64,000 nt of DNA from Modestobacter marinus (lineage in GTDB: Bacteria; Actinomycetota; Actinomycetes; Mycobacteriales; Geodermatophilaceae). The stretch lies in the NCBI RefSeq assembly GCF_011758655.1, contig NZ_JAAMPA010000001.1, positions 1,364,001-1,428,000 of the forward strand, read 5' to 3'. Every line of letters begins with the position of its first letter. The stretch's first letter is position 1. The position numbers and the translations under genes were made by a program. Of the stretch, positions 1-64,000 are shown piece by piece. Under the pieces are notes generated by a model. The model saw only the letters and a list, made by a program, of their open reading frames with translations, ran no database searches and was not told the DNA's origin.

Positions 1-1922
<1,922 letters not shown>

Positions 1923-1968
1923 TCACCGCCGGGGACGGCGCCCCCGGTTCCGGTCGCTCGGCCGCCGG

Positions 1969-4041
1969 TCACCGTGAGCGCCCGAGACGAGCCCGGACCC
2001 CGGCCAGTGCGCCCCGGAGCTCCGGGACACCAGCCACCACGGCACCCGCGACGACCGCGCTGCCGATGACCACGGTACCGAGGAGCACCGTCCCGAGCGA
2101 GCCCGGTACCGACGTGCCCAGCGACCGGCCCGCGAGCGACACGGCGGCCCAGCCGAGGGCCCCGGCGACCGCCGAGACCGCCCCCATCCGGAGCACGGTC
2201 GTGCCCGCCTCGGCGCTGGCCCGCACCCCGAGCTTGCGGTCCAGGGCGATGGCGCCCACGACCCAGCCGGCCACGTAGGTGGCGCTCGTGGCGATCATCA
2301 ACCCGGCCACGACGTGCTCCGGCTCGACCAGCACCGGCACCAGCAGCAGCAACGGCACCCGGACGGCGACCATCGCCACCTGGATGAGCGTGGGGGTGCG
2401 GGCGTCCTTCATGGCGTAGAACACCCGCAGCTGGAGCAGGGTCACCGCCATCGGCAGCAGGCCGAAGGCGCCCAGCGCAAGTGCGACCCCCACCCCGCGG
2501 GCGTCGCTGACGTCGGCGTTGCCGCGGGCGAAGGCCACGATGCCCACGGCCGGGCCCAGGACGACCAGCAGGGCGGTCACCGGCAGCAGGCCGGTCGCCG
2601 ACAGGCGGGTGCCCAGCGAGAGGTCGGCGACGACGCCGTCCATGTCGTGCCGGGCGGCCGCCCGGCTCATCCGGGGCAGGAGGGCGGTGAGCAGCGCGAC
2701 GCCGATGATCCCGTAGGGCATCTGGAAGAGCAGGCTGGCGTTGCTGAACGCCAGGGGGCCCAGGCCGCCGGCGTCGGCGGCCTCGTTGGCCACGTTGATG
2801 GCGACGACGACGCCGATCTGGCTGACCAGCACGTAGCCGATCACCCAGAGCCCGAGCGTCCCGACCTCGCCCAGACCCGTGCCGCGCAGCTCCCACCGGG
2901 GGCGCAGCGGCACCCCGTTGCGACCGAGCAGCGGCAGCAGCACGAGCGCCTGGACGGCGATGCCCAGGGTGGTGCCGATGCCCAGCAGCCACACCTGGAA
3001 GGGGGTGATGGTGAGCGGGGTCAGGTCCCCCGGCCCGGCCGCGAGGAGGAACAACGCACCGGTGGCGATGACCACGACGTTGTTCAGCACCGGCGCCCAG
3101 GCCGGCGGCCCGAATACCTGCCGGGCGTTGAGCACCGCCGTGGCCAGCGCCCCGACCCCGTAGAACACGATCTCGACCAGCAGGATCCGGGCCAGCCAGT
3201 TGGCCAGCTCCACCTGGGCGGGGTCCTCCCGGATGTTCATCAGCCAGGTCAGCGCCGGGGCGGCGAGCACGGCCACGACGGTGAGCGCGGCGAGGCCGAC
3301 GGTGGCCAGGGTGAGCAGCCGCTGGGTGTACCGCACACCGCCGTCGGCGTCCCGCTCCTGGGCGCTGACCAGCAGCGGGACGACGACCGAGGTCAGCACC
3401 CCGCCGAGCAGCAGCTCGTAGACGATGTTGGGCAGCGTGTTGGCGACGGAGTAGGCGTCGCCGACCAGGCCGAAGCCCAGCGCCGCGGTGAGCACCACGG
3501 TGCGCAGGAAGCCGGTGAGCCGGGAGACCAGGCTGGCCACGGCCATCGTCCCGGCCGCGCGCAGGATGCCGCCGCTGCCACCGGAGCGCCCCTGGCGGGA
3601 CCCGGCGTCCTCCGGCTCGTCCTCGAGGTAGCGGGGCACCGCCGGGATGACCGGGATGAGCTGGGTGTCGTCCGGGCCGGGCACGAAGCGCCGCGGCCGC
3701 GCCGGCGGGGGCACCGGGGGCAGGGCGGCACGCCGGCGGGCGGCGTCGGCCGGGCGGTCCCCCACCGGCCGTGCCGCCGGGTAGCCCGCCGGTGGCGGGG
3801 GCAGGGGGCGTGGGGACCGCGGGGGGACCGGCGGTGCCAGGGCATCGGGCCGGTTGCCGACCACCGGGGCCGGGACCGGGGCGGGTGGCGTGGCCGCCGA
3901 ACCGGGCTGCGCACCCGCACCGGCACCGGCACCCGGCTGGGCTCCCCGGTACGGCGGTGGGGGCAGCGGTGCGGGGGTCCGCGGCCTGGCCTCGGAGGAG
4001 CCGGCGCGCTGGTCCTCCGAGCCGGCCGGCGGGCCGCTCAC
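1969..4041 (-). CDS. murJ: Lipid II flippase MurJ (MviN family)
   Basis: A multi-pass membrane protein of the MOP superfamily that moves lipid II across the plasma membrane for peptidoglycan synthesis. Of the 690 residues, roughly the first 150 are a Pro/Ala-rich cytoplasmic extension and the rest is the hydrophobic MviN core, including the family-like segment SLVSRLTGFLRTVVL and the loop NTLPNIVYELLLGG. The GTG start overlaps the stop of the upstream DUF6049 gene by four bases (GTGA), so translation is probably coupled. The gene ends without the long C-terminal pseudokinase extension of mycobacterial MviN; that part is encoded by the next gene. Confidence 0.93.
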   Translation of the reverse strand: MSGPPAGSEDQRAGSSEARPRTPAPLPPPPYRGAQPGAGAGAGAQPGSAATPPAPVPAPVVGNRPDALAPPVPPRSPRPLPPPPAGYPAARPVGDRPADAARRRAALPPVPPPARPRRFVPGPDDTQLIPVIPAVPRYLEDEPEDAGSRQGRSGGSGGILRAAGTMAVASLVSRLTGFLRTVVLTAALGFGLVGDAYSVANTLPNIVYELLLGGVLTSVVVPLLVSAQERDADGGVRYTQRLLTLATVGLAALTVVAVLAAPALTWLMNIREDPAQVELANWLARILLVEIVFYGVGALATAVLNARQVFGPPAWAPVLNNVVVIATGALFLLAAGPGDLTPLTITPFQVWLLGIGTTLGIAVQALVLLPLLGRNGVPLRPRWELRGTGLGEVGTLGLWVIGYVLVSQIGVVVAINVANEAADAGGLGPLAFSNASLLFQMPYGIIGVALLTALLPRMSRAAARHDMDGVVADLSLGTRLSATGLLPVTALLVVLGPAVGIVAFARGNADVSDARGVGVALALGAFGLLPMAVTLLQLRVFYAMKDARTPTLIQVAMVAVRVPLLLLVPVLVEPEHVVAGLMIATSATYVAGWVVGAIALDRKLGVRASAEAGTTVLRMGAVSAVAGALGWAAVSLAGRSLGTSVPGSLGTVLLGTVVIGSAVVAGAVVAGVPELRGALAGVRARLGRSR

Positions 4042-6344
4042 ACCGGGCTCCGGGCCGGCGGCAGGCCGGCCGCCTGGTCCGCCGTCGGCGCCGGCTCACC
4101 CCGCCGGCGGCGCAGCACGAAGCGCACCGCCCGGCGGAGGAACAGCAGGGCCAGCAGCGCGGCGGCACCGAGGGTGATGGCCAGGGTGATCGGGCCGTAG
4201 GCGGTGCTCCGCACCTGCAGCTGCACCGGCTCGCCCAGGGGGCCACCGGCGGGGGTGGTCAGCTGGGCGTCGACGGCGAATCCGCCGGACTGCTGGACGT
4301 CGGCCGGCACCTCGATCGTGGTCAGCGACTCCGGCGCGAGCGTCTGCACGCCGATGTCCTCGGTGGTGAGCCCGACGTTGCGGCGGCTCTGCAGGTCCAG
4401 CCGGACGTCGACGGCGAACGGCAGGTCGTTGCGCACGGTGAGCACCAGCGGGGCGTCACTGGAGGCCAGGGTGTAGGTGCCGTCCGCCGGGGAGACCAGG
4501 GTGACGTGCTCCCGGAGCCCCGCGACGGTGTCCCGGAGGTCGGTGACCACGCCCTGGAACACCTCCGGCTCGCCCCGCAGCTGCGCGGACGCCGCCCGGG
4601 CGATCGCCGCGTCGTACCCGGCGAGCGCCTCGTCGGCGTCCCCGACCACGGCGGCGGCGAAGTCGTCGCGCACCCGCGAGGTCTCCACGATCCCGGCCAT
4701 CGTCGCGGACGGCAGCCGGACGTCCGGGTCGGTGCCGGTCAGCTCGCCGACGTCGGCGGTCGGGCCGTCGACGAGCGCGGCGACCGGCACCGGCGCCAGC
4801 CACGACTGGGTCAGGGTGTCGGTCATCATCGCGGCCACGGTGCCGGGGTCGGGGTCGACCCAGCGGGGCGGGGCGACCAGGACGCTCTGCGGCGTGCCGG
4901 CCCCCTGCTGGGCGTGCAGCGCGGCGAGCTCGGCCAGGTAGCGCTGCTCGACCAGCCGACCGGCCTCCGGCTGCAGGGAGGCGGTCGCGACGGCCTCGGC
5001 CAGTCCCCCGTCGGCCACGAGCGCGGTGACCGGCCCGCCGGCGGTCTCCAGCTCACCCCGGGCGGTGGCCGGGTCGCCGTCGTCCCCCACCGCCCGGCTG
5101 CCGTCGGTCAGGCCGTCCTCGGCCAGCACCACGGTGCCGACCCCGCCGCTGACCAGGGTGTCCAGGGTGGCCTCGTCGACGGTGCCCCCGGCCGGCCAGG
5201 CCAGGTCGGTGCGCGGCTCCACCCCGAGCACCCGCTCGACGATCGCCGTCCCGGCGCCGGTGTCATTGGACGAGCCGGCCGCGGACGCCGGGACGAGGGC
5301 GCCGTCGGCGGTGCCGGGCTGGCGGGCGGTGCCGTCGCCGGGCAGGGCGCGCAGGAGGGCGGCGGACTCACCGGCCGCCACGAGCGCGTCGGCGTCGAGG
5401 TCGGCGTACGGGAGGGCCACCACGTCGTGGTCGGCGGCCAGCCGGCGCAGCCGCTCGAGCAGCTGCGCGGCGTCGGCGGTGCCCCGGCCCTCCTCGCCGT
5501 CCACCAGGTAGGGGCCGGCGGCCATGGCCGCCAGCTCCTCGAGCAGTGCTGGGTCGACGGCGAGGGTGACCGGCACGGCCGGTCGGGTCTCCTCCGGCGT
5601 CGCCCCGGGGGTGCGCGGCAGCTGCTCGACGGTGTCCACGACCCGGTCCAGGCGGCCACCGTCGGCCACCTGGGCGGCGAGCGCGTCGTCGGTGAAGGCA
5701 CCGGTGGCGTCCCGGTGCGGCCGGTCGGTGACCGGCCAGAGCCAGGCCACCCCGGTCCGGGTGTCCGGGGCCGCCGGCGCCACCACGAGGTACGTCGACA
5801 GCTCGGCGGCCCGCTCGGTGACCCCGTCGGAGCGGGTGCCGTTGACGTTGACCAGGAGCGGGTACACCCCGTCGGCGGTGAGCTGCAGCGCGTCGGCCGG
5901 GGTCGCGTAGGTGAACGTCACCGTCTCCCCCGGCTCGAGCTCGTCCGGGGACACCTCGAGGAAGGGCGTGGTCGCCGCGGTGTGGTCACCGGGTCGGTCG
6001 CGGTCGGCGGCGAGCCGGCTGCGCGAGGTGAGCACCTCGCCCCGCTGCAGCCGCACCTCCAGGTCCTCGTAGGTCTCGGTGCCGTCGTTGCGCAGGGTGG
6101 CGGTCACCTCGACCGCGGCGCCGGGGGTGACGGTGCGCGGCTCCAGCCGGTCCAGGGTCAGCTCCAGCGGCCGGTCGGCCGAGGAGCCGGTCGCCCGGTC
6201 GGGGGTGGCCGAGTCGCCGGGCGCGGCCGGGTCGCCCGGGGCCGCGGCGGCGGCCGGGGCGCCCACCAGCCCGCTCACCACGGCCACGAGGGCGGCGAGC
6301 AGCACCTGCCGGCCGCCGGCGCGGCCGGCGGCCCGCCGGGTCAC
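4038..6344 (-). CDS. DUF6049 family secreted, membrane-anchored protein
   Basis: A 768-residue exported protein of unknown function. It has an N-terminal signal peptide ending in an Ala-rich stretch (about residues 10-36), a large extracellular region opening with Ig-like sequence ([14 protein letters not shown], then [11 protein letters not shown]), and one transmembrane helix near the C-terminus (about 725-745) followed by a short basic tail. The matching mycobacterial gene (Rv3909) lies at the same place between a NUDIX gene and mviN. It overlaps both neighbours by four bases, which ties it to the flippase operon and suggests a cell-envelope role. No catalytic motif was recognised. Confidence 0.8.
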
Positions 6345-6817
6345 GCGCTGTCGGCCAGCAGGCCGGGCGCGCGCTCGACCAGCGCACGCTCGTCGGCGTA
6401 GGCCAGGCGCCCACCGAGCTCGGTCAGGGGCACCCAGGCGACCTCGGTCACCTCGACGTCGGCGTCGGACAGGGCGCCGCCGGTGGCCCGGAGCAGGAAG
6501 TGGTGGACCGTCTTGTGCACGCGACGGCCGTCGGCGACGAACCAGAAGTCGATGATGCCCAGCGGGGCGACGACCTGGCCGATGATGCCGGTCTCCTCGG
6601 CGACCTCGCGGACGGCGGTGTCCTCCGGCGTCTCGCCCTGCTCGATGTGCCCCTTGGGCAGCGACCAGAGCAGGCGGCCGCGGCGGTCGGTGCGGCCGAT
6701 CAGGGCGGCGCGCGGCCCGGTGACCTCGTCGTCTGCGACCACCAGCCCGCCCGCCGAGGTCTCGTCGACCCGGCGCAGCCGGCGGCCGGGGCGCTGCCGC
6801 CCGCCCGTCCCCGCCAT
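6341..6817 (-). CDS. NUDIX hydrolase (MutT4-like)
   Basis: A 158-residue NUDIX hydrolase that would cleave a nucleoside diphosphate linked to another moiety. The Nudix box is complete: [20 protein letters not shown] followed by TGI, with the Gly, the REVAEE glutamates and the TG in register (about residues 55-78). It starts at ATG 6817, is the first gene of the minus-strand murJ operon, and overlaps the next gene by four bases (GTGA). Its start faces that of pcnA 43 bases away, so the two promoters share a very short region with TACCCT-like -10 elements on both strands. The exact substrate cannot be read from sequence. Confidence 0.88.
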
Positions 6818-6859
6818 GTCAGCAGGGTAGCGCGCGACACGGCACTACCCTCGACCGTC

Positions 6860-8362
6860 GTGTCAACCGAGCCGTCGCGTCGCGCCCCCTCCGGCCCGAC
6901 CCCACCCTCCCCGCCCGTCCCCGCGGCGGTGCAGCAGACGGTGCGCGAGCTCGTCGAGGTCTCCCCCGTGCTGGTCGCCCTCGGCGAGCGGTTCTCCGCC
7001 GCCGGCCACGAGGTGCACCTCGTGGGTGGCTCCGTCCGCGACGCGCTCCTGGCCGCCGGGACGGACCGGCCGCTGCCCACCGGGGACCTGGACCTGACCA
7101 CCGACGCCCGACCCGAGCAGACCCTCGAGGTGCTCCGGGGCTGGGCCAGTTCCACGTGGAACACCGGCATCGCCTTCGGCACCGTCGGCGCCGAGGTGCG
7201 CGGCGAGCGGGTGGAGATCACCACGTTCCGCGCCGACCGCTACGACCGGGAGTCCCGCAACCCGGAGGTCGCCTGGGGCACCTCGCTGGCCGAGGACCTG
7301 GCCCGGCGCGACTTCACCGTCAACGCGATGGCGGTCTCGCTGGGCCCCGACCGCACGGTCACCGACCCCTTCGGTGGGCTGGGCGACCTGCTGGCGCGGC
7401 GGCTGCGCACCCCCGGCCGGGCGGTGGACTCCTTCGCCGACGACCCGCTGCGGATGCTGCGCGCCGTCCGCTTCGTCGCCCAGCTGCAGCTCGTCCCGGA
7501 CCCCGAGGTCGTCGAGGCGATGACGTCGCTGGCCACCGAGCTGGGCCGGATCACCCCGGAGCGGGTGCAGCACGAGTTCTCCCGCACGTTGCTCAACGAC
7601 TCCCCCAGCGAGGCGCTGGACCTGTTCGTCTCCACCGGGCTGGCCGACGTCGTCCTCCCGGAGCTGTCGGCGCTGCGGATGGAGATCGACGAGCACCACC
7701 AGCACAAGGACGTCTACGTCCACTCGCTGACCGTGCTGGACCAGGCGATCGCGCTGGAGCAGGCCGACCCGGAGGCGCCGTCGCCGGACCTGGTGCTGCG
7801 ACTGGCGGCGCTGCTGCACGACGTCGGCAAGCCGGCCACCCGCCGGCACGAGCCGCGCGGCCGGGTCTCCTTCCACCACCACGAGGTGGTCGGCGCCAAG
7901 CTGGTGCGCAAGCGGCTGCTGGCGCTGAAGTACCCCAAGGACGTCGTCGAGGCGGTCTCCCGGCTGACCTTCCTGCACCTGCGCTTCCACGGGTACGGCC
8001 GCGGGGAGTGGACCGACTCCGCCGTCCGCCGGTACGTCACCGACGCCGGTGACCTGCTGCCCCGGCTGCACAAGCTGGTCCGCTCCGACTGCACCACCCG
8101 CAACCGCAAGCGGGCGGCGGCCCTGTCGGCGACATACGACTCGCTGGAGCAGCGGATCAGCGAGCTGTCGGAGCGGGAGGACCTCGCCCGGGTGCGGCCG
8201 GACCTGGACGGGAACCGGATCATGGAGCTGCTGGAGATCCCGCCGGGCCGCGAGGTGGGCGAGGCCTGGCGGTTCCTCAAGGACCTGCGGCTGGAGCGGG
8301 GGCCGCTGGAGCCGGACGAGGCCGAGGCCGAGCTGCTCGCCTGGTGGCGCGCCCGCGGCTGA
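6860..8362 (+). CDS. pcnA: CCA tRNA nucleotidyltransferase
   Basis: A template-independent polymerase that adds or repairs the 3'-CCA end of tRNAs. The 500-residue product has the class II head motif LVGGSVRDALL, the metal-binding pair in GDLDLTT, the family segment RRDFTVNAMA and, in the C-terminal half, an HD phosphohydrolase motif (LLHDVGKPATR). The GTG at 6860 is chosen because the frame is open far upstream but this codon clears the divergent NUDIX gene. The order pcnA/NUDIX/DUF6049/mviN is the mycobacterial one, where this gene is named pcnA. A perfect parS-like 14-mer lies inside the gene at 7149-7162. Confidence 0.93.
   Translation: MSTEPSRRAPSGPTPPSPPVPAAVQQTVRELVEVSPVLVALGERFSAAGHEVHLVGGSVRDALLAAGTDRPLPTGDLDLTTDARPEQTLEVLRGWASSTWNTGIAFGTVGAEVRGERVEITTFRADRYDRESRNPEVAWGTSLAEDLARRDFTVNAMAVSLGPDRTVTDPFGGLGDLLARRLRTPGRAVDSFADDPLRMLRAVRFVAQLQLVPDPEVVEAMTSLATELGRITPERVQHEFSRTLLNDSPSEALDLFVSTGLADVVLPELSALRMEIDEHHQHKDVYVHSLTVLDQAIALEQADPEAPSPDLVLRLAALLHDVGKPATRRHEPRGRVSFHHHEVVGAKLVRKRLLALKYPKDVVEAVSRLTFLHLRFHGYGRGEWTDSAVRRYVTDAGDLLPRLHKLVRSDCTTRNRKRAAALSATYDSLEQRISELSEREDLARVRPDLDGNRIMELLEIPPGREVGEAWRFLKDLRLERGPLEPDEAEAELLAWWRARG
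7149..7162. other. Candidate parS site (perfect)
   Basis: The palindrome GTTCCACGTGGAAC, inside pcnA, flanked by A on each side. It has the form of the ParB site TGTTTCACGTGAAACA with a symmetrical T-to-C/A-to-G change, a variant known in Pseudomonas. It is one of three identical copies in the window. Confidence 0.7.
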
Positions 8363-8378
8363 GGCCGGCCGGCACCCC

Positions 8379-9701
8379 TCAGGTCAGCGACACCCGCAGG
8401 GCGAGCGGGGCGTCGTCGGTGCGCCGGGCCTCGGCGCGGGCCCAGCGGGAGAACAGCACGGCGGTGACCAGGTAGCCGGCTGCGACCCCGACCAGCAGCG
8501 GCCAGCTCACCCCCGACGCCGGCATCAGGAACGCCCCGGCCAGCAACGCCACCACGAAGGTCACGTTGAACAGGGTGTCGTAGACGGAGAAGACCCGGCC
8601 GCGGAAGTCGTCGTCCACCGCCTCCTGCAGCGTGGTGTCGACACAGATCTTGATGCCCTGGGCGACGAACCCCAGGGTGAGGACGGCGGCCACGATCGAC
8701 GGCGGCCGGAACATCCCGCCCAGCACCAGCTGGCCGGTGCCGCCGAGCACCAGCAGCCCGACGATCCAGGCCGCCTTGCCCCACCGGCGCACCGCCCACG
8801 GCGTCACCGCCGCCGCGAGCAGGGTGCCGGCCGCGCCGGCGGCGAGGACCTCGCCCAGCCCGGCCAGCCCGCCGCGGAAGAGCCCGGTCACGTCGGTGAA
8901 GGTGTTGCGGTACAGCAGCAGCGTCATCAGCGTCAGCAGGCCGTACATCAGCCGGTGCACCGCCATCACCGACAGGATGGCCGTCGCCGGCGGGTGCGCC
9001 AGCATGTGCCGGGCGCCGGCCACCATCCCGTGCAGCACGTCACGGGCGCTGACCGTGGCGGCCAGGGTCAGGTGGTCGGGGCCGAGGTGACCGCGCGGGA
9101 AGCGGGAGACGACCGCGGAGGCCACCAGGTAGGGCACCGCCGAGCCCAGGGCCAGGCCCGCGTACCCGCCGCTCCCGGAGCCGAACAGCGCCGTCGCGCC
9201 GATGGCGACCCCGCCGCCCAGCACGGCGGCCACCGCACCGGACGTCGTGGACAGCGCGTTCGCCGAGACCAGCGAGGGCGCGTCCGTGGTGTGCGGCAGC
9301 GCTGCGGAGAGCGCGGACAGGACGAAGCGGTTGACCGAGAAGACCAGCAGGCCGGCGACGTAGAACGCCGTCCCCTGGATCCCGGCCAGGACCAGGGCCG
9401 CGACCACCACGACGAGGACCGCGCGGACGACGTTGGCGACCAGCAGCACCTGCCGGCGGCTCCAGCGGTCCAGCCAGACGCCGGCGAACGGGCCGACCAG
9501 CGAGTACGGCAGCAGCAGGACGGCGAACCCGGCGGCGACGTCGATCGGGTCCGCCGCCTGCTGGGGGTTGAACAGCACGGTGCCGGCCAGGGCGGCCTGG
9601 AAGACGCCGTCGCCGAACTGCGAGGACAGCCGGGTGGCCAGCAACCGGCGGAAGTCACCGCGCAGCAGGAGGTGACGCACGGTCGTGGGCGCCTGCTGCA
9701 T
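8379..9701 (-). CDS. MFS transporter
   Basis: A major facilitator superfamily permease of about 440 residues with roughly twelve hydrophobic segments. The cytoplasmic loop 2-3 reads GVWLDRWSRRQVLL, the usual MFS signature position. The substrate is unknown; the mycobacterial counterpart, Rv0037c, also sits divergent from a yqgE gene. The ATG at 9701 is preferred over the in-frame GTG at 9731 because the N-terminus MQQAPTTVRHLL leads directly into the first helix; no strong ribosome binding site separates the two. It converges on pcnA with 16 bases between the stops. Confidence 0.85.
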   Translation of the reverse strand: MQQAPTTVRHLLLRGDFRRLLATRLSSQFGDGVFQAALAGTVLFNPQQAADPIDVAAGFAVLLLPYSLVGPFAGVWLDRWSRRQVLLVANVVRAVLVVVVAALVLAGIQGTAFYVAGLLVFSVNRFVLSALSAALPHTTDAPSLVSANALSTTSGAVAAVLGGGVAIGATALFGSGSGGYAGLALGSAVPYLVASAVVSRFPRGHLGPDHLTLAATVSARDVLHGMVAGARHMLAHPPATAILSVMAVHRLMYGLLTLMTLLLYRNTFTDVTGLFRGGLAGLGEVLAAGAAGTLLAAAVTPWAVRRWGKAAWIVGLLVLGGTGQLVLGGMFRPPSIVAAVLTLGFVAQGIKICVDTTLQEAVDDDFRGRVFSVYDTLFNVTFVVALLAGAFLMPASGVSWPLLVGVAAGYLVTAVLFSRWARAEARRTDDAPLALRVSLT

Positions 9702-9809
9702 CCCAGCCACACTACGTCGCCCGCGGTCCACAGGCAGCCGACGGCGGGAGGTCAGGAGGCGGGCGGACGAGCCGCCCCTCCGGCCGGTCCCTGATGCACA
9801 CTGGAGGCG

Positions 9810-10481
9810 ATGAACCCGGTGCCGTCGTCACCCGATCCCGAGCGTCGCCCCACAGCCGGCCAGGCTGCGGGGCGGGGCAGGCGTACCGGCATCCCGGCGC
9901 TGTCGGTCGGCTCGCTGGACGACGTCCGGCCGGGTTGCCTGCTGGTCGCCATGCCGTCCCTGACCGACCCGACCTTCGCCGGCGCGGTCGTCTATGTCCT
10001 GGACCACTCCGACACCGGCACCATCGGCGTCGTGCTCGGGCGGCCCAGCGAGGTCCGGATCGGCGACGTCCTGCCGGGCTGGTCGGAGCTGGCCGTCGAA
10101 CCGGGCGTCTTCCACGTGGGCGGGCCGTGCGAGGCCGACACCGCCCTGTGCCTGGCCACCCGTCGGGGCAGCGAGCCCCTGCCGGAGGACAGCGGCCTCC
10201 GCGAGGTCGCCGGGGCGGTCCACCTGGTCGACCTGGACAGCGACCCGGCCGAGCTGGAGGGCGAGATCGGCGGCCTGCGGGTGTTCGCCGGCTACGCCGG
10301 CTGGTCGGCGGGGCAGCTGGCCGGTGAGGTCGCCGAGGGCGCCTGGGCCTGCGTCGCCGGCATCCCGGCTGACGTGCTGACCGGCGCCTCCGGGCCGGAG
10401 CTGTGGCGGTCGGTGCTGCGCCGCCAGTCCGGCCGGCTGGCGGTGCTCTCCACCGCCACGGCGGACCCCTCCGCGAACTGA
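9810..10481 (+). CDS. YqgE/AlgH family protein (UPF0301)
   Basis: A 223-residue protein of the YqgE/AlgH family with unknown biochemical role. After about 35 variable residues comes the conserved body, with PGCLLVAMPSLTDPTFAGAV, TIGVVLGRPSE and VFHVGGPCE in family order, and then FAGYAGWSAGQL, the typical C-terminal signature. It begins at ATG 9810 with GGAGG only two bases upstream, an unusually tight spacing. It is divergent from the MFS gene, as in mycobacteria (Rv0038), and followed by a bidirectional hairpin. Confidence 0.9.
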   Translation: MNPVPSSPDPERRPTAGQAAGRGRRTGIPALSVGSLDDVRPGCLLVAMPSLTDPTFAGAVVYVLDHSDTGTIGVVLGRPSEVRIGDVLPGWSELAVEPGVFHVGGPCEADTALCLATRRGSEPLPEDSGLREVAGAVHLVDLDSDPAELEGEIGGLRVFAGYAGWSAGQLAGEVAEGAWACVAGIPADVLTGASGPELWRSVLRRQSGRLAVLSTATADPSAN

Positions 10482-10550
10482 GGCGGCACCGGGCCGGCGT
10501 GCCCGCGTGTCGACTCCCGGTGGCGGTCACGACCTGGTAGGAATGACCCC

Positions 10551-10591
10551 GCAGGAGGGGGCGACCTGGGGAAGAGGCCGCCCCCTCCTGC
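10551..10591. terminator. Bidirectional hairpin terminator
   Basis: A perfect 13-base stem (GCAGGAGGGGGCG pairs with CGCCCCCTCCTGC) with a 15-base loop, lying between the convergent yqgE and lipoprotein genes. T-rich sequence (TCTGTCTCC) follows on the plus strand. Confidence 0.75.
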
Positions 10592-10623
10592 TCTGTCTCC
10601 AGCCCCTGTCCCCAGCCCGCCGG

Positions 10624-11388
10624 TCACAGGCCCAGGGCGGCGGCGATCTCCGGGTGCTCCGTGAGGCTCACCGTGTCGCTGTCGGCCGGGAGCGTGATGT
10701 CCCGCTCGCCGTGGTCGGCCAGGGTGATGGTGATGGGGACGTCCTGCAGCGTGGTCGCGTACTGCACCAGCAGCTGGCTGTCCGCGGCCACGGCGATCGT
10801 CGTCCCGGTGGGGTTCTGGAAGACCGAGGACAGCTCCCCGTTGATCGACCGGCTGCCCGCCCAGGTGTAGCCGGCGAAGGACGCCGGGTCGTCCGCCGTC
10901 GGTGCGGCGAGCTTGGGCACCATCTGGACCAGCACGTCCAGCAGCGAGGCGGTGCCGCCGGCCTGCGTGGTGGCGATCGGCCGGCGCACGTAGGTGGCGT
11001 CCGGGAGCCCGGCCTGCTCGAGCGCCTCGGTCAGCCCGGGGACGTCGCCCTGCCACAGGTCCTCGGCGGTGAAGAAGAGGGTGCGGGTGTCCTCGGGGCG
11101 CCCGTCGGCGTAGCTGGTGACCGCCTGCGCCCGACCGATCCCCTCGGCGAAGTCGATCTCGCCGGTGAGGGTGAGGACGGCGCCCTCGGCGTAGGGGGCG
11201 GTCACCTCGAAGTCGGCGCCGCCCTCCTCGTGGTCGGCCCGGAGGACCTGGCCGAGGACCTCGGCCTCCGCCGAGCTCACCGGGTCGCCGGGGACGCGCG
11301 GGGCGGTCTCGTCGTCCCCGCACCCGGCCAGCAGGGTCAGCGCCACCAGCAGGGACGGCACGAGCAGTGGCGGGCGACGCGGTGGCAT
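10624..11388 (-). CDS. Putative lipoprotein, unknown function
   Basis: A 254-residue exported protein with a clear lipoprotein signal: a hydrophobic segment followed by the lipobox LLAGC at about residues 19-23, then an acidic linker. The mature part has no motif I recognise; it contains a repeated beta-rich pattern (VLTLTGEIDF, ITITLADHGER) that could fit an LppX/LprG-like or YcnI-like fold, but this is a guess. ATG 11388 is the only start giving the signal peptide. It lies downstream of ino1 on the same strand, separated by a hairpin, so it is probably transcribed independently. Confidence 0.75.
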   Translation of the reverse strand: MPPRRPPLLVPSLLVALTLLAGCGDDETAPRVPGDPVSSAEAEVLGQVLRADHEEGGADFEVTAPYAEGAVLTLTGEIDFAEGIGRAQAVTSYADGRPEDTRTLFFTAEDLWQGDVPGLTEALEQAGLPDATYVRRPIATTQAGGTASLLDVLVQMVPKLAAPTADDPASFAGYTWAGSRSINGELSSVFQNPTGTTIAVAADSQLLVQYATTLQDVPITITLADHGERDITLPADSDTVSLTEHPEIAAALGL

Positions 11389-11427
11389 GCCCCAACACTA
11401 GGAGCCGGTGCGGGCCCGGGATGCGGA

Positions 11428-11459
11428 ACGGCCCGCACCCCGAGGGGGGTGCGGGCCGT
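11428..11459 (-). terminator. Hairpin after ino1
   Basis: A perfect 14-base stem (ACGGCCCGCACCCC with GGGGTGCGGGCCGT) and a four-base loop, starting 16 bases beyond the ino1 stop codon. No U-tract follows, as is common for high-GC actinobacterial terminators. Confidence 0.7.
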
Positions 11460-11474
11460 CCGGTGCTGCTGAGT

Positions 11475-12554
11475 TCAGCGCTCGACGTCGCCGCGGATGA
11501 AGGCCTCGACGGCGTCCCGGGCCTCGCTGTCGCTGTACTGCTCCGGCGGGCTCTTCATGAAGTAGGACGACGCGGACAGGATCGGTCCGCCGATGCCCCG
11601 GTCCTTGGCGATCTTCGCGGCCCGGACGGCGTCGATGATGATGCCGGCCGAGTTCGGGGAGTCCCAGACCTCGAGCTTGTACTCCAGGTTCAGCGGGACG
11701 TCGCCGAACGCGCGGCCCTCCAGGCGGACGTAGGCCCACTTGCGGTCCGACAGCCACGGCACGTGGTCCGAGGGGCCGATGTGCACGTTGCCCTTGCCCA
11801 TGTCCCGGTCGACCTGGCTGGTGACCGACTGGGTCTTGGAGATCTTCTTGGACTCCAGGCGCTCGCGCTCGAGCATGTTCTTGAAGTCCATGTTGCCGCC
11901 GACGTTGAGCTGCATCGTGCGGTCCAGCTGCACGCCGCGGTCCTCGAACAGCTTGGCCAGCACCCGGTGGGTGATGGTGGCGCCGACCTGGCTCTTGATG
12001 TCGTCACCGACGATCGGCACGCCCGCGGCGTTGAACTTGTCGGCCCACCTCTTGGTGCCGGCGATGAAGACCGGCAGCGCGTTGACGAAGGCGACGCCGG
12101 CGTCGATCGCGGCCTGGGCGTAGTGCTCGGCGGCCTGCTGGGAGCCGACCGGGAGGTAGCAGACCAGCACGTCGGCGCCGGACTCGCGGAGCGCCGCGAC
12201 CATGTCCACCGGCTGCTCGTCGGACTCCTCGACGATCTCGCGGTAGTACTTGCCCAGCCCGTCGAGGGTGGTGCCGCGCTGCACGGTGACGCCCAGCGGC
12301 GGCACGTCGGCGATCTTGATGGTGTTGTTCTCGCTGGCGACGATCGCCTCGGAGAGGTCGCGGCCGACCTTCTTGGCGTCGACGTCGAACGCGGCGACGA
12401 ACTGGACGTCGGAGACGTGGTAATCGCCGAACCGGACGTGCATGAGGCCGGGGACCGACGCGGTCTCGTCGGCGTCCCGGTAGTACTCGACGCCCTGGAC
12501 GAGCGACGCGGCGCAGTTGCCGACGCCGACGATGGCGACCTTGACCGATGCCAT
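11475..12554 (-). CDS. ino1: Inositol-3-phosphate synthase
   Basis: Converts glucose 6-phosphate to 1D-myo-inositol 3-phosphate with NAD+, feeding phosphatidylinositol and mycothiol synthesis. The 359-residue sequence is nearly colinear with mycobacterial Ino1: [17 protein letters not shown] at the N-terminus (NAD-binding), [21 protein letters not shown] and [12 protein letters not shown]. The ORF is open for 1.4 kb upstream, but ATG 12554 matches the family start and has GGAGGGAG at a good distance. It lies downstream of padR on the same strand with a 95-base gap, the same order as Rv0047c-Rv0046c. Confidence 0.95.
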
Positions 12555-12649
12555 GGACTGACTCCCTCCGACGGACCCGACCCGGGTCCGGACTGTGTGC
12601 GGTTCGTGCGGTGCAGTGGTTCCGGTGGTGCAGTTCAGGGGGGCGACGC

Positions 12650-13249
12650 TCAGCTGGTGGCGTCGTCCGGGGGGTTCCGGGCGGCCTCGGCTCGCGCGTT
12701 GTCGTCGCGCTCGCTGTCGATGAGCTCGGTGAGCCAGCGGACCTCGCGGTCGACGGAGTCCAGGCCGTGCCGCTGCAGCTCGAGGGTGTAGCGGTCGAGC
12801 TTCTCCTGGGTGCGGCGCAGCGAGTCCATGAGCCGGTCGCGCTGGCGCTCGACGGTGCGCCGGCGGCCCTCCAGGATGCGCAGCCGCACGTCGGCGGCGG
12901 TGTGCCGGAAGAAGGCGAGGTGGACGCCGAAGCGGCCCTCGTCGTCGTAGGCCTCGGGGCCGGTCTGGCTGACCAGGTCGGCGAAGCGCTCCTTGCCCTC
13001 GGCGGTGATCGCGTAGACGACCTTGCCGCGCCGGCCGGTGAGCGCGGGGGCGTCGGCGGGCAGCAGCGACCGCGGGGTCGGGTCGTCGCTGGCGATCAGG
13101 CCGGCGGCCTGCAGGCGCTTGAGGGCCGGGTAGAGCGAGCCGTAGGAGATCGACCGGAGCCCCCCGAGGACGGCGGCCAGCTCCTTGCGCAGCTCGTAAC
13201 CGTGCATCGGCGACTGCTGCAGCAGCCCCAGGATGGCGAACTCGAGCAC
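12650..13249 (-). CDS. PadR family transcriptional regulator
   Basis: A 199-residue regulator with an N-terminal winged helix ([20 protein letters not shown], then [19 protein letters not shown]) and a C-terminal coiled-coil dimerisation region (about 120-185), the PadR layout. The GTG start at 13249 has AGGAGGT seven bases upstream. It probably binds the palindrome just upstream of its own start and may also control ino1 or ponA; target genes are inferred from position only. The mycobacterial homologue at this place is Rv0047c. Confidence 0.9.
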
Positions 13250-13285
13250 GGCGCCACCTCCTGGTCTGCCGGCGTTCACCGGATC

Positions 13286-13306
13286 GATGTATCGGCACGA
13301 TACATC
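13286..13306. promoter_or_regulatory. Palindromic operator upstream of padR
   Basis: Perfect nine-base arms GATGTATCG and CGATACATC around the spacer GCA, 37 bases upstream of the padR start. The site contains ATGT...ACAT, the half-sites typical of PadR operators, and is much more AT-rich than its surroundings. The whole 377-base gap to ponA otherwise holds a hairpin (CAGGCGCCG/CGGCGCCTG, 13566-13592) just before ponA and no gene. Confidence 0.65.
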
Positions 13307-13626
13307 CGACCGCAGCACCGCACGCAAGTCGGACGACGAGGTCACCGGCGTCCCACCCGCCCCGTGTCGACCTGTGGAGGAGGTCGTGGACCGCTGGTCG
13401 GTGCGTACATTGGCGACGCGCCCGGACGTCGTCGTCCGGTGCTGGACCACGCGCTGGGTCGCCGGGACGTGCACCACGCGAGGACCGCCGCCCGGCGGCG
13501 TCCCGCCTCGGCCGGGCTGACGCGCTCCCAGCCGACGCACAGCTGAAGACGCCACCCTGGGGGCGCAGGCGCCGCGAGCACTCCGGCGCCTGAGCACCCT
13601 CCGACCTGCAGGAAGGGGCCCACCGC

Positions 13627-16098
13627 GTGCCTCCCCACGACGAGACCGCCCGCGTCACCCCCGGTGCCGGATCGGTCCGCCGTCCACCGCCGGCCCGGGC
13701 CCGCGCCGGCTCCGGGGGCAGTGGTGGCGCCGGTGTCCGCCGTCCACCGGCGGCCCGGGCCCGGACGACGGCGTCCCGTGACGGTGGTGCGCGCCCGGCG
13801 GCCCGGTCCGGTGGGGGCGGCGGCGGTGGACGTCCCCCGGTGAAGCCGCCGACGGGCGGCCGGCGGCCCGGGGGCAGCAGCCGGCCGCCCGGTGGCGGGA
13901 AGAAGAAGGGCGCGAAGCAGAGGCGCCGGCGCTGGCCGAAGGTGCTCGCCGGCGCCTTCCTGAGCATGCTGGTTCTGCTGGGCGTCTTCGTCGGTGTCGT
14001 CTACGCCACGACCGAGGTGCCCACGGCCGAGTCGGTGCAGAACGACCAGACGACGGTCGTCTACTACGCCGACGGCGTCACCGAGATGGCCCGGCTGGGC
14101 AACGAGAACCGGACGAACGTCACCCTCGACCAGGTCTCCGAGCCGGCCCAGAACGCCGTGCTCGCCGCGGAGAACCGGGCCTTCTACACCGACCCGGGCA
14201 TCTCCTTCACCGGCATCGTCCGGGCGGCGTGGAACAACCTGACCGGTGGTTCCACCCAGGGTGGCTCCACCATCACCCAGCAGTACGTGAAGAACGCCTT
14301 CCTGACCTCCGACCAGACCTTCAGCCGGAAGTTCAAGGAGCTCTTCCTCGCGGTCAAGCTGGACAACGAGTACTCGAAGGAGCAGATCCTCGAGAACTAC
14401 CTCAACACCATCTACTTCGGCCGCGGCGCCTACGGCATCGAGGCGGCGGCCACGACCTACTTCGGCGTCCCCGCCGCTCAGCTCACCCCCGAGCAGGGCG
14501 CGGTGCTCGCCGTCCTGATCCGCAACCCCAGCGCCAACGACCCGGAGACCAACCCGGAGGGTGCCCAGCAGCGCTGGGGCCTGGTGCTGGACGCGATGGT
14601 CGAGCAGGGCTGGCTGGATGCGGCGGCACGCGAGGCCGCGGTCTACCCGGCGGTGCTGCCCAACACCGGCAGCAGCTCCGGCATCCCGACCGGCCCCGAG
14701 GGGCTGATCGTGCGCCAGGTCCTCGACGAGCTGGAGCGCCAGCCGTTCAGCTACACCCGCGACGACATCTACTCCGCCGGTCTCCGGATCACCACCACCG
14801 TCGACAAGGCCAAGCAGGACGCCGCGGTCGCCGCCGTGGACGGCGTGATGGCCGGTGAGCCGGAGAACCTGCGGGAGGCGCTGGTCGCGGTCGACCCGGA
14901 CACCGGGGGCGTGCTGGCCTACTACGGCAACGCGGCGAGCAGCAGCGAGGACCCGGAGGCCGACACCACCGACTACGCGCAGGCGCTCAAGCAGCCGGGC
15001 TCGTCGTTCAAGCCGTACACCCTCGCTGCCGCGCTGGAGAACGGGTACAGCGTCAACACCCGCCGCGACGGCAGCTCCCCGCAGGAGTTCCCCGACCGGC
15101 CCGGGCTGCCGGTGGTCAACTCCAGCAACGCGCAGTGCGGCAACTGCACGCTCAAGGAGGCGATGACCCGGTCGCTGAACACCACGTTCTACGGCCTGGC
15201 CTACGACGTCGGCCCCGAGGTGGTCGCCGAGACGGCGCGGGAGATCGCCGGCCTGCCGGCGACGTGGGACCCGAACCGGGACGACCCCACGGTGCCCGAG
15301 GACCTGACCGGGTACGAGACGCTCAGCATCCCGAAGACCGACACCACCGGTGGCTCGATCGGCATCGGGGAGTACCCGGTCCGGCCGATCCAGCAGGCCG
15401 CCGGCTTCGCCACCTTCGCCGCCGGCGGCGTGCACCACGCCACGCACTTCGTGGCCACGGTCGCCGACAGCGCCGGCACGGTGCTGGGCACCGGGACGAC
15501 CGCCTCCACCCAGGCGGTCTCGGCCGAGGTCGCCAGCGACGTCACCTTCGCCCTGACCGACGTGGCCGAGAGCTCCAAGCTGCCGCTGGCCGGCGACCGG
15601 CCGGTCGCGGCGAAGACCGGGACCCAGGGCGCGAACCGGACCGACAACTCCGACGCCTGGATGGTGGGGTACACCCCGTCGATCTCCACCGCGGTGTGGG
15701 TGGGGTCGAAGGGCACCGAGGCCATCGTCAACGCCCGGGGCAACATCATCTACGGCTCGGGCCTGCCGGGGGAGATCTGGCAGGAGTTCATGGACACCGT
15801 GCTCGCCGGCACCCCCGAGGAGCCGCTCCCGACGAAGGCGCTGATCCAGGGCGACCCGGACCGGAGCATCCCGGAGCCGACCACGGAGGCCCCGGCCCCG
15901 ACCCCGAGCGAGGAGCCGGCGCCGGTCACCACCCAGGCCCCGGCCCCCAGCCGGACGTCGAGCCCCGCCCCGGCCCCCGTCACCACGACGGCGCCGGAGG
16001 AGCCGACGGCGACGGTCACCCCGACGACGCCGGCCAACCCGGCCCCGACGACGCCGGCACCCACCGGGACGCCGGTCCCCACAGGGACGAACGGCTGA
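13627..16098 (+). CDS. ponA: Class A penicillin-binding protein (transglycosylase/transpeptidase)
   Basis: A bifunctional enzyme of 823 residues that polymerises lipid II and cross-links the wall. Order of parts: a basic Pro/Gly-rich cytoplasmic head (1-100), one transmembrane anchor (about 105-128), a GT51 domain with [10 protein letters not shown] and [12 protein letters not shown], a transpeptidase domain with GSSFKP (nucleophile Ser), SLN in TRSLNTTF and KTGT in VAAKTGTQG, and a Pro/Thr-rich tail of about 75 residues. The head contains two DNA repeats 60 bases apart (near 13677 and 13737) that encode RRPPPARAR and [12 protein letters not shown] 13627 is the start. The position matches mycobacterial ponA1. 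Confidence 0.94.
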
Positions 16099-16123
16099 CC
16101 GGGGCAGCAGGCAGACTGACCGC

Positions 16124-17650
16124 GTGAGTGCGACACCGACGGGCCCGTCCGTCCCGGCCGACCGGCTGGGGGGCGGGCCCGAGGTGTCCGTGCCGCCGGG
16201 GCCGGACCGCATCGTGCCGTCCTGGACCGACCCGGTGGCGGTGCAGGCCAGCGAGGCGGTGGGCGGCCCCTGGGGGCGGCACGCCGTCACCGGGCGGGCC
16301 CGCTTCTGGACCCCACTGCGGGTGTGCCTGCTGTTCACCGTGGTCGTGCTCGGCCTGGCCTGGGCCAAGCAGGCGCCGTGCGCCGCCGGCAACTGGACGG
16401 GCAGCAAGCAGTACACCCACTTCTGCTACACCGATGCCGTCGCGCTGTTCTTCACCCATGGGATCGACGACGGGCAGGTGCCCTACCTGGACTCCGCCGT
16501 CGAGTACCCGGTGCTCACCGGTGGGCTGATGCAGCTCGCCGCGGTGGTCGCGCGGGGCTGGGACGGGCTCGCGACGGGCCTGTCCACCGTCCCGGTGGAG
16601 AGCTTCTACGTCGTCACCTGCCTGCTGCTGTCGGCACTGGCGCTGCTGGTCACCCGCGGCGTCCTCGGCCTGGCCGGCCGCCGGCCCTGGGACGCCGCGA
16701 TGGTCGCGCTGTCGCCGCTGCTGCTGGTGCACGCCTTCACCAACTGGGACCTGCTGGCCGTCGCCCTGACCACCCTCGGCATGTGGGCCTGGGCCCGCCG
16801 GCACCCGGTGCCGGCCGGCGTGCTGATCGGGCTGGGGATCGCGGCGAAGCTCTACCCGGTGATCGTCCTCGGCGTGCTCTTCGTGCTGTGCCTGCGCGCG
16901 GGCCGGCTGCGGGCGTGGCTGTCCACGATCGTGGCCGCCGGGCTGGCCTGGCTGGCGGTGAACCTGCCCGTCGCCCTCGCCGCGCCGGAGAACTGGGCCC
17001 GGTTCTTCACCTTCAGCGACGTCCGGCCGGCGAACCCGGAGAGCGTCTGGGCGATCGCCCTGGACCTGACCGGTGACCGGATCCTCGACGGCCCGCTCGC
17101 CGAGGGGCAGACGCCGTCGGTGCTCAACGCGACCGTCGCGGTGCTGCTGCTGCTGTCGGCCGCGGCCGTGGCCTGGCTGGCCCTGGCGGCCCCGCTGCGC
17201 CCGCGGCTGCCGCAGCTGGCGTTCCTGCTGGTCGCGGCGTTCCTGCTGCTCAACAAGGTGTGGAGCCCGCAGTTCTCGCTGTGGCTGCTGCCGCTGGCCG
17301 TGCTGGCCCGCCCGCGCTGGCGCTCGCTGCTGCTCTGGCAGGCGACCGAGGTGCTGGTCTGGATGATGACCATGCTCTATTACCTCGGCGCCGACTCCAA
17401 CGGCGTGGGCGTCGAGTGGTTCTACCTCGCCGTGGTGGTCCGCGACGTCGCCGTCCTCGTCCTGATGGCGCTGGTCGTGCGGGAGGTGTGGTCACCGGAC
17501 CGGGACCTGGTGCGACGCAGCTGGCCGGGCACCGACGACCCCGCCGGCGGCGTCCTCGACGGCGCCCCCGACCGGTGGGTGCTCCCGCGACCGGTGGGCC
17601 GGGCTCAGCCGGCGAGGGCCTCGCGCAGCAGGGCGACCTCCTCGGCGTGA
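16124..17650 (+). CDS. GT87 family membrane glycosyltransferase (DUF2029)
   Basis: A 508-residue polytopic membrane protein with about ten hydrophobic helices and, after the first, the family motif region [15 protein letters not shown], which places Asp and Glu near the outer face. GT87 members transfer sugars from polyprenyl donors in the actinobacterial envelope; the specific sugar cannot be told. It starts at GTG 16124, 25 bases after ponA, as in mycobacteria (Rv0050-Rv0051), so a shared transcript is likely. Its last 46 bases overlap the convergent endonuclease IV gene. Confidence 0.85.
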
Positions 17651-18420
17651 CCCGCGGAGTCACCGGGGGTCTCCAGGACGACGGGGGCGCCGGCGGCGCG
17701 GGCCACGCCCACCAGCAGCTCCAGCGGGATCTCCCCCGCGGTCAGCGGCGCGTGCCGGTCACGACCGGAGCCGGCGGGGTCCCGGCTGTTGTTCAGGTGC
17801 ACCAGGTCGATCCGGCCGGTGACCGCCCGCACGTCGTCCACCACCCGGGCCAGGTCCCAGCCCGCGGCCCAGGCGTGGCAGGTGTCCAGCACGAAACCCG
17901 CGCCGAACTCCCCCACCGCCTCCCACAGCCGGGCGACGGCGCCGAGCTCACGGGCCATGGCGTTGTCCCCGCCGGCGGTGTTCTCGATGAGCACCGGGAC
18001 GCCGAAGCCTCCCTCCTCGGCCTGCCGGGCGAAGGTCTTGCGCCAGTTGTCGACCCCGGCCGCCGGGTCGTCCTTGGCCAGCACGTGCCCGCCGTGCACG
18101 ACCATGCCCCGGGCACCGATGGCGGCCGACGCCTGGGCGTGCTGGCCGAGCAGCTTGCGGCTGGGGATGCGGATCCGGTTGTTGGTCGAGGCGACGTTGA
18201 GCACGTAGGGGGCGTGCACGAAGACGGCGACGTCCGAGCCGAGCAGCGCCTCGGCGTCCGGGCGCGGCTTCGGGGCCTTCCAGCCCTGCGGGTCGGCCAG
18301 GAAGACCTGCACCGCGTCGGCGTCCAGCTCGGCGGCGCGGGCCAGCGGGCCGCCGTCGAGCAGCTCGTTCTCCTCGGCCAGGCCCGGTCCGACGTGCACG
18401 CCGATCAGCTGTTCGGTCAC
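17605..18420 (-). CDS. nfo: Deoxyribonuclease IV (AP endonuclease, Nfo type)
   Basis: A 271-residue TIM-barrel zinc enzyme that cuts 5' of abasic sites in base-excision repair. The metal ligands can be followed in order: [48 protein letters not shown] and VLETPGD. GTG 18420 gives the natural start [10 protein letters not shown]; the open frame continues upstream but into the rpsF leader. It sits alone on the minus strand between the GT87 gene and the ribosomal operon, so its promoter must overlap the divergent rpsF promoter region. Confidence 0.9.
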
Positions 18421-18496
18421 CCGGGGAGCGTAGAGCGACGGTCCGACGCACACGCCCTGCCGAGCCCGCTGGTAGCCTGTCCGGTGCGCGTCCTCT

Positions 18497-18580
18497 CCTG
18501 CTCCGCAGCAGGTCCGGGCGCGCGACGCGTGTACGACCCTCCTGCTGCAGACACTCTGCGGCCGCTGAGACCAGAGGAGG
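18497..18580 (+). promoter_or_regulatory. Structured rpsF leader, possible S6:S18 autoregulatory element
   Basis: The 170 bases before rpsF hold a hairpin CCTGCT/AGCAGG (18497-18512), a small hairpin GCAGA/TCTGC (18547-18559) followed by GGCCGC, and an outer helix CCTCCT (18538-18543) with AGGAGG (18575-18580). The last strand is the rpsF ribosome binding site. Sequestering the site by a helix with a CCG element matches the general idea of the known S6:S18 leader motif. The match is by eye. A possible -10 (TAGCCT) lies near 18474. Confidence 0.45.
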
Positions 18581-18591
18581 TGGGGTTCTCC

Positions 18592-18879
18592 GTGCGTCAC
18601 TACGAACTGATGATCATCCTCGACCCTGAGCTCGAGGAGCGCACCATCGCTCCCAGCCTGGATCGTTTCCTGACCGTCGTCACCAACTCCGGTGGCACCG
18701 TCAAGACCGAGATCTGGGGCCGCCGCCGGCTGGCCTACGAGATCGACAAGAACGCCGAGGGCATCTACGCGATCGTCGACATCCAGGCCGAGCCGGCCGC
18801 CGTCGCCGAGCTGGACCGCCAGCTGAACCTCAACGAGTCCATCCTGCGCACCAAGCTGATGCGGCCCGAGGTCCACTGA
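18592..18879 (+). CDS. rpsF: Ribosomal protein bS6
   Basis: A 95-residue small-subunit ribosomal protein that pairs with bS18. Clear family sequence: [15 protein letters not shown] at the N-terminus, then [16 protein letters not shown] and [12 protein letters not shown]. The frame is open for more than a kilobase upstream, but GTG 18592 matches the family start and has AGAGGAGGT eleven bases before it. First gene of the rpsF-ssb-rpsR-rplI operon; ssb starts two bases after its stop. Confidence 0.97.
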
Positions 18880-18881
18880 CC

Positions 18882-19382
18882 ATGGCCGGCGAGACCGTCA
18901 TCACCGTCATCGGGAACCTGACGGCCGACCCGGAGCTGCGGTTCACCCCGTCCGGCGCCGCCGTCGCCAACTTCACCGTCGCCTCGACTCCCCGCACCTT
19001 CGACCGCCAGTCGCAGGAGTGGAAGGACGGCGAGGCGCTGTTCCTCCGCTGCAACGTCTGGCGTCAGGCCGCGGAGAACGTCGCCGAGTCCCTCACCCGC
19101 GGTTCGCGGGTCATCGTGTCGGGGCGGCTCAAGCAGCGTTCCTTCGACACGAAGGAAGGCGAGAAGCGCACCGTCATCGAGCTGGAGGTCGACGAGATCG
19201 GCCCCTCCCTGCGGTACGCCACCGCCAAGGTCACCCGCGCTGCACGCAGCGACGGTGGCGGCGGCGGTGGGTTCGGCGGCGGCGGCAACAGCGGTGGCGG
19301 TGGCGGTGGTGGCTTCTCCGGTGGCGGAGCCAGCGACCCCTGGTCCACCCCGCCGGCGTCGTCCGACGAACCCCCTTTCTGA
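18882..19382 (+). CDS. ssb: Single-stranded DNA-binding protein
   Basis: A 166-residue SSB that coats single-stranded DNA during replication and repair. Residues 1-115 are the OB fold ([17 protein letters not shown], then [19 protein letters not shown]). A glycine-rich linker of about 35 residues follows, with Gly-Gly codons that repeat the base pattern GGCGGTGG, ending in the acidic tip SSDEPPF. The tip keeps the final Pro-Phe used to recruit partner proteins but has fewer acidic residues than the usual DDDxPF form. The place inside the ribosomal operon marks it as the essential housekeeping copy. Confidence 0.96.
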
Positions 19383-19411
19383 TCTCCCCGTACTGAACTC
19401 TGGAGAACCCA

Positions 19412-19648
19412 GTGCCGAAGCCTCCCCCCCGCAAGATCAAGAAGAAGGTCTGCCAGTTCTGCAAGGACAAGGCGACCTACATCGACTACAAGGACACGAC
19501 CCTGCTGCGGAAGTTCATCTCCGACCGCGGCAAGATCCGTGCCCGCCGCGTCAGCGGCAACTGCAGCCAGCACCAGCGTGACGTCGCCGTGGCCGTGAAG
19601 AACAGCCGCGAGATGGCACTGCTGCCCTACACCTCCACGGCGCGCTGA
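19412..19648 (+). CDS. rpsR: Ribosomal protein bS18, cysteine-containing form
   Basis: A 78-residue ribosomal protein, clear by [16 protein letters not shown] and REMALLPYT. It keeps the zinc-ribbon residues CQFC near residue 14 and CSQH near residue 50, so it is the zinc-binding (C+) paralogue. Actinobacteria often carry a second cysteine-free copy elsewhere that is made under zinc starvation. GTG 19412 follows ssb by 29 bases. Third gene of the operon. Confidence 0.96.
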
Positions 19649-19650
19649 TC

Positions 19651-20106
19651 ATGAGCACCATGAAGCTGATCCTCACGCAGGAGGTCACCGGTCTCGGGTC
19701 CTCCGGCGACACCGTCGAGGTCAAGGGCGGGTACGCCCGCAACTACCTCCTGCCCCGCGGGCTGGCCATGCTGGCCACCCGGGGTGCCGAGAAGCAGGTC
19801 GACAGCCTGCGCCGGGCCCGGGCGGCCCGGGACGTGCGCTCCCTCGAGGAGGCCCAGGCAGTCGCCGGGCGCCTCTCCGGGCTGAACGTCACGCTGCCGG
19901 CCCGCTCCGGTGACGGCGGCCGCCTGTTCGGCCGCATCACCACCGCCGACGTCGCCGCCGCGGTGACCGCGTCCGGTGGCCCGGAGCTCGACCGGCGCCG
20001 GATCGAGCTGCCCAGCAGCATCAAGAGCCTCGGCACCCACACCGTCACGGTGCGGGTCCACCCCGAGGTCTCCGTGCCGGTGACCGTGGACGTCGTCGCC
20101 GGCTGA
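19651..20106 (+). CDS. rplI: Ribosomal protein bL9
   Basis: A 151-residue large-subunit protein with the N-terminal signature LILTQEVTGLGSSGD and GYARNYLLPRGLA, a long linking helix, and the C-terminal domain ending VTVDVVAG. The first ATG is two bases after the rpsR stop; the family usually begins MKL, which corresponds to the second ATG at 19660, so the start may be nine bases later. Last gene of the operon, followed by a strong terminator. Confidence 0.95.
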   Translation: MSTMKLILTQEVTGLGSSGDTVEVKGGYARNYLLPRGLAMLATRGAEKQVDSLRRARAARDVRSLEEAQAVAGRLSGLNVTLPARSGDGGRLFGRITTADVAAAVTASGGPELDRRRIELPSSIKSLGTHTVTVRVHPEVSVPVTVDVVAG

Positions 20107-20123
20107 CAACAGCACCGCCCACG

Positions 20124-20157
20124 CGAGGGGCGTCGGACTCCGGTCCGGCGCCCCTCG
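20124..20157 (+). terminator. Terminator of the rpsF-rplI operon
   Basis: A 15-base stem (CGAGGGGCGTCGGAC with GTCCGGCGCCCCTCG, one G-U pair) and a TCCG loop, 17 bases after the rplI stop. It separates the ribosomal operon from dnaB. Confidence 0.8.
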
Positions 20158-20374
20158 TGGCGTTCCCGGGGTCCGATGGGCGCCCTCCCGTGTCGACACG
20201 GCCGGGCCTCCGGGTGGACGGCGGGTGAACGACGCCCGCCGGCGCGTCGCGCGCACCCGGAGGCCGCCCGCATCCGGAGCGGTTGGTCCGCTCCCGCGCC
20301 GTTACCCGTGTGACCTGCGGGGATCCGGCGACACGCCCGGGCCTGCGGATTCGCCGGGAGTTGCCGGATTTCTC

Positions 20375-20493
20375 CTGTCCACACCCCGGGACAGGCTCCG
20401 GCGCAGGTGACGAGGGGGTGGCGGGGACACGACGTCCGTGGGTCCACCACGGTCTCCACACGGTGACCGTCCCTGTCCACCGACTTGTCCACA
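20375..20493. promoter_or_regulatory. Cluster of DnaA-box-like sites upstream of dnaB
   Basis: Matches to the actinobacterial DnaA box TTGTCCACA: a perfect copy at 20485-20493, CTGTCCACA (8/9) at 20375-20383, CTGTCCACC (7/9) at 20473-20481 and GTCTCCACA (7/9) at 20452-20460. They fall within 120 bases of non-coding DNA. This is part of the 589-base gap before dnaB (20107-20695), which holds no convincing gene. Confidence 0.45.
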
Positions 20494-20558
20494 AGTTGTG
20501 CAGATCGGCGTGCACAGCGGTGTTGGACGTGCCCCCTCCCCGGTTCCTAACGTCACCC

Positions 20559-20601
20559 CAGCTACCGCCGGGCGCGAACTGTCGGCGCCCGGTGGTAGCT
20601 G
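20559..20601 (+). other. Large hairpin in the dnaB leader
   Basis: Arms CAGCTACCGCCGGGCGC and GCGCCCGGTGGTAGCTG form a 17-base stem with one G-U pair and a nine-base loop. It starts six bases after a promoter-like TAACGT (20548-20553) and ends six bases before the LexA-type box. It could be an attenuator, an RNA structure protecting the transcript, or a protein-binding site. Confidence 0.55.
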
Positions 20602-20606
20602 TTGTC

Positions 20607-20620
20607 CGAACGGACGTTCG
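20607..20620. promoter_or_regulatory. LexA-type SOS box upstream of dnaB
   Basis: The perfect palindrome CGAACGGACGTTCG fits the Gram-positive LexA consensus CGAAC-N4-GTTCG and matches 15 of 16 bases of the mycobacterial form TCGAAC-N4-GTTCGA. It ends 75 bases before the dnaB start. Confidence 0.6.
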
Positions 20621-20695
20621 AACGGCAGTGGGAGCAGGGCGCGCCGCAGGAGACCTCCCGGTCTCGGTGGGCGGCGGGACGAGGAGGACATCAGC

Positions 20696-22066
20696 GTGGC
20701 GGTCGTCGACGACATCAGCAGGCCGAGGGCCACGGCTCCGGAGTACGACCGGCAGCCCCCTCAGGACGTCGCTGCGGAGCAGTCGGTGCTCGGCGGCATG
20801 CTGATGAGCAAGGACGCGATCGCCGACGTCGTGGAGGTCCTGGCGGGCCCCGACTTCTACCGGCCGGCACACCAGGTCGTCTTCGACGTCATCCTCGACC
20901 TGTACGGCCGCGGTGAGCCCGCCGACGCGATCACCGTCGCCGCGGAGCTGAACCGCACCGACCAGCTGTCGAAGATGGGCGGCGCGGTCTACCTGCACAC
21001 GCTCATCGCCTCCACCCCGACCGCGGCGAACGCCGGCTACTACGCGGCGATCGTCGCCGAGCAGGCGGTGCTGCGACGCCTGGTCGAGGCCGGCACCCGG
21101 GTCGTGCAGCTGGGCTACGGCGCGGCCGGCGGGAAGGGCGACGTCGACGACATCGTCGACCGCGCCCAGCAGGAGATCTACGACGTCACCGAGAAGCGGA
21201 TGAGCGAGGACTACTCCCGCCTCGCCGACGTCCTGCAGCCGACGATGGACGAGCTCGACGCGATCGCCTCCCGGGGCGGCACGGCGCGGGGTGTCCCCAC
21301 CGGGATCCGTGACCTCGACGAGCTCACCAACGGCCTGCAGTCCGGCCAGATGGTGGTCATCGCGGCCCGACCTGGGGTGGGCAAGTCGACCTTGGGCTTG
21401 GACATCGCGCGGTCGGCCACGGTCAAGCACCACATGCCGGCGGCGATCTTCTCGCTCGAGATGAGCAAGCACGAGATCACCATGCGTCTGCTGTCGGCCG
21501 AGGCGAAGGTGCCGCTGCACCACATGCGCGCCGGCACGCTGTCCGACGAGGACTGGTCGAAGCTGGCCCGCCGGATGGGCGAGATCGCCGATGCCCCGCT
21601 CTACATCGACGACTCACCGAACATGACGATGATGGAGATCCGGGCGAAGGCGCGGCGGCTCAAGCAGCGCAACGACCTCAAGCTCATCGTCATCGACTAC
21701 CTGCAGCTGATGACCTCGGGCAAGAAGGTGGAGAGCCGCCAGCAGGAGGTCTCGGAGTTCTCCCGTGCACTGAAGCTGCTGGCCAAGGAGCTCGAGCTGC
21801 CGGTGATCGCCATGTCGCAGCTGAACCGTGGCTCGGAGCAGCGTCAGGACAAGAAGCCGATGCTGTCCGACCTCCGTGAGTCCGGCTCGATCGAGCAGGA
21901 CGCCGACATGGTGATGATGATCCACCGCGAGGACATGTACGAGAAGGAGTCCCCGCGGGCCGGCGAGGCCGACATCATGCTGGTCAAGCACCGCAACGGC
22001 CCCACCGCCAACGTCACCGTCGCCTTCCAGGGCCACTACTCACGCTTCGTGGACATGGCCAACTGA
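20696..22066 (+). CDS. dnaB: Replicative DNA helicase DnaB
   Basis: The ring helicase that unwinds DNA ahead of the replisome, 456 residues. N-terminal domain PPQDVAAEQSVLGGML; C-terminal RecA-like domain with Walker A RPGVGKST, IFSLEMSKHEI, the Walker B segment LIVIDYLQLM and SQLNRGSEQR. The frame is open upstream, but GTG 20696 has GAGGAGG eight bases before it and fits the family start. No intein interrupts the Walker A or other conserved motifs, unlike some mycobacterial dnaB genes. Regulatory signals upstream are listed separately. Confidence 0.96.
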   Translation: MAVVDDISRPRATAPEYDRQPPQDVAAEQSVLGGMLMSKDAIADVVEVLAGPDFYRPAHQVVFDVILDLYGRGEPADAITVAAELNRTDQLSKMGGAVYLHTLIASTPTAANAGYYAAIVAEQAVLRRLVEAGTRVVQLGYGAAGGKGDVDDIVDRAQQEIYDVTEKRMSEDYSRLADVLQPTMDELDAIASRGGTARGVPTGIRDLDELTNGLQSGQMVVIAARPGVGKSTLGLDIARSATVKHHMPAAIFSLEMSKHEITMRLLSAEAKVPLHHMRAGTLSDEDWSKLARRMGEIADAPLYIDDSPNMTMMEIRAKARRLKQRNDLKLIVIDYLQLMTSGKKVESRQQEVSEFSRALKLLAKELELPVIAMSQLNRGSEQRQDKKPMLSDLRESGSIEQDADMVMMIHREDMYEKESPRAGEADIMLVKHRNGPTANVTVAFQGHYSRFVDMAN

Positions 22067-22169
22067 TCGGCGTCCACCCGATCGGGGATACGAGACCCCA
22101 GCGACTCAACCATCGGTGCCCTGCTGCCGATGCTCCAGGAACGCTGCATCCACGACCTGGAGGTCCCCT

Positions 22170-22808
22170 GTGCTCTCGCTCCTGTCCGGCCTGTTCGCCA
22201 AGGCCCTCTCCGCCTCACTCGCTGGGAAGGTGGCGGTCGGCGCGACGGCGCTCGTCGTGGCCGGTGGCGGCGCTGCGGTGACCACCCAGGTGGTCACCGC
22301 GGCCGCCGAGCCGGTGGTCACCGAGGTCAGCACCGAGGAGCCGACCGCCGCTCCCGAGCCCACGGACGTGGCAGACGAGCCCTCGGACGCCCCCGAGCCG
22401 ACCGCGGTCCCCGAGGAGACGGAGACCCCGGAGCCCACGGCCGACCCGACCACCGACCCGACGGCCGAGCCGACCACCGAGCCGACCCCCGAGCCGACCC
22501 CCGAGCCGACGCCGACCGAGGAGCCTACGGCCCCTGAGGTGCCGGCCGAGCCGTCGGCCCCGGCCAACCACGGGCAGGCCGTCTCATCGGTCGCCAGGTC
22601 CAGCTTCGCCACGGGCCGGGAGCACGGCCAGGCCGTCTCCTCCGCAGCGCGCAACAAGGCGAGCAAGGGCGAGCCTGCCCCTGCCCCCGCGCCCGCCCCC
22701 GAGGCGGACAGTGCCGACGTCGTCGAGGTGACCGGTACCGCTGACGCAACCGGCAACGGCAAGAGCAACGGCAACGGCGGCGGCAACGGTCGGGGTGGCC
22801 AGGGCTGA
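22170..22808 (+). CDS. Secreted Glu-Pro-Thr-rich protein with duplicated HGQAVSS motif
   Basis: A 212-residue protein of unknown function. One hydrophobic segment near the N-terminus (LAGKVAVGATALVVAGGGAA) could be a signal peptide or anchor. The middle (about 50-135) is a low-complexity run of Glu-Pro-Thr and Asp-Pro-Thr repeats. It is followed by a tandem motif, HGQAVSSVAR and HGQAVSSAAR, 20 residues apart, and then a Gly/Asn-rich tail. GTG 22170 has GGAGG six bases upstream. It follows dnaB but with a 103-base gap. The Pro-rich part would span the cell wall; the HGQAVSS repeat is likely the functional unit. Confidence 0.65.
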   Translation: MLSLLSGLFAKALSASLAGKVAVGATALVVAGGGAAVTTQVVTAAAEPVVTEVSTEEPTAAPEPTDVADEPSDAPEPTAVPEETETPEPTADPTTDPTAEPTTEPTPEPTPEPTPTEEPTAPEVPAEPSAPANHGQAVSSVARSSFATGREHGQAVSSAARNKASKGEPAPAPAPAPEADSADVVEVTGTADATGNGKSNGNGGGNGRGGQG

Positions 22809-22823
22809 TCCCCCGCCCGACCT

Positions 22824-22840
22824 GAGCCCGTTCCGGGCTC
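22824..22840 (+). terminator. Short hairpin after the Glu-Pro-Thr-rich gene
   Basis: Perfect seven-base arms GAGCCCG/CGGGCTC with a three-base loop, 15 bases after the stop. A second, bulged hairpin (CGCGCCGGG/CCCGGCGCG) follows before the next gene. Confidence 0.5.
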
Positions 22841-22941
22841 GGTCTCCCGCGCCGGGTGGCGACACGTCGCCCGGCGCGCCCGGCAGGTCCACGGATCACC
22901 GCGGCACGGGACCTACCGTCGGGGCTGACCGACTCCCGGGG

Positions 22942-22955
22942 GCTCCACGTGAAAC
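22942..22955. other. parS-like variant overlapping a start codon
   Basis: GCTCCACGTGAAAC has a perfect right half of the parS consensus (CACGTGAAAC) and a weaker left half. The GTG at 22949-22951 inside it is the likely start codon of the HNH lipoprotein gene. Confidence 0.35.
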
Positions 22956-23845
22956 ACCGCATGACCGCGCTCGCTGCGCTGGCCCTGGTCGGCACCGCAG
23001 CCTGCGCGCCGGCCGGCGCACCACCGGCCACCCCGGGCGCGGACGCCGTCTCCGAAGCCGCCCAGCAGTCGACGTCCGGCGCCCCCACGGCTGGGCAGCC
23101 GGCCACCGACGTGCTGGCCACCCTGCCGGTCAAGGGCCGCGCGCCGAAGACCGGCTACGACCGGAACGAGTTCGGCGCCACCTGGGCCGACGTCGACCGC
23201 AACGGCTGCGACACCCGCAACGACGTGCTGGCCCGCGACCTCACCGGAGAGCAGTTCCGGCCCGGCACGCAGGACTGCGTGGTGGTCAGCGGCACGCTGG
23301 TCGACCCCTACACCGGCCAGACCATCGAGTTCCAGAAGGGCGACGCCAGCAGCGTCGACATCGACCACGTCGTCGCGCTGAGCAACGGCTGGCAGACCGG
23401 GGCCTTCGGCTGGGACGAGGACCGGCGCACCGCGTTCGCCAACGACCCGCTGAACCTGCTGGCCGTCGACTACGCCGCCAACCGGCAGAAGGGTGACGGC
23501 GACGCCGCGACCTGGCTGCCGGACGACCGCGGGTACCGCTGCGCCTACGTCGCCCGCCAGGTCGCGGTGAAGGCCGGCTACGGCCTGTGGGTCACCCAGG
23601 CCGAGCACGACGCCATCGCCCGCGTGCTCGACACCTGCCCCGGCGAGCCGGTCCCGTCACCGGCCGCACCCACTCCGGACGGTTCCGCGGAACCGCCCGC
23701 CGACGGTCCCGCGGAACCGCCGGCCGCCGACCCGTTCCCGAACTGCGAGGCGGCCCGCGCGGCCGGCGCCGCGCCGCTGCACCGCGGTGACCCGGGCTGG
23801 TCCGACCGGATGGACGGCGACGGGGACGGCACCGCCTGCGAGTGA
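22949..23845 (+). CDS. Secreted HNH (DUF1524-type) nuclease with Excalibur domain
   Basis: A 298-residue exported protein. An N-terminal signal ends in GTAACAP, a weak lipobox. The central part carries a GmrSD/DUF1524-like HNH motif: DIDHVVALSNGW, then NDPLNLLAVDYAANRQKGD, where the DH pair, the first Asn and the N-R-K segment are the expected catalytic residues. After a Pro-rich linker the last 36 residues form an Excalibur calcium-binding domain (FPNCEAARAAG, then DGDGDGTACE). This looks like an extracellular nuclease, possibly for DNA turnover or competition. The start could also be the ATG four codons later. Confidence 0.85.
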   Translation: MKHRMTALAALALVGTAACAPAGAPPATPGADAVSEAAQQSTSGAPTAGQPATDVLATLPVKGRAPKTGYDRNEFGATWADVDRNGCDTRNDVLARDLTGEQFRPGTQDCVVVSGTLVDPYTGQTIEFQKGDASSVDIDHVVALSNGWQTGAFGWDEDRRTAFANDPLNLLAVDYAANRQKGDGDAATWLPDDRGYRCAYVARQVAVKAGYGLWVTQAEHDAIARVLDTCPGEPVPSPAAPTPDGSAEPPADGPAEPPAADPFPNCEAARAAGAAPLHRGDPGWSDRMDGDGDGTACE

Positions 23846-23855
23846 CCGGGCCGGT

Positions 23856-24380
23856 TCACCCGGGCCAGCTCACCTCTCCGTCCGCACCGAGGACGGCGCC
23901 CTCGGCGGGCCGGTGCGGGGTCAGCCGGCCGTCGGGCATCACGTGGTCCACCGTCAGCCCGCGGGCCAACACGACCACGTCGGCGATCAGCCGCCGGTGG
24001 CAGCGCCACCACACGCTCTCGCTGCACATCACCGCCACGGTGCGGTCGGCCGCGGCGGTGAGCACGTCGCCCAGGGCGTCGGCGAACTCGGCGGTGCGGG
24101 TGTGCGCGGCGTACGCGGCGAACTGCGCCACCGTCCACCAGCCGTCGGCCACCGGCTCGCCGGCGAGGATCCGGCGCCGTCCGCCCAGCCGTTCCTCCCA
24201 GCGGTAGCCGACGCCCGAGGCGGGGAGCCACTCGGTGAGCGCCTCCCGGCGGACGTCGGGGTTGACCCGGCTGCCCGGGAACCGCCGGACGTCGACGAGC
24301 TGCTGCACCCCGGCCCCGGAGAGCCGGGCGAGCAGACGGGCCCGGTCGTCGGGGCCGTGGCCGACGGTGAGCAGCGGCAC
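23856..24380 (-). CDS. DUF488 family protein
   Basis: A 174-residue cytoplasmic protein of the DUF488 family. Family marks are TVGHGP at residue 5, DVRRFPGSRVNP near residue 30 and CSESVWWRCHRRLIAD near residue 118, where the Cys and CHR residues are conserved and probably catalytic. No established reaction is known. It overlaps nothing but lies nine bases after the cupin gene on the same strand, so the two are likely co-transcribed. Confidence 0.88.
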   Translation of the reverse strand: MPLLTVGHGPDDRARLLARLSGAGVQQLVDVRRFPGSRVNPDVRREALTEWLPASGVGYRWEERLGGRRRILAGEPVADGWWTVAQFAAYAAHTRTAEFADALGDVLTAAADRTVAVMCSESVWWRCHRRLIADVVVLARGLTVDHVMPDGRLTPHRPAEGAVLGADGEVSWPG

Positions 24381-24388
24381 CGTCGGGC

Positions 24389-24847
24389 TCAGTCCCGCAG
24401 GTTGAGCTGGTCGTGCCGGAGCGCGAACGCGTCGATCTCCTCGACCGACGGGGTGCGCCCACCGGCGTGCAGCTCCAGTAGCCCGGTGAAGTACTCCTCC
24501 CGCGGGATGTCGGGTGTGAAGAGGATCTGGAACCGCGCCCCGACGTCCGGGCCGACCGAGCGGAACCCGTGCACCCCGGACCGGGGGACGTAGACCAGGT
24601 CACCGGCGTGCGCCGTCGTCCACTCCCCATTCGCGAGCACCGCCAGCGACCCCTCGAGCACGTGGAACGACTCGCTGAACGTGCGGTGCAGGTGCGGCCC
24701 GGGGCCGCTGCCGCCCGGGGCCATCGTCACCTCGAACAGCCCGAAGTCGCCGCGGGTCTGCGCTCCGGTGGCGACGAACCGGGTGCGGCCCGCCGACGGC
24801 TGGTCGCCCCGCCAGGAGAAGGTCGCCGGGTCGGGGAGGAGGGTCAC
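24389..24847 (-). CDS. Cupin domain protein
   Basis: A 152-residue single-domain cupin. Motif 1 (GPHLHRTFSESFHVLEG) has the HxH, Glu and Gly in place, and motif 2 (GDLVYVPRSGVHGF) has the Pro-Gly-His, so a metal ion is probably bound. It could be a small oxygenase or isomerase, or a ligand-binding protein; the substrate is unknown. GTG 24847 is the start. First gene of a short minus-strand pair with DUF488, divergent from the secreted lipase-like gene. Confidence 0.83.
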   Translation of the reverse strand: MTLLPDPATFSWRGDQPSAGRTRFVATGAQTRGDFGLFEVTMAPGGSGPGPHLHRTFSESFHVLEGSLAVLANGEWTTAHAGDLVYVPRSGVHGFRSVGPDVGARFQILFTPDIPREEYFTGLLELHAGGRTPSVEEIDAFALRHDQLNLRD

Positions 24848-24866
24848 GCCCCACCCTTACCCACTG

Positions 24867-24895
24867 TTGTGACCGGTTGCACAGCAGGCTATGAA
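24867..24895 (+). promoter_or_regulatory. Sigma-70-like promoter of the lipase-like gene
   Basis: TTGTGA and TATGAA are separated by exactly 17 bases. Transcription would begin near 24902, after the in-frame ATG at 24891 and before the GTG at 24921, which supports the later start. Confidence 0.5.
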
Positions 24896-24920
24896 GAGGT
24901 CCCCGATCAATGGAGATCTC

Positions 24921-26825
24921 GTGACCCCACTGTCCTGGCGACGGACGTCCGCTGCCCTCGTCGGCGCGCTCGCCCTCACCACCGGCTTCTCAGCCGTTGC
25001 CTCACCAGCCCTCGCGAACCCGGTCAAGGCCACACCGGTCTCGGTCTTCCCCACCGACGACCTCACCGTCCCCGACCGGGGCCAGCTGACCGGCCGCCGG
25101 GTCGCGCTGCCGACCACCGACTGCGGTGCCCCGATCAGCTGCGGCCTGGTGCAGCAGCTGAACCAGCTCGACGGGTTCGACCTCGACCCGCGGATCGCCG
25201 TTCAGTACGACGCTGCGGTGGACCCGGCCCAGGCCGCCGCGCGGATCACCGTGCAGGAGGCGCGCGGCGGCTGGCGCACCGGCGTCGACCGCGTCGTCTG
25301 GGATCCGGCGACCAACACGCTGTACGCGCACCCGGCCGAGCAGCTCGCCCCGGGCACCACCTACCGGCTGCGGGTGCAGGGCGGCCCGTCGAACAAGGGC
25401 ACCCAGGAGTCGTTCACCACGATGAGCGCCCCCGACGGCCTGCTCGACCTCCGGCGGCAGATCGACAGCGGCTCCGCCTTCCGGTCCGCCGGGATCGCCG
25501 AGCCGGACCTGCGGGTGGAGGGCGCCTTCCCGGCGACCGGCACCACGGTGACCTGGACGCAGGACCAGGGCGCCACCGACGTGACCGCGCCCGTGCTGAT
25601 CCCGCAGGCGGCGACCGGCGGGACCGTCGTCTTCGGGTCCTACCTGGCCCCCACCTGGCTGACGCCCGACGTCACGATCCCCCAGACGCCGACCCGGGAC
25701 GCCGGCCCGGCGCCGGTGGGCCAGCAGCGGCTGCCCTTCGTCGCCGTGCTGCCCGCCGGTCCGCCGCCCCCGGGTGGCTGGCCGGTGGCCGTCTTCGGCC
25801 ACGGTTTCACCGCCAACGACACCAACGTGTTCCTCGCCGCCGTCGCCAACAGCCGGAACGGCATCGCCACCATCGGCACGAACGTCGTCGGGCACGGGTA
25901 CGGCCCGGACAGCTCCTACACGGTCACCAGCGGCGGCACCACGGTCACGCTGCCCTCCTACGGTCGCGGCGTCGACCAGGACGGCAACGGGGCCATCGCC
26001 AGCACGGAGGGGTCCTCGGCCACCGGCGCTGCCGCCGCCCAGTCCTCCCGGGACGCACTGCGGCAGACCGCGGCGGACGTCATGACGCTGATCCGCTCGG
26101 TGGGCGGCACGGACGTCGATGGCGACGGCACACCCGACCTGTCCGGCGAGGACGTGACCTACTTCGGCCAGAGCTTCGGCGGCATCTACGGCACCATGCT
26201 GACCGGCGCGGACCCGGCGGTGACCCGCTCGGTGCTCAACGTCCCCGGGGGCCCGATCACCGAGATCTCCCGGCTGTCCCCGGCCTTCCGGCCACTGACC
26301 GCCGCGGCACTGCAGGCCGCCGGGCTGCTCAACAGCACCGACCCGACCCGGACCTTCTTCCAGGAGCAGCTGCCCCTGCGCGGTGAGGGGCCGGTGACCG
26401 TCACCGTCCCGGGAGCCGTGGCCATCCAGGAGTACCTGGCCCGATCGACCTGGCTGTCCCGCCCGGGCAGCCCGGAGACCTTCTCCCCGTTGATCGAGCC
26501 GGAGCGGGTCCTCTTCCAGATCGCCTTCGGTGACCAGACGGTGCCGAACCCCACGTCGTACACGGTCATCGACGCCGGCGACCTGTGGTCACGGACCAGC
26601 CTGTACCGCAACGACAAGACGGCGAACGCCGCCAACAACCCGCATGCCTTCCTGCTCCAGCTGCCCCTCCCGGCGGCGTTGCAGGGGCAGGCGCAGGTGG
26701 CTGCGTTCCTGGGCCGTGCGGAGGTCATCGACCCCGACGGCGCCGGACCGGTGTGGGAGGTGCCGATCAGCGACCCGGACCTGCTCCTGTCGCTGAACTA
26801 CCCGCAGCCGGCCCTGCGGCCCTGA
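24921..26825 (+). CDS. Secreted lipase/esterase-like alpha/beta hydrolase
   Basis: A 634-residue exported protein. The signal peptide is ideal if read from GTG 24921 (LSWRRTSAALVGALALTTG up to SPALA), with GGAG just upstream; an ATG ten codons earlier is less likely because the promoter covers it. After about 150 residues of Ig-like sequence (GTTYRLRVQGGP) comes a hydrolase domain with the oxyanion segment VFGHGFTAND and the nucleophile elbow YFGQSFGGIYG. The layout recalls bacterial extracellular lipases of the Pla-1/cef kind; the substrate is unproven. It ends close to a convergent methyltransferase gene. Confidence 0.8.
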   Translation: MTPLSWRRTSAALVGALALTTGFSAVASPALANPVKATPVSVFPTDDLTVPDRGQLTGRRVALPTTDCGAPISCGLVQQLNQLDGFDLDPRIAVQYDAAVDPAQAAARITVQEARGGWRTGVDRVVWDPATNTLYAHPAEQLAPGTTYRLRVQGGPSNKGTQESFTTMSAPDGLLDLRRQIDSGSAFRSAGIAEPDLRVEGAFPATGTTVTWTQDQGATDVTAPVLIPQAATGGTVVFGSYLAPTWLTPDVTIPQTPTRDAGPAPVGQQRLPFVAVLPAGPPPPGGWPVAVFGHGFTANDTNVFLAAVANSRNGIATIGTNVVGHGYGPDSSYTVTSGGTTVTLPSYGRGVDQDGNGAIASTEGSSATGAAAAQSSRDALRQTAADVMTLIRSVGGTDVDGDGTPDLSGEDVTYFGQSFGGIYGTMLTGADPAVTRSVLNVPGGPITEISRLSPAFRPLTAAALQAAGLLNSTDPTRTFFQEQLPLRGEGPVTVTVPGAVAIQEYLARSTWLSRPGSPETFSPLIEPERVLFQIAFGDQTVPNPTSYTVIDAGDLWSRTSLYRNDKTANAANNPHAFLLQLPLPAALQGQAQVAAFLGRAEVIDPDGAGPVWEVPISDPDLLLSLNYPQPALRP

Positions 26826-26840
26826 CCGGCTCCCCGGGCG

Positions 26841-27431
26841 TCACCTCCTGCGCAGCACCGCGACCAGGAAGTCGGCGTCCGGGGAGTACGGCCGCAGGTC
26901 CCAGGTGGACAGCAGCACGTCCGGGGTCAGCCCGGCGCCCTCGGCGTCGGCCAGGAACTCCTCGAAGGGGTACCCGCGTCCCGCGCCGAAACCGACCGCC
27001 GCCCGGCCGTCCGGGCGCAGGTGGGTGCGGAACCGGCGGAGCACCTCGCCGCGGGTGCTCGGCGCCAGGAAGGCCATCACGTTGCCGGCGCAGACGATCC
27101 CGTCGAACTCCTCCGGCAGGTCGAGCTCGGCCAGGTCGCCGACGAGCCAGCGGGGCCCCGGGTGGTCGGCCTCGGCGGCGGCGACGAGCACCGGGTCGGC
27201 GTCCACCCCGACCACCTCGTGCCCGGCGTCGAACAGGACGGCGCCGACCCGGCCGGGACCGCAGCCGGCGTCCAGCACCCGCGCACCCCGGGGCAGCAGT
27301 GCGTCGACGAGCCGGGCCTCCCCCGCCAGGTCCACGCCCTCGGCGGCCAGCCGGCGGAACCGCTCGACGTACGCGGGAGAGTGCGCCGGGTCCTCCTGGG
27401 ACATCCGGCTCCAGTTGCTGAGCTCGACCAT
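26841..27431 (-). CDS. Class I SAM-dependent methyltransferase
   Basis: A 196-residue Rossmann-fold methyltransferase. Motif I is VLDAGCGPGRVGAVL (about residues 50-64), followed by the acidic end of strand 2 in VVGVDADPVL and a motif near residue 110 (GIVCAGNVMAFL). It resembles small-molecule methyltransferases that use a free SAM pocket; the substrate is unknown. ATG 27431 is preferred to the longer frame because it leaves 22 bases to the divergent dinB start. Confidence 0.85.
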   Translation of the reverse strand: MVELSNWSRMSQEDPAHSPAYVERFRRLAAEGVDLAGEARLVDALLPRGARVLDAGCGPGRVGAVLFDAGHEVVGVDADPVLVAAAEADHPGPRWLVGDLAELDLPEEFDGIVCAGNVMAFLAPSTRGEVLRRFRTHLRPDGRAAVGFGAGRGYPFEEFLADAEGAGLTPDVLLSTWDLRPYSPDADFLVAVLRRR

Positions 27432-27453
27432 GCGGCCATCATCGCGCGGCATC

Positions 27454-28815
27454 ATGGGGGGCGTGCGTCGGGAGCCCAGCATCCTGCACCTGGACCTGGA
27501 CGCCTTCTTCGCCGCCGTCGAGCAGCGGGACAAGCCCTCGCTGCGCGGCCGGCCGGTCGTCGTCGGGGGCACCGGGGGCCGCGGCGTCGTCTCCACCGCC
27601 TCCTACGAGGCCCGGGCGTTCGGCGCGCGCAGCGCGATGCCCACCGCCGAGGCGCGGCGGCTCTGCCCGCCCGGCACCGCCTTCCTGGGCGGCCGCTTCG
27701 CCGCCTACCGGCGGACGTCGGAGGTGGTGATGGCGCTGCTGCGCGAGCTCTCCCCGCTGGTCGAGCCGGTGTCCATCGACGAGGCCTACGTCGACCTGGC
27801 CGCCGGTGACCACGACCTGTCGGTCCCCGGCGTCACCGCGCTGGCCGCTGAGCTGAAGGCCCGGATCGCCGTCGCCACCGGTGGCGTCACCGGTTCGGTG
27901 GGGATCGGCACCTCCAAGGCGGTGGCCAAGATCGGCTCGGAGCTGGACAAGCCGGACGGGCTGACCGTCGTCCCGCCCGGGGAGGAGCTCGCCGTCCTGC
28001 ACCCCCTGCCGGTGCGCGCGCTGGGCGGGGTCGGTCCGGCGACCGCCGAGCGGCTGGCCCAGATCGGCGTCAAGACCATCGGCGACCTGCACCGGCTCTC
28101 GCTGGTCGACCTGACCAGCCTGGTCGGCCAGGCGCACGGCGCAGGGCTCTACCGGCTCGCCCGCGCCGACGACGACCGGCCGGTGGTGACCGACCGGGAG
28201 GCGAAGTCGGTCAGCGCCGAGGAGACCTTCGCCCGTGACCTGACCGACCCGGCCCGGCTGGCCGCCGAGATCGAGGCGCTGGCGACCCGGGTGGGCAGCC
28301 GGCTGCAGCGCTCGGGCACCTCGGGGCGGACCGTGACGCTCAAGGTCCGCCGCTACGACTTCAGCACCCTCACCCGGTCCCAGACCCTGGCCCACGCCGT
28401 CGACGACCCCCGGCAGATCGCCGAGGTCGCCCACCGGCTGCTCGGCGCCGTCGACCGCAGCGGCGGCCTGCGCCTGCTCGGCGTCGGCGTCTCGGGGCTG
28501 TCGCCCTACGCGCAGGGCGACCTCTTCGCCGAGGCCGCCGGGCCGGCGGAGGTGGTCGAGCCGGTGGAGGTGGTCGAGCCGGCCGAGCCGGTGGAGCTGC
28601 CGGCCGACCCGGAGCCGGGGCGCGCCGTCGTCGCCTGGTACCCCGGGCAGGACGTCGTCCACCCCGACCTCGGCTCGGGCTGGGTGTGGGGCAGCGGGCT
28701 CAACCGGGTGACCGTCCGGTTCGAGGGGCCGCGGACGACGCCGGGTCCGGTGCGCACGCTGGCCGCCGACGACCCCGACCTGCAGCCGGCCGACCCGCCG
28801 GACTGGGCCCCCTGA
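27454..28815 (+). CDS. dinB: DNA polymerase IV (Y-family)
   Basis: A 453-residue translesion polymerase. Catalytic residues are in HLDLDAFFAAVE near the N-terminus and SIDEAYVD near residue 110; the helix-hairpin-helix region (GVGPATAERLAQIG) and little finger (YDFSTLTRSQT) follow. A beta-clamp-binding-like sequence QGDLF lies at about residue 354. The protein continues for some 95 residues, with a Pro/Glu linker and a small conserved-looking module (HPDLGSGWVWG, then RVTVRFEGPR) not present in the shortest DinB proteins. The ATG at 27454 is chosen; a GTG three codons later is possible. No SOS box is visible upstream. Confidence 0.92.
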   Translation: MGGVRREPSILHLDLDAFFAAVEQRDKPSLRGRPVVVGGTGGRGVVSTASYEARAFGARSAMPTAEARRLCPPGTAFLGGRFAAYRRTSEVVMALLRELSPLVEPVSIDEAYVDLAAGDHDLSVPGVTALAAELKARIAVATGGVTGSVGIGTSKAVAKIGSELDKPDGLTVVPPGEELAVLHPLPVRALGGVGPATAERLAQIGVKTIGDLHRLSLVDLTSLVGQAHGAGLYRLARADDDRPVVTDREAKSVSAEETFARDLTDPARLAAEIEALATRVGSRLQRSGTSGRTVTLKVRRYDFSTLTRSQTLAHAVDDPRQIAEVAHRLLGAVDRSGGLRLLGVGVSGLSPYAQGDLFAEAAGPAEVVEPVEVVEPAEPVELPADPEPGRAVVAWYPGQDVVHPDLGSGWVWGSGLNRVTVRFEGPRTTPGPVRTLAADDPDLQPADPPDWAP

Positions 28816-28827
28816 ACGGGTGGGTCC

Positions 28828-28840
28828 GCCCCTTCGGGGC
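28828..28840 (+). terminator. Small hairpin after dinB
   Basis: GCCCC-TTC-GGGGC, 12 bases after the dinB stop codon. The stem is short, so only a weak terminator. Confidence 0.4.
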
Positions 28841-28876
28841 ATGCGCCGGACCCGGTGACCACGACAGACTGCCGAC

Positions 28877-29815
28877 GTGCCCCTGGACCCGGAGAACAGC
28901 CCCGACGTCGACGTCCTCGTCGACCGGGGCTGCGCGCTCGCCGACCGGGGGGACCACGAGCAGGCGGTCGAGCTGCTCGGCACGGCGGCAGCGCACGGCG
29001 ACCCGGTCGCCCTCCGGCACCTGGGCGCCTGCCTGGGCGTCCTCGGCCGCTGGGCGGAGGCCGCCGTGGCGCACCGCCGGGCCGCCGACGCCGGCCAGGA
29101 CGCCGCCTGGCTGGACCTGGCGCGGGCGCTGCTGCGGCTGGGCTGCTGGTCGGAGGCGGAGACCGCCGCCCGGACCGCTGTCGACCGCGGGGAGCCGGGG
29201 GGCTGGGCCGCGCTGAGCGGGGCGCTGCAGGGCCAGGACCGCGCGGCCGAGGCGGAACGGACGTTCCGGGTGGCCGCCGAACGCGGCGAGCACCCGGCCG
29301 CGCTGGAGCTGGCCTACCTGCTGCGGTCGTCCGGGCGGCAGCTGGCGGCCTGGCACTGGGCGCAGGTCGCCGCGGACGCCGGCAACCCGGTGGCCCGCGC
29401 CACCCTGGCCTGCTGGCGCTGGCAGGAGAGCCACGACCTCGCCCTCGAGCCGGAGCTGCGGGTCGGCGCCGACCACCACCAGCACGCCCGCACCGGCCTG
29501 GCCGACCTGCTGCGCAGCACCGGGCGGGTCGAGGAGGCCCGGGCGGTGCTGGAGCGCGGCGCTGCCCGCGGCGAGCTCGCGAGCTGGCTGCCGCTGGGCA
29601 ACCTGTACCGCGACGAGCTGGACGACGCCGTCGCCGCCGAGGCCGCGTACCGGGCCGGGGTCGAGGGCGGGGACCTGCACGCCCACCACGACCTCGCCGT
29701 GCTGCTGCTGGAGACCGGCGACGTCGACACCGCCGTCGAGCACTTCTCCATCGCCGCCGCCGGCGGGGACGAGCTGGCCGCCCGGGTGCTGCGCGAGGTC
29801 CTCGGCGACAGCTGA
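28877..29815 (+). CDS. Sel1/TPR-like repeat protein
   Basis: A 312-residue helical repeat protein without signal peptide. About eight units of roughly 35 residues can be followed, with the recurrent pattern of Ala-rich helix pairs and a Gly turn (AVELLGTAAAHGDPVALRHLG, cut here, then AAVAHRRAADAGQDAAWLDLA and similar). Such proteins are scaffolds for other proteins; no enzymatic motif is present. GTG 28877 has no strong Shine-Dalgarno sequence. It lies between dinB and the convergent thiD gene with no obvious partner. Confidence 0.75.
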   Translation: MPLDPENSPDVDVLVDRGCALADRGDHEQAVELLGTAAAHGDPVALRHLGACLGVLGRWAEAAVAHRRAADAGQDAAWLDLARALLRLGCWSEAETAARTAVDRGEPGGWAALSGALQGQDRAAEAERTFRVAAERGEHPAALELAYLLRSSGRQLAAWHWAQVAADAGNPVARATLACWRWQESHDLALEPELRVGADHHQHARTGLADLLRSTGRVEEARAVLERGAARGELASWLPLGNLYRDELDDAVAAEAAYRAGVEGGDLHAHHDLAVLLLETGDVDTAVEHFSIAAAGGDELAARVLREVLGDS

Positions 29816-29833
29816 GTCAGCAGCGGCGCAGGC

Positions 29834-30652
29834 TCACCAGCGGCCGGCGAAGTGGTGCACCGGGCCGTGCCCGGAGCCGACCCCGAGCGACTCCCCGGCC
29901 TCGAGCGCGGCCTGCAGGTAGTCCCGCGCCTGGTCGACCAGCGGCGCCCAGTCCAGCTGCCGCCCGGCCAGCCGTTCCCGGGCGGCCAGCGCCGCCAGCG
30001 CCGAGGACAGCGTGCAGCCGGTGCCGTGGGTCGACGACGTCGACACCCGGGGGCGCCGGGTCTCCCGCACCCCACCCGCGGTCGCGAGGACGTCGACGCT
30101 CTCCTCCCCGCCCAGGTGCCCGCCCTTGAGCAGCACCGCCGCCGGCCCCAGCGCCAGCAGCGCGCGGGCCTGCGGGGCCAGCTCCTCGACCGTCGTCGCC
30201 GGCGGCACGTCCAGCAGGGCCGCCGCCTCGGGCACGTTCGGGGTGAGCAGGTCGGTCACCGGCAGCAGGTCGGTGCGGACGGCGTCGACCGCCTCCGCCG
30301 AGATCAGCCGGTCGCCGCTGGTCGCCACCATCACCGGGTCGCAGACCACGGGGCCGCCGGGCCGGTCGGCCAGCGCCGCGGCGACCGTCCGCACCACGTC
30401 GGCGGTGCCGAGCATCCCGAGCTTGGTGGCGTGCACGGTCACGTCGTCCAGCAGGGTGGCCAGCTGCTCACCGACGAAGCCGGCCGGCACGGGGTGCACG
30501 CCGGTGACGCCGCGGGTGTTCTGCGCGGTCAGCGCGGTGAGCACCGCGGTGCCGTAGACGCCGAGCGCGCTGAAGGTCTTGAGGTCGGCCTGGATGCCGG
30601 CGCCACCGCTGGGGTCGCTGCCGGCCACGGTGAGGGCCACGGCGGCGGTCAT
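29834..30652 (-). CDS. thiD: Hydroxymethylpyrimidine (phosphate) kinase
   Basis: Phosphorylates HMP and HMP-P for thiamine synthesis. The 272 residues show the ribokinase-like fold of ThiD: LTVAGSDPSGGAGIQADLK at the start, PVMVATSGDRL in the middle, LLTPNVPEAAALL, and the anion-hole region STHGTGCTLSSALAA near the end. ATG 30652 lies in the overlap ATGA with thiE, so the two are translationally coupled. Third gene of the thiMED operon controlled by the TPP riboswitch. Confidence 0.95.
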   Translation of the reverse strand: MTAAVALTVAGSDPSGGAGIQADLKTFSALGVYGTAVLTALTAQNTRGVTGVHPVPAGFVGEQLATLLDDVTVHATKLGMLGTADVVRTVAAALADRPGGPVVCDPVMVATSGDRLISAEAVDAVRTDLLPVTDLLTPNVPEAAALLDVPPATTVEELAPQARALLALGPAAVLLKGGHLGGEESVDVLATAGGVRETRRPRVSTSSTHGTGCTLSSALAALAARERLAGRQLDWAPLVDQARDYLQAALEAGESLGVGSGHGPVHHFAGRW

Positions 30653-31314
30653 CGGGCCACCAGCTCCCCGGCCATCGCGGCGCGCAGGGTCCGCGCGGCG
30701 GCCGCCGGGTCGGCGGCGGCGCAGATGTCGGAGACCACGCAGATGCCGTCGACCCCGGTGCCGGCCACGGCGGCGGCCGTCGCCGCGGAGATGCCGCCGA
30801 TGGCCACCGACAGCAGCCCCCCGGCGCGGGCCCGGGCTGCCAGCGCGCTGGTGCCGTCGAGTTCCAGGGCGGCGCCGGCGTCCGGCTTGGTCGGGGTGGA
30901 CCAGACCGGGCTGAGACCGACCAGGTCGGCGGTGCCCGCCGGCAGCGCGAGGACGTCGTCCAGCTCGGCGGTGCTGCCGACGGAGACGCCGACCAGGACG
31001 TCGGGGCCCAGCAGCCTGCGGACGTCGACGGCCGGCAGGTCGTCCTGGCCCACGTGCACGCCGTCGGCGCCGGTGAGCAGGGCGACGTCCACGGCGTCGT
31101 TGACGAACAGCCGGACCTGCGGGGTCGGCCGGAGCACCTCCTGCACCGCGCGGGTGAGGGCGAGCAGGTCGCGGCGGCCGGCGGTCTTGTCCCGCACCTG
31201 CACCGCGGTCACCCCGCCGGAGACGGCGGCGGCGACCACCTCGGGCACCGACCGGGGCGCGCAGAGCAGCGTGTCGGTGACCAGGTACAGCCGCGGGTCG
31301 AAGCCGGCCCTCAT
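30649..31314 (-). CDS. thiE: Thiamine-phosphate synthase
   Basis: Joins HMP-PP and the thiazole phosphate to thiamine phosphate. The 221-residue TIM barrel has [37 protein letters not shown] and the phosphate loop [13 protein letters not shown], all typical of ThiE. Start ATG 31314 overlaps the thiM stop by four bases (ATGA). Middle gene of the operon. Confidence 0.95.
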
Positions 31315-32105
31315 GCGCTGCGGACGTCGGCGCAGGCGAGCGCGTCGCCGTCGACCGCGTCCAGCGCGTCCAGCCAGAGCGCGGCGAACGTGCCCGGCCC
31401 GGCGGCGAGCCCGGCCGCGGCCTCGGCGGCCAGCGCCACGTGCGCGTGCGCGGCGACGACGGCGGTGAGCCGGTCACCGGTGGTGGCGACGTAGGCGGCG
31501 ACGACGCCGCCCAGCGCGCAGCCGGCGCCGGTGGTCCGGGTGAGCAGCGGGGAGCCGCCGCCCACCCGGACCACCCGGTCCCCGTCGGTGACGACGTCGA
31601 CCGGACCGCTGACCGCGACGATGCCGCCGGTCCGGCGGGCCAGCTCCCCGGCCGCCTCGAGCGCGGCCTCCGGGGTGTCGGTGCTCTCCACGCCGCGGCC
31701 GCCCTTGCCGGCGCCGGCCAGGGCGAGCACCTCGGAGGCGTTGCCGCGGACGACGGCGGGGCGCAGCTCGACCAGGTCGGCGGCGAGCTCGGTGCGGAAG
31801 GTGAGCCCGCCGACGGCCACCGGGTCCAGCACCCACGGCGTGCCCACCTCGCTGGCGGTTCGGGCGGCGAGCCGCATCGCCTCGGCGGTGCGCTGCTGCA
31901 CCGTGCCCACGTTGACCAGCACCGCGGAGGCGACGGCGGCGAACTCACCGGCCTCGGCCGGGTCGTCGACCATGGCCGGTGCGGCGCCGATCGCCAGCAG
32001 CGCGTTGGCGGTGATCGTCTGCACGACCGTGTTGGTCAGGCAGTGCACCAGGGGTGCGGAGTCGCGCAGCGCCGTGCCGGCAGCGCGCAGGTCGATGGCG
32101 TCCAT
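31311..32105 (-). CDS. thiM: Hydroxyethylthiazole kinase
   Basis: Salvages thiazole by phosphorylating hydroxyethylthiazole. The 264 residues carry [32 protein letters not shown] and the catalytic stretch [11 protein letters not shown] of ThiM. The start ATG 32105 lies just behind the riboswitch, whose 3' end contains the likely ribosome binding site AAGGGA. With thiE and thiD the operon makes a salvage route (thiazole plus HMP); no thiC or thiG is present in the window. Confidence 0.95.
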
Positions 32106-32112
32106 CGCGGTG

Positions 32113-32190
32113 ACATCCCTTCGCCAGTACCAACTGGAGCAGGTTCGACGGGTGTGCTCTCAGTCCCCGGTGGGACACCCCGTGTCAGCT
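32113..32190 (-). promoter_or_regulatory. TPP riboswitch (THI element) of thiMED
   Basis: Read on the minus strand the region has the conserved parts in order: ACGGGGTG, CTGAGA, ACCCGT, GAACCTG, then TACTGGCGAAGGGA at the 3' end. The AAGGGA ends about a dozen bases before the thiM start, so TPP binding would hide the ribosome binding site, that is, translational control. A -10-like TTAGCGT lies just upstream on the minus strand, near 32195-32200. Confidence 0.93.
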
Positions 32191-32268
32191 CGCGACGCTA
32201 ACACCGCCCCGCTCACCCGGGCGGGTGACGGGGGCTCCACGTCCGGCCGGCCCGGCCGATGGAGCGAT

Positions 32269-32883
32269 GTGAGGTCCCGTCCCGATCGCCCGGCCACCGG
32301 TCGCCGTCCGCGGCCCCGCTCGGTGCGCCTGGCCGGCGCCGCCGCCGCGGGCATCGCGCTGGTGCTGGCCGCGGCGCTGGTCTGGCACGGGGCCTACGCC
32401 GGGTTCAGTGCCACCACCGGCTCGCTTGCGTTGCCCACCGTCAGCACCGGCACGCTCGCGCTGACCGACGACGACTCCGCCGTCCGGATGTTCACCGCCA
32501 CGGGGCTGCGCCCGGGGGCCTCGGGCACCCGGTGCGTCGCCGTCACCGCATCCGGGTCACCGGCCACCGTCCGGCTGTACGGCACCGGCCGGAGCAGCAC
32601 CAACGGGCTGGCCGCCCAGCTGGACCTCGCCATCGCCGTGGGGACGGGCGGCTCGAGCGGCGACTGCGCCGGCTTCACGTCCTCCGCCACCGCCTACACC
32701 GGCACCCTCGCCGGCTTCCCCACCGACCGCTGGGCCGCCGGCGTCGGCAGCTGGTCCAGCACCGGCGCCGCGCCCACCACCCGCGTCTACAAGGTCGACT
32801 GGACGCTGCGGGCCGGTGCCCCGGCGAGCACCCAGAACGGCACCGCCAGGCTCAGCTTCGTCTGGGAGGCGCGCACCCGATGA
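32269..32883 (+). CDS. Small secreted protein, candidate SipW-type substrate
   Basis: A 204-residue exported protein of unknown function. A basic head (RPRPRSVRLAG) and one hydrophobic helix (about residues 20-42) are followed by HGAYAGFSATTGSLALP, which resembles the cleavage region of TasA/camelysin-type proteins processed by SipW signal peptidases. The rest is Ser/Thr/Gly-rich and beta-like with two cysteines. GTG 32269 has GGAG four bases upstream. Its stop overlaps the start of the signal peptidase gene (ATGA), so the pair is one unit. Function as a fibre or surface component is a guess from the pairing. Confidence 0.7.
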   Translation: MRSRPDRPATGRRPRPRSVRLAGAAAAGIALVLAAALVWHGAYAGFSATTGSLALPTVSTGTLALTDDDSAVRMFTATGLRPGASGTRCVAVTASGSPATVRLYGTGRSSTNGLAAQLDLAIAVGTGGSSGDCAGFTSSATAYTGTLAGFPTDRWAAGVGSWSSTGAAPTTRVYKVDWTLRAGAPASTQNGTARLSFVWEARTR

Positions 32884-34274
32884 CCGCCACCCGTTCCGTG
32901 TCCCGAGCTGCCGCCTGGCGCCGCGGCAGGTCCGCGCTGGTGCTCAGCAGCCTCGCCCGGGCGCTGCTCGGCACCCTGGCGCTGCTGCTCGCCGTCTCGG
33001 TCGCACCCACGGTCGTCGGCTGGGAGACCACCGTCGTCCTCTCCGGCTCGATGGAGCCCGGCGTCTCCCCCGGGGACGTCGCCGTCGTCCGGCCGGTCCC
33101 CATCGCCGACCTCGCCGTCGGGGACGTGCTCCTCGTCGACGACCCCGACGCACCCGGCCGGCTGCGGCTGCACCGGCTGGTCGCCGTCGAGGACGGCGGA
33201 CTCCGGCTGCAGGGTGACGCCAACCCCACGCCGGACCCCCAGCTCGTCGACCCGTCCACCGTGCACGGCGTCGGCGCGCTCCGGCTGCCGGCGCTGGGCC
33301 TGCCCGTGCTGTGGGCGGCGGAGGGGCGGGCGCTCCCCCTCGCCGGCGGTGCCGCCCTGCTCGCCCTGGTCGTCGCCCTCGCGCTCGCCCACCGCACGGC
33401 CGAGGACGACGACGGGCCGGCGACCGGCAGCGGGTGGTGGGGCGCGCGTCTCGCCGTCCCGGCCGTGGCCGTCGGCCTCGCCGCCCTGCTCGGCCCCCTG
33501 CCCGGCACCTCGGCGGTGGGCGCCGTCTTCACCGCGACCACCGCGAACGACGCCAACTCCTGGGCCTCGGTCCGCTACTACACGTGCACCTCGGCCGGCG
33601 CGAGCGCGCCCGGGTACCTGGCACTGCAGGAGACCGCCGGGCCGGTCGCGGTGAACAGCGGGCTCTACGCCGGGGCGGTCGACGGGTACTACAGCAGCAG
33701 CGGGATCACCTACCGGGTCCCCGGCCCGGCCTGCGGGGGCGACGGCAAGGGGGTCCGGCTCGACGGCGGGTCCGGCCACGTCTACTCGACGACCGCACTG
33801 GCGAACCCGCAGACCTTCAGCGTCCAGGTCTGGTTCGCCACCACCACCCGGGACGGCGGCAAGCTCATCGGCTTCGGCAACGGCACCCGGGGCGCCGCCT
33901 CCACCCAGTACGACCGGCACGTCTACATGACCGACTCCGGCACGCTCACCTTCGGCGTCTACGACGGGTCGCCGGTGACGACGACGTCGCCCGGCAGCTA
34001 CAACGACGGCGCCTGGCACCAGATGACGGCCACGTTCTCCCCGGGCACCGGGCTGCGGCTCTACGTGGACGGCGCCCTGGTGGCGAGCCGCCGGGACGCG
34101 ACCGCGGCCGAGCCGTTCACCGGCTACTGGCGGGTCGGCTACGACACGATCAGCAGCGCGTGGCCCGGGGCGCCGCGGAGCGCGTTCTTCGCCGGGTCGG
34201 TGGCGCACGTCAGCGTCTACACCAGCGTGCTGTCGGACGCCGACGTCGCCGCGCAGTACCGCGCCGCCGGCTGA
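32880..34274 (+). CDS. SipW-type signal peptidase I fused to a LamG-like domain
   Basis: A 464-residue two-part membrane protein. Residues 1-175 form a type I signal peptidase of the SipW/archaeal kind: first helix at about 20-48, nucleophile Ser57 in VVLSGSMEPG, His98 in RLRLHRLVAVEDGG in place of the usual lysine, and the conserved GDAN segment at 112-115, then a second helix (154-171). Residues 189-205 form another hydrophobic helix that ends in SAVGAVFTATTANDANSW, itself like a SipW cleavage region. The last 225 residues look like a concanavalin/LamG lectin domain (FSVQVWFATTTRDGGKLIG, DGAWHQM, LRLYVDGALVASR). So the enzyme may carry its own substrate. GGGAGG precedes the ATG. Confidence 0.85.
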   Translation: MTATRSVSRAAAWRRGRSALVLSSLARALLGTLALLLAVSVAPTVVGWETTVVLSGSMEPGVSPGDVAVVRPVPIADLAVGDVLLVDDPDAPGRLRLHRLVAVEDGGLRLQGDANPTPDPQLVDPSTVHGVGALRLPALGLPVLWAAEGRALPLAGGAALLALVVALALAHRTAEDDDGPATGSGWWGARLAVPAVAVGLAALLGPLPGTSAVGAVFTATTANDANSWASVRYYTCTSAGASAPGYLALQETAGPVAVNSGLYAGAVDGYYSSSGITYRVPGPACGGDGKGVRLDGGSGHVYSTTALANPQTFSVQVWFATTTRDGGKLIGFGNGTRGAASTQYDRHVYMTDSGTLTFGVYDGSPVTTTSPGSYNDGAWHQMTATFSPGTGLRLYVDGALVASRRDATAAEPFTGYWRVGYDTISSAWPGAPRSAFFAGSVAHVSVYTSVLSDADVAAQYRAAG

Positions 34275-34285
34275 CCGAGCCGTGA

Positions 34286-34303
34286 GCGTTCCCGCGGGAA
34301 CGC
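34286..34303. terminator. Palindromic terminator after the signal peptidase gene
   Basis: The perfect 18-base palindrome GCGTTCCCGCGGGAACGC begins 12 bases after the stop codon. Degenerate relatives (CCGCGGGAACGC, GCGTTCCCGCGGGAGC) occur inside genes near 35018 and 42510, so this may be a preferred local motif. Confidence 0.5.
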
Positions 34304-34355
34304 CCCCACGCCGGTGAGCTGCGGTTCTGTCGTACCTCCTGCCTAGCGTCGGGTC

Positions 34356-35738
34356 ATGGGTGCAGTCGTGGCGGTGCGGGACGTGTCGGGGCCGGACGTG
34401 GCGGAGCGCGGGTCGGTCGGGCGGTCGATCGAGGAGCTGGCCCGGGAGATCCGGTCCGGTGCGGTGCGGCTGGCGGCGGCGACCGCAGCCTGGTTGCGGC
34501 TGGTCGCGGAGTTCGACGCCCGGGAGGGCTGGGGCGAGGTCGGCGTCAAGAGCTGTGCGCACTGGCTGGCCTGGAAGTGCGGGATGGGTCCGGGAGCCGC
34601 CCGGGAGCACGTCCGGGTCGCCAGGGCGCTGGGCGCGCTGCCGGTGACGGCGGAGGCGTTCGCCGCCGGGAGGCTGTCGTACTCGAAGGTGCGGGCGATC
34701 ACCCGGGTGGCCGACGCAGGCACCGAAGTCGAGTTGGTCGAGCTGGCCAGGCACGCCACGGCGTCCCAGGTCGAGCGGGTGGTCCGGGCCTGGCGCCGGT
34801 CGGACGCCGTCGATGAGGAGCTCGTCGCGGAGAAGCGGTCCTTCCAGTGGCACTGGGACGCCGACGGGATGCTCGTGCTGCAGGTGCGGATGGACGGCGA
34901 GGCCGGCGCCGCGCTGCTGGCGGCGGTCGAGTCACTGGCGGAACGGGACGCCCGCCGGGAACGCGCCGCCGCGACCCGGGCGGCCGCCGCCGACTGCCCG
35001 GCGGACCCCGGGACGCCCCCGCGGGAACGCATGAGTGCCCGGCGCTGCCGGGTGTTGGCCCAGCTGGCCGAGGTCGCCGCTGACACCGGACGACGAGCCG
35101 GCGACCCGCCACGCCGCGAGGTGGTGGTGCACGTGGACGCCGACGTCCTGGCCACTGACGCTGCCGCCGGGCGGGCACACCTGGAGGGTGGCCCGGCGCT
35201 CTCCCCTGCACAGGTGCGGCGGATGGCGTGCGAGGCGTCGCTGACGGTCATCGTGGAGCGGGAGGGCCGGCCGCTCGCGATGGGGCGGCGCCGGCGGCTG
35301 GCGACCGCAGCGCAGCGGCGGGCGTTGCTGGCCCGGGACGGCGGCTGCGTGCGACCGGGCTGCACCGAGACCCGGGTCGAGCGGCTGCACGCCCACCACC
35401 TGACCCCCTGGCGGCTGGGTGGCCGCACCGACGTGTCGGCCATGGTGCTGCTGTGCGACACCGACCACGGCTTGGTGCACGACGAGGGGATCGAGCTCGC
35501 CCATCGAGGTCGGGAGCTGGTCGCACACGACCGGTCCGGGCAGCGGGTCTGGGGTCCGGCCGACCCGGCCTTCACCACCGGCCTGACCACCGGCGAGACG
35601 TCGCGGCCGCTCCTGACCCTCGTGCCTGACGCGTCGCTGCCGGACGCCATGCCGGCCGGTGGGGAACGCATGGACCTCGGGCACGTCGTGTGGGCACTGC
35701 TGGCCCACCGGGATCACCTGCGGCGGACGGCGTCCTGA
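34356..35738 (+). CDS. DUF222 / HNH endonuclease protein (13E12 repeat type)
   Basis: A 460-residue protein with an N-terminal DUF222 helical domain (about 20-220; SYSKVRAITRVADAG) and a C-terminal HNH nuclease motif (about residues 325-375): DGGCVRPGC, then HAHHLTPWRLGGRTD and LLCDTDHGLVHD. The zinc and catalytic residues C...C, HH, and the DH pair are present. Families of this type are multi-copy in actinobacteria and behave like mobile or domesticated genes; their function is unproven. ATG 34356 lacks a clear ribosome binding site. The nearby acetyltransferase gene is 20 bases downstream. Confidence 0.88.
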   Translation: MGAVVAVRDVSGPDVAERGSVGRSIEELAREIRSGAVRLAAATAAWLRLVAEFDAREGWGEVGVKSCAHWLAWKCGMGPGAAREHVRVARALGALPVTAEAFAAGRLSYSKVRAITRVADAGTEVELVELARHATASQVERVVRAWRRSDAVDEELVAEKRSFQWHWDADGMLVLQVRMDGEAGAALLAAVESLAERDARRERAAATRAAAADCPADPGTPPRERMSARRCRVLAQLAEVAADTGRRAGDPPRREVVVHVDADVLATDAAAGRAHLEGGPALSPAQVRRMACEASLTVIVEREGRPLAMGRRRRLATAAQRRALLARDGGCVRPGCTETRVERLHAHHLTPWRLGGRTDVSAMVLLCDTDHGLVHDEGIELAHRGRELVAHDRSGQRVWGPADPAFTTGLTTGETSRPLLTLVPDASLPDAMPAGGERMDLGHVVWALLAHRDHLRRTAS

Positions 35739-35758
35739 GGGCTTGCGACGATGCACGG

Positions 35759-36205
35759 GTGACCGATGCACCTGCGCTGCGCGAGGCGGCCTTCGCCGAG
35801 CTGACCCCGGCCGAGCTCTACGGCATCCTGCGCCTGCGGGTCGACGTCTTCGTGGTGGAGCAGGCCTGCCCGTACCCGGAGCTGGACGGCCGGGACGCCG
35901 AGCCGACCACCGTGCACCTCTGGCACGAGTCCGACGACGGCACCGTGCTCGCCACGATCCGGGTGCTGACCAACGGCGAGGACCGGTCGATCGGCCGGGT
36001 CGCGACCGCGGAGCACGCCCGGGGTCGCGGGCTGTCGGCCCAGCTCATCGCGCGCGGCATCGAGCTGTGCGCGGGGCGCACGATCGACATCGGCGCTCAG
36101 GCCTACCTGGAGGCCTGGTACGAGCGCTTCGGCTTCCGGCGCTCGGGGCCGGACTACGTCGAGGACGGCATCCCGCACCTGCCGATGCGACGGGCCGCCG
36201 GCTAG
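35759..36205 (+). CDS. GNAT acetyltransferase, ElaA type
   Basis: A 148-residue GNAT enzyme that would transfer acetyl from acetyl-CoA to an amine. The ElaA signature is clear: ELYGILRLRVDVFVVEQACP at the N-terminus, then the CoA loop ATAEHARGRGLSAQLI and the C-terminal AYLEAWYERFGFRRSG. The substrate is unknown. GTG 35759 is in frame with an earlier open frame, and is favoured because it matches the family length. Its stop TAG overlaps the stop of the convergent helicase gene in the palindrome CTAG. Confidence 0.88.
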   Translation: MTDAPALREAAFAELTPAELYGILRLRVDVFVVEQACPYPELDGRDAEPTTVHLWHESDDGTVLATIRVLTNGEDRSIGRVATAEHARGRGLSAQLIARGIELCAGRTIDIGAQAYLEAWYERFGFRRSGPDYVEDGIPHLPMRRAAG

Positions 36206-38001
36206 TCCGAACCGGTCAGGGAGATCGCGGGCAGCCAGTCGGCGTCGAGCAGCTCGGCGATCTGCTGCAGCCCGGCGGTGTCGCCACCGGCGGTCGAGCC
36301 GGTGACCGCCAGCCGCTCCACCATCACCCGCGCGACGTCCTCCTCCACGGTTTCCTGCGCGAACGCGAACGCGACCCGCCACGGCGAGACCTGGTGGTCG
36401 CGGTGCGTGCGGCCCGTGACCTGCCGGGCGGCGATCCCGGAGAACCGCGGCTGGTGGAACAGCCCGACCCGGGGCGTGGTCGACGCGGTGCGCCCGCCGG
36501 GCAGCACCTCCCCGGCGTGCAGGCTGATCGAGGCGGTCACGGTGAAGACGCACACCGGCGCCTCCCCGGTCTGGAAGCGCAGCCGCTCGGCCTCGACGTC
36601 GAAACGGTCCCGGCCGTAGATCGAGGCGACGGCCACCCCGCCGTCCAGCAGGGCCTCCCGGATCGGGTCGGCCGCGGTCTCGACGAACTCGACCGACACC
36701 GCCACTTGCCGGTCGGCCTCGACCTGGGCCTTCACCCAGTCGACGGTGGCCTGCGCCCGGATCAGCCCGGCCTTCTGCCGGAACCGCAGCAGCGCGGCCC
36801 GGCCGCGGGCGGTCTCGCGCTTCCGCCGGGCGAGCTGCATCTCCGCGCGGAACTCCGACCACTCCGCCTCGTACTGGGCCCGCTCGGCCGGGGTCAGCTC
36901 GACCGGGGTGCCGGTGACCGACACCGGCCCCCAGGGGGCGGGGCGGTGCAGCGTGGCCGGCGGCTCGGTGTCGGCCAGCCAGCTCCGCAGCCGGGCCAGG
37001 TCGGCCCGGCGCTCCTCGGCGTCCTCGGTCCAGCTCCAGCCGTAGCGGGCACGTTCCACGTGGAACCCGTGCGCCGCGAGCCGGCCGGGGAGGTCGGTCC
37101 AGTCCTTGAGCGGCTCGCCGTGCACGGCGGCGAAGTGCGGGGCGAGGTAGGGCAGCTCCAGTGGGGTGTGCGCCGGGGTCGCGGTGGCCAGCAGCACGTA
37201 GGGCGCGTCCTTGACCCGGCCGGCGCCGGACACCGAACGCCAGTGCTTCCACCGCTGCGTGGTGGTGTGCCGGACCATGTGCGCCTCGTCGGCGACGACG
37301 ACGTCGAACCGCTGCCCGGTGGCCTTCGTGAGCCCGGCGACCTTGCCCAGCCGGTCCCAGGTGGTCACGCACCAGCGCAGCCCGCTGTCGCCGAAGGCCG
37401 CGATCGACCTCGCCCAGTGCGGCACGGTGATCGCCGCCGGCCGGTCGGCGACCACGAGCACGGTGCGGACCGGTCGCCGGGCTGCGATCCGGCCGACCGC
37501 CAGGACGGCGGTGCCCGTCTTGCCCACGCCCGGGTCGTCGCCGAGCAGGAACATCCGCCCGCCGGCCGCCTCGTGCGCCGCGATGACCGCTGCCCCGGTG
37601 ACCTGCTCCGGCCGCGGTGACATCGGCCGGCCCGCCGGCACCGGGCGCGGCTCGGCGTTCAGCTCGTCCTCGAGGAACCGCTCCAGGCTGTACGGCGGTG
37701 GGTCGTAGGGCGCCAGCGCCGCGGGGAGGGTGGCGCCCACGTACACGTGGGCGGACAGGCCGGCGTGCCAGCTGGCCCCCGGCGCCGGCGCGCGGAACGG
37801 GACGGCGAGCACCCAGACCCGTTCCCCCGGACCGGCGACCGGCAGCTCGGCGCCGGCCTTCGGCGCGGCCCGCTTCGGAGCGGCCTTCGTGGCGGTGGCC
37901 CTCTTCGGAGCTGCCTTCGCCGGAGCCTTGCGGGTCGCCGTCGTGGTCGTGCGGGCGGTGCTGCGGGTCGAGCTGGAGGAGCGCCGTCGGCGTCCGGGCA
38001 C
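36202..38001 (-). CDS. SNF2/DEAD-type helicase with histone-H1-like N-terminal tail
   Basis: A 599-residue helicase-like ATPase. Residues 1-45 are Lys/Ala/Pro-rich with short repeats (KAPAKAAPK, ATKAAPKRAAPK), like the tails of histone-H1-like bacterial DNA-binding proteins. The ATPase has Walker A GDDPGVGKTGTAV, a DEAH box in VVADEAHMVRH, motif III LLATATPAH and the C-terminal arginine-finger motif RQVTGRTHRDHQ. GTG 38001 follows AGGAG at seven bases. A perfect parS-like 14-mer lies inside the gene. No partner nuclease or methylase is next to it, so its role (repair, chromatin-like remodelling or defence) is open. Confidence 0.82.
   Translation of the reverse strand: MPGRRRRSSSSTRSTARTTTTATRKAPAKAAPKRATATKAAPKRAAPKAGAELPVAGPGERVWVLAVPFRAPAPGASWHAGLSAHVYVGATLPAALAPYDPPPYSLERFLEDELNAEPRPVPAGRPMSPRPEQVTGAAVIAAHEAAGGRMFLLGDDPGVGKTGTAVLAVGRIAARRPVRTVLVVADRPAAITVPHWARSIAAFGDSGLRWCVTTWDRLGKVAGLTKATGQRFDVVVADEAHMVRHTTTQRWKHWRSVSGAGRVKDAPYVLLATATPAHTPLELPYLAPHFAAVHGEPLKDWTDLPGRLAAHGFHVERARYGWSWTEDAEERRADLARLRSWLADTEPPATLHRPAPWGPVSVTGTPVELTPAERAQYEAEWSEFRAEMQLARRKRETARGRAALLRFRQKAGLIRAQATVDWVKAQVEADRQVAVSVEFVETAADPIREALLDGGVAVASIYGRDRFDVEAERLRFQTGEAPVCVFTVTASISLHAGEVLPGGRTASTTPRVGLFHQPRFSGIAARQVTGRTHRDHQVSPWRVAFAFAQETVEEDVARVMVERLAVTGSTAGGDTAGLQQIAELLDADWLPAISLTGSD
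37053..37066. other. Candidate parS site (perfect)
   Basis: GTTCCACGTGGAAC inside the helicase gene, flanked by C on each side. Identical to the sites at 7149 and 60368. Confidence 0.7.
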
Positions 38002-38091
38002 GGGTGAACTCCTGGGGGTCGACGACCGGTGACCCGACGCTACGTGCGCCCACCGACAGCCGGGCGCAGCGACATGTGCTGCGATCAGGGC

Positions 38092-38934
38092 ATGACCGAG
38101 GACATCCGCCTGTCGGCCCGCACGCTCGGGGACACCGGGCCCCGCGTCGTCTTCGTGCACGGCCTGTTCGGCCAGGGCCGCAACTGGACGACGATCGCCA
38201 AGGCGCTGGCCGCCGACGGCCACCGGGTCACCCTGCTCGACCTGCCCAACCACGGGCACTCGCCGTGGACCGACCGGGTGGACTACGGCGACATGGCCGA
38301 GTACGTCGGCGCCGAGCTGGCCCTGCTGGGCGAGCCGGTGACGCTGGTCGGGCACTCGATGGGCGGCAAGGTCGCGATGCAGCTGGCGCTGCGCCGCCCC
38401 GAGCTGCTGCGCGCCCTCGTCGTCGTCGACATCGCCCCGACCGACTACCCCGAGTCCGGCGGTCGCACCGAGGACCCCGACGAGGAGGCCTCCCCGTTCG
38501 CCGCGTTCATCACCGCCATGCAGGGCATGGACCTCGATGAGCTGGAGACCCGGGAGGACGCCGACCAGGCGCTGCGCGCCGCCGTCCCGAGCACGATGGT
38601 GCGGTCGTTCCTGCTGCAGAGCCTGGTCCGGGACGGCGTCGGGGAGGGCGACGGCTGGCGCTGGCGGCTGAACCTGGAGACCCTGGCCCGCGACCTGGGC
38701 GAGCTGCGCCGCTTCCCCGACCCCCCGCCGGGAGCCAGCTACGAGGGGCCGGTGCTCTGGATCGCCGGCGCGAACTCCACCTACGTGCTGGACGACGACC
38801 GGCCGCGGATGGACGAGTTGTTCCCGACGACCCGGCTGGTGCGGGTGAAGAACGCCGGGCACTGGGTGCACTCCGAGCAGCCCGAGGTGTTCCTGGAGAC
38901 CGTGCGCCGGTTCCTGGCCCAGGTCGAGGGATGA
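38092..38934 (+). CDS. Alpha/beta hydrolase
   Basis: A 280-residue hydrolase with the oxyanion motif VFVHGLFGQGRNW, nucleophile elbow LVGHSMGGKVAMQLAL (Ser near residue 88), and the catalytic His in NAGHWVHSEQP. The family includes esterases and YbfF-like acyl-hydrolases. Start ATG 38092 is chosen from three in-frame candidates since it begins right before the conserved strand. Its stop overlaps the start of the BluB-CobT gene by four bases (ATGA), so the two are one transcript, which may hint at a role near cobamide metabolism. Confidence 0.87.
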   Translation: MTEDIRLSARTLGDTGPRVVFVHGLFGQGRNWTTIAKALAADGHRVTLLDLPNHGHSPWTDRVDYGDMAEYVGAELALLGEPVTLVGHSMGGKVAMQLALRRPELLRALVVVDIAPTDYPESGGRTEDPDEEASPFAAFITAMQGMDLDELETREDADQALRAAVPSTMVRSFLLQSLVRDGVGEGDGWRWRLNLETLARDLGELRRFPDPPPGASYEGPVLWIAGANSTYVLDDDRPRMDELFPTTRLVRVKNAGHWVHSEQPEVFLETVRRFLAQVEG

Positions 38935-40652
38935 CGTGGCCCCGGCCGGTGCCGCTGATCGGCGACGGCACCGCGGCCACCGAGCGCGCCGCCGACCCCA
39001 CCGGCTGGGCGCTCCCCGAGGCCGACCGGGCGGGGCTGTACCGGGCGGTCGAGGCCCGCCGCGACGTCCGGCGCTACCGCCCGGACCCGGTGCCCGACGA
39101 GGTGCTCACCCGGGTGCTCACCGCCGCGCACCAGGCGCCGTCGGTGGGGCACAGTCAGCCCTGGCGGTTCGTCGTCGTCCGCGACGCCGGCACCCGGGAC
39201 ACTGCCGCCGTCCTCACCGACCGGGAGCGGCTGCGCCAGGCCGCGCAGCTCGACCCGGACGCTGCGGCCCGGCTGCTGGACCTGCAGCTGGCCGGCGTGC
39301 GGGAGGCGCCGCTGGGCGTCGTCGTCTGCTGCGACCGGCGGGCGCCGGCGGCCGGGGTGCTCGGCCGGGCCACCTTCCCCGACGCCGACCTGTGGAGCTG
39401 CGCCACCGCGATCCAGAACCTGTGGCTGGCCGCCCGGGCGGAGGGCCTGGGCGTCGGCTGGGTGACCCTGTTCCGCCCCGAGGAGCTCGCTGCGCTGCTC
39501 GGCCTGCCCGACGGCGTCGTCACCCTCGGCTGGCTGTGCCTGGGCTGGCCGGACGAGCGCCCGCCGGCCCCCGGCCTGGAGCGGGCCGCGTGGTCGCGCC
39601 GGCAGCCGCTGTCCGACGTCGTCCTGCACGACCGGTGGCCGGCCGAGGACGTCGCACCTCCTCCCTCCCGCCTGCGCGCCCCCGAGCCGGCCGCGGTGGT
39701 CGCGGCCCGCGACGGCGCCGACCGGCTGCTGACCCCGCCGGGGTCGCTGGGGGTGCTGGACGGCGCGGTCGCCCGAGCCGTGGCGTTGGGCCGGGGTGAC
39801 CTGACCGGTGGTGTGCTGCTGCTCGCCGCCGCCGACCACCCGGTCACCGTGCACGGCGTCTCGGCCTACCCCCCCTCGGCCACCCGGGACGTCGTCATCG
39901 CCGCGGTCGCCGGGGTGGCGATGGGTGCCACGGCTGCCCGCGCGGCGGGGCTGGGCGTGGTCGTGGTGGACGCCGGGGTGACCGGGCCGGCGGTGCCCGG
40001 TGCGGTCGCGACCCGGCCGGCCGACGCCCGCGGCGACCTGGTGACCGGGCCGGCGATGACGGCGGCGGACACCGCGGCGCTGCTGGCGTCCGGCCGGGCG
40101 CTGGGCGCCGAGCACGGCCGGGCGGGGCTGGTCGCCCTTGGCGAGGTCGGGGTCGGCAACACCACGGTCGCCGCCGCGCTGGCCGGCGCACTGTTGCACG
40201 TGGAACCAGCCGAGCTCGCCGGGCTCGGGTCCGGGGCGGACGCGGCGATGGTCGAGCGCAAGCGGGCCGTCGTGGCCGCGGCGCTCGCCCGGGCCGGCAC
40301 CGACCTGGACCCGGTGACCGCGCTCGCCGAGCTGGGTGGCCCGGAGCTGGCGGTGCTCGCCGGGGTGGTGCTGGGGGCGGCGGAGGCTGGGGCGGTCGTC
40401 GTCCTGGACGGGTTCGCCACCGCGGTCGCCGCGCTGGTCGCCGTGCTGCTGGAGCCGGCGGCGCAATCGGCGCTGGTGGCCGGGCAGCGCAGCCGGGAAC
40501 GCGGCTGCGACGCCGTCCTCCAGGCCCTCGGCTGTGAACCGCTGCTGGACCTGCGGCTGCGCGCCGGCGAGGGGGTCGGCGCGGTGCTCGCCGGCGGGCT
40601 GCTGCTGCAGGGCCTGCGGATGCGCCGGGAGACCGCCCGCGTCGATCGCTGA
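38931..40652 (+). CDS. BluB-CobT fusion (DMB synthase and NaMN:DMB phosphoribosyltransferase)
   Basis: A 573-residue fusion making the lower ligand of cobalamin and activating it. Residues 1-235 are BluB, a flavin destructase that turns reduced FMN into 5,6-dimethylbenzimidazole (RRDVRRYRPDPVPDEVL, APSVGHSQPWRFVVV, WVTLFRPEEL). Residues 245-573 are CobT, which joins dimethylbenzimidazole to nicotinate mononucleotide; LLTPPGSLG near 265, GEVGVGNTTVAAAL near 402 and the catalytic glutamate in LRAGEGVGAVL near 546. The CobT loop has Val for Met/Ile in the usual motif, a mild change. A parS-like 13/14 match lies inside the gene. The other cobalamin genes are not in the window. Confidence 0.92.
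   Translation: MTWPRPVPLIGDGTAATERAADPTGWALPEADRAGLYRAVEARRDVRRYRPDPVPDEVLTRVLTAAHQAPSVGHSQPWRFVVVRDAGTRDTAAVLTDRERLRQAAQLDPDAAARLLDLQLAGVREAPLGVVVCCDRRAPAAGVLGRATFPDADLWSCATAIQNLWLAARAEGLGVGWVTLFRPEELAALLGLPDGVVTLGWLCLGWPDERPPAPGLERAAWSRRQPLSDVVLHDRWPAEDVAPPPSRLRAPEPAAVVAARDGADRLLTPPGSLGVLDGAVARAVALGRGDLTGGVLLLAAADHPVTVHGVSAYPPSATRDVVIAAVAGVAMGATAARAAGLGVVVVDAGVTGPAVPGAVATRPADARGDLVTGPAMTAADTAALLASGRALGAEHGRAGLVALGEVGVGNTTVAAALAGALLHVEPAELAGLGSGADAAMVERKRAVVAAALARAGTDLDPVTALAELGGPELAVLAGVVLGAAEAGAVVVLDGFATAVAALVAVLLEPAAQSALVAGQRSRERGCDAVLQALGCEPLLDLRLRAGEGVGAVLAGGLLLQGLRMRRETARVDR
40193..40206. other. parS-like site (13 of 14)
   Basis: GTTGCACGTGGAAC inside the cobT part of the fusion gene. 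One base in the left arm differs from the perfect sites. Confidence 0.45.
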
Positions 40653-40673
40653 GCGGCCTCCCGGCGGGGTGGG

Positions 40674-42011
40674 TCAGCGGTGGTGCCAGCCCCGCAGTGC
40701 GACGTCGGCCCACACCATCCGGTGGTCGGAGCTGGGGAAGCCGTTGGTGAACTGCGGGTCGTAGACCCCGGTCAGCCGGGACAGGGGGTCGTCCAGCGGC
40801 GGCCAGAACACCCCGGCGTCGAGGACCTTCAGCAACCGCGACGGCAGCACGTAGTCCACCCGGAGGTTGCCCGGGCCGAACTCGCCGTCCGCGAAGTCGG
40901 CGGTGTCGTACCTCGGGTCGCCCTCGTGCTCGAGGTTCGCGCCCCCCTGCAGCGCCGTGGCCTCCACGGCCCCCTCGCTGGCCGGCTGCGGGTCCCGGAC
41001 CTGGCGCAGCTCGACGACCTGGTCGGCCGCGCCGGGCACGCCGTTGCCGTCGTCGGCCGGGTCGGCGTTGAGGTCACCCATGATCACGAACGGCTCCCAC
41101 CACGGCAGGCCACCGGTCGTCCCCTCGTCGTCGTAGATGTAGGAGCCCGCGCCGGGGGTGACGTAGTCGGCCCAGAACCGGATCTCGTCCGCATTGCGCA
41201 GCCCGTTGCGGTCCTCCGGCCCGTCGAAGCTCGGCGGGGTGGGGTGGCTGGCCAGCACGTGCACCGTGCGCCGGCCGATCTGCACCGGGACGTCGACGTG
41301 GTTCTTGCTGGACAGCCGGAAGACCTCCAGCTCCTCGGCGGAGTAGAAGTCGGCCGGCTCGGGGGTGGCCGGGTCGTCGGGCAGCCGGGCGCCGGGCATG
41401 TCCGCCCACCGGAACTCCTGGAACGTGCGCACCTCGTCGGTGTCGATCGGGTGCTTCGACAGCACCGCGAAGGCGTACTGGCCGGGGAACGTGCCGAAGC
41501 CGAACGAGTCGTCCCCGTAGGCCTGCCCCTCCGTGCCCACCGTGCCGTCGTCGTTCAGGTCGAAGCCGCTGGCCACGCCGGTGTTGGAGGCGAAGACCAT
41601 CGCGTACGGGTACTCGATGGGCTCGGCCTCCTCCCCCACGGGTCCCTGGGCGACGCCGAGGAAGTTCTCCTGGAACCGTTCCAGGGCCAGCCCCTCGGCG
41701 TCGAAGTCGAACTCGTTGAGCAGCAGCACGTCGGGTCGCTGCCGCTGCCGCTGGATGACCTCGGCGACGTTTCGCACCTCGGCGTCCTGCGGCTCGTCGT
41801 CGGCGTCGGCCAGGTCGGCGGCCAGCTCTCCCTCGGTGGTGCGGAACATCGAGACGTTGTACGTGGCGAAGCGGACCGGCTCGATGGCGTGCCCGTGCCC
41901 GTGGCCGCCCGCGGCGGCCGGGCTCGCGGTGAGCAGCGGGACGGCGACTGCGGCCGCGAGGGCCAGGGCGCCGGTGGAGGCGCGTGTCGCGCCGGGACGG
42001 GAGGGGTGCAC
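40674..42011 (-). CDS. Secreted endonuclease/exonuclease/phosphatase-family protein
   Basis: A 445-residue exported protein with a signal peptide (LALAAAVAVPLLTASPAAA). The mature part is an EEP fold: RFATYNVSMFR at its start (the Asn-bearing strand), DVLLLNEFDFD with the metal Glu, VHVLASHPTPP, FVIMGDLNADPADD (GDxN) and the C-terminal SSDHRMV. All active-site residues are present, so it is likely an extracellular DNase or phosphodiesterase. GTG 42011 follows GGAGG at six bases. It lies opposite the cobT end with a 21-base gap. Confidence 0.87.
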   Translation of the reverse strand: MHPSRPGATRASTGALALAAAVAVPLLTASPAAAGGHGHGHAIEPVRFATYNVSMFRTTEGELAADLADADDEPQDAEVRNVAEVIQRQRQRPDVLLLNEFDFDAEGLALERFQENFLGVAQGPVGEEAEPIEYPYAMVFASNTGVASGFDLNDDGTVGTEGQAYGDDSFGFGTFPGQYAFAVLSKHPIDTDEVRTFQEFRWADMPGARLPDDPATPEPADFYSAEELEVFRLSSKNHVDVPVQIGRRTVHVLASHPTPPSFDGPEDRNGLRNADEIRFWADYVTPGAGSYIYDDEGTTGGLPWWEPFVIMGDLNADPADDGNGVPGAADQVVELRQVRDPQPASEGAVEATALQGGANLEHEGDPRYDTADFADGEFGPGNLRVDYVLPSRLLKVLDAGVFWPPLDDPLSRLTGVYDPQFTNGFPSSDHRMVWADVALRGWHHR

Positions 42012-42199
42012 GAGGACCTCCGAGGGGACGGGGCGCCGGGGTCGACGCTCATCGACACGGTGCGGGAGACGGGTGGCGGCCGGGCGACGGGGCCGCGAAC
42101 CGCTGGTGGTCGACCGCGTGGCGGTGACGGAGCGCAGGGCGGCCTACCCGCGCGTCGCGATCTCTGGAGGTGTCGGGGCGGTGCTGCCATCCTCGGACC

Positions 42200-43081
42200 G
42201 TGACCAGCGAGTTCCTCGCCCACCGGCCGCACCCGGCCCTGCGCGGGCTGGTCGCGATGATGGTCGGCTACCGGCAGACGGGGCTCACCCCCGCGCTGCA
42301 CCGGGGCCTGCCGTCCCCGCACCTCACGCTGATCCTCACCCTGGACGAACCGCTGGAGTTGGTGGCCCATCCCGACCCGGGGCAGCCGCCCGGGAGCTGT
42401 GCGGCACTGGTCGGCGGCCTGCACACCCGGCCCGCGCTGATCGCCACCGGCACCCGGCAGGCCGGCGTCCAGGTGTCGCTGACGCCGGCGGGTGCCCGCG
42501 CCCTGCTCGGCGTTCCCGCGGGAGCGCTCCGGTCGCGGGACGAGCCCCTCGCCGACGTGCTGGGCGGCCCCGCCGCGGAGCTGCTCGACCGGGTCCGCGG
42601 AGCGGGCAGCTGGCCCGCCCGGTTCGCCGCGGTGGACGACGTCCTGGGCCGGCTCGCCCTCCGGGACGCGCCCGGAGCCGCGCCCGAGGTGACCCACGCC
42701 TGGCAGCTGACCACCGGGTCGGCCGGGCGACTGCCGGTCGCCACCGTCGCCGCGACCGTCGGCTGGTCCGAGCGGCACCTCCGTCAGCGGTTCACCGCCG
42801 AGTTCGGGCTGAGCCCCAAGGAGGCCGCCCGCGTGGTGCGCTTCGACGTGGCCCGCCGCCGGCTGGGCTCCGCGGTCGCCCGCGGATCGGATGTCGACCT
42901 GGCCGGACTGGCCGCCGGCGCCGGGTACGCCGACCAGGCCCACCTGACCCGGGAGTGGCGGGAGCTCGCCGGGCTGCCGCCCCGCCGGTGGCTGGCTGCC
43001 GAGCACCAGCTGCTCCGCGCCGACGCCGACGACCCGCTCCGATTCGTCCAAGACGGCCCCGCGCCCGTGTCGACATCCTGA
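42200..43081 (+). CDS. AraC family transcriptional regulator
   Basis: A 293-residue regulator with an N-terminal ligand-type domain (HLTLILTLDEPLEL at about 35-48) and a C-terminal AraC double helix-turn-helix (about 195-285): VATVAATVGWSERHLRQRFT and LAAGAGYADQAHLTREWREL. Start GTG 42200 is more likely than the ATG ten codons earlier because it sits after a run of poorly conserved codons. It precedes a VOC protein gene by four bases, and the two are probably co-transcribed; the AraC protein may sense or control the VOC enzyme substrate. Confidence 0.88.
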   Translation: MTSEFLAHRPHPALRGLVAMMVGYRQTGLTPALHRGLPSPHLTLILTLDEPLELVAHPDPGQPPGSCAALVGGLHTRPALIATGTRQAGVQVSLTPAGARALLGVPAGALRSRDEPLADVLGGPAAELLDRVRGAGSWPARFAAVDDVLGRLALRDAPGAAPEVTHAWQLTTGSAGRLPVATVAATVGWSERHLRQRFTAEFGLSPKEAARVVRFDVARRRLGSAVARGSDVDLAGLAAGAGYADQAHLTREWRELAGLPPRRWLAAEHQLLRADADDPLRFVQDGPAPVSTS

Positions 43082-43085
43082 GTCC

Positions 43086-43499
43086 ATGACCGATACCGCT
43101 CCCCCACCCACCGTCTGGCCCGCCTTCCGCGCCCGGGACGCCCGAGCCGTGATCCGCTTCCTCGTCGACGCCCTCGGCTTCGAGGAGACCGCCGTGTACG
43201 CCGACGGCGACGTCGTCCAACACGCCCAGCTGGACTGGCCGCCCGGCGGCGGGGTGATGCTGGGCTCGGTGCGCGACGTCCCGGACGACCCCTGGCCGGC
43301 CACCCCGGGCACCGCGGCCGCCTACCTGGTCACCGACGACATCGCGGCGGTGCACGCCCGGGCGCGCGCCGCCGGTGCCGAGGTCGTCCAGCAGCTGCAC
43401 GACACCGGCTACGGCGGTCAGGAGTTCGCCGTCCGCGATCCCGAGGGCAACCGGTGGAGCGTCGGCACCTACCGCGGCGAGCCGCGGCGGGCCCGCTGA
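43086..43499 (+). CDS. VOC / glyoxalase-like protein
   Basis: A 137-residue single-module vicinal oxygen chelate protein of the PhnB/glyoxalase group (WPAFRARDARAVIRFLVDAL at the N-terminus, FAVRDPEGNRWSVGTY at the C-terminus). Members include glyoxalases, dioxygenases and antibiotic-binding proteins; the sequence does not show which. Co-transcribed with the AraC gene. A strong inverted repeat follows. Confidence 0.85.
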   Translation: MTDTAPPPTVWPAFRARDARAVIRFLVDALGFEETAVYADGDVVQHAQLDWPPGGGVMLGSVRDVPDDPWPATPGTAAAYLVTDDIAAVHARARAAGAEVVQQLHDTGYGGQEFAVRDPEGNRWSVGTYRGEPRRAR

Positions 43500-43518
43500 A
43501 CCGGGTTGAGCCGCGCGA

Positions 43519-43558
43519 CCTGACGTGGAGCCGTGCCGTGACCCGGCTCCACGTCAGG
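43519..43558. terminator. Bidirectional hairpin terminator
   Basis: Perfect 15-base arms CCTGACGTGGAGCCG/CGGCTCCACGTCAGG with a ten-base loop, placed between the convergent VOC and SNF2 genes. Confidence 0.8.
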
Positions 43559-43580
43559 CGGCCCGGGCCGAGCGGGTGGG

Positions 43581-46500
43581 CTACCCGAACAACCCCCGGA
43601 CGTCGTCGGCGGTGAGCGCGCCGGAGGCGAGCGCGCCGTCGTCGACGACCCGGGAGAACAGCGCCTGCTTGCGGGCCTTGAGCTCCATCACCTTCTCCTC
43701 GATGGTGCCCACGGCCACCAGCCGGTAGACGATCACCGTCTTGTCCTGGCCGATCCGGTGTGCCCGGTCGACGGCCTGGGCCTCGCTGGCCGGGTTCCAC
43801 CACGGGTCGAGCACGAACACGTAGTCGGCCTCGGTGAGCGTCAGCCCGAAGCCACCGGCCTTGAGGCTGATCAGGAACACCGGCGCCGTCCCGGTGCGGA
43901 ACTCCTCGATCCGGGCGTCCCGGTCGCGGGTGCGGCCGTCCAGGTACACCCAGTCGACCCCCTCGGCGGTCAGCCGTTCCCGGACGGCGCCCAGGTACCG
44001 GGTGAACTGGCTGAACACCAGCACTCGGTGGCCCTCGGCGACCACCTCGCGCAGCTGGTCCAGGAAGGCGTCGGTCTTGCTGGCCCGCACGTCGGCGTAG
44101 GCCGGGTCGATCAGGGCGGGGTCCAGGCTCAGCTGCCGGAGCAGGGTCAGCGACCGGAAGATCGTCATCCGGTTCTTCGACATGTCCTCGACCAGGCCGA
44201 GCACCTTGCTCCGCTCCCGCTGCAGGTGGGTCTGGTACAGCTTCTCGTGCCGCGGGTTGAGCACCACCTCGAGCACCTGCTCCTGCTTGGGCGGCAGGTC
44301 GGCGGCGACCATCTCCTTGGTCCGCCGCCGCACCAGGGGGCGGATCCGCCGGCGCAGCGTCGCCAGCTTCTCCGCGTCGCCGTCCCGCTCGATCGGGATC
44401 CGGTAGAACTCGGTGAACCGCTCCGGGTCGGGGAAGAGCCCCGGGGCGACGATCGACATCAGCGCCCACAGGTCCATCACGCTGTTCTCCAGCGGCGTCC
44501 CGGTCAGCGCCAGCTTCACCGGCGCCGGCAGCCGGCGGGCGCACTGGTAGGTGCGGGCCTGGTGGTTCTTCACGAACTGCGCCTCGTCCAGCACCAGCGC
44601 GCGCCACGGCAGCGACGTCCAGGCGTCCTCGTCGATCCGGAACAGCGCGTACGAGGTGAGGACGACGTGCGCGCCGGTCAGCTGCTCGGCCAGCGGCACC
44701 CCGCGCTTGGCCTCGGTCTCGGCGACGGTGACCACCCGCAGCCCGGGGGCGAACCGGGCCGCCTCCCGCGACCACGTGGAGACCACGCTGGTCGGCGCCA
44801 CCACCAGCACCGGTGCGTCGTCCAGCTCGCCGGCCTCGTGCGCCCGGACCAGCAGGGCCAGCGTCTGCAGCGTCTTGCCCAGCCCCATGTCGTCGGCGAG
44901 CACCCCGCCCAGCCGGTGGTCCCAGAGGAACGCCAGCCAGCCGTAGCCCTCCCTCTGGTAGGGCCGCAGCTCGGCGGCCAGCCCGGCCGGGACCGGCGGC
45001 GGCTCGGTGTGCTCGACGTCGATCAGCCCGCGCACCTCGCGGGTCCAGCGTTCGCTCTGCTCCTCGACCACGCCGAGCCCCAGCAGCTGCTCCCACAGCC
45101 CGGCGTCGAACCGGCTGACCTGCACCTCGTCGCCGGGCACGTCGCGCAGCTCGCGGGCCTCCTCGATCAGCAGCCGCAGCTGCTCGAACTCGGGGCGCTG
45201 CAGGGAGAACCAGGTGCCGCTGATCAGCGCCAGCCGGGTGCGCCCGGCGGCCAGCGCCTGGAACAGGGTGGCGAACGGGACGTGCTGGCCGTCCATGGTC
45301 ACGGTGATGCCGAGGTCGAACCAGTCGGACTCCCGGCTGTCCCGGGCGGTGAAGCTGATCTGCGGCGCCGAGGTGGTCTGCCGGTAGTCCGTCGGCGTGC
45401 CGACCACGGTCACGTCGACGTCGGGGTCGCCGCGCAGGGCGGGCAGCACCTCGGTGGTGAACTCCAGCGCCTCCATCCCGGCCAGCTCGACGCTCTCGGC
45501 CAGCCGGCGCTCCGGCGTCCACAGCTCGGGCACCCCGCCGACCGGGCCGGGCAGCGCCTCGACGAGCAGCTGCTCGGCGGCCGGATCGCGGCCGTCGCCC
45601 GGACCGGCCGGCGCGTGCAGGGCGAACTCCCGGTCGGGGCCGTACCGCACCGACCAGGCGACGCAGACCGTGGCGTCACCGGGATAGCGGACCTCGGCGG
45701 CCAGCCGCGGCGGGAGCACGTCGGGCAGCTCGACCGAACCGTCGGCGGAGATGACCGGCACCGCCCGGCGCAGCCCCGGGTACCAGTCCCGCCGGAAGCG
45801 GTCGACGTCGTCGGCCGGGATGCCGATCACCCCGCCCCGCGCCACCAGGCCGGCCAGCACCGGGGGCACCGGGGAGTCGAGCCGGGCCAGCACCAGGCCC
45901 GGCGCGCCCTCGGGTGCCTCGTCGCGGGCCGGACCGTCGACGGTGACCCCGTGCGGGGGCACGCCGAGGAAGGAGAGCGCGCCCGGGTCGACCGTGCGGC
46001 CGTCGACCCGCAGCACGGCCTGCAGCTCGGTGCGGTCGCCGTCGTCGCGGAGGTCGACGGCGACGTCGGCGTCGTCCCGGGCCAGCACCACCGGGCGGGG
46101 CGGCCGGTCGGCGGTCACCAGCGGGACGCCGTCGGCCACCGCCTCCCCCAGCAGCCGCCAGAGGCCGGGGCCGAACTCGTGCAGGTACACGTCGACGGGG
46201 GCGTACGAGTAGAACTGGTTGCGCGCCGCCTGGTGGGTGGCGTGCAGCGCGCGCATCGCCGCCACGTGGGCCGGGTCCCAGCCGGCGCGGCTGTTGTCGT
46301 ACTGCAGCTGCCGCCAGGAGATGCCGGTGCGCACCCACTGCCCCCGCTTGCCGGGCACCACCGGTCGGAGCCGGACCAGCCGCTGGCGACTGCCGGGCGC
46401 GCCGACCGACGCCCGGCCCCGCCCGGGCTCGGGCTCGACCAGCTCGAACTGCAGCGCGATCGGCACGGTGGCCGGTGCGGGCTGCCCGGCGGCGGTGACC

Positions 46501-46865
46501 AGCTCGGCGAGCTCCTGCTCCCACGTGGGGGGTGCCGGGCGGGCCGGTCCCGGGCCCCCGGGCGCACGCTGGATGTCCGGCCGCAGGTGCAGCAGCACGG
46601 CGACCGCGTGCTTGCAGTCGTCGCCCACCGGGCACGTGCAGGCCGCGGCCCAGCCCATCCGGCCGCCGTCGGTGCGCACCACCGTCGTCCGGTACGGCAC
46701 CTCGGCGCTGCCCTGCACCAGCCCGGTCAGCCGGCGGGCGTCCTCGGCGACCCGCACGTCGAGCACGGCACGAGCCAGGTACGGGCGGGCCCGGTCGAGC
46801 ACGTCGGCGCCGACGGCGTCGGCCAACGCGGCGTCGGTGACCATCTCCCGCCAGTCGCCGAGCAC
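43581..46865 (-). CDS. SWIM zinc-finger SNF2-family ATPase
   Basis: A 1094-residue SNF2/RapA-like DNA translocase. A SWIM zinc finger ([15 protein letters not shown], near residues 75-89) is followed by a long middle region and the ATPase: Walker [11 protein letters not shown], a DEAQ-type Walker B (LDEAQFVKN), [14 protein letters not shown], and the C-terminal RecA domain with [12 protein letters not shown] and [12 protein letters not shown]. It may remodel stalled RNA polymerase or protein-DNA complexes; a defence role is possible but no partner gene is near. GTG 46865 is used; an ATG seven codons in is a fair alternative. Confidence 0.9.
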
Positions 46866-46922
46866 CCGACCAGGCTACGGGCGGGCACCGACGATCCGGT
46901 CGACGCGGCGTGGGCGGCGGCT

Positions 46923-46953
46923 CGGGTCGGCCCATCGGGTCGGCCCATCGGGT
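46923..46953. repeat. Short tandem repeat upstream of pgm
   Basis: The 13-base unit CGGGTCGGCCCAT occurs twice head to tail and is followed by CGGGT, that is, 2.4 copies. It lies in the 133-base gap between two divergent genes. Confidence 0.6.
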
Positions 46954-46998
46954 GAGCCCGGGTCGCGGTGCACCGGCCGACGGCGCGAAGATCAGCGC

Positions 46999-48633
46999 AT
47001 GAGCTCCGACCGCGCCGGCCAGCCCGCCCAGCCCTCCGACCTGGTCGACGTCCCGCACCTGCTCACCGCGTACTACACGGTCGAGCCGGACCCGCAGGAC
47101 GTCGCGCAGCAGGTCACCTTCGGCACCTCCGGGCACCGGGGCTCCTCGCTGGACGGTGCGTTCAACGAGCCGCACATCCTGGCCACCACCCAGGCGATCT
47201 GCGAGTACCGCGCCCAGCAGGGCTTCGACGGCCCGCTGTTCGTCGGCCGGGACACCCACGGCCTCTCCGAGCCGGCCTGGGTCAGCGCGCTGGAGGTGCT
47301 GGCCGCCAACGACGTCACCGTCCTGGTCGACGCCGCCGACCGGTACACCCCGACCCCGGCGGTCAGCCACGCCATCCTCACCGCCAACCGCGGGAAGACC
47401 TCCGGGCTGGCCGACGGCATCGTCGTCACACCGTCGCACAACCCGCCCCGGGACGGCGGCTTCAAGTACAACCCGCCGTCCGGCGGCCCGGCCGACACCG
47501 ACGCCACCGGCTGGATCGCGAAGCGGGCCAACGAGCTGCTGGCGGCCGGGCTGGACGGCGTGAAGCGCATCCCGTTCGCCCGGGCCCGCGCCGCCGCGCA
47601 GTCCTACGACTTCCTCGGCACCTACGTCGACGACCTGCCCACCGTGCTCGACCTCGACGCGATCCGCAGCGCCGGCGTGCGCATCGGCGCCGATCCGCTC
47701 GGGGGCGCGAGCGTCGACTACTGGGGGGCCATCGCCGAGCGGCACCGCCTCGACCTCACCGTGGTCAACCCGCTGGTCGACCCGACCTGGCGCTTCATGA
47801 CGCTGGACTGGGACGGCAAGATCCGGATGGACTGCTCCTCCCCGTCCGCGATGGCCTCGCTGATCGCCCAGAAGGACGCCTTCCAGATCGCCACCGGCAA
47901 CGACGCCGACGCCGACCGGCACGGCATCGTCACCCCCGACGGCGGGCTGATGAACCCCAACCACTTCCTCGCCGTGGCGATCTCCTACCTGTTCAGCCAC
48001 CGGCCGGAGTGGGGTGCGGGCACCGCCGTCGGCAAGACCCTGGTGTCCTCCTCGCTCATCGACCGGGTGGTGGCCGACCTGGGCCGGCAGCTCGTCGAGG
48101 TGCCGGTCGGCTTCAAGTGGTTCGTGCCCGGGCTGCTCGACGGCTCGGTCGGCTTCGGTGGCGAGGAGTCGGCCGGGGCGTCGTTCCTCCGCCGCGACGG
48201 CGGGGTGTGGACGACGGACAAGGACGGCATCCTGCTCGCCCTGCTGGCCTCGGAGATCCAGGCAGTGACCGGAAGCTCGCCCTCGGAGCTGCATGCGTCA
48301 CTGACGGAACGGTTCGGCGAGTCGGCCTACGCCCGGGTCGACGCAGCAGCCACCCGGGAGGAGAAGGCCGCACTCGGCAAGCTCTCCCCGGACGCCGTCA
48401 CCGCCACCGAACTGGCGGGCGAGCCGATCACCGCCAAGCTCACCCGCGCCCCGGGCAACGACGCCGCGATCGGCGGGCTGAAGGTCACCACCGAGAACGC
48501 CTGGTTCGCCGCCCGCCCCTCGGGCACCGAGGACGTCTACAAGGTCTACGCCGAGTCCTTCAAGGGCGCCGACCACCTCGCCCAGGTCCAGGAGGAGGCC
48601 AAGGCCGTCGTCTCCGCCGCCCTCACCCCCTGA
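46999..48633 (+). CDS. pgm: Phosphoglucomutase (alpha-D-glucose specific)
   Basis: Interconverts glucose 1- and 6-phosphate, linking glycolysis to glycogen, trehalose and wall precursors. The 544 residues show the phosphohexomutase order: [13 protein letters not shown] near residue 40, catalytic serine in [13 protein letters not shown] near 146, metal loop [10 protein letters not shown], sugar loop FGGEESAG and phosphate loop RPSGTED. The frame is open upstream, but ATG 46999 is the family start and clears the divergent SNF2 gene. No strong ribosome binding site precedes it. Confidence 0.95.
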
Positions 48634-48645
48634 CCACACCCCCCG

Positions 48646-48669
48646 GGGCAGAAATGGCCATTTCTGCCC
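48646..48669. repeat. 24-base palindrome, copy 1
   Basis: The perfect palindrome made of GGGCAGAAATGG and its complement, 12 bases after pgm. Together with copy 2 it frames the DUF559-type gene. It can act as a terminator. Confidence 0.7.
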
Positions 48670-48724
48670 GGGGGCCTGTGGACGGCGGCGAGGGTGCCTG
48701 CGGCGGATCGGCCAGGCTGCCCTG

Positions 48725-49588
48725 GTGTCCAGTCGTGTCAGCCGGCTGACCGGCGTCTTCGTCGGCAGCCATGCCGTCGCGCAGGGTGCTGTCACGGCCA
48801 AGGAACTGCGCTCGTTGGGCTACCGCCGACTGGTGCAGGGCGTCTACGCGGACCCAGCGCTTCCCCTGGACCACCGGCTCCGGTGTCGAGGCGTCGCGCT
48901 CCTGCTGCCGCCGGGCGCGGCCATCGGGGGGCACTCAGCCGCTGCCTGGCACGGCGCACCGTTCGCCGGACCCAACGACCCGGTGACAGTGGTGCGACCG
49001 GCGAGCGTCGAGTGGAAGGGGCCGCGCCAGGTGCGCGTCCACCGCGGACCGCTCGGCCCGATGGACGTCGAACGCGTCGACGGCGTTCCGATCACCACGG
49101 CTGCACGGACGGCGTGGGACGTCGCGGCTCTCGAGCCCCTCGGTACGGCGGTCGCTGCCCTCGATGCGATGGTCCGGTCGGGAGCGGTGACCGAGCGACA
49201 ACTCACCGAGATGGTGGATGCCGGGGGCAACCGCTGGGGTGTGAGCCGGGTGCGGCGAGCAGTGCCCCTGGTGGATCCACGCGCGGAGTCCGCCCCTGAG
49301 TCGAAGGTGCGGGTCGCCGCCGTGCTCGCAGGTCTGGCGCCCGTGCCGCAGCTCCTGGTCATCGAGGGCGGGGTGTTCCTGGGCAGGGTCGACCTCGGGT
49401 GGCCGGAGGTCAGGCTCGCTGTCGAGTACGAGGGCGCCCACCACTTCGACGCCGAGCAGATCGTGCGGGACGACGAGCGCTACGCCGCGATGATCGCAGC
49501 GGGCTGGCGGGTCATCCGGCTCTCGTCGACCGACCTGCGGGACCTGGACGGCGTCGTCCGTCGGATCCACGCCGCCCTCACGACCTGA
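48725..49588 (+). CDS. DUF559-type protein with AbiEi-like N-terminus
   Basis: A 287-residue protein. The N-terminal part (about 10-110) resembles the winged-helix and adjoining domain seen in AbiEi-like antitoxins (LRSLGYRRLVQGVYA, GGHSAAAWHG). The C-terminal 100 residues are a DUF559/very-short-patch-repair-like nuclease fold (ESKVRVAAVLAGL, VDLGWPEVRLAVEYEG, RYAAMIAAGWRVIRLS) in which Glu, Asp and Glu could form a PD-(D/E)XK site. Such genes occur in many copies in this bacterial group and have no proven role. The gene is somewhat richer in unusual codons than pgm and is framed by two copies of a palindrome. Confidence 0.75.
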   Translation: MSSRVSRLTGVFVGSHAVAQGAVTAKELRSLGYRRLVQGVYADPALPLDHRLRCRGVALLLPPGAAIGGHSAAAWHGAPFAGPNDPVTVVRPASVEWKGPRQVRVHRGPLGPMDVERVDGVPITTAARTAWDVAALEPLGTAVAALDAMVRSGAVTERQLTEMVDAGGNRWGVSRVRRAVPLVDPRAESAPESKVRVAAVLAGLAPVPQLLVIEGGVFLGRVDLGWPEVRLAVEYEGAHHFDAEQIVRDDERYAAMIAAGWRVIRLSSTDLRDLDGVVRRIHAALTT

Positions 49589-49589
49589 C

Positions 49590-49623
49590 CCCCCGGGCAG
49601 AAATGGCCATTTCTGCCCGGGGG
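49590..49623. repeat. 34-base palindrome, copy 2
   Basis: Perfect palindrome with arms CCCCCGGGCAGAAATGG, right after the stop codon of the DUF559-type gene. The inner 24 bases equal copy 1 at 48646. Confidence 0.75.
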
Positions 49624-49654
49624 CGCTCCCGGGCGGGTCGGGGGCCGGACGCAG

Positions 49655-49688
49655 GACAGGCCCGCCGGGTGGTCCCGGCGGGCCTGTC
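49655..49688 (-). terminator. Terminator of the glpF-glpK operon
   Basis: Perfect 15-base stem GACAGGCCCGCCGGG/CCCGGCGGGCCTGTC with a TGGT loop, 18 bases beyond the glpK stop on the minus strand. Confidence 0.85.
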
Positions 49689-49706
49689 GTGCTCAGCGGT
49701 CGGGCG

Positions 49707-51224
49707 TCAGCTGACGTCCTCGTCGACCCAGTCCAGCGACTTGGTGACCGCCTTCTGCCAGTTGCGGTAGTAGCGCTCGCGGTCCTCCTCGGCCATCTGC
49801 GGCTCCCAGCGCTTGTCCTCGGCCCACTTGGCGGTGAGCTCGTCGAGGTCGGACCAGAAGCCGACGGCGAGCCCGGCGGCGTAGGCGGCGCCCAGCGCCG
49901 TCGTCTCGGCGATCTTCGGCCGGATCACCGGGACGCCGAGCAGGTCGGCCTGGAACTGCATGAGCAGCTCGTTGCCGACCATGCCGCCGTCCACCCGGAG
50001 CTCGGTGAGGTCGACCCCGGAGTCGGCGTTCATCGCGTCCAGCACCTCGCGGGTCTGGTAGGCAGTGGCCTCCAGGACGGCGCGGGCCAGGTGCCCCTTG
50101 TTGACGAACCGGGTGAGCCCGACGACGGCGCCGCGGGCGTCGGAGCGCCAGTGCGGGGCGAAGAGGCCGGAGAACGCCGGCACGAAGTAGGCGCCGCCGT
50201 TGTCGTCGACCGAGCGGGCCAGGTCCTCGATCTCCGGGGCGTTCTTGATCATGCCCAGGTTGTCCCGGACCCACTGCACCAGCGAGCCGGTGACCGCGAT
50301 CGACCCCTCCAGCGCGTACACCGGCTTGGCGTCGCCGAGCTGGTAGCACAGCGTGGTGAGCAGGCCGTTCTGCGACGGGACGGCTTCCTCGCCGGTGTTG
50401 AGGAGCATGAAGTTGCCGGTGCCGTAGGTGTTCTTGGCCATGCCCTTGGTGAAGCAGACCTGGCCGAAGGTGGCCGCCTGCTGGTCACCGAGCGAGCCGG
50501 CGATCGGCACCCCGGCGAGGAAGCCGGCCTTGCGGCCCTTGCCGTACTCCTCGGAGTTGGACCGGATCTCCGGGAGCATGGACATCGGGATGCCCATCTC
50601 CTCGGCGATGCCGGCGTCCCAGGCGAGCGTCCGGTAGTCCATCAGCATCGTGCGGGAGGCGTTGGAGACGTCGGTGAGGTGCAGCCCGCCGTCGGCTCCG
50701 CCGGTCATGTTCCAGATCAGCCAGGAGTCGATGGTGCCCATGAGCAGGTCGCCGCGCTCGGCCTTCTCCCGGGCGCCGTCGACGTTGTCCAGGATCCAGC
50801 GGACCTTGGGGCCGGCGAAGTAGGTGGCCAGCGGGAGGCCGACCTTGTCCTTGTACCGGTCGGCGCCGCCGCCCAGCGCGCCGAGCTCCTCGATGATCTT
50901 CGTCGTCCGGGTGTCCTGCCAGACGATGGCGTTGTAGACCGGCTGGCCGGTGTTCTTGTCCCACACCACCGCGGTCTCCCGCTGGTTGGTGATGCCGACG
51001 GCGACGATGTCGGAGTTGCTGGCGTTGCCACGGGCGAGGGCCTGGCCGACGACCTCGCGGGTGTTGGTCCAGATCTCGTTCGCGTCGTGCTCGACCCACC
51101 CGGCGCGCGGGAAGATCTGCTCGTGCTCCTTCTGGCCGACGGAGACGACGGCGCCGTCGTGGTCGAACAGCATGCAGCGGGTGCTGGTGGTGCCCTGGTC
51201 GATCGCGGCTACGTACTGGGCCAT
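49707..51224 (-). CDS. glpK: Glycerol kinase (copy 1)
   Basis: Phosphorylates glycerol to sn-glycerol 3-phosphate. The 505-residue FGGY kinase starts [16 protein letters not shown] and carries [35 protein letters not shown] and [20 protein letters not shown] 51224 has AGGAGG seven bases upstream. It lies 25 bases after the glycerol facilitator gene and ends in a strong terminator, so glpF-glpK is one operon. A second, more distant kinase gene lies on the other side of glpF. Confidence 0.95.
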
Positions 51225-51249
51225 GGGGTTCCTCCTGAGCGGGATGGGA

Positions 51250-51990
51250 TCAGATGCTGACGTGGGAGAGCAGGCCGGCGAGGACGGCGCCGATGATCGG
51301 GCCGACGATCGGCACCCAGGCGTAGCCCCAGTTGCTGTCGGTCTTGCCACGGATCGGCAGGATGGCGTGGGCGATGCGCGGGCCGAGGTCACGAGCCGGG
51401 TTGATGGCGTAGCCGGTCGGGCCACCCAGCGAGGCGCCGATGCCGACGACCAGCAGGGCGACGGCGAGCGGGCCGATCTCGGTGGGGGTGTCCCCGAACC
51501 GCAGGATGATGTAGACGAGGACGAAGGTGCCGACGACCTCGGTCACCACGTTGTCCTTGACCGTGCCGATGGCCGGGCCGGTCGCGAAGGTGCCCAGCTG
51601 GGTGCCGGCGGCCTCCGGGTCGTTGTAGTGCCCGTAGTAGGCGAAGTAGGCCACCACCGCGCCGAGGAAGGCGCCGACCAGCTGCCCGGCGAAGTACACC
51701 AGCGTGCTGCCGATGGTCACGTCGACGCCGGGGGCGTACTCGTCGGCACCGCTGACCCAGAGGCCGACGGTGACGGCGGGGTTGATGTGGGCACCGGAGC
51801 TGGCCCCGGCGAAGACGCCGGCGAAGACGGCGAGCCCCCAGCCGAAGATGATGACGATCCAGCCGCTGCCGTTGCCGTTCGTCTTGGGCAGCACGACGTT
51901 GGCCACCACACCGACGCCGAGCAGCAGCAGGATCCCGGTGCCGAGCACCTCACTGCCGAAGACGGTCCACAGACCGATGGTTTCCTCCAC
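51250..51990 (-). CDS. glpF: Glycerol facilitator (MIP/aquaporin family)
   Basis: A 246-residue channel of six helices that lets glycerol enter by diffusion. Both pore motifs are present, HINPAVTV near residue 70 and AINPARDL near residue 202; the second has Arg and Asp next to NPA, the aquaglyceroporin pattern. GTG 51990 has GAGGAG six bases upstream. It is the first gene of the glpFK operon and has a palindromic operator candidate 128 bases upstream. Confidence 0.94.
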
Positions 51991-52117
51991 CAGGCGCTCC
52001 TCACGACGGGTCCGCGGCGTCGCGGACCGTGCGGTTCAGGGGGCGAGCGTGTGGCGGTGATCACCACACGTCCCGTCGTGCCAGGACCGTAGGAGTTGGC
52101 ATGTGAGCTGGACAACA

Positions 52118-52130
52118 GTCGGAGTCCGAC
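52118..52130. promoter_or_regulatory. Palindrome upstream of glpF, operator candidate
   Basis: GTCGGA-G-TCCGAC, read on either strand, in the gap between the second kinase gene and glpF. Its half TCCGAC also occurs in the inverted repeat upstream of glpD, so the IclR regulator may bind both. Confidence 0.45.
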
Positions 52131-52148
52131 ATGGTCGTACCGACCGGA

Positions 52149-53651
52149 TCAGGGGGCTCCCCAAGCGATGCTGAGCTCCACCGCCCGCTCCCAGCGGGGG
52201 TACTCCGCGGTCAACGCCCGGGCACGCTCCGGAGTGGGCGTCCACTGCGCGGACCGGTGCCAGTTCCGGCGCAGCGCCTCGACGTCGGACCACACCCCGA
52301 CCGCCAGCCCCGCCGCGTAGGCCGCCCCCAGCGACACCGTCTCCCCCACCATCGGCCGCACCACCGGGGTGTCCAGCGCGTCGGCGACGAACTGCATCAG
52401 CAGGTTGTTGGTGGTCATCCCGCCGTCCACCCGCAGGGCCGGCAGTGAGAGCCCGGAGTCGGCGGCCATCGCCTGCACCACGTCCCGGGTCTGCCAGCCG
52501 GTGGCCTCCAGCACCGCCCGGGCCAGGTGCCCCTTGGTGACGTAGGAGGTGAGGCCGGCGACCAGGCCGCGGGCCTCACCCCGCCAGTGCGGGGCCAGCA
52601 GGCCGGAGAACGCCGGGACGACGTAGCAGCCGCCGTTGTCGCCCACTGTGCGCGCCAGGGTCTCCACCTCCGCGGCCGACCCGATCAGGCCCAGTCCGTC
52701 GCGCAGCCACTGCACCAGCGCCCCGGCGACGGCGACCGACCCCTCCAGCGCGTACCGGACCGGCTCCCCGGCCAGCTGGTAGGCCACCGTGCTGATCGAC
52801 CCGGAGCGGGTGCGCACCAGCTCGGTGCCGGTGTTCTGCAGCAGGAAGCTGCCCGTGCCGTAGGTGCACTTGGCCTCACCGGGGGCGAAGCAGGCCTGGC
52901 CGAACAGCGCCGCCTGCTGGTCGCCCAGCGCACCGGCGATCGGCAGGGCCCGGTTCAGCGCGGTGGCCGAGCCCAGGACGCCGACCGAGGGCCGGATCTC
53001 CGGCAGCATCTGCGCCGGGATGTCGAAGAAGGCCAGCAGGTCGGGGTCCCACTCGCAGCTGCGGACGTCCATCAGCAGGGTGCGGCTGGCGTTGGTCACG
53101 TCGGTGACGTGGACGCCGCCGTCCGGCCCGCCGGTGAGGTTCCAGATCAGCCAGGTCTCCATCGTGCCGAACAGCAGCTCACCGCGTTCGGCACGCTCCC
53201 GGGCACGCGGCACGTGGTCGAGGATCCAGCGCAGCCGCGGGCCGGAGAAGTAGCCGGCGATCGCCATCCCGCTGCGCTCGGCCACCAGGCCGGCGTCGGG
53301 CCGGGCGGCCAGCTCGGTCACCAGGTCGGCCGTGCGGGTGTCCTGCCAGACCAGCGCCCGGGTGACCGGCCGGCCGGTCGCCCGGTCCCAGACCACGGTC
53401 GTCTCCCGCTGGTTGGCGATGCCCAGGGCCACGACGTCCCCGGCGTCGGGCACGTCGCCGAGCACCTGCGCGGCGGTCCGCTGGGTGTTCGCCCAGATCT
53501 CCATCGGGTCGTGCTCGACCCAGCCGGGGCGGGGGAAGTACTGGTGGTGCTCGCGCTGGCGGACGGCGACCATCCGGCCGCCCCGGTCGAACACCAGCGA
53601 CCGGGTCGACGTCGTCCCCTGGTCCACGGCCAGCACGTAGCGGTCAGCCAC
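52149..53651 (-). CDS. Glycerol kinase-like protein (copy 2)
   Basis: A 500-residue FGGY kinase close to copy 1 in the conserved parts ([67 protein letters not shown]). It differs in other places, and its start overlaps the IclR gene by eight bases, tying it to the regulator instead of glpF. It may be a second glycerol kinase with other kinetics, or a kinase for a related polyol. Glycerol kinase is the safest name, with the substrate not proven. GTG 53651 has only a weak ribosome binding site. Confidence 0.88.
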   Translation of the reverse strand: MADRYVLAVDQGTTSTRSLVFDRGGRMVAVRQREHHQYFPRPGWVEHDPMEIWANTQRTAAQVLGDVPDAGDVVALGIANQRETTVVWDRATGRPVTRALVWQDTRTADLVTELAARPDAGLVAERSGMAIAGYFSGPRLRWILDHVPRARERAERGELLFGTMETWLIWNLTGGPDGGVHVTDVTNASRTLLMDVRSCEWDPDLLAFFDIPAQMLPEIRPSVGVLGSATALNRALPIAGALGDQQAALFGQACFAPGEAKCTYGTGSFLLQNTGTELVRTRSGSISTVAYQLAGEPVRYALEGSVAVAGALVQWLRDGLGLIGSAAEVETLARTVGDNGGCYVVPAFSGLLAPHWRGEARGLVAGLTSYVTKGHLARAVLEATGWQTRDVVQAMAADSGLSLPALRVDGGMTTNNLLMQFVADALDTPVVRPMVGETVSLGAAYAAGLAVGVWSDVEALRRNWHRSAQWTPTPERARALTAEYPRWERAVELSIAWGAP

Positions 53652-54339
53652 CGCCGTGGCCCAGCTCCCGGGACACCGCGTGCGCGGCGTCGACGACCAT
53701 GGCCAGCAGCAGGCTGCGCGGCGTGCCGCGGCCGTCGAACAGCGAGGTCAGCGGCCCGCTGACGCCCAGCGCGGCCACCACCAGGCCGCCCGCGTCGCGG
53801 ACCGGGGCGGCGATCCCGCCCAGCCCCCGCTCGTGCTCGCCGCGCTCGGCCGCCCAGCCCTGCGTGCGGACCTCGGCGAGGTCGGCGGGGTGCCTGGGCG
53901 CGTACGCCAGCAGGACCCTGCCCAGGGCCGTGCTGCGCGCGGGCAGGGCGGTGCCGACCTCCAGCACCTGCGCGGAGTCGTCGGGCCGGAAGACGTGGTG
54001 GACGACGACGGCGTCCGTGCCGGTGAGGATGGCCAGCCGCACCGCGTGGCCGCTGCGGGCGGCCAGGGCGTCGGCCCAGTTCGAGGAGCGGGCCCGCAGC
54101 TCGTTGACGTCCAGGGAGCTGCCGAGCCGGAGCAGTCCCGGGCCCAGGGCGTACCGGCCGGTGGCCGGGTCCTGCTCCACGAAGCCGACGTGCAGCAGGG
54201 TGCGCAGCAGGCTGTGCGCCGTCGTCTTGGCCAGCCCGACCGCGGCGGCGATGTCGGTGACGCCCAGGGTGCCGCCGGACCCGGCCACCACGCGCAGGAT
54301 CGCCGCTGCCCGCTCGATCGACTGCACGGTGCCCGGCAC
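53644..54339 (-). CDS. IclR family regulator of the glycerol locus
   Basis: A 231-residue regulator with an N-terminal winged helix (GTVQSIERAAAILRV, then GLAKTTAHSLLRTL) and a C-terminal IclR ligand domain (RYALGPGLLRLG and DAVVVHHVFRPD). It is transcribed toward the second kinase gene, which starts within its final codons, and is divergent from glpD. It probably senses glycerol or glycerol 3-phosphate and controls both directions, like GylR in Streptomyces; that is inference from position. The GTG 54339 is preferred over GTG 54387, which would add 16 residues and bring the gene close to the operator. Confidence 0.87.
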   Translation of the reverse strand: MPGTVQSIERAAAILRVVAGSGGTLGVTDIAAAVGLAKTTAHSLLRTLLHVGFVEQDPATGRYALGPGLLRLGSSLDVNELRARSSNWADALAARSGHAVRLAILTGTDAVVVHHVFRPDDSAQVLEVGTALPARSTALGRVLLAYAPRHPADLAEVRTQGWAAERGEHERGLGGIAAPVRDAGGLVVAALGVSGPLTSLFDGRGTPRSLLLAMVVDAAHAVSRELGHGGG

Positions 54340-54393
54340 GGCGCCCGACGCTAGGCCATCGCGGGCCCGGACGGTGACCCAGCGCACCTGGGT

Positions 54394-54412
54394 TGTCCGA
54401 CGATGTCAGACA
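54394..54412. promoter_or_regulatory. Inverted repeat between iclR and glpD
   Basis: TGTCCGAC-GAT-GTCAGACA, eight-base arms with one mismatch and a three-base spacer, placed between the divergent regulator and dehydrogenase. A TACCGT -10-like sequence for glpD lies about 32 bases downstream (54444-54449). Confidence 0.55.
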
Positions 54413-54499
54413 GCGGCCGTCGACGGCCCCTCGCGGACCGACCTACCGTGGGGGCATCGTGAGCCGTCGTCGGCGACGGCCCGTACCGAGGAGTTCGCA

Positions 54500-56230
54500 A
54501 TGACGGCAGTCCGCCCACTCGGTCCCGAGCAGCGCGCCCAGGCCTGGGCCGACCTCGCGGCCGGCGAGTTCGAGGTCCTGGTCATCGGTGGCGGGGTGAC
54601 CGGCGCAGGTGTCGCGCTGGACGCGGCCACCCGCGGGCTCCGGACGGCGCTGGTCGAGGCCCGCGACTTCGCCAGCGGCACCTCCTCGCGCTCCTCCAAG
54701 CTCTTCCACGGGGGTCTGCGCTACCTGGAGCAGTTCGACTTCGGGCTGGTCCGGGAGGCGCTGCACGAGCGCGACCTGTCGGTGAACCGGATCGCCCCGC
54801 ACCTGGTCAAGCCGGTGCCGTTCCTCTACCCGCTGACCCACCGCGGCTGGGAGCGGCCCTATGTCACCGCCGGGCTCGCGCTCTACGACGGGCTGGCCCG
54901 CCTGGGCGCACTGTCCGAGCCGATGCCCGCGCAGAAGCACCTGACCCGCACGGGTGCCCGCCGGATGTTCCCGGCGCTCAAGCCGGACGCCTTCGTCGGT
55001 GCGGTCCGCTACTACGACGCCCAGGCCGACGACGCGCGGCACACCCTGACGGTGGCCCGCACCGCCGCCGCCTACGGGGCCACCGTGCTCAACTCCGCCG
55101 AGGTCGTCTCCTTCGAGCACGCCGGTGGCCGGGTGGTCGGGGCGAAGGTGCGCGACGTCGAGACCGGCAACGAGGTCGACGTCTGCAGCGAGGTGGTCGT
55201 CAACGCCACCGGGGTGTGGACCGACGACGTCCAGACCCTGGTCGGTGGCCGCGGCCGGTTCCACGTGCGCGCCAGCAAGGGCGTGCACATCGTCGTCCCG
55301 CGGGACCGGATCAACGGCGAGGCCGGCCTGATCCTGCGCACCGAGAAGTCGGTGCTCTTCGTGATCCCGTGGGGCAGCCACTGGATCGTCGGGACGACCG
55401 ACACCGACTGGGAGCTGGACAAGGCCCACCCGGCCGCCAGCAAGGCCGACATCGACTACATCCTCGAGCACGTCAACGAGGTGCTGTCGGTGCCGCTGAC
55501 GCACGCCGACATCACCGGGGTCTACGCCGGCCTGCGCCCGCTGCTGTCCGGGGAGCAGGAGTCGACCAGCCAGCTCTCCCGGGAGCACGCCGTGGCCCGG
55601 CCGACGCCCGGCGTCATCGCCGTCGCCGGCGGCAAGTACACGACGTACCGGCCGATGGCCGCCGACGCCGTGGACGCCGTGGCCGAGGACGTCACCCGGC
55701 GGGTGCCGCCGAGCGTCACCGAGAACATCCCGCTGGTCGGCGCCGAGGGCTACGCGGCGATGGTCAACTCGCTCGACGGGCTCTCCGACCGCTGGGGCAT
55801 CCCGCGGTTCCGCGCCGAGCACCTGCTCAACCGGTTCGGCTCGCAGACCCCCGAGGTGCTCGACCTCGCGGCCGACGCCCCCGAGCTGCTCGAGCCGGTG
55901 CCGGGCGCCGAGGAGTACCTGATGGTGGAGATGGTGTGGGGGGCCGCGCACGAGGCCGCCCTGCACCTGGACGACCTGCTGGCCCGGCGCACCCGGATCT
56001 CCATCGAGACCCCGCACCGCGGGGTCGACTGCGCCGAGCCGGTCGCCCGGGCGGTCGCCGGGGTGCTGGGCTGGGACGAGGAGCGGATCGCCAGCGAGGT
56101 CGAGAGCTACACGGCCCGGGTGGAGGCCGAGCGGCGGTCGCAGGAGGCGACCGGCGACCAGGAGGCCGACGCCGCACGGATCGCCGCCCCGGACACCCGC
56201 GCCGTCGCCGTCGGCCGCGCCCTGGGCTGA
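54500..56230 (+). CDS. glpD: FAD-dependent glycerol-3-phosphate dehydrogenase
   Basis: Oxidises glycerol 3-phosphate to dihydroxyacetone phosphate at the membrane, passing electrons to quinone. The 576-residue protein has the FAD motif VLVIGGGVTGAGVALDAATRG at the N-terminus (shown in full length here as VIGGGVTGAG), ASGTSSRSSKLFHGG, GGLRYLEQFDFGLVREAL and the C-terminal capping domain. ATG 54500 has GAGGAG seven bases upstream. With glpF and the kinases it completes glycerol catabolism to glycolysis. Confidence 0.95.
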   Translation: MTAVRPLGPEQRAQAWADLAAGEFEVLVIGGGVTGAGVALDAATRGLRTALVEARDFASGTSSRSSKLFHGGLRYLEQFDFGLVREALHERDLSVNRIAPHLVKPVPFLYPLTHRGWERPYVTAGLALYDGLARLGALSEPMPAQKHLTRTGARRMFPALKPDAFVGAVRYYDAQADDARHTLTVARTAAAYGATVLNSAEVVSFEHAGGRVVGAKVRDVETGNEVDVCSEVVVNATGVWTDDVQTLVGGRGRFHVRASKGVHIVVPRDRINGEAGLILRTEKSVLFVIPWGSHWIVGTTDTDWELDKAHPAASKADIDYILEHVNEVLSVPLTHADITGVYAGLRPLLSGEQESTSQLSREHAVARPTPGVIAVAGGKYTTYRPMAADAVDAVAEDVTRRVPPSVTENIPLVGAEGYAAMVNSLDGLSDRWGIPRFRAEHLLNRFGSQTPEVLDLAADAPELLEPVPGAEEYLMVEMVWGAAHEAALHLDDLLARRTRISIETPHRGVDCAEPVARAVAGVLGWDEERIASEVESYTARVEAERRSQEATGDQEADAARIAAPDTRAVAVGRALG

Positions 56231-56243
56231 GCCCGGGCAGCTC

Positions 56244-56284
56244 GACGAGGCCGCCGTCTCCCCTCGGGAGGCGGCGGCCTCGTC
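56244..56284 (+). terminator. Terminator of glpD
   Basis: A 19-base stem with one G-U pair around a three-base loop; the outer arms are GACGAGGCCGCCG and CGGCGGCCTCGTC. It starts 14 bases after the glpD stop. Confidence 0.85.
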
Positions 56285-56318
56285 GCGTCCGGGGCGGACT
56301 GTGACCCACCTCGCCTGT

Positions 56319-56353
56319 CGATGCACGGATGTATCCAATACAGTCCTGCATCG
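56319..56353. promoter_or_regulatory. Composite operator of the TetR gene
   Basis: A 35-base symmetrical site: outer arms CGATGCA and TGCATCG, inner arms TGTAT and ATACA, equal four-base spacers and a three-base centre. It covers the promoter region and touches the start codon of the TetR gene. Confidence 0.65.
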
Positions 56354-56979
56354 TGACGGACGTCGACGTGCAGCGGCCCAAGCGCCGCCGTGAGGCGACC
56401 GTCGAGCGGCTGCTGGACGCCGCCCTGCAGACCTTCGCCGAGCAGGGCTTCGCCGCGGCCAGCGTCGAGGACATCTGCAGCCGCGGCGGGTTCACCCGCG
56501 GCGCCTTCTACTCCAGCTTCCGCACCAAGGACGAGCTGTTCGAGGCCTTGATGACCCGCGAGGTCGAGCGGGACCTGGCGCGCGTCGCCGAGCTGCTCGC
56601 CGGCCTCGCCGACGAGCCGGACCCGCTCAGCGCCGCGGTCGACCGGGTGCTGAGCGCCTTCCGCTGCGACCGCACCTGGGCCCTGGTGGTCACCGAGTAC
56701 ACGCTGCACGCCGCCCGGCACCCCGAGGCCGCCGAGGTGCTGCGCCGGCACGACGAGCAGGTCGGGAGCCGGCTCGGCGAGCTCGTCGACCGGATGGCCG
56801 CGGAGGCGGGGCTGACCTTCACCCTCCCGGCCGCCGACCTCATCGGGGCGGCCACCGCGCTGCTCAGCGGCCTCACCGTCATGTCCCTCACCGCGCAGGG
56901 CGACCTCGAGCCCCTGCGCCGCACCGCCCTGCTCTCCCTCGTCCGTGGTGCCGTGTCGCGCCCGCCGACCACCCCCTGA
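56353..56979 (+). CDS. TetR family transcriptional regulator
   Basis: A 208-residue regulator. The HTH is at about residues 15-60 (LLDAALQTFAEQGFAAASVE, then RGAFYSSFRTKDELFEALM). The C-terminal ligand domain is variable. The start is taken as GTG 56353, since the upstream ATG lies inside the operator; with a -10-like TACAGT at 56339 the transcript would begin almost at this codon, so it may be leaderless. It precedes the MmpL gene by 22 bases and very likely represses it. Confidence 0.9.
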   Translation: MTDVDVQRPKRRREATVERLLDAALQTFAEQGFAAASVEDICSRGGFTRGAFYSSFRTKDELFEALMTREVERDLARVAELLAGLADEPDPLSAAVDRVLSAFRCDRTWALVVTEYTLHAARHPEAAEVLRRHDEQVGSRLGELVDRMAAEAGLTFTLPAADLIGAATALLSGLTVMSLTAQGDLEPLRRTALLSLVRGAVSRPPTTP

Positions 56980-57001
56980 CCGGCTGAACCCAGGAGAACC
57001 G

Positions 57002-59242
57002 ATGTCCACCCTGCTCTACCGGATCGGCCGCGCGGCCTACCGCCGTCGCGGGCTCTTCTCCGTGGCCTGGCTCGCCGTGCTCGGGCTCGTCGTCACCCTC
57101 TTCCTCACCATCGGCGGGGAGTTCGACGACGAGTTCACCATCCCCGGCTCGGAGTCCCAGGCCGCGCTCGACCGGCTCGACGAGGTCTCCCCCGCGGCGG
57201 CGGGCGCCGGCGCGCAGCTGGTGTTCGTCGCCCCCGAGGGCGCCACGGTGGCCGATCCCCAGTACGCCGCCGCGATCGCCGAGACCGTGGCCGCAGCCGG
57301 TCAGGTCGACCAGGTCGCCGGCGTGCAGGACCCCTTCGCCACCCAGTCGATCAGCCCGGACGGGCGGGCGGCCCTGGCCCCGGTGCAGTACGCGGTGCCG
57401 CCGCCCGAGCTCGGGGAGAACGCGCTGGAGGACCTGCAGGCGGCCACGGCCCCGGCCGCGGACGCGGGTCTGCAGGTCGAGGTCGGCGGCGCCGCCTTCA
57501 ACACCGGTGCGGTCACCGTCGGTCCGCTGGAGCTCATCGGCGTGGTGGTCGCCGTGCTGGTCCTCGTCGTCACCTTCGGGTCGCTGCTCGCCGCCGGCAT
57601 GAACCTGCTGACCGCCCTGGTCGGGGTGGGCATCGGGCTCACCGGGCTGCTGGCGACGTCCGGCGTCATCACGCTCTCCTCGACCGCCCCGACGCTGGCG
57701 CTGATGATCGGCCTGGCGGTCGGCATCGACTACACGCTGTTCATCCTGTCCCGGCACCGCTCCCAGCTGGCCGCCGGCATGGACCCCGAGGAGTCCGCCG
57801 GGCGGGCCGCCGGCACCGCCGGCTCCGCCGTCGTCTTCGCCGGCCTGACCGTGGTCATCGCGCTCTCCGGGCTCGCCGTCGTCGGCATCCCCTTCCTCAC
57901 CGTCATGGGCCTGGGTGCCGCGGGCACCGTGCTGGTCGCCGTCCTGGTCGCGCTGACGCTGCTGCCCGCGCTGCTGGGCTTCGCCGGCGCCCGGCTCGTG
58001 CCCAAGCCCGGTTCCCGCGCCGCCCGCCGCGAGCAGGCGCTCGCCGAGCACGCCGGGACGCCGGCGCGCACCGGTGGCGCCCGCTGGGCCGCCTTCGTCA
58101 CCCGCCGGCCGGTGCTGACCGTGCTGGTCACCGTCGTCGGCCTGCTGGTGGTCGCGATCCCCGCGCTGCAGCTGCGGCTGGCCCTGCCCGACGCCAGCAC
58201 CGCCCCCGAGGAGAGCACCACCCGGCAGGCCTACGACGCGGTCAGCGAGTACTTCGGCCCCGGGGCCAACGGCCCGCTCATCGTCTTCCTCGACGGCCTG
58301 GAGCCGGCGACCGCCGAGCAGACGGCCGGCCAGGCGGCCGCCGCGATCGGCGGCACGCCGACCGGGCAGCCCGGTGAGTTCACCGGCGGGCTGGACGACG
58401 TCGCCTACGCCGTCCCGCAGGTGGTGGCCGACGGCACCGCCGCGATCGTGCAGGTGGTGCCGGAGAGCGGCCCGCAGGACGAGGCGACCACCGCGCTCGT
58501 GGCCGACCTGCGTGACCTCGGCGACGACCTGGCCGGCGACACCGGCGCCGACGTGACGGTGACCGGGCAGACCGCCGTCGCCATCGACGTCTCCGACCGG
58601 CTCGGCAACGCCCTGCTGCCGTTCACCCTGGTCGTCGTGGGCCTCGCCCTGGTCCTGCTGCTGCTGGTCTTCCGGTCCGTCCTGGTGCCGGTGAAGGCCG
58701 CGCTGGGCTTCCTGCTCTCGGTGGGCGCCTCGTTCGGTGCGGTCGTCGCGGTCTTCCAGTGGGGCTGGCTGATGGACGTCTTCGGGGTGCCGGCCACCGG
58801 CCCGGTCATCAGCTTCATGCCGATCCTGCTGATGGCGGTCCTCTTCGGCCTGGCCATGGACTACGAGGTCTTCCTCGTCTCCCGGATGCGCGAGGAGTTC
58901 GTGCACGGGGCCGAGCCGCGGGCGGCGGTGGTCGCCGGCATGCGGCACGCGTCCCGGGTGGTCGTCGCGGCCGCGCTGATCATGTTCTCGGTGTTCGGCA
59001 GCTTCGTGACCATCGAGGACGTGACCGTCAAGGCGATCGCGTTCGGCCTGGCCGTCGGCGTGCTGGTGGACGCCTTCATCGTCCGGATGACGCTGGTGCC
59101 GGCCGTGCTCGCGCTGCTGGGCCGTTCGGCCTGGTGGCTGCCGCGCTGGCTGGACCGGCTGCTGCCCGACCTGGACGTCGAGGGCGCGAAGCTGAGCCGG
59201 ACGGTCGAGGCCGAGCGCACCCCGGAGCCGGTGGGCAGCTGA
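57002..59242 (+). CDS. MmpL-type RND transporter
   Basis: A 746-residue transporter of the actinobacterial MMPL family that exports lipids or drugs using the proton gradient. Two homologous halves each start with a helix (FSVAWLAVLGLVVTLFL) and carry the Asp-Tyr pair in helix 4 and 10: GLAVGIDYTLFI and LFGLAMDYEVFLVSRMREE. Two large loops face outside. ATG 57002 has AGGAGA at six bases. It is in one operon with the TetR gene; no MmpS or polyketide gene is near, so it may be a drug-efflux type. Confidence 0.92.
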   Translation: MSTLLYRIGRAAYRRRGLFSVAWLAVLGLVVTLFLTIGGEFDDEFTIPGSESQAALDRLDEVSPAAAGAGAQLVFVAPEGATVADPQYAAAIAETVAAAGQVDQVAGVQDPFATQSISPDGRAALAPVQYAVPPPELGENALEDLQAATAPAADAGLQVEVGGAAFNTGAVTVGPLELIGVVVAVLVLVVTFGSLLAAGMNLLTALVGVGIGLTGLLATSGVITLSSTAPTLALMIGLAVGIDYTLFILSRHRSQLAAGMDPEESAGRAAGTAGSAVVFAGLTVVIALSGLAVVGIPFLTVMGLGAAGTVLVAVLVALTLLPALLGFAGARLVPKPGSRAARREQALAEHAGTPARTGGARWAAFVTRRPVLTVLVTVVGLLVVAIPALQLRLALPDASTAPEESTTRQAYDAVSEYFGPGANGPLIVFLDGLEPATAEQTAGQAAAAIGGTPTGQPGEFTGGLDDVAYAVPQVVADGTAAIVQVVPESGPQDEATTALVADLRDLGDDLAGDTGADVTVTGQTAVAIDVSDRLGNALLPFTLVVVGLALVLLLLVFRSVLVPVKAALGFLLSVGASFGAVVAVFQWGWLMDVFGVPATGPVISFMPILLMAVLFGLAMDYEVFLVSRMREEFVHGAEPRAAVVAGMRHASRVVVAAALIMFSVFGSFVTIEDVTVKAIAFGLAVGVLVDAFIVRMTLVPAVLALLGRSAWWLPRWLDRLLPDLDVEGAKLSRTVEAERTPEPVGS

Positions 59243-59275
59243 GCGGAGGGCAGGGGCGCGGGCCATGATCGGTCC

Positions 59276-60364
59276 ATGAGCGCCCCTGCCCCGGACGTCG
59301 CCGAGCTGACCCGCGAGCTGGTGCGGGTTCCGACCGTCTCCGGCGACGCGGCCGCGCAGCGGGGCCTGCTCGGCCTGGTCACCGACGCGGCGACGGAGGC
59401 GGCCCCGCACCTGCGACGCATCGAGGGCCCCGACCGCGAGCAACCGTGGACCCTGCTCACCTCGGCGACCGACCCGGCGAGGCCGCGGCTGGTCATCGCC
59501 TGCCATGTCGACACGGTCCCGGCGAGCGATCCCGGCGGGTGGTCACGCGACCCGTTCGGGGCCGACCTGGACGGCGGCCGGATCTGGGGCCGGGGCGCCT
59601 CGGACATGAAGGCGGGGGTGGCGGCGGCGGTCGCAGCGCTGGCCGTGGCGGATCTGGAGACGCCGCTCGCCCTGCTGCTCACCAGCGACGAGGAGATCGG
59701 CTCCCGGGGTGCCGCCGCCGCGGCGGGGGCGGTGGCCGACCTGTCGGTGGGCGCCGTCATCGTCCCGGAGGCGACGGGCAACCGGGTGGTCCTGGGGCAC
59801 CGCGGTGCGCTGTGGCTCGCCGTCCGGACCCGGGGCGTCGCCGCCCACGGGAGCACCCCCGAGCGCGGCCACAACGCCCTGCTGGACCTGGTCGCGGTGC
59901 TCGGCCGGGCGGACCGGGAGCTGCCGCTGACCAGTGAGCCCTTCCTGGGTGCCGAGACCTGGAACCCCGGCGTCCTGCGCGGCGGCACGGTGCCGAACGT
60001 CGTCCCCGACCGGGCGGAGGTGCTGATCGACCAGCGCACCGTGGGCACCGGCGCGCACCTCGCCGCCTGGTGGCGAGCACAGGCGGAGGTGGCGGAGGTC
60101 GACGTCCTGGTCGACCTCCCGGCAGTGCGCACGCCGGCCGACGATCCCTGGGTGGCCGGCCTGCCGGTCGAGGCGCAGGCGGCACCGGCCACCTACTTCA
60201 CCGACGCCTCCGTGCTCACCGCGGTCACCGGCGGCGCACCGGTCGTCGTGTGGGGGCCGGGCACCCCCGCGGTGATGCACGCCGTCGACGAGCACGTCGA
60301 GGTGGTGGAGGCGGAGCAGGCCGCCGCCGCGTTCGCCGCCGTCCTCGCCCGCTGGCCGCGGTGA
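59276..60364 (+). CDS. M20 family metallopeptidase (DapE/ArgE-like)
   Basis: A 362-residue two-zinc amidohydrolase. The metal ligands and base occur in order: IACHVDTVPASD, IWGRGASDMKAGVAAA, LTSDEEIGSRGA (catalytic Glu), VPEATG and the C-terminal AVMHAVDEHVEV. It is close in pattern to actinobacterial succinyl-diaminopimelate desuccinylase (DapE), but ArgE-like and other acyl-amino-acid substrates are possible; the usual lysine operon is not here. ATG 59276 has no strong Shine-Dalgarno. It ends just before a perfect parS-like palindrome. Confidence 0.88.
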   Translation: MSAPAPDVAELTRELVRVPTVSGDAAAQRGLLGLVTDAATEAAPHLRRIEGPDREQPWTLLTSATDPARPRLVIACHVDTVPASDPGGWSRDPFGADLDGGRIWGRGASDMKAGVAAAVAALAVADLETPLALLLTSDEEIGSRGAAAAAGAVADLSVGAVIVPEATGNRVVLGHRGALWLAVRTRGVAAHGSTPERGHNALLDLVAVLGRADRELPLTSEPFLGAETWNPGVLRGGTVPNVVPDRAEVLIDQRTVGTGAHLAAWWRAQAEVAEVDVLVDLPAVRTPADDPWVAGLPVEAQAAPATYFTDASVLTAVTGGAPVVVWGPGTPAVMHAVDEHVEVVEAEQAAAAFAAVLARWPR

Positions 60365-60367
60365 CCG

Positions 60368-60381
60368 GTTCCACGTGGAAC
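60368..60381. other. Candidate parS site (perfect, intergenic)
   Basis: GTTCCACGTGGAAC in the 38-base gap between the M20 peptidase and the LacI gene, flanked by G and C. Third identical copy. Confidence 0.75.
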
Positions 60382-60402
60382 CCGCGGCGGCGGGTCGTCG
60401 GG

Positions 60403-61407
60403 TCAGCGGCTGGTGCTCGACCGGACGGTGAGCGAGGGCCGTAGCGCCACCCGTGAGGGCGGCGCCTCCTGCGCACCCAGCACCCGCGACAGCAGGCGCA
60501 CCGCCTCCGCCGCGATCTCCGCCTGCGGCTGCCGGACGGTGGTCAGCGGCGGATGGCTCAGCGCCGCGAACGGGATGTCGTCGAACCCGGTGACCAGCAG
60601 GTCGCGGGGGACGTCGACGCCGGCCGCCGCGCACGCCTGCAGCATCCCCAGGGCGATCAGGTCGTCGGCGCAGACGACGGCGTCCGGTCGTGGTCCGGCG
60701 GCGAGCAGGGTGACGGCGGCCTGCCGTCCCCACTCGATCGAGTACTCGCCCAGCAGGACGTCCTCCTCGCGCACCGCGATGCCCAGGCGTTCGGCGTGCC
60801 GGTGGAAACCCGCGACCCGCAGTTCGGTCGAGGAGTTGGTGAGCTGCGAGCTGACGAACGCGGCGGAGCGGACGCCGCGGTCGGCCAGGTGCTCCATGAC
60901 CAGCTCCAGCGCTGCGTCGTCGTCGACCCCGACCCAGTCGCTGTCCACCCCGGTGACGTAGCGGTCGACCTGGACCAGGGGCAACTCGTCCGCGGCCCGC
61001 CGCACCGCCGTCGTGCTCAGGCTGCCGTGCACCGGGCTGATGATGATGCCGTCGACCTGGCGGGCGACCAGGCTGCGCAGTCGCTGCGCCTCCAGCTCCG
61101 GGTCCGACCGGGAGGAGCACAGGAACAGCTGACGGCCGGCGTCCTGCAGGGCGTGCTCGACGTGCTCGACGAGGCCGGTGAAGAAGGGGTTGGCGATGCT
61201 GGGCACCACCATGCCGACCGTGTCGGTGCGGCTGCGGCGCAGCGCGCTGGCGATGCCGTTCCCGGCGTAGCCGAGTTCGTCCGCGGCGCGCCGGACCTGG
61301 TCGACGACGGCCGGGGAGACCGGCTTGGCCCCGGACAGGGCGCGGGAGACCGTGGCGGTCGACACCTGGGCCAGCTCGGCGACGTCGCGGATGGTCACCC
61401 TCGCCAC
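60403..61407 (-). CDS. LacI family transcriptional regulator
   Basis: A 334-residue repressor. The HTH and hinge (VTIRDVAELAQVSTATVSRA, then LGYAGNGIASALR) are followed by a periplasmic-binding-protein-like ligand domain (IGIIISPVHG-type core, GFDDIPFAALSHPPLTTVRQ). GTG 61407 has GAGGAGGG upstream and is preferred over the much longer open frame. It is divergent from the BtpA-PfkB-ABC unit and the operator sites sit in between, so it likely represses that locus and senses its substrate. Confidence 0.92.
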   Translation of the reverse strand: MARVTIRDVAELAQVSTATVSRALSGAKPVSPAVVDQVRRAADELGYAGNGIASALRRSRTDTVGMVVPSIANPFFTGLVEHVEHALQDAGRQLFLCSSRSDPELEAQRLRSLVARQVDGIIISPVHGSLSTTAVRRAADELPLVQVDRYVTGVDSDWVGVDDDAALELVMEHLADRGVRSAAFVSSQLTNSSTELRVAGFHRHAERLGIAVREEDVLLGEYSIEWGRQAAVTLLAAGPRPDAVVCADDLIALGMLQACAAAGVDVPRDLLVTGFDDIPFAALSHPPLTTVRQPQAEIAAEAVRLLSRVLGAQEAPPSRVALRPSLTVRSSTSR

Positions 61408-61522
61408 GCGCCCTCCTCTGTCGCCTCGATTGACCGGGTCATCATCGCCGACCGCGCGTGCGGGAGCGTGCCGCACGCCCGTGTCGAACGGATGACGCCC
61501 GGCCGACCAGCGGAAACACGAA

Positions 61523-61594
61523 TGTAAACGATTGCCTATTGACGGCACCACGGGGTCCGCCACTAGCGTTCCCCTCGTTGTGCAATCGATTACC
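61523..61594. promoter_or_regulatory. Two LacI-type operators and promoter of the btpA unit
   Basis: Operator 1, TGTAAACGATTGCC (61523-61536), and operator 2, TGCAATCGATTACC (61581-61594), both have the central CG symmetrical core of LacI-family sites. Between them TTGACG (61539-61544) and TAGCGT (61564-61569) could be -35 and -10 elements at 19 bases. Two operators around one promoter would allow looping. Confidence 0.65.
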
Positions 61595-61609
61595 TGGATG
61601 GGTGTGGAC

Positions 61610-62449
61610 ATGGCAGCGCAGCTCGGTGTGTACCCCCGCAAGCCCTCGGCGATGGCCGAGCTCTTCGGCACGGAGAAGACGCTCGTGGGTGCAGTGCACC
61701 TGCCTCCGCTGCCCGGGAGCCCCTCCTACCGCGGCCAGTCGGTGGCCGAGCTGTGCCGGTTCGCCGTCGAGGAGGCGCAGGCCTACGTCGGCAACGGCTT
61801 CGACACCGTGATCGTGGAGAACCACTGGGACCTGCCGTTCCTCAAGCCGGGGGAGCACGGGTACGAGGTGGCCGCGACGATGGGCGTGATCACCGCCGCC
61901 GTCGTCGCCGAGCTCGGCGCGAAGGTCGGGGTCAGCGTGCTGTCCAACGCGGGCCAGTGCTCGGTCGCCGCCGCCTGGGCCGCCGGGGCCGGCTGGGTCC
62001 GGGTCAACCAGTGGGCCAACGCCTACGTGGCCAACGAGGGGATCATCGAGGGCCAGGCGGCCAGCACCACCCGGTACCGGCACGCGATCGGGGCCGACCC
62101 GGTGAGGGTCTTCGCCGACGTGCACGTCAAGCACGGGGCGCACGCCATCGTCGCCGACCGCACGCTGGCCGAGCAGACCGAGGACGCCGAGTTCTTCGAC
62201 GCCGACGTCCTGATCGCCACCGGCTCGCGCACCGGGCACCCGACGTCGGTGGCCGAGGTCGTGGGCATCCGCGACCACACCCAGCTCCCCGTGGTCATCG
62301 GCAGCGGCATCGACCCGACCAACGTCGGTCCGCTGCTCGCCGAGTGCGACGGCGCGATCGTCGCCTCCGCCGCCAAGGAGAACAGCCGCTGGTGGGGCCG
62401 GGTCGACCCGGAGAAGGTGCGCGCCGTCGCCCGGGCCGCCGGCCGGTGA
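61610..62449 (+). CDS. BtpA/SgcQ family protein
   Basis: A 279-residue TIM-barrel protein of the BtpA/SgcQ family (COG0434). Family blocks are LVGAVHLPPLPGSP near the N-terminus, FDTVIVENHWDLPFL, WVRVNQWANAYVANEGIIEG, DVHVKHGAHAI and VVIGSGIDPTNVGPLL at the C-terminus, the last being a phosphate-binding-like loop. BtpA itself is linked to photosystem I stability, but SgcQ-type members lie in sugar loci, as here, next to PfkB and a sugar transporter, so a phospho-sugar enzyme is more likely. The start may also be ATG 61598, four codons earlier. Confidence 0.85.
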   Translation: MAAQLGVYPRKPSAMAELFGTEKTLVGAVHLPPLPGSPSYRGQSVAELCRFAVEEAQAYVGNGFDTVIVENHWDLPFLKPGEHGYEVAATMGVITAAVVAELGAKVGVSVLSNAGQCSVAAAWAAGAGWVRVNQWANAYVANEGIIEGQAASTTRYRHAIGADPVRVFADVHVKHGAHAIVADRTLAEQTEDAEFFDADVLIATGSRTGHPTSVAEVVGIRDHTQLPVVIGSGIDPTNVGPLLAECDGAIVASAAKENSRWWGRVDPEKVRAVARAAGR

Positions 62450-63336
62450 TCGTCTTCTGCGGGTACGCCAACCTCGACGTGGTCGGCCGGGTGCCCCACG
62501 TGCCGCGTCCCGACGAGCGGGTGCACGCCGTCACCGTGGAGCACCTCCCGGGCGGGATGGCCGCCAACGCCGCCGTCGCCGCGGCCCGCGCCGGTGCCCA
62601 GGTCGCCTTCGCCGGCGTGGTCGGCGACGACCCGCTGTCGGCCCGGTTCCTCGCCGAGCTCGCCGCGGAGGGCATCGACACCGGGTGGACCGACCGCACC
62701 GGCTTCCTGTCCACCGCGATCGTGCTGGTGGACGGCGCCGGCCGGCGGTCGGTGGTGAGCGAGGACGACGCCCTGGGCTCTGCCCACGTGACCGCGGTCG
62801 CCGACCGGCTGGCTGCCGACGGCGGGCTGCTCTACCTCGACGGCTACCGCGCGGCCGAGCTCGAGGGGGCCGCCCGGGCCGGGGTCCGCCTGGCCGTCGA
62901 CCTCGACGGGTGCGACGACCCAGGCGTCGCGCTCGCTGCGATGCACGCCGCCGACCACGTCGTCGTCGGGCGCCGGCGGCTCACCGAGCTGCTGGCGGTG
63001 CCGGCTGACCAGTGGGCCGCACTCTCCCGCACCGCCGGGGTCACGCTCGTGGTCACCGACGGGGCGCGCGGCTGGTCGCTGCACCAGCCCGACGGCCCGG
63101 CGGTGGCCGGGCCGGCGCTCGAGGTCGAGGTCGTCGACGACACCGGGGCCGGCGACTGCTTCACCGGCACCTACCTGGCCGCGCTGGCGGCCGGTGCCTC
63201 CCCGTCCACCGCGGCGACCCGGGCCGGGGTCGCCGCGAGCCTGTCCTGCACCGTCCCGGGCGCCCGCGCCGCGCCGGCCCCCGACCTCGTCGACGCAGCG
63301 CTGGCCGGGACCCCGGCCGGCTCGCCTGCCACCTGA
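62446..63336 (+). CDS. PfkB family carbohydrate/nucleoside kinase
   Basis: A 296-residue ribokinase-like kinase. The N-terminal signature is FCGYANLDVVGRVP and PGGMAANAAVAAARAGAQV (substrate-binding), and the C-terminal motif DDTGAGDCFTG carries the catalytic Asp. The substrate is not evident; ribose, another sugar or a nucleoside are possible. GTG 62446 overlaps the stop of the BtpA gene by four bases (GTGA), so the two are coupled, and a kinase acting before or after the BtpA-like enzyme is the natural reading. Confidence 0.9.
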   Translation: MIVFCGYANLDVVGRVPHVPRPDERVHAVTVEHLPGGMAANAAVAAARAGAQVAFAGVVGDDPLSARFLAELAAEGIDTGWTDRTGFLSTAIVLVDGAGRRSVVSEDDALGSAHVTAVADRLAADGGLLYLDGYRAAELEGAARAGVRLAVDLDGCDDPGVALAAMHAADHVVVGRRRLTELLAVPADQWAALSRTAGVTLVVTDGARGWSLHQPDGPAVAGPALEVEVVDDTGAGDCFTGTYLAALAAGASPSTAATRAGVAASLSCTVPGARAAPAPDLVDAALAGTPAGSPAT

Positions 63337-63428
63337 CGCACCGCCCGCACCACCGCTCCGCCGCTCCCGCACCGCCGCTCCCCCGCACCGCGACCCGCAG
63401 CATCCGGTACCGCACCCAGGAGGACCCC

Positions 63429-64000
63429 ATGAAGCGACCCCTCGCCCTGGCCGCAGGCGCCTGCCTGCTCGCCCTCGCCGCCTGCGACAGCGCACCCGCG
63501 CCGTCGTCCGACGCCGGTGCGGAGACCGGCGGCAGCTCGACGGCCGGCTCGCTGCCGGAGCCCAGCGTCCAGCCGGTGGGCTGCGAGACCGACGAGCCGC
63601 TGGAGATCGGGCTGGTGACGATCAACCTGCAGGCGCTGTTCTTCAACCAGATCAACGAGGCCGCGCAGGCGATGGCCGACGAGAACGACGTCGACCTGCA
63701 GATCATCAGCGGCAACGACGACTCGGTGACCCAGGCGAACGCCATCAACACGCTGGTCGCCGACGGGGTGGACGCGGTGATCGTGGCCGCGGTCGACACC
63801 GAGGGCATCAAGCCCGCGATCCGGGCCGCGGACGAGGCGGGCATCCCCGTCGTGGCGGTGGACGCCATCGTCGACGACCCGGCGGTGGACGCCCAGGTCG
63901 GCACCGCGAACGCCGAGGGCGGGTCGCTGATCGGCGAGGAGCTGCTGGAGATCTCCGGCGGCGAGGGTGAGGTCGGCATCGTCAGCGCGCTGAACAGCAC
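63429..64000 (+). CDS. Sugar ABC transporter substrate-binding lipoprotein (cut by window end)
   Basis: Start of a periplasmic-binding-protein type lipoprotein, with about 190 residues inside the window. It has a signal peptide with lipobox LAAC (Cys near residue 19), a Ser/Gly-rich linker, and a ribose-type binding fold: LEIGLVTINLQALFFNQINE, ISGNDDSVTQANAINTLVA and DGVDAVIVAAVDTEGIKPAI. AGGAGG precedes the ATG at six bases. It is the third gene of the locus controlled by the LacI regulator; permease and ATPase genes should follow off the right edge. Confidence 0.92.
   Translation, partial: MKRPLALAAGACLLALAACDSAPAPSSDAGAETGGSSTAGSLPEPSVQPVGCETDEPLEIGLVTINLQALFFNQINEAAQAMADENDVDLQIISGNDDSVTQANAINTLVADGVDAVIVAAVDTEGIKPAIRAADEAGIPVVAVDAIVDDPAVDAQVGTANAEGGSLIGEELLEISGGEGEVGIVSALNS

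Follow-up and report, generated by a model that had tools for sequence, protein, structure and literature searches.

Streptomyces chromosomes carry many parS sites near oriC (a mean of 22.8 per chromosome over 20 genomes, with a mean spacing of 5.6 kb in the origin island), a bias of these sites towards the right arm, and an actinobacterial ParAB (PMC8743542). The C-type parS core is found in P. aeruginosa and M. xanthus (TGTTCCACGTGGAACM and TGTTCCACGTGGAACG; PMC5098823, PMC3899335), the former with 4 sites and the latter with 22 in a 3-kb cluster. P. aeruginosa has a competence zone for parS and does not bind a parS with two mismatches in vivo (PMC5098823); hundreds of half-parS sites are bound throughout its genome (PMC7022226, PMC10419367). 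In Caulobacter, the parS sites, among them the weak sites 1 and 6, cluster ~8 kb from oriC, and a parS permissive zone is described. Insertions of parS become gradually less frequent with distance from ori. For plasmid-borne parS the cost follows affinity, with a loss of viability from strong sites and none from weak ones (PMC5815017). These statements follow the excerpted text of each paper.

We analyzed a Modestobacter genome (5,102,893 bp, 12 contigs) and within it a window, the whole stretch of 64 kb at C1:1364001-1428000. Its parS sites resemble those of Streptomyces in being many, near oriC and accompanied by an actinobacterial ParAB. They share the C-type core with P. aeruginosa and M. 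xanthus, and an initial annotation of the window had likened their symmetrical change to Pseudomonas parS. Unlike in these systems, 11 sites with the consensus GTTCCACGTGGAAC (C/C) are spread over 176 kb, and an outer ring of a conserved variant, GTTGCACGTGGAAC (G/C), lies around this core. The excerpted description of Streptomyces does not contain such a class, and that of Caulobacter does not describe an outer ring of a fixed variant, although strong and weak sites near oriC, a cost of extra sites that tracks affinity and a tolerance that falls with distance are points of likeness. The lean of the G/C sites in our genome resembles the right-arm bias of Streptomyces. Like half-parS, the G/C sites keep one full GTTCCAC half; unlike half-parS, they comprise all 14 bases, are few and are origin-linked.

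The C-type core is already well known, while the outer GTTGCACGTGGAAC class is without a description in the literature searched. The string GTTGCACGTGGAAC itself occurs in none of the papers searched. Among the matches listed for ParB or parS in Geodermatophilaceae, one general review and otherwise no paper mentioned ParB, and among those listed for weak or imperfect parS and for affinity versus oriC distance, titles and abstract openings named no such ring. We propose, with a probability of roughly 0.7, that an origin-centred parS array is surrounded by a ring of one-base variants which may act as weaker ParB loading sites. This proposal is based on the clustering of the perfect sites at dnaA and parAB, on cross-genus conservation, on the residues of ParB, and on the linkage and outer position of the variants. 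The series bears on the general question of why there are many parS sites and how strong each of them is.

Perfect parS sites around dnaA and parAB

The initial annotation had listed five parS-like sites in the window, three perfect and two near-perfect, and had placed two of the perfect ones inside genes. All five were found at their positions by a 14-mer scan or as near matches, and the two genic locations were confirmed (Table 1). As guessed from its left end, which was likened to the surroundings of parAB and oriC in mycobacteria, the window begins close by, 7.4 kb away from the parA-upstream site on one side, and the three exact copies lie 15-68 kb from that site.

Table 1. Sites and genes; positions are those of the window unless preceded by C1.
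Feature	Position	Strand	Context
Perfect parS GTTCCACGTGGAAC (C/C)	7149..7162	.	Inside CCA tRNA nucleotidyltransferase gene, 14.6 kb from parA-upstream site
CCA tRNA nucleotidyltransferase, host of site 7149	6929..8362	+	TIGR02692, 724.9 bits against a cut-off of 438.8 (match run on ORF 6500-8362; start from home-made gene finder)
Weak candidate GCTCCACGTGAAAC, two mismatches	22942..22955	.	5 bp upstream of predicted gene 22961-23845 (+), which has GmrSD_C and Excalibur domains (Pfam on 22967-23845)
Perfect parS (C/C)	37053..37066	.	Inside gene 36202-37812 (-), modest ResIII helicase match (29.7 bits); 44.5 kb from parA-upstream site; codons TTC CAC GTG GAA (FHVE)
BluB-CobT fusion, host of site 40193	38949..40652	+	TIGR02476 BluB above cut-off, CobT-type matches below it (ORF 38931-40652); Pfam Nitroreductase and DBI_PRT above cut-off
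Asymmetric variant GTTGCACGTGGAAC (G/C), one mismatch	40193..40206	+	Inside BluB-CobT fusion gene; codons TTG CAC GTG GAA (LHVE)
Perfect parS (C/C)	60368..60381	.	Intergenic, between convergent genes: 3 bp past stop of M20-type gene 59276-60364, 21 bp from end of LacI-type regulator gene 60403-61398 (-)
All copies of GTTCCACGTGGAAC	C1: 1262502, 1289235, 1301014, 1314312, 1342712, 1356547, 1371149, 1401053, 1424368, 1432672, 1438610		Span C1:1262502-1438623
Hybrid GTTTCACGTGGAAC (T/C)	C1:1356512		Just upstream of parA
All copies of GTTGCACGTGGAAC	908847, 1404193 (window 40193), 1464232, 1477254, 1486492, 1583121, 1603779 (genome numbering)		
C2 variant GCTCCACGTGGAAC	1217996 (genome numbering)		Copy at orthologous place in G081
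dnaA	C1:1350454-1352265		Inside span of the perfect sites
parA-parB	~1356.6-1358.8 kb (genome numbering)		
ParB match	C1:1358007-1358540		TIGR00180, 206.5 bits

A genome-wide count of the 14-mer had been set beforehand as a test of the proposed array. The spread was not even: all 11 exact copies fell within 176 kb, an event with a probability of ~3e-14 under uniform spread. A Markov model of order 3, with the 360-kb origin region as its training set, predicts 0.016 exact copies in 5.10 Mb. Chance as the source of the sites was ruled out by this expectation together with the clustering at the origin. Furthermore, the 419 other palindromes that can be built with these half-site letters are all absent from the 360-kb region, a reversed control pattern has no exact match in the genome, and the genome holds no copy of GTTTCACGTGAAAC (T/T). 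With up to three mismatches allowed, the window by itself was barely unusual (6 matches against 2.71 expected; 5 of 100 shuffles reached 6), so that the signal is carried by the exact copies.

The cluster surrounds dnaA and parAB, the genes from which the position of the origin was taken, and two sites, one T/C hybrid and one perfect copy, lie directly upstream of parA. Nine of the 12 perfect or T/C-hybrid sites are intergenic, although ~89% of the 360-kb region was called coding by our home-made codon-usage gene finder. The features by which parS is recognized, namely a match to the palindrome GTTNCACGTGNAAC, clustering near oriC and a cognate parA-parB operon, are all present. The idea of a parS array around the origin is supported by these data; the perfect sites are likely an origin-centred array on which ParB would load to segregate the chromosome.

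The two near-perfect sites of the initial annotation have to be judged separately. Site 40193 has one mismatch and stands as a member of a distinct conserved class. Site 22942 has two mismatches and is doubtful as a parS, being much less secure than the other four sites of the window. An orthologous copy was found only in the closest relative, G001, and none in G017; no orthologue of the downstream gene was found in the compared stretches of G017, G032 and G081. The absence of binding to a two-mismatch parS in P. aeruginosa also counts against this site.

Occurrence and conservation of the G/C variants

Imperfect sites with one or two mismatches (n=20) are concentrated around the origin: 13 of them lie within 250 kb of parA, compared with 4 of 26 matches to the reversed pattern used as a control (p = 7e-4). 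At up to 100 kb from parA they are no commoner than this control (3/20 versus 3/26). Only three of the 21 possible single-mismatch classes occur in the genome (7 G4, 2 C2 and 1 T4), and 9 of these 10 sites are within 250 kb of parA. A reading in which only half-sites count was rejected because the single-mismatch classes number only three. GTTGCACGTGGAAC itself has 7 copies where 0.022 are expected. Since G is likelier than A or T in a GC-rich genome, mutation may account in part for the choice of G.

The same class was found in 86 of 96 sampled Geodermatophilaceae genomes, including our own. Nine of the ten genomes without it are all those sampled from genera g6, g8 and g10, three of which had their sites listed and contain only GTTTCACGTGAAAC; the tenth, G006, belongs to the genus of our genome. 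Another genome, G010, has a single G/C site, and together these two cases indicate that the ring is dispensable. Where long contigs were available the class is origin-linked: all 7 copies in G017 (a single contig of 4.51 Mb) are within 270 kb of parA, and all 5 in G081 (a contig of 4.30 Mb) within 164 kb. A close relative, G001, matches our genome in the series of sites and in their order throughout the stretch compared.

The G/C sites are also conserved as whole 14-mers. Those at 1477254 and 1603779 are identical in 5 genomes of 3 genera, and both use the rare codons TTG (1.4% among codons for Leu) and GAA (3.3% among those for Glu), as does site 40193. In the gene around 1477254 the 14-mer is the sole fully identical one among 242 in-phase windows, and around 1603779 only 2 of 221 in-phase windows are identical in all 5 genomes. 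The perfect site 37053 behaves similarly; it is identical in the same 5 genomes with its rare GAA kept, in a gene where 10 of 507 windows are identical. Site 7149 is kept in four genomes (the same 14-mer occurs in G001, G017 and G032, in a comparison without the matching stretch of G081), yet it discriminates less, since its host gene is well conserved (29 of 472 windows identical). Other sites are less widely shared. For site 40193, G001 and G017 have a copy at the matching place, that in G017 being assigned by position as the codon alignment ended short of the site; 1583121 persists in G001 and G017 and in neither G032 nor G081; and 60368 recurs in G001, with no copy found at that place in G017 and G032. 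The conserved series points to selection on the DNA that overrides codon bias inside unrelated genes.

These data bear on the view that the locus is a plain parS array, in which the perfect and T/C sites would work and the G/C sites would be drifting remnants or chance matches. Decay through single mismatches is expected around any array, and genomes such as G006 and G010 do with few or no G/C sites. However, the excess of copies over expectation, the restriction to three mismatch classes and the two G/C sites that remain unchanged across three genera with rare codons make this view improbable.

It is still less probable, indeed very unlikely, that the protein on the G/C sites is not ParB but a transcription factor or a different protein of the origin domain. 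The class is distinct and asymmetric, with no G/G palindrome in our genome or in the 12 genomes with complete site lists, and two copies in our genome precede a gene start by 17-20 bp. On the other hand, 18 of 22 G/C sites are inside genes, and a search of the genome with the ParB family model TIGR00180 gave one match. A position that is C/C in G017 has G/C at the orthologous place in G081, and this swap across genera suggests one reader for both. Moreover, the class is absent from the nine g6, g8 and g10 genomes, and the three of these with sites listed had only GTTTCACGTGAAAC. A polar orientation of the G/C sites relative to the origin was noticed in our genome; it was mixed in G081 and G105, and the idea was dropped.

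Position of the variants and proposed strength of the sites

We compared the positions of the two classes in 10 genomes from 5 genera. Of 50 G/C sites, 41 lay beyond the C/C span, and 8 of the 10 genomes had at most one inside. The classes interleave in G017 (4 of 7 outside, 3 inside) and G066 (3 of 8 outside, 5 inside). The count covers 10 of the 15 genomes with sites seen, with G010, G021 and G063 set aside as their sites are spread over several contigs, G013 as its list is partial, and G001 counted separately (6 of 7 outside); it leaves out the G/C sites on C10 of G032 and C7 of G064, and T/C and G/T hybrids. In the fragmented G021, two G/C sites lie between C/C sites on one contig, and in our own genome site 40193 is likewise within the C/C core. 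For G121 and G105 estimated lengths were used, so that distances across the contig junction may err by some tens of kb, without effect on how the sites follow one another along each arm.

The same difference was obtained when orthologues were collapsed in four genomes: 14 G/C groups had a median distance of 120 kb and 15 C/C groups one of 53 kb (p = 4e-4; the test excludes one mixed group, and the data lack three C/C sites of G081). It also holds, with orthologues uncollapsed, for coding sites alone (18 G/C versus 12 C/C, p = 0.0003) and for intergenic sites alone (4 G/C versus 23 C/C, p = 0.002). These coding and intergenic tests omit the hybrids, the G032 G/C site on C10, the parA-upstream site 3912373 of G017 and the three G081 C/C sites.

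The distances matter for a simpler rival, in which no distance rule operates. ParB would tolerate G4 (or C2) in one half, all sites would do the same job, and the variants would appear at positions where Leu or Gln, and not Phe or Glu, is required in the protein. The G/C sites are in fact biased towards genes, with 18 of 22 classified sites coding in the four genomes compared with 12 of 35 C/C sites (12 of 36 with both G017 parA-upstream sites counted, with the same test result). All coding G/C sites whose translations were inspected read LHVE or FHVQ. The C2 variant fits as well, reading VLHVEH with Leu CTC both in our genome and at the orthologous place in G081. This rival explains the genic bias of the G/C sites; it does not explain the four intergenic ones, which have no coding demands to satisfy and yet are found 89-130 kb out, a distance at which intergenic C/C is rare, nor the persistence of the distance difference among coding sites alone. 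We consider the shared job of all sites possible though rather unlikely, and the same grade applies to the origin of the variants in codon needs.

Under the preferred reading of a core with an outer ring of weaker sites, ParB would bind both C/C and G/C sites and is predicted to load less well on the latter. Once loaded at parS it would become a sliding CTP clamp that connects to ParA and probably recruits SMC; CTP sliding and SMC recruitment are general features of ParB in other bacteria. Inside genes, the odd base is what allows a codon for Leu (TTG) or Gln (CAA) to be retained. Strong sites would be maintained by selection close to the origin, and at greater distances weaker ones would be tolerated or favoured, since a strong parS far from the origin disturbs segregation, a step that leans on the work in Caulobacter and P. 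aeruginosa. We tentatively extend this to a rule, to which we give slightly less than even odds, that the strength of the centromere is set by distance. Strong symmetric parS would occupy the inner ~100 kb, and the weaker asymmetric GTTGCACGTGGAAC ring would lie outside and be kept even in genes by means of rare codons, as full-strength outer sites would mis-segregate the chromosome. Across the family, strong sites and sites altered by one base, some of them orthologous, form a natural set in which this rule could be tested directly.

ParB and parS types among relatives

A ParA-like ORF, named from its sequence and position, lies directly upstream of parB. The closest named ParB is that of Modestobacter sp. 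VKM Ac-2977 (98%), followed by other Modestobacter, Klenkia and Blastococcus. The interpretation as a mycobacterial parS was abandoned, the genome being Modestobacter-like by ParB similarity. In an alignment with Caulobacter numbering our ParB keeps G170, S172, R173, N178, G201 and R204, which are contacts or parS-specificity residues according to the excerpted text of PMC7383237; it has R in place of K at position 171 and H in place of Q at 162. The same text gives A at position 1 and C at position 6 of the Noc binding site. Our sites carry G and A at these positions, as in parS, and the ParB has R173 and G201 and not the Noc-type Q173/R201; a Noc binding site was rejected on these grounds.

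The perfect array is a feature of the genus and recurs in relatives within the Geodermatophilaceae. Each of 17 other genomes of the genus (at least 95% complete) has 10-13 GTTYCACGTGRAAC sites, five less complete ones have 5-9, and GTTYCACGTGRAAC is present in 58 of 59 genomes, including our own. In a class-wide sample of 148 genomes, with ours as the sole member of the Geodermatophilaceae, C/C occurs in 21 (11 copies in ours, 5 in the next highest), and GTTGCACGTGRAAC in 14 (8 copies in ours and one in each of the other 13). Most of the other actinobacterial loci examined have the T/T form: among 71 named loci outside the family, 65 have a T/T site and 2 a C/C site within ~10 kb of parB.

G027, G029 and G031, three genomes of the family, each contain just two GTTTCACGTGAAAC sites. 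A ParB tree of 32 chosen loci and our own ParB put these three outside the C-type group (support 100/99), with no settled order among them. R173, N178, G201 and R204 are present in 12 of 12 ParBs of the C-type group, in which locus L039, where no parS was seen, was placed by its genus. S174 in place of P occurs in all 12 as well as in the three T-type family members and one Nocardia. Judging from these sequences, S174 probably preceded the switch from T to C; since it is shared with the T-type members, it alone cannot explain that switch. The change of parS consensus within one family can be paired with the ParB changes S174, K188 and T191, and M183, which was also considered for covariation with the switch, is found in five other loci too.

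Intergenic parS sites and stop codons

A stop codon lies 3-28 bp ahead of several intergenic parS sites. At the palindrome-embedded parS of M. marinus (see table), this distance is 11 bp, and a parS in the close relative G001 (C2:288909) shares both the 30-bp palindrome and this spacing. Because of this palindrome and the nearby stop codons, parS and terminator hairpins may, judging from sequence, overlap at such intergenic sites. The predicted protein encoded downstream of the weak candidate at 22942 has a lipoprotein-like N-terminal start.

Features and their coordinates
Feature	Position	Strand	Remark
Predicted protein, GmrSD_C and Excalibur domains	22961-23845	+	Directly 3' of site 22942
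parS inside 30-bp perfect palindrome GGGTCCCG ... CGGGACCC	C1:1432672, M. marinus		Outside window, 68.7 kb from window start
ParB recognition helix region	174, 188, 191		Caulobacter numbering

Arm distribution of the G/C variant

Six of the seven sites of the asymmetric G/C variant in M. marinus are on the arm of the window, a lean that resembles the right-arm parS bias of Streptomyces described in PMC8743542. Among other Geodermatophilaceae, these sites are even between the arms in G032 (2 and 2, plus one on another contig) and lean slightly in G081 (3 and 2). The host gene of the G/C copy at 40193 (38949-40652, + strand) is a single fusion that joins a dimethylbenzimidazole synthase (BluB) to a phosphoribosyltransferase (CobT).

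Residues of the ParB recognition helix region

S174 is a family mark of Geodermatophilaceae ParB; P174 is found in 73 of the 74 other ParBs. Each of the 12 ParBs in the C-type group has K188 and T191.
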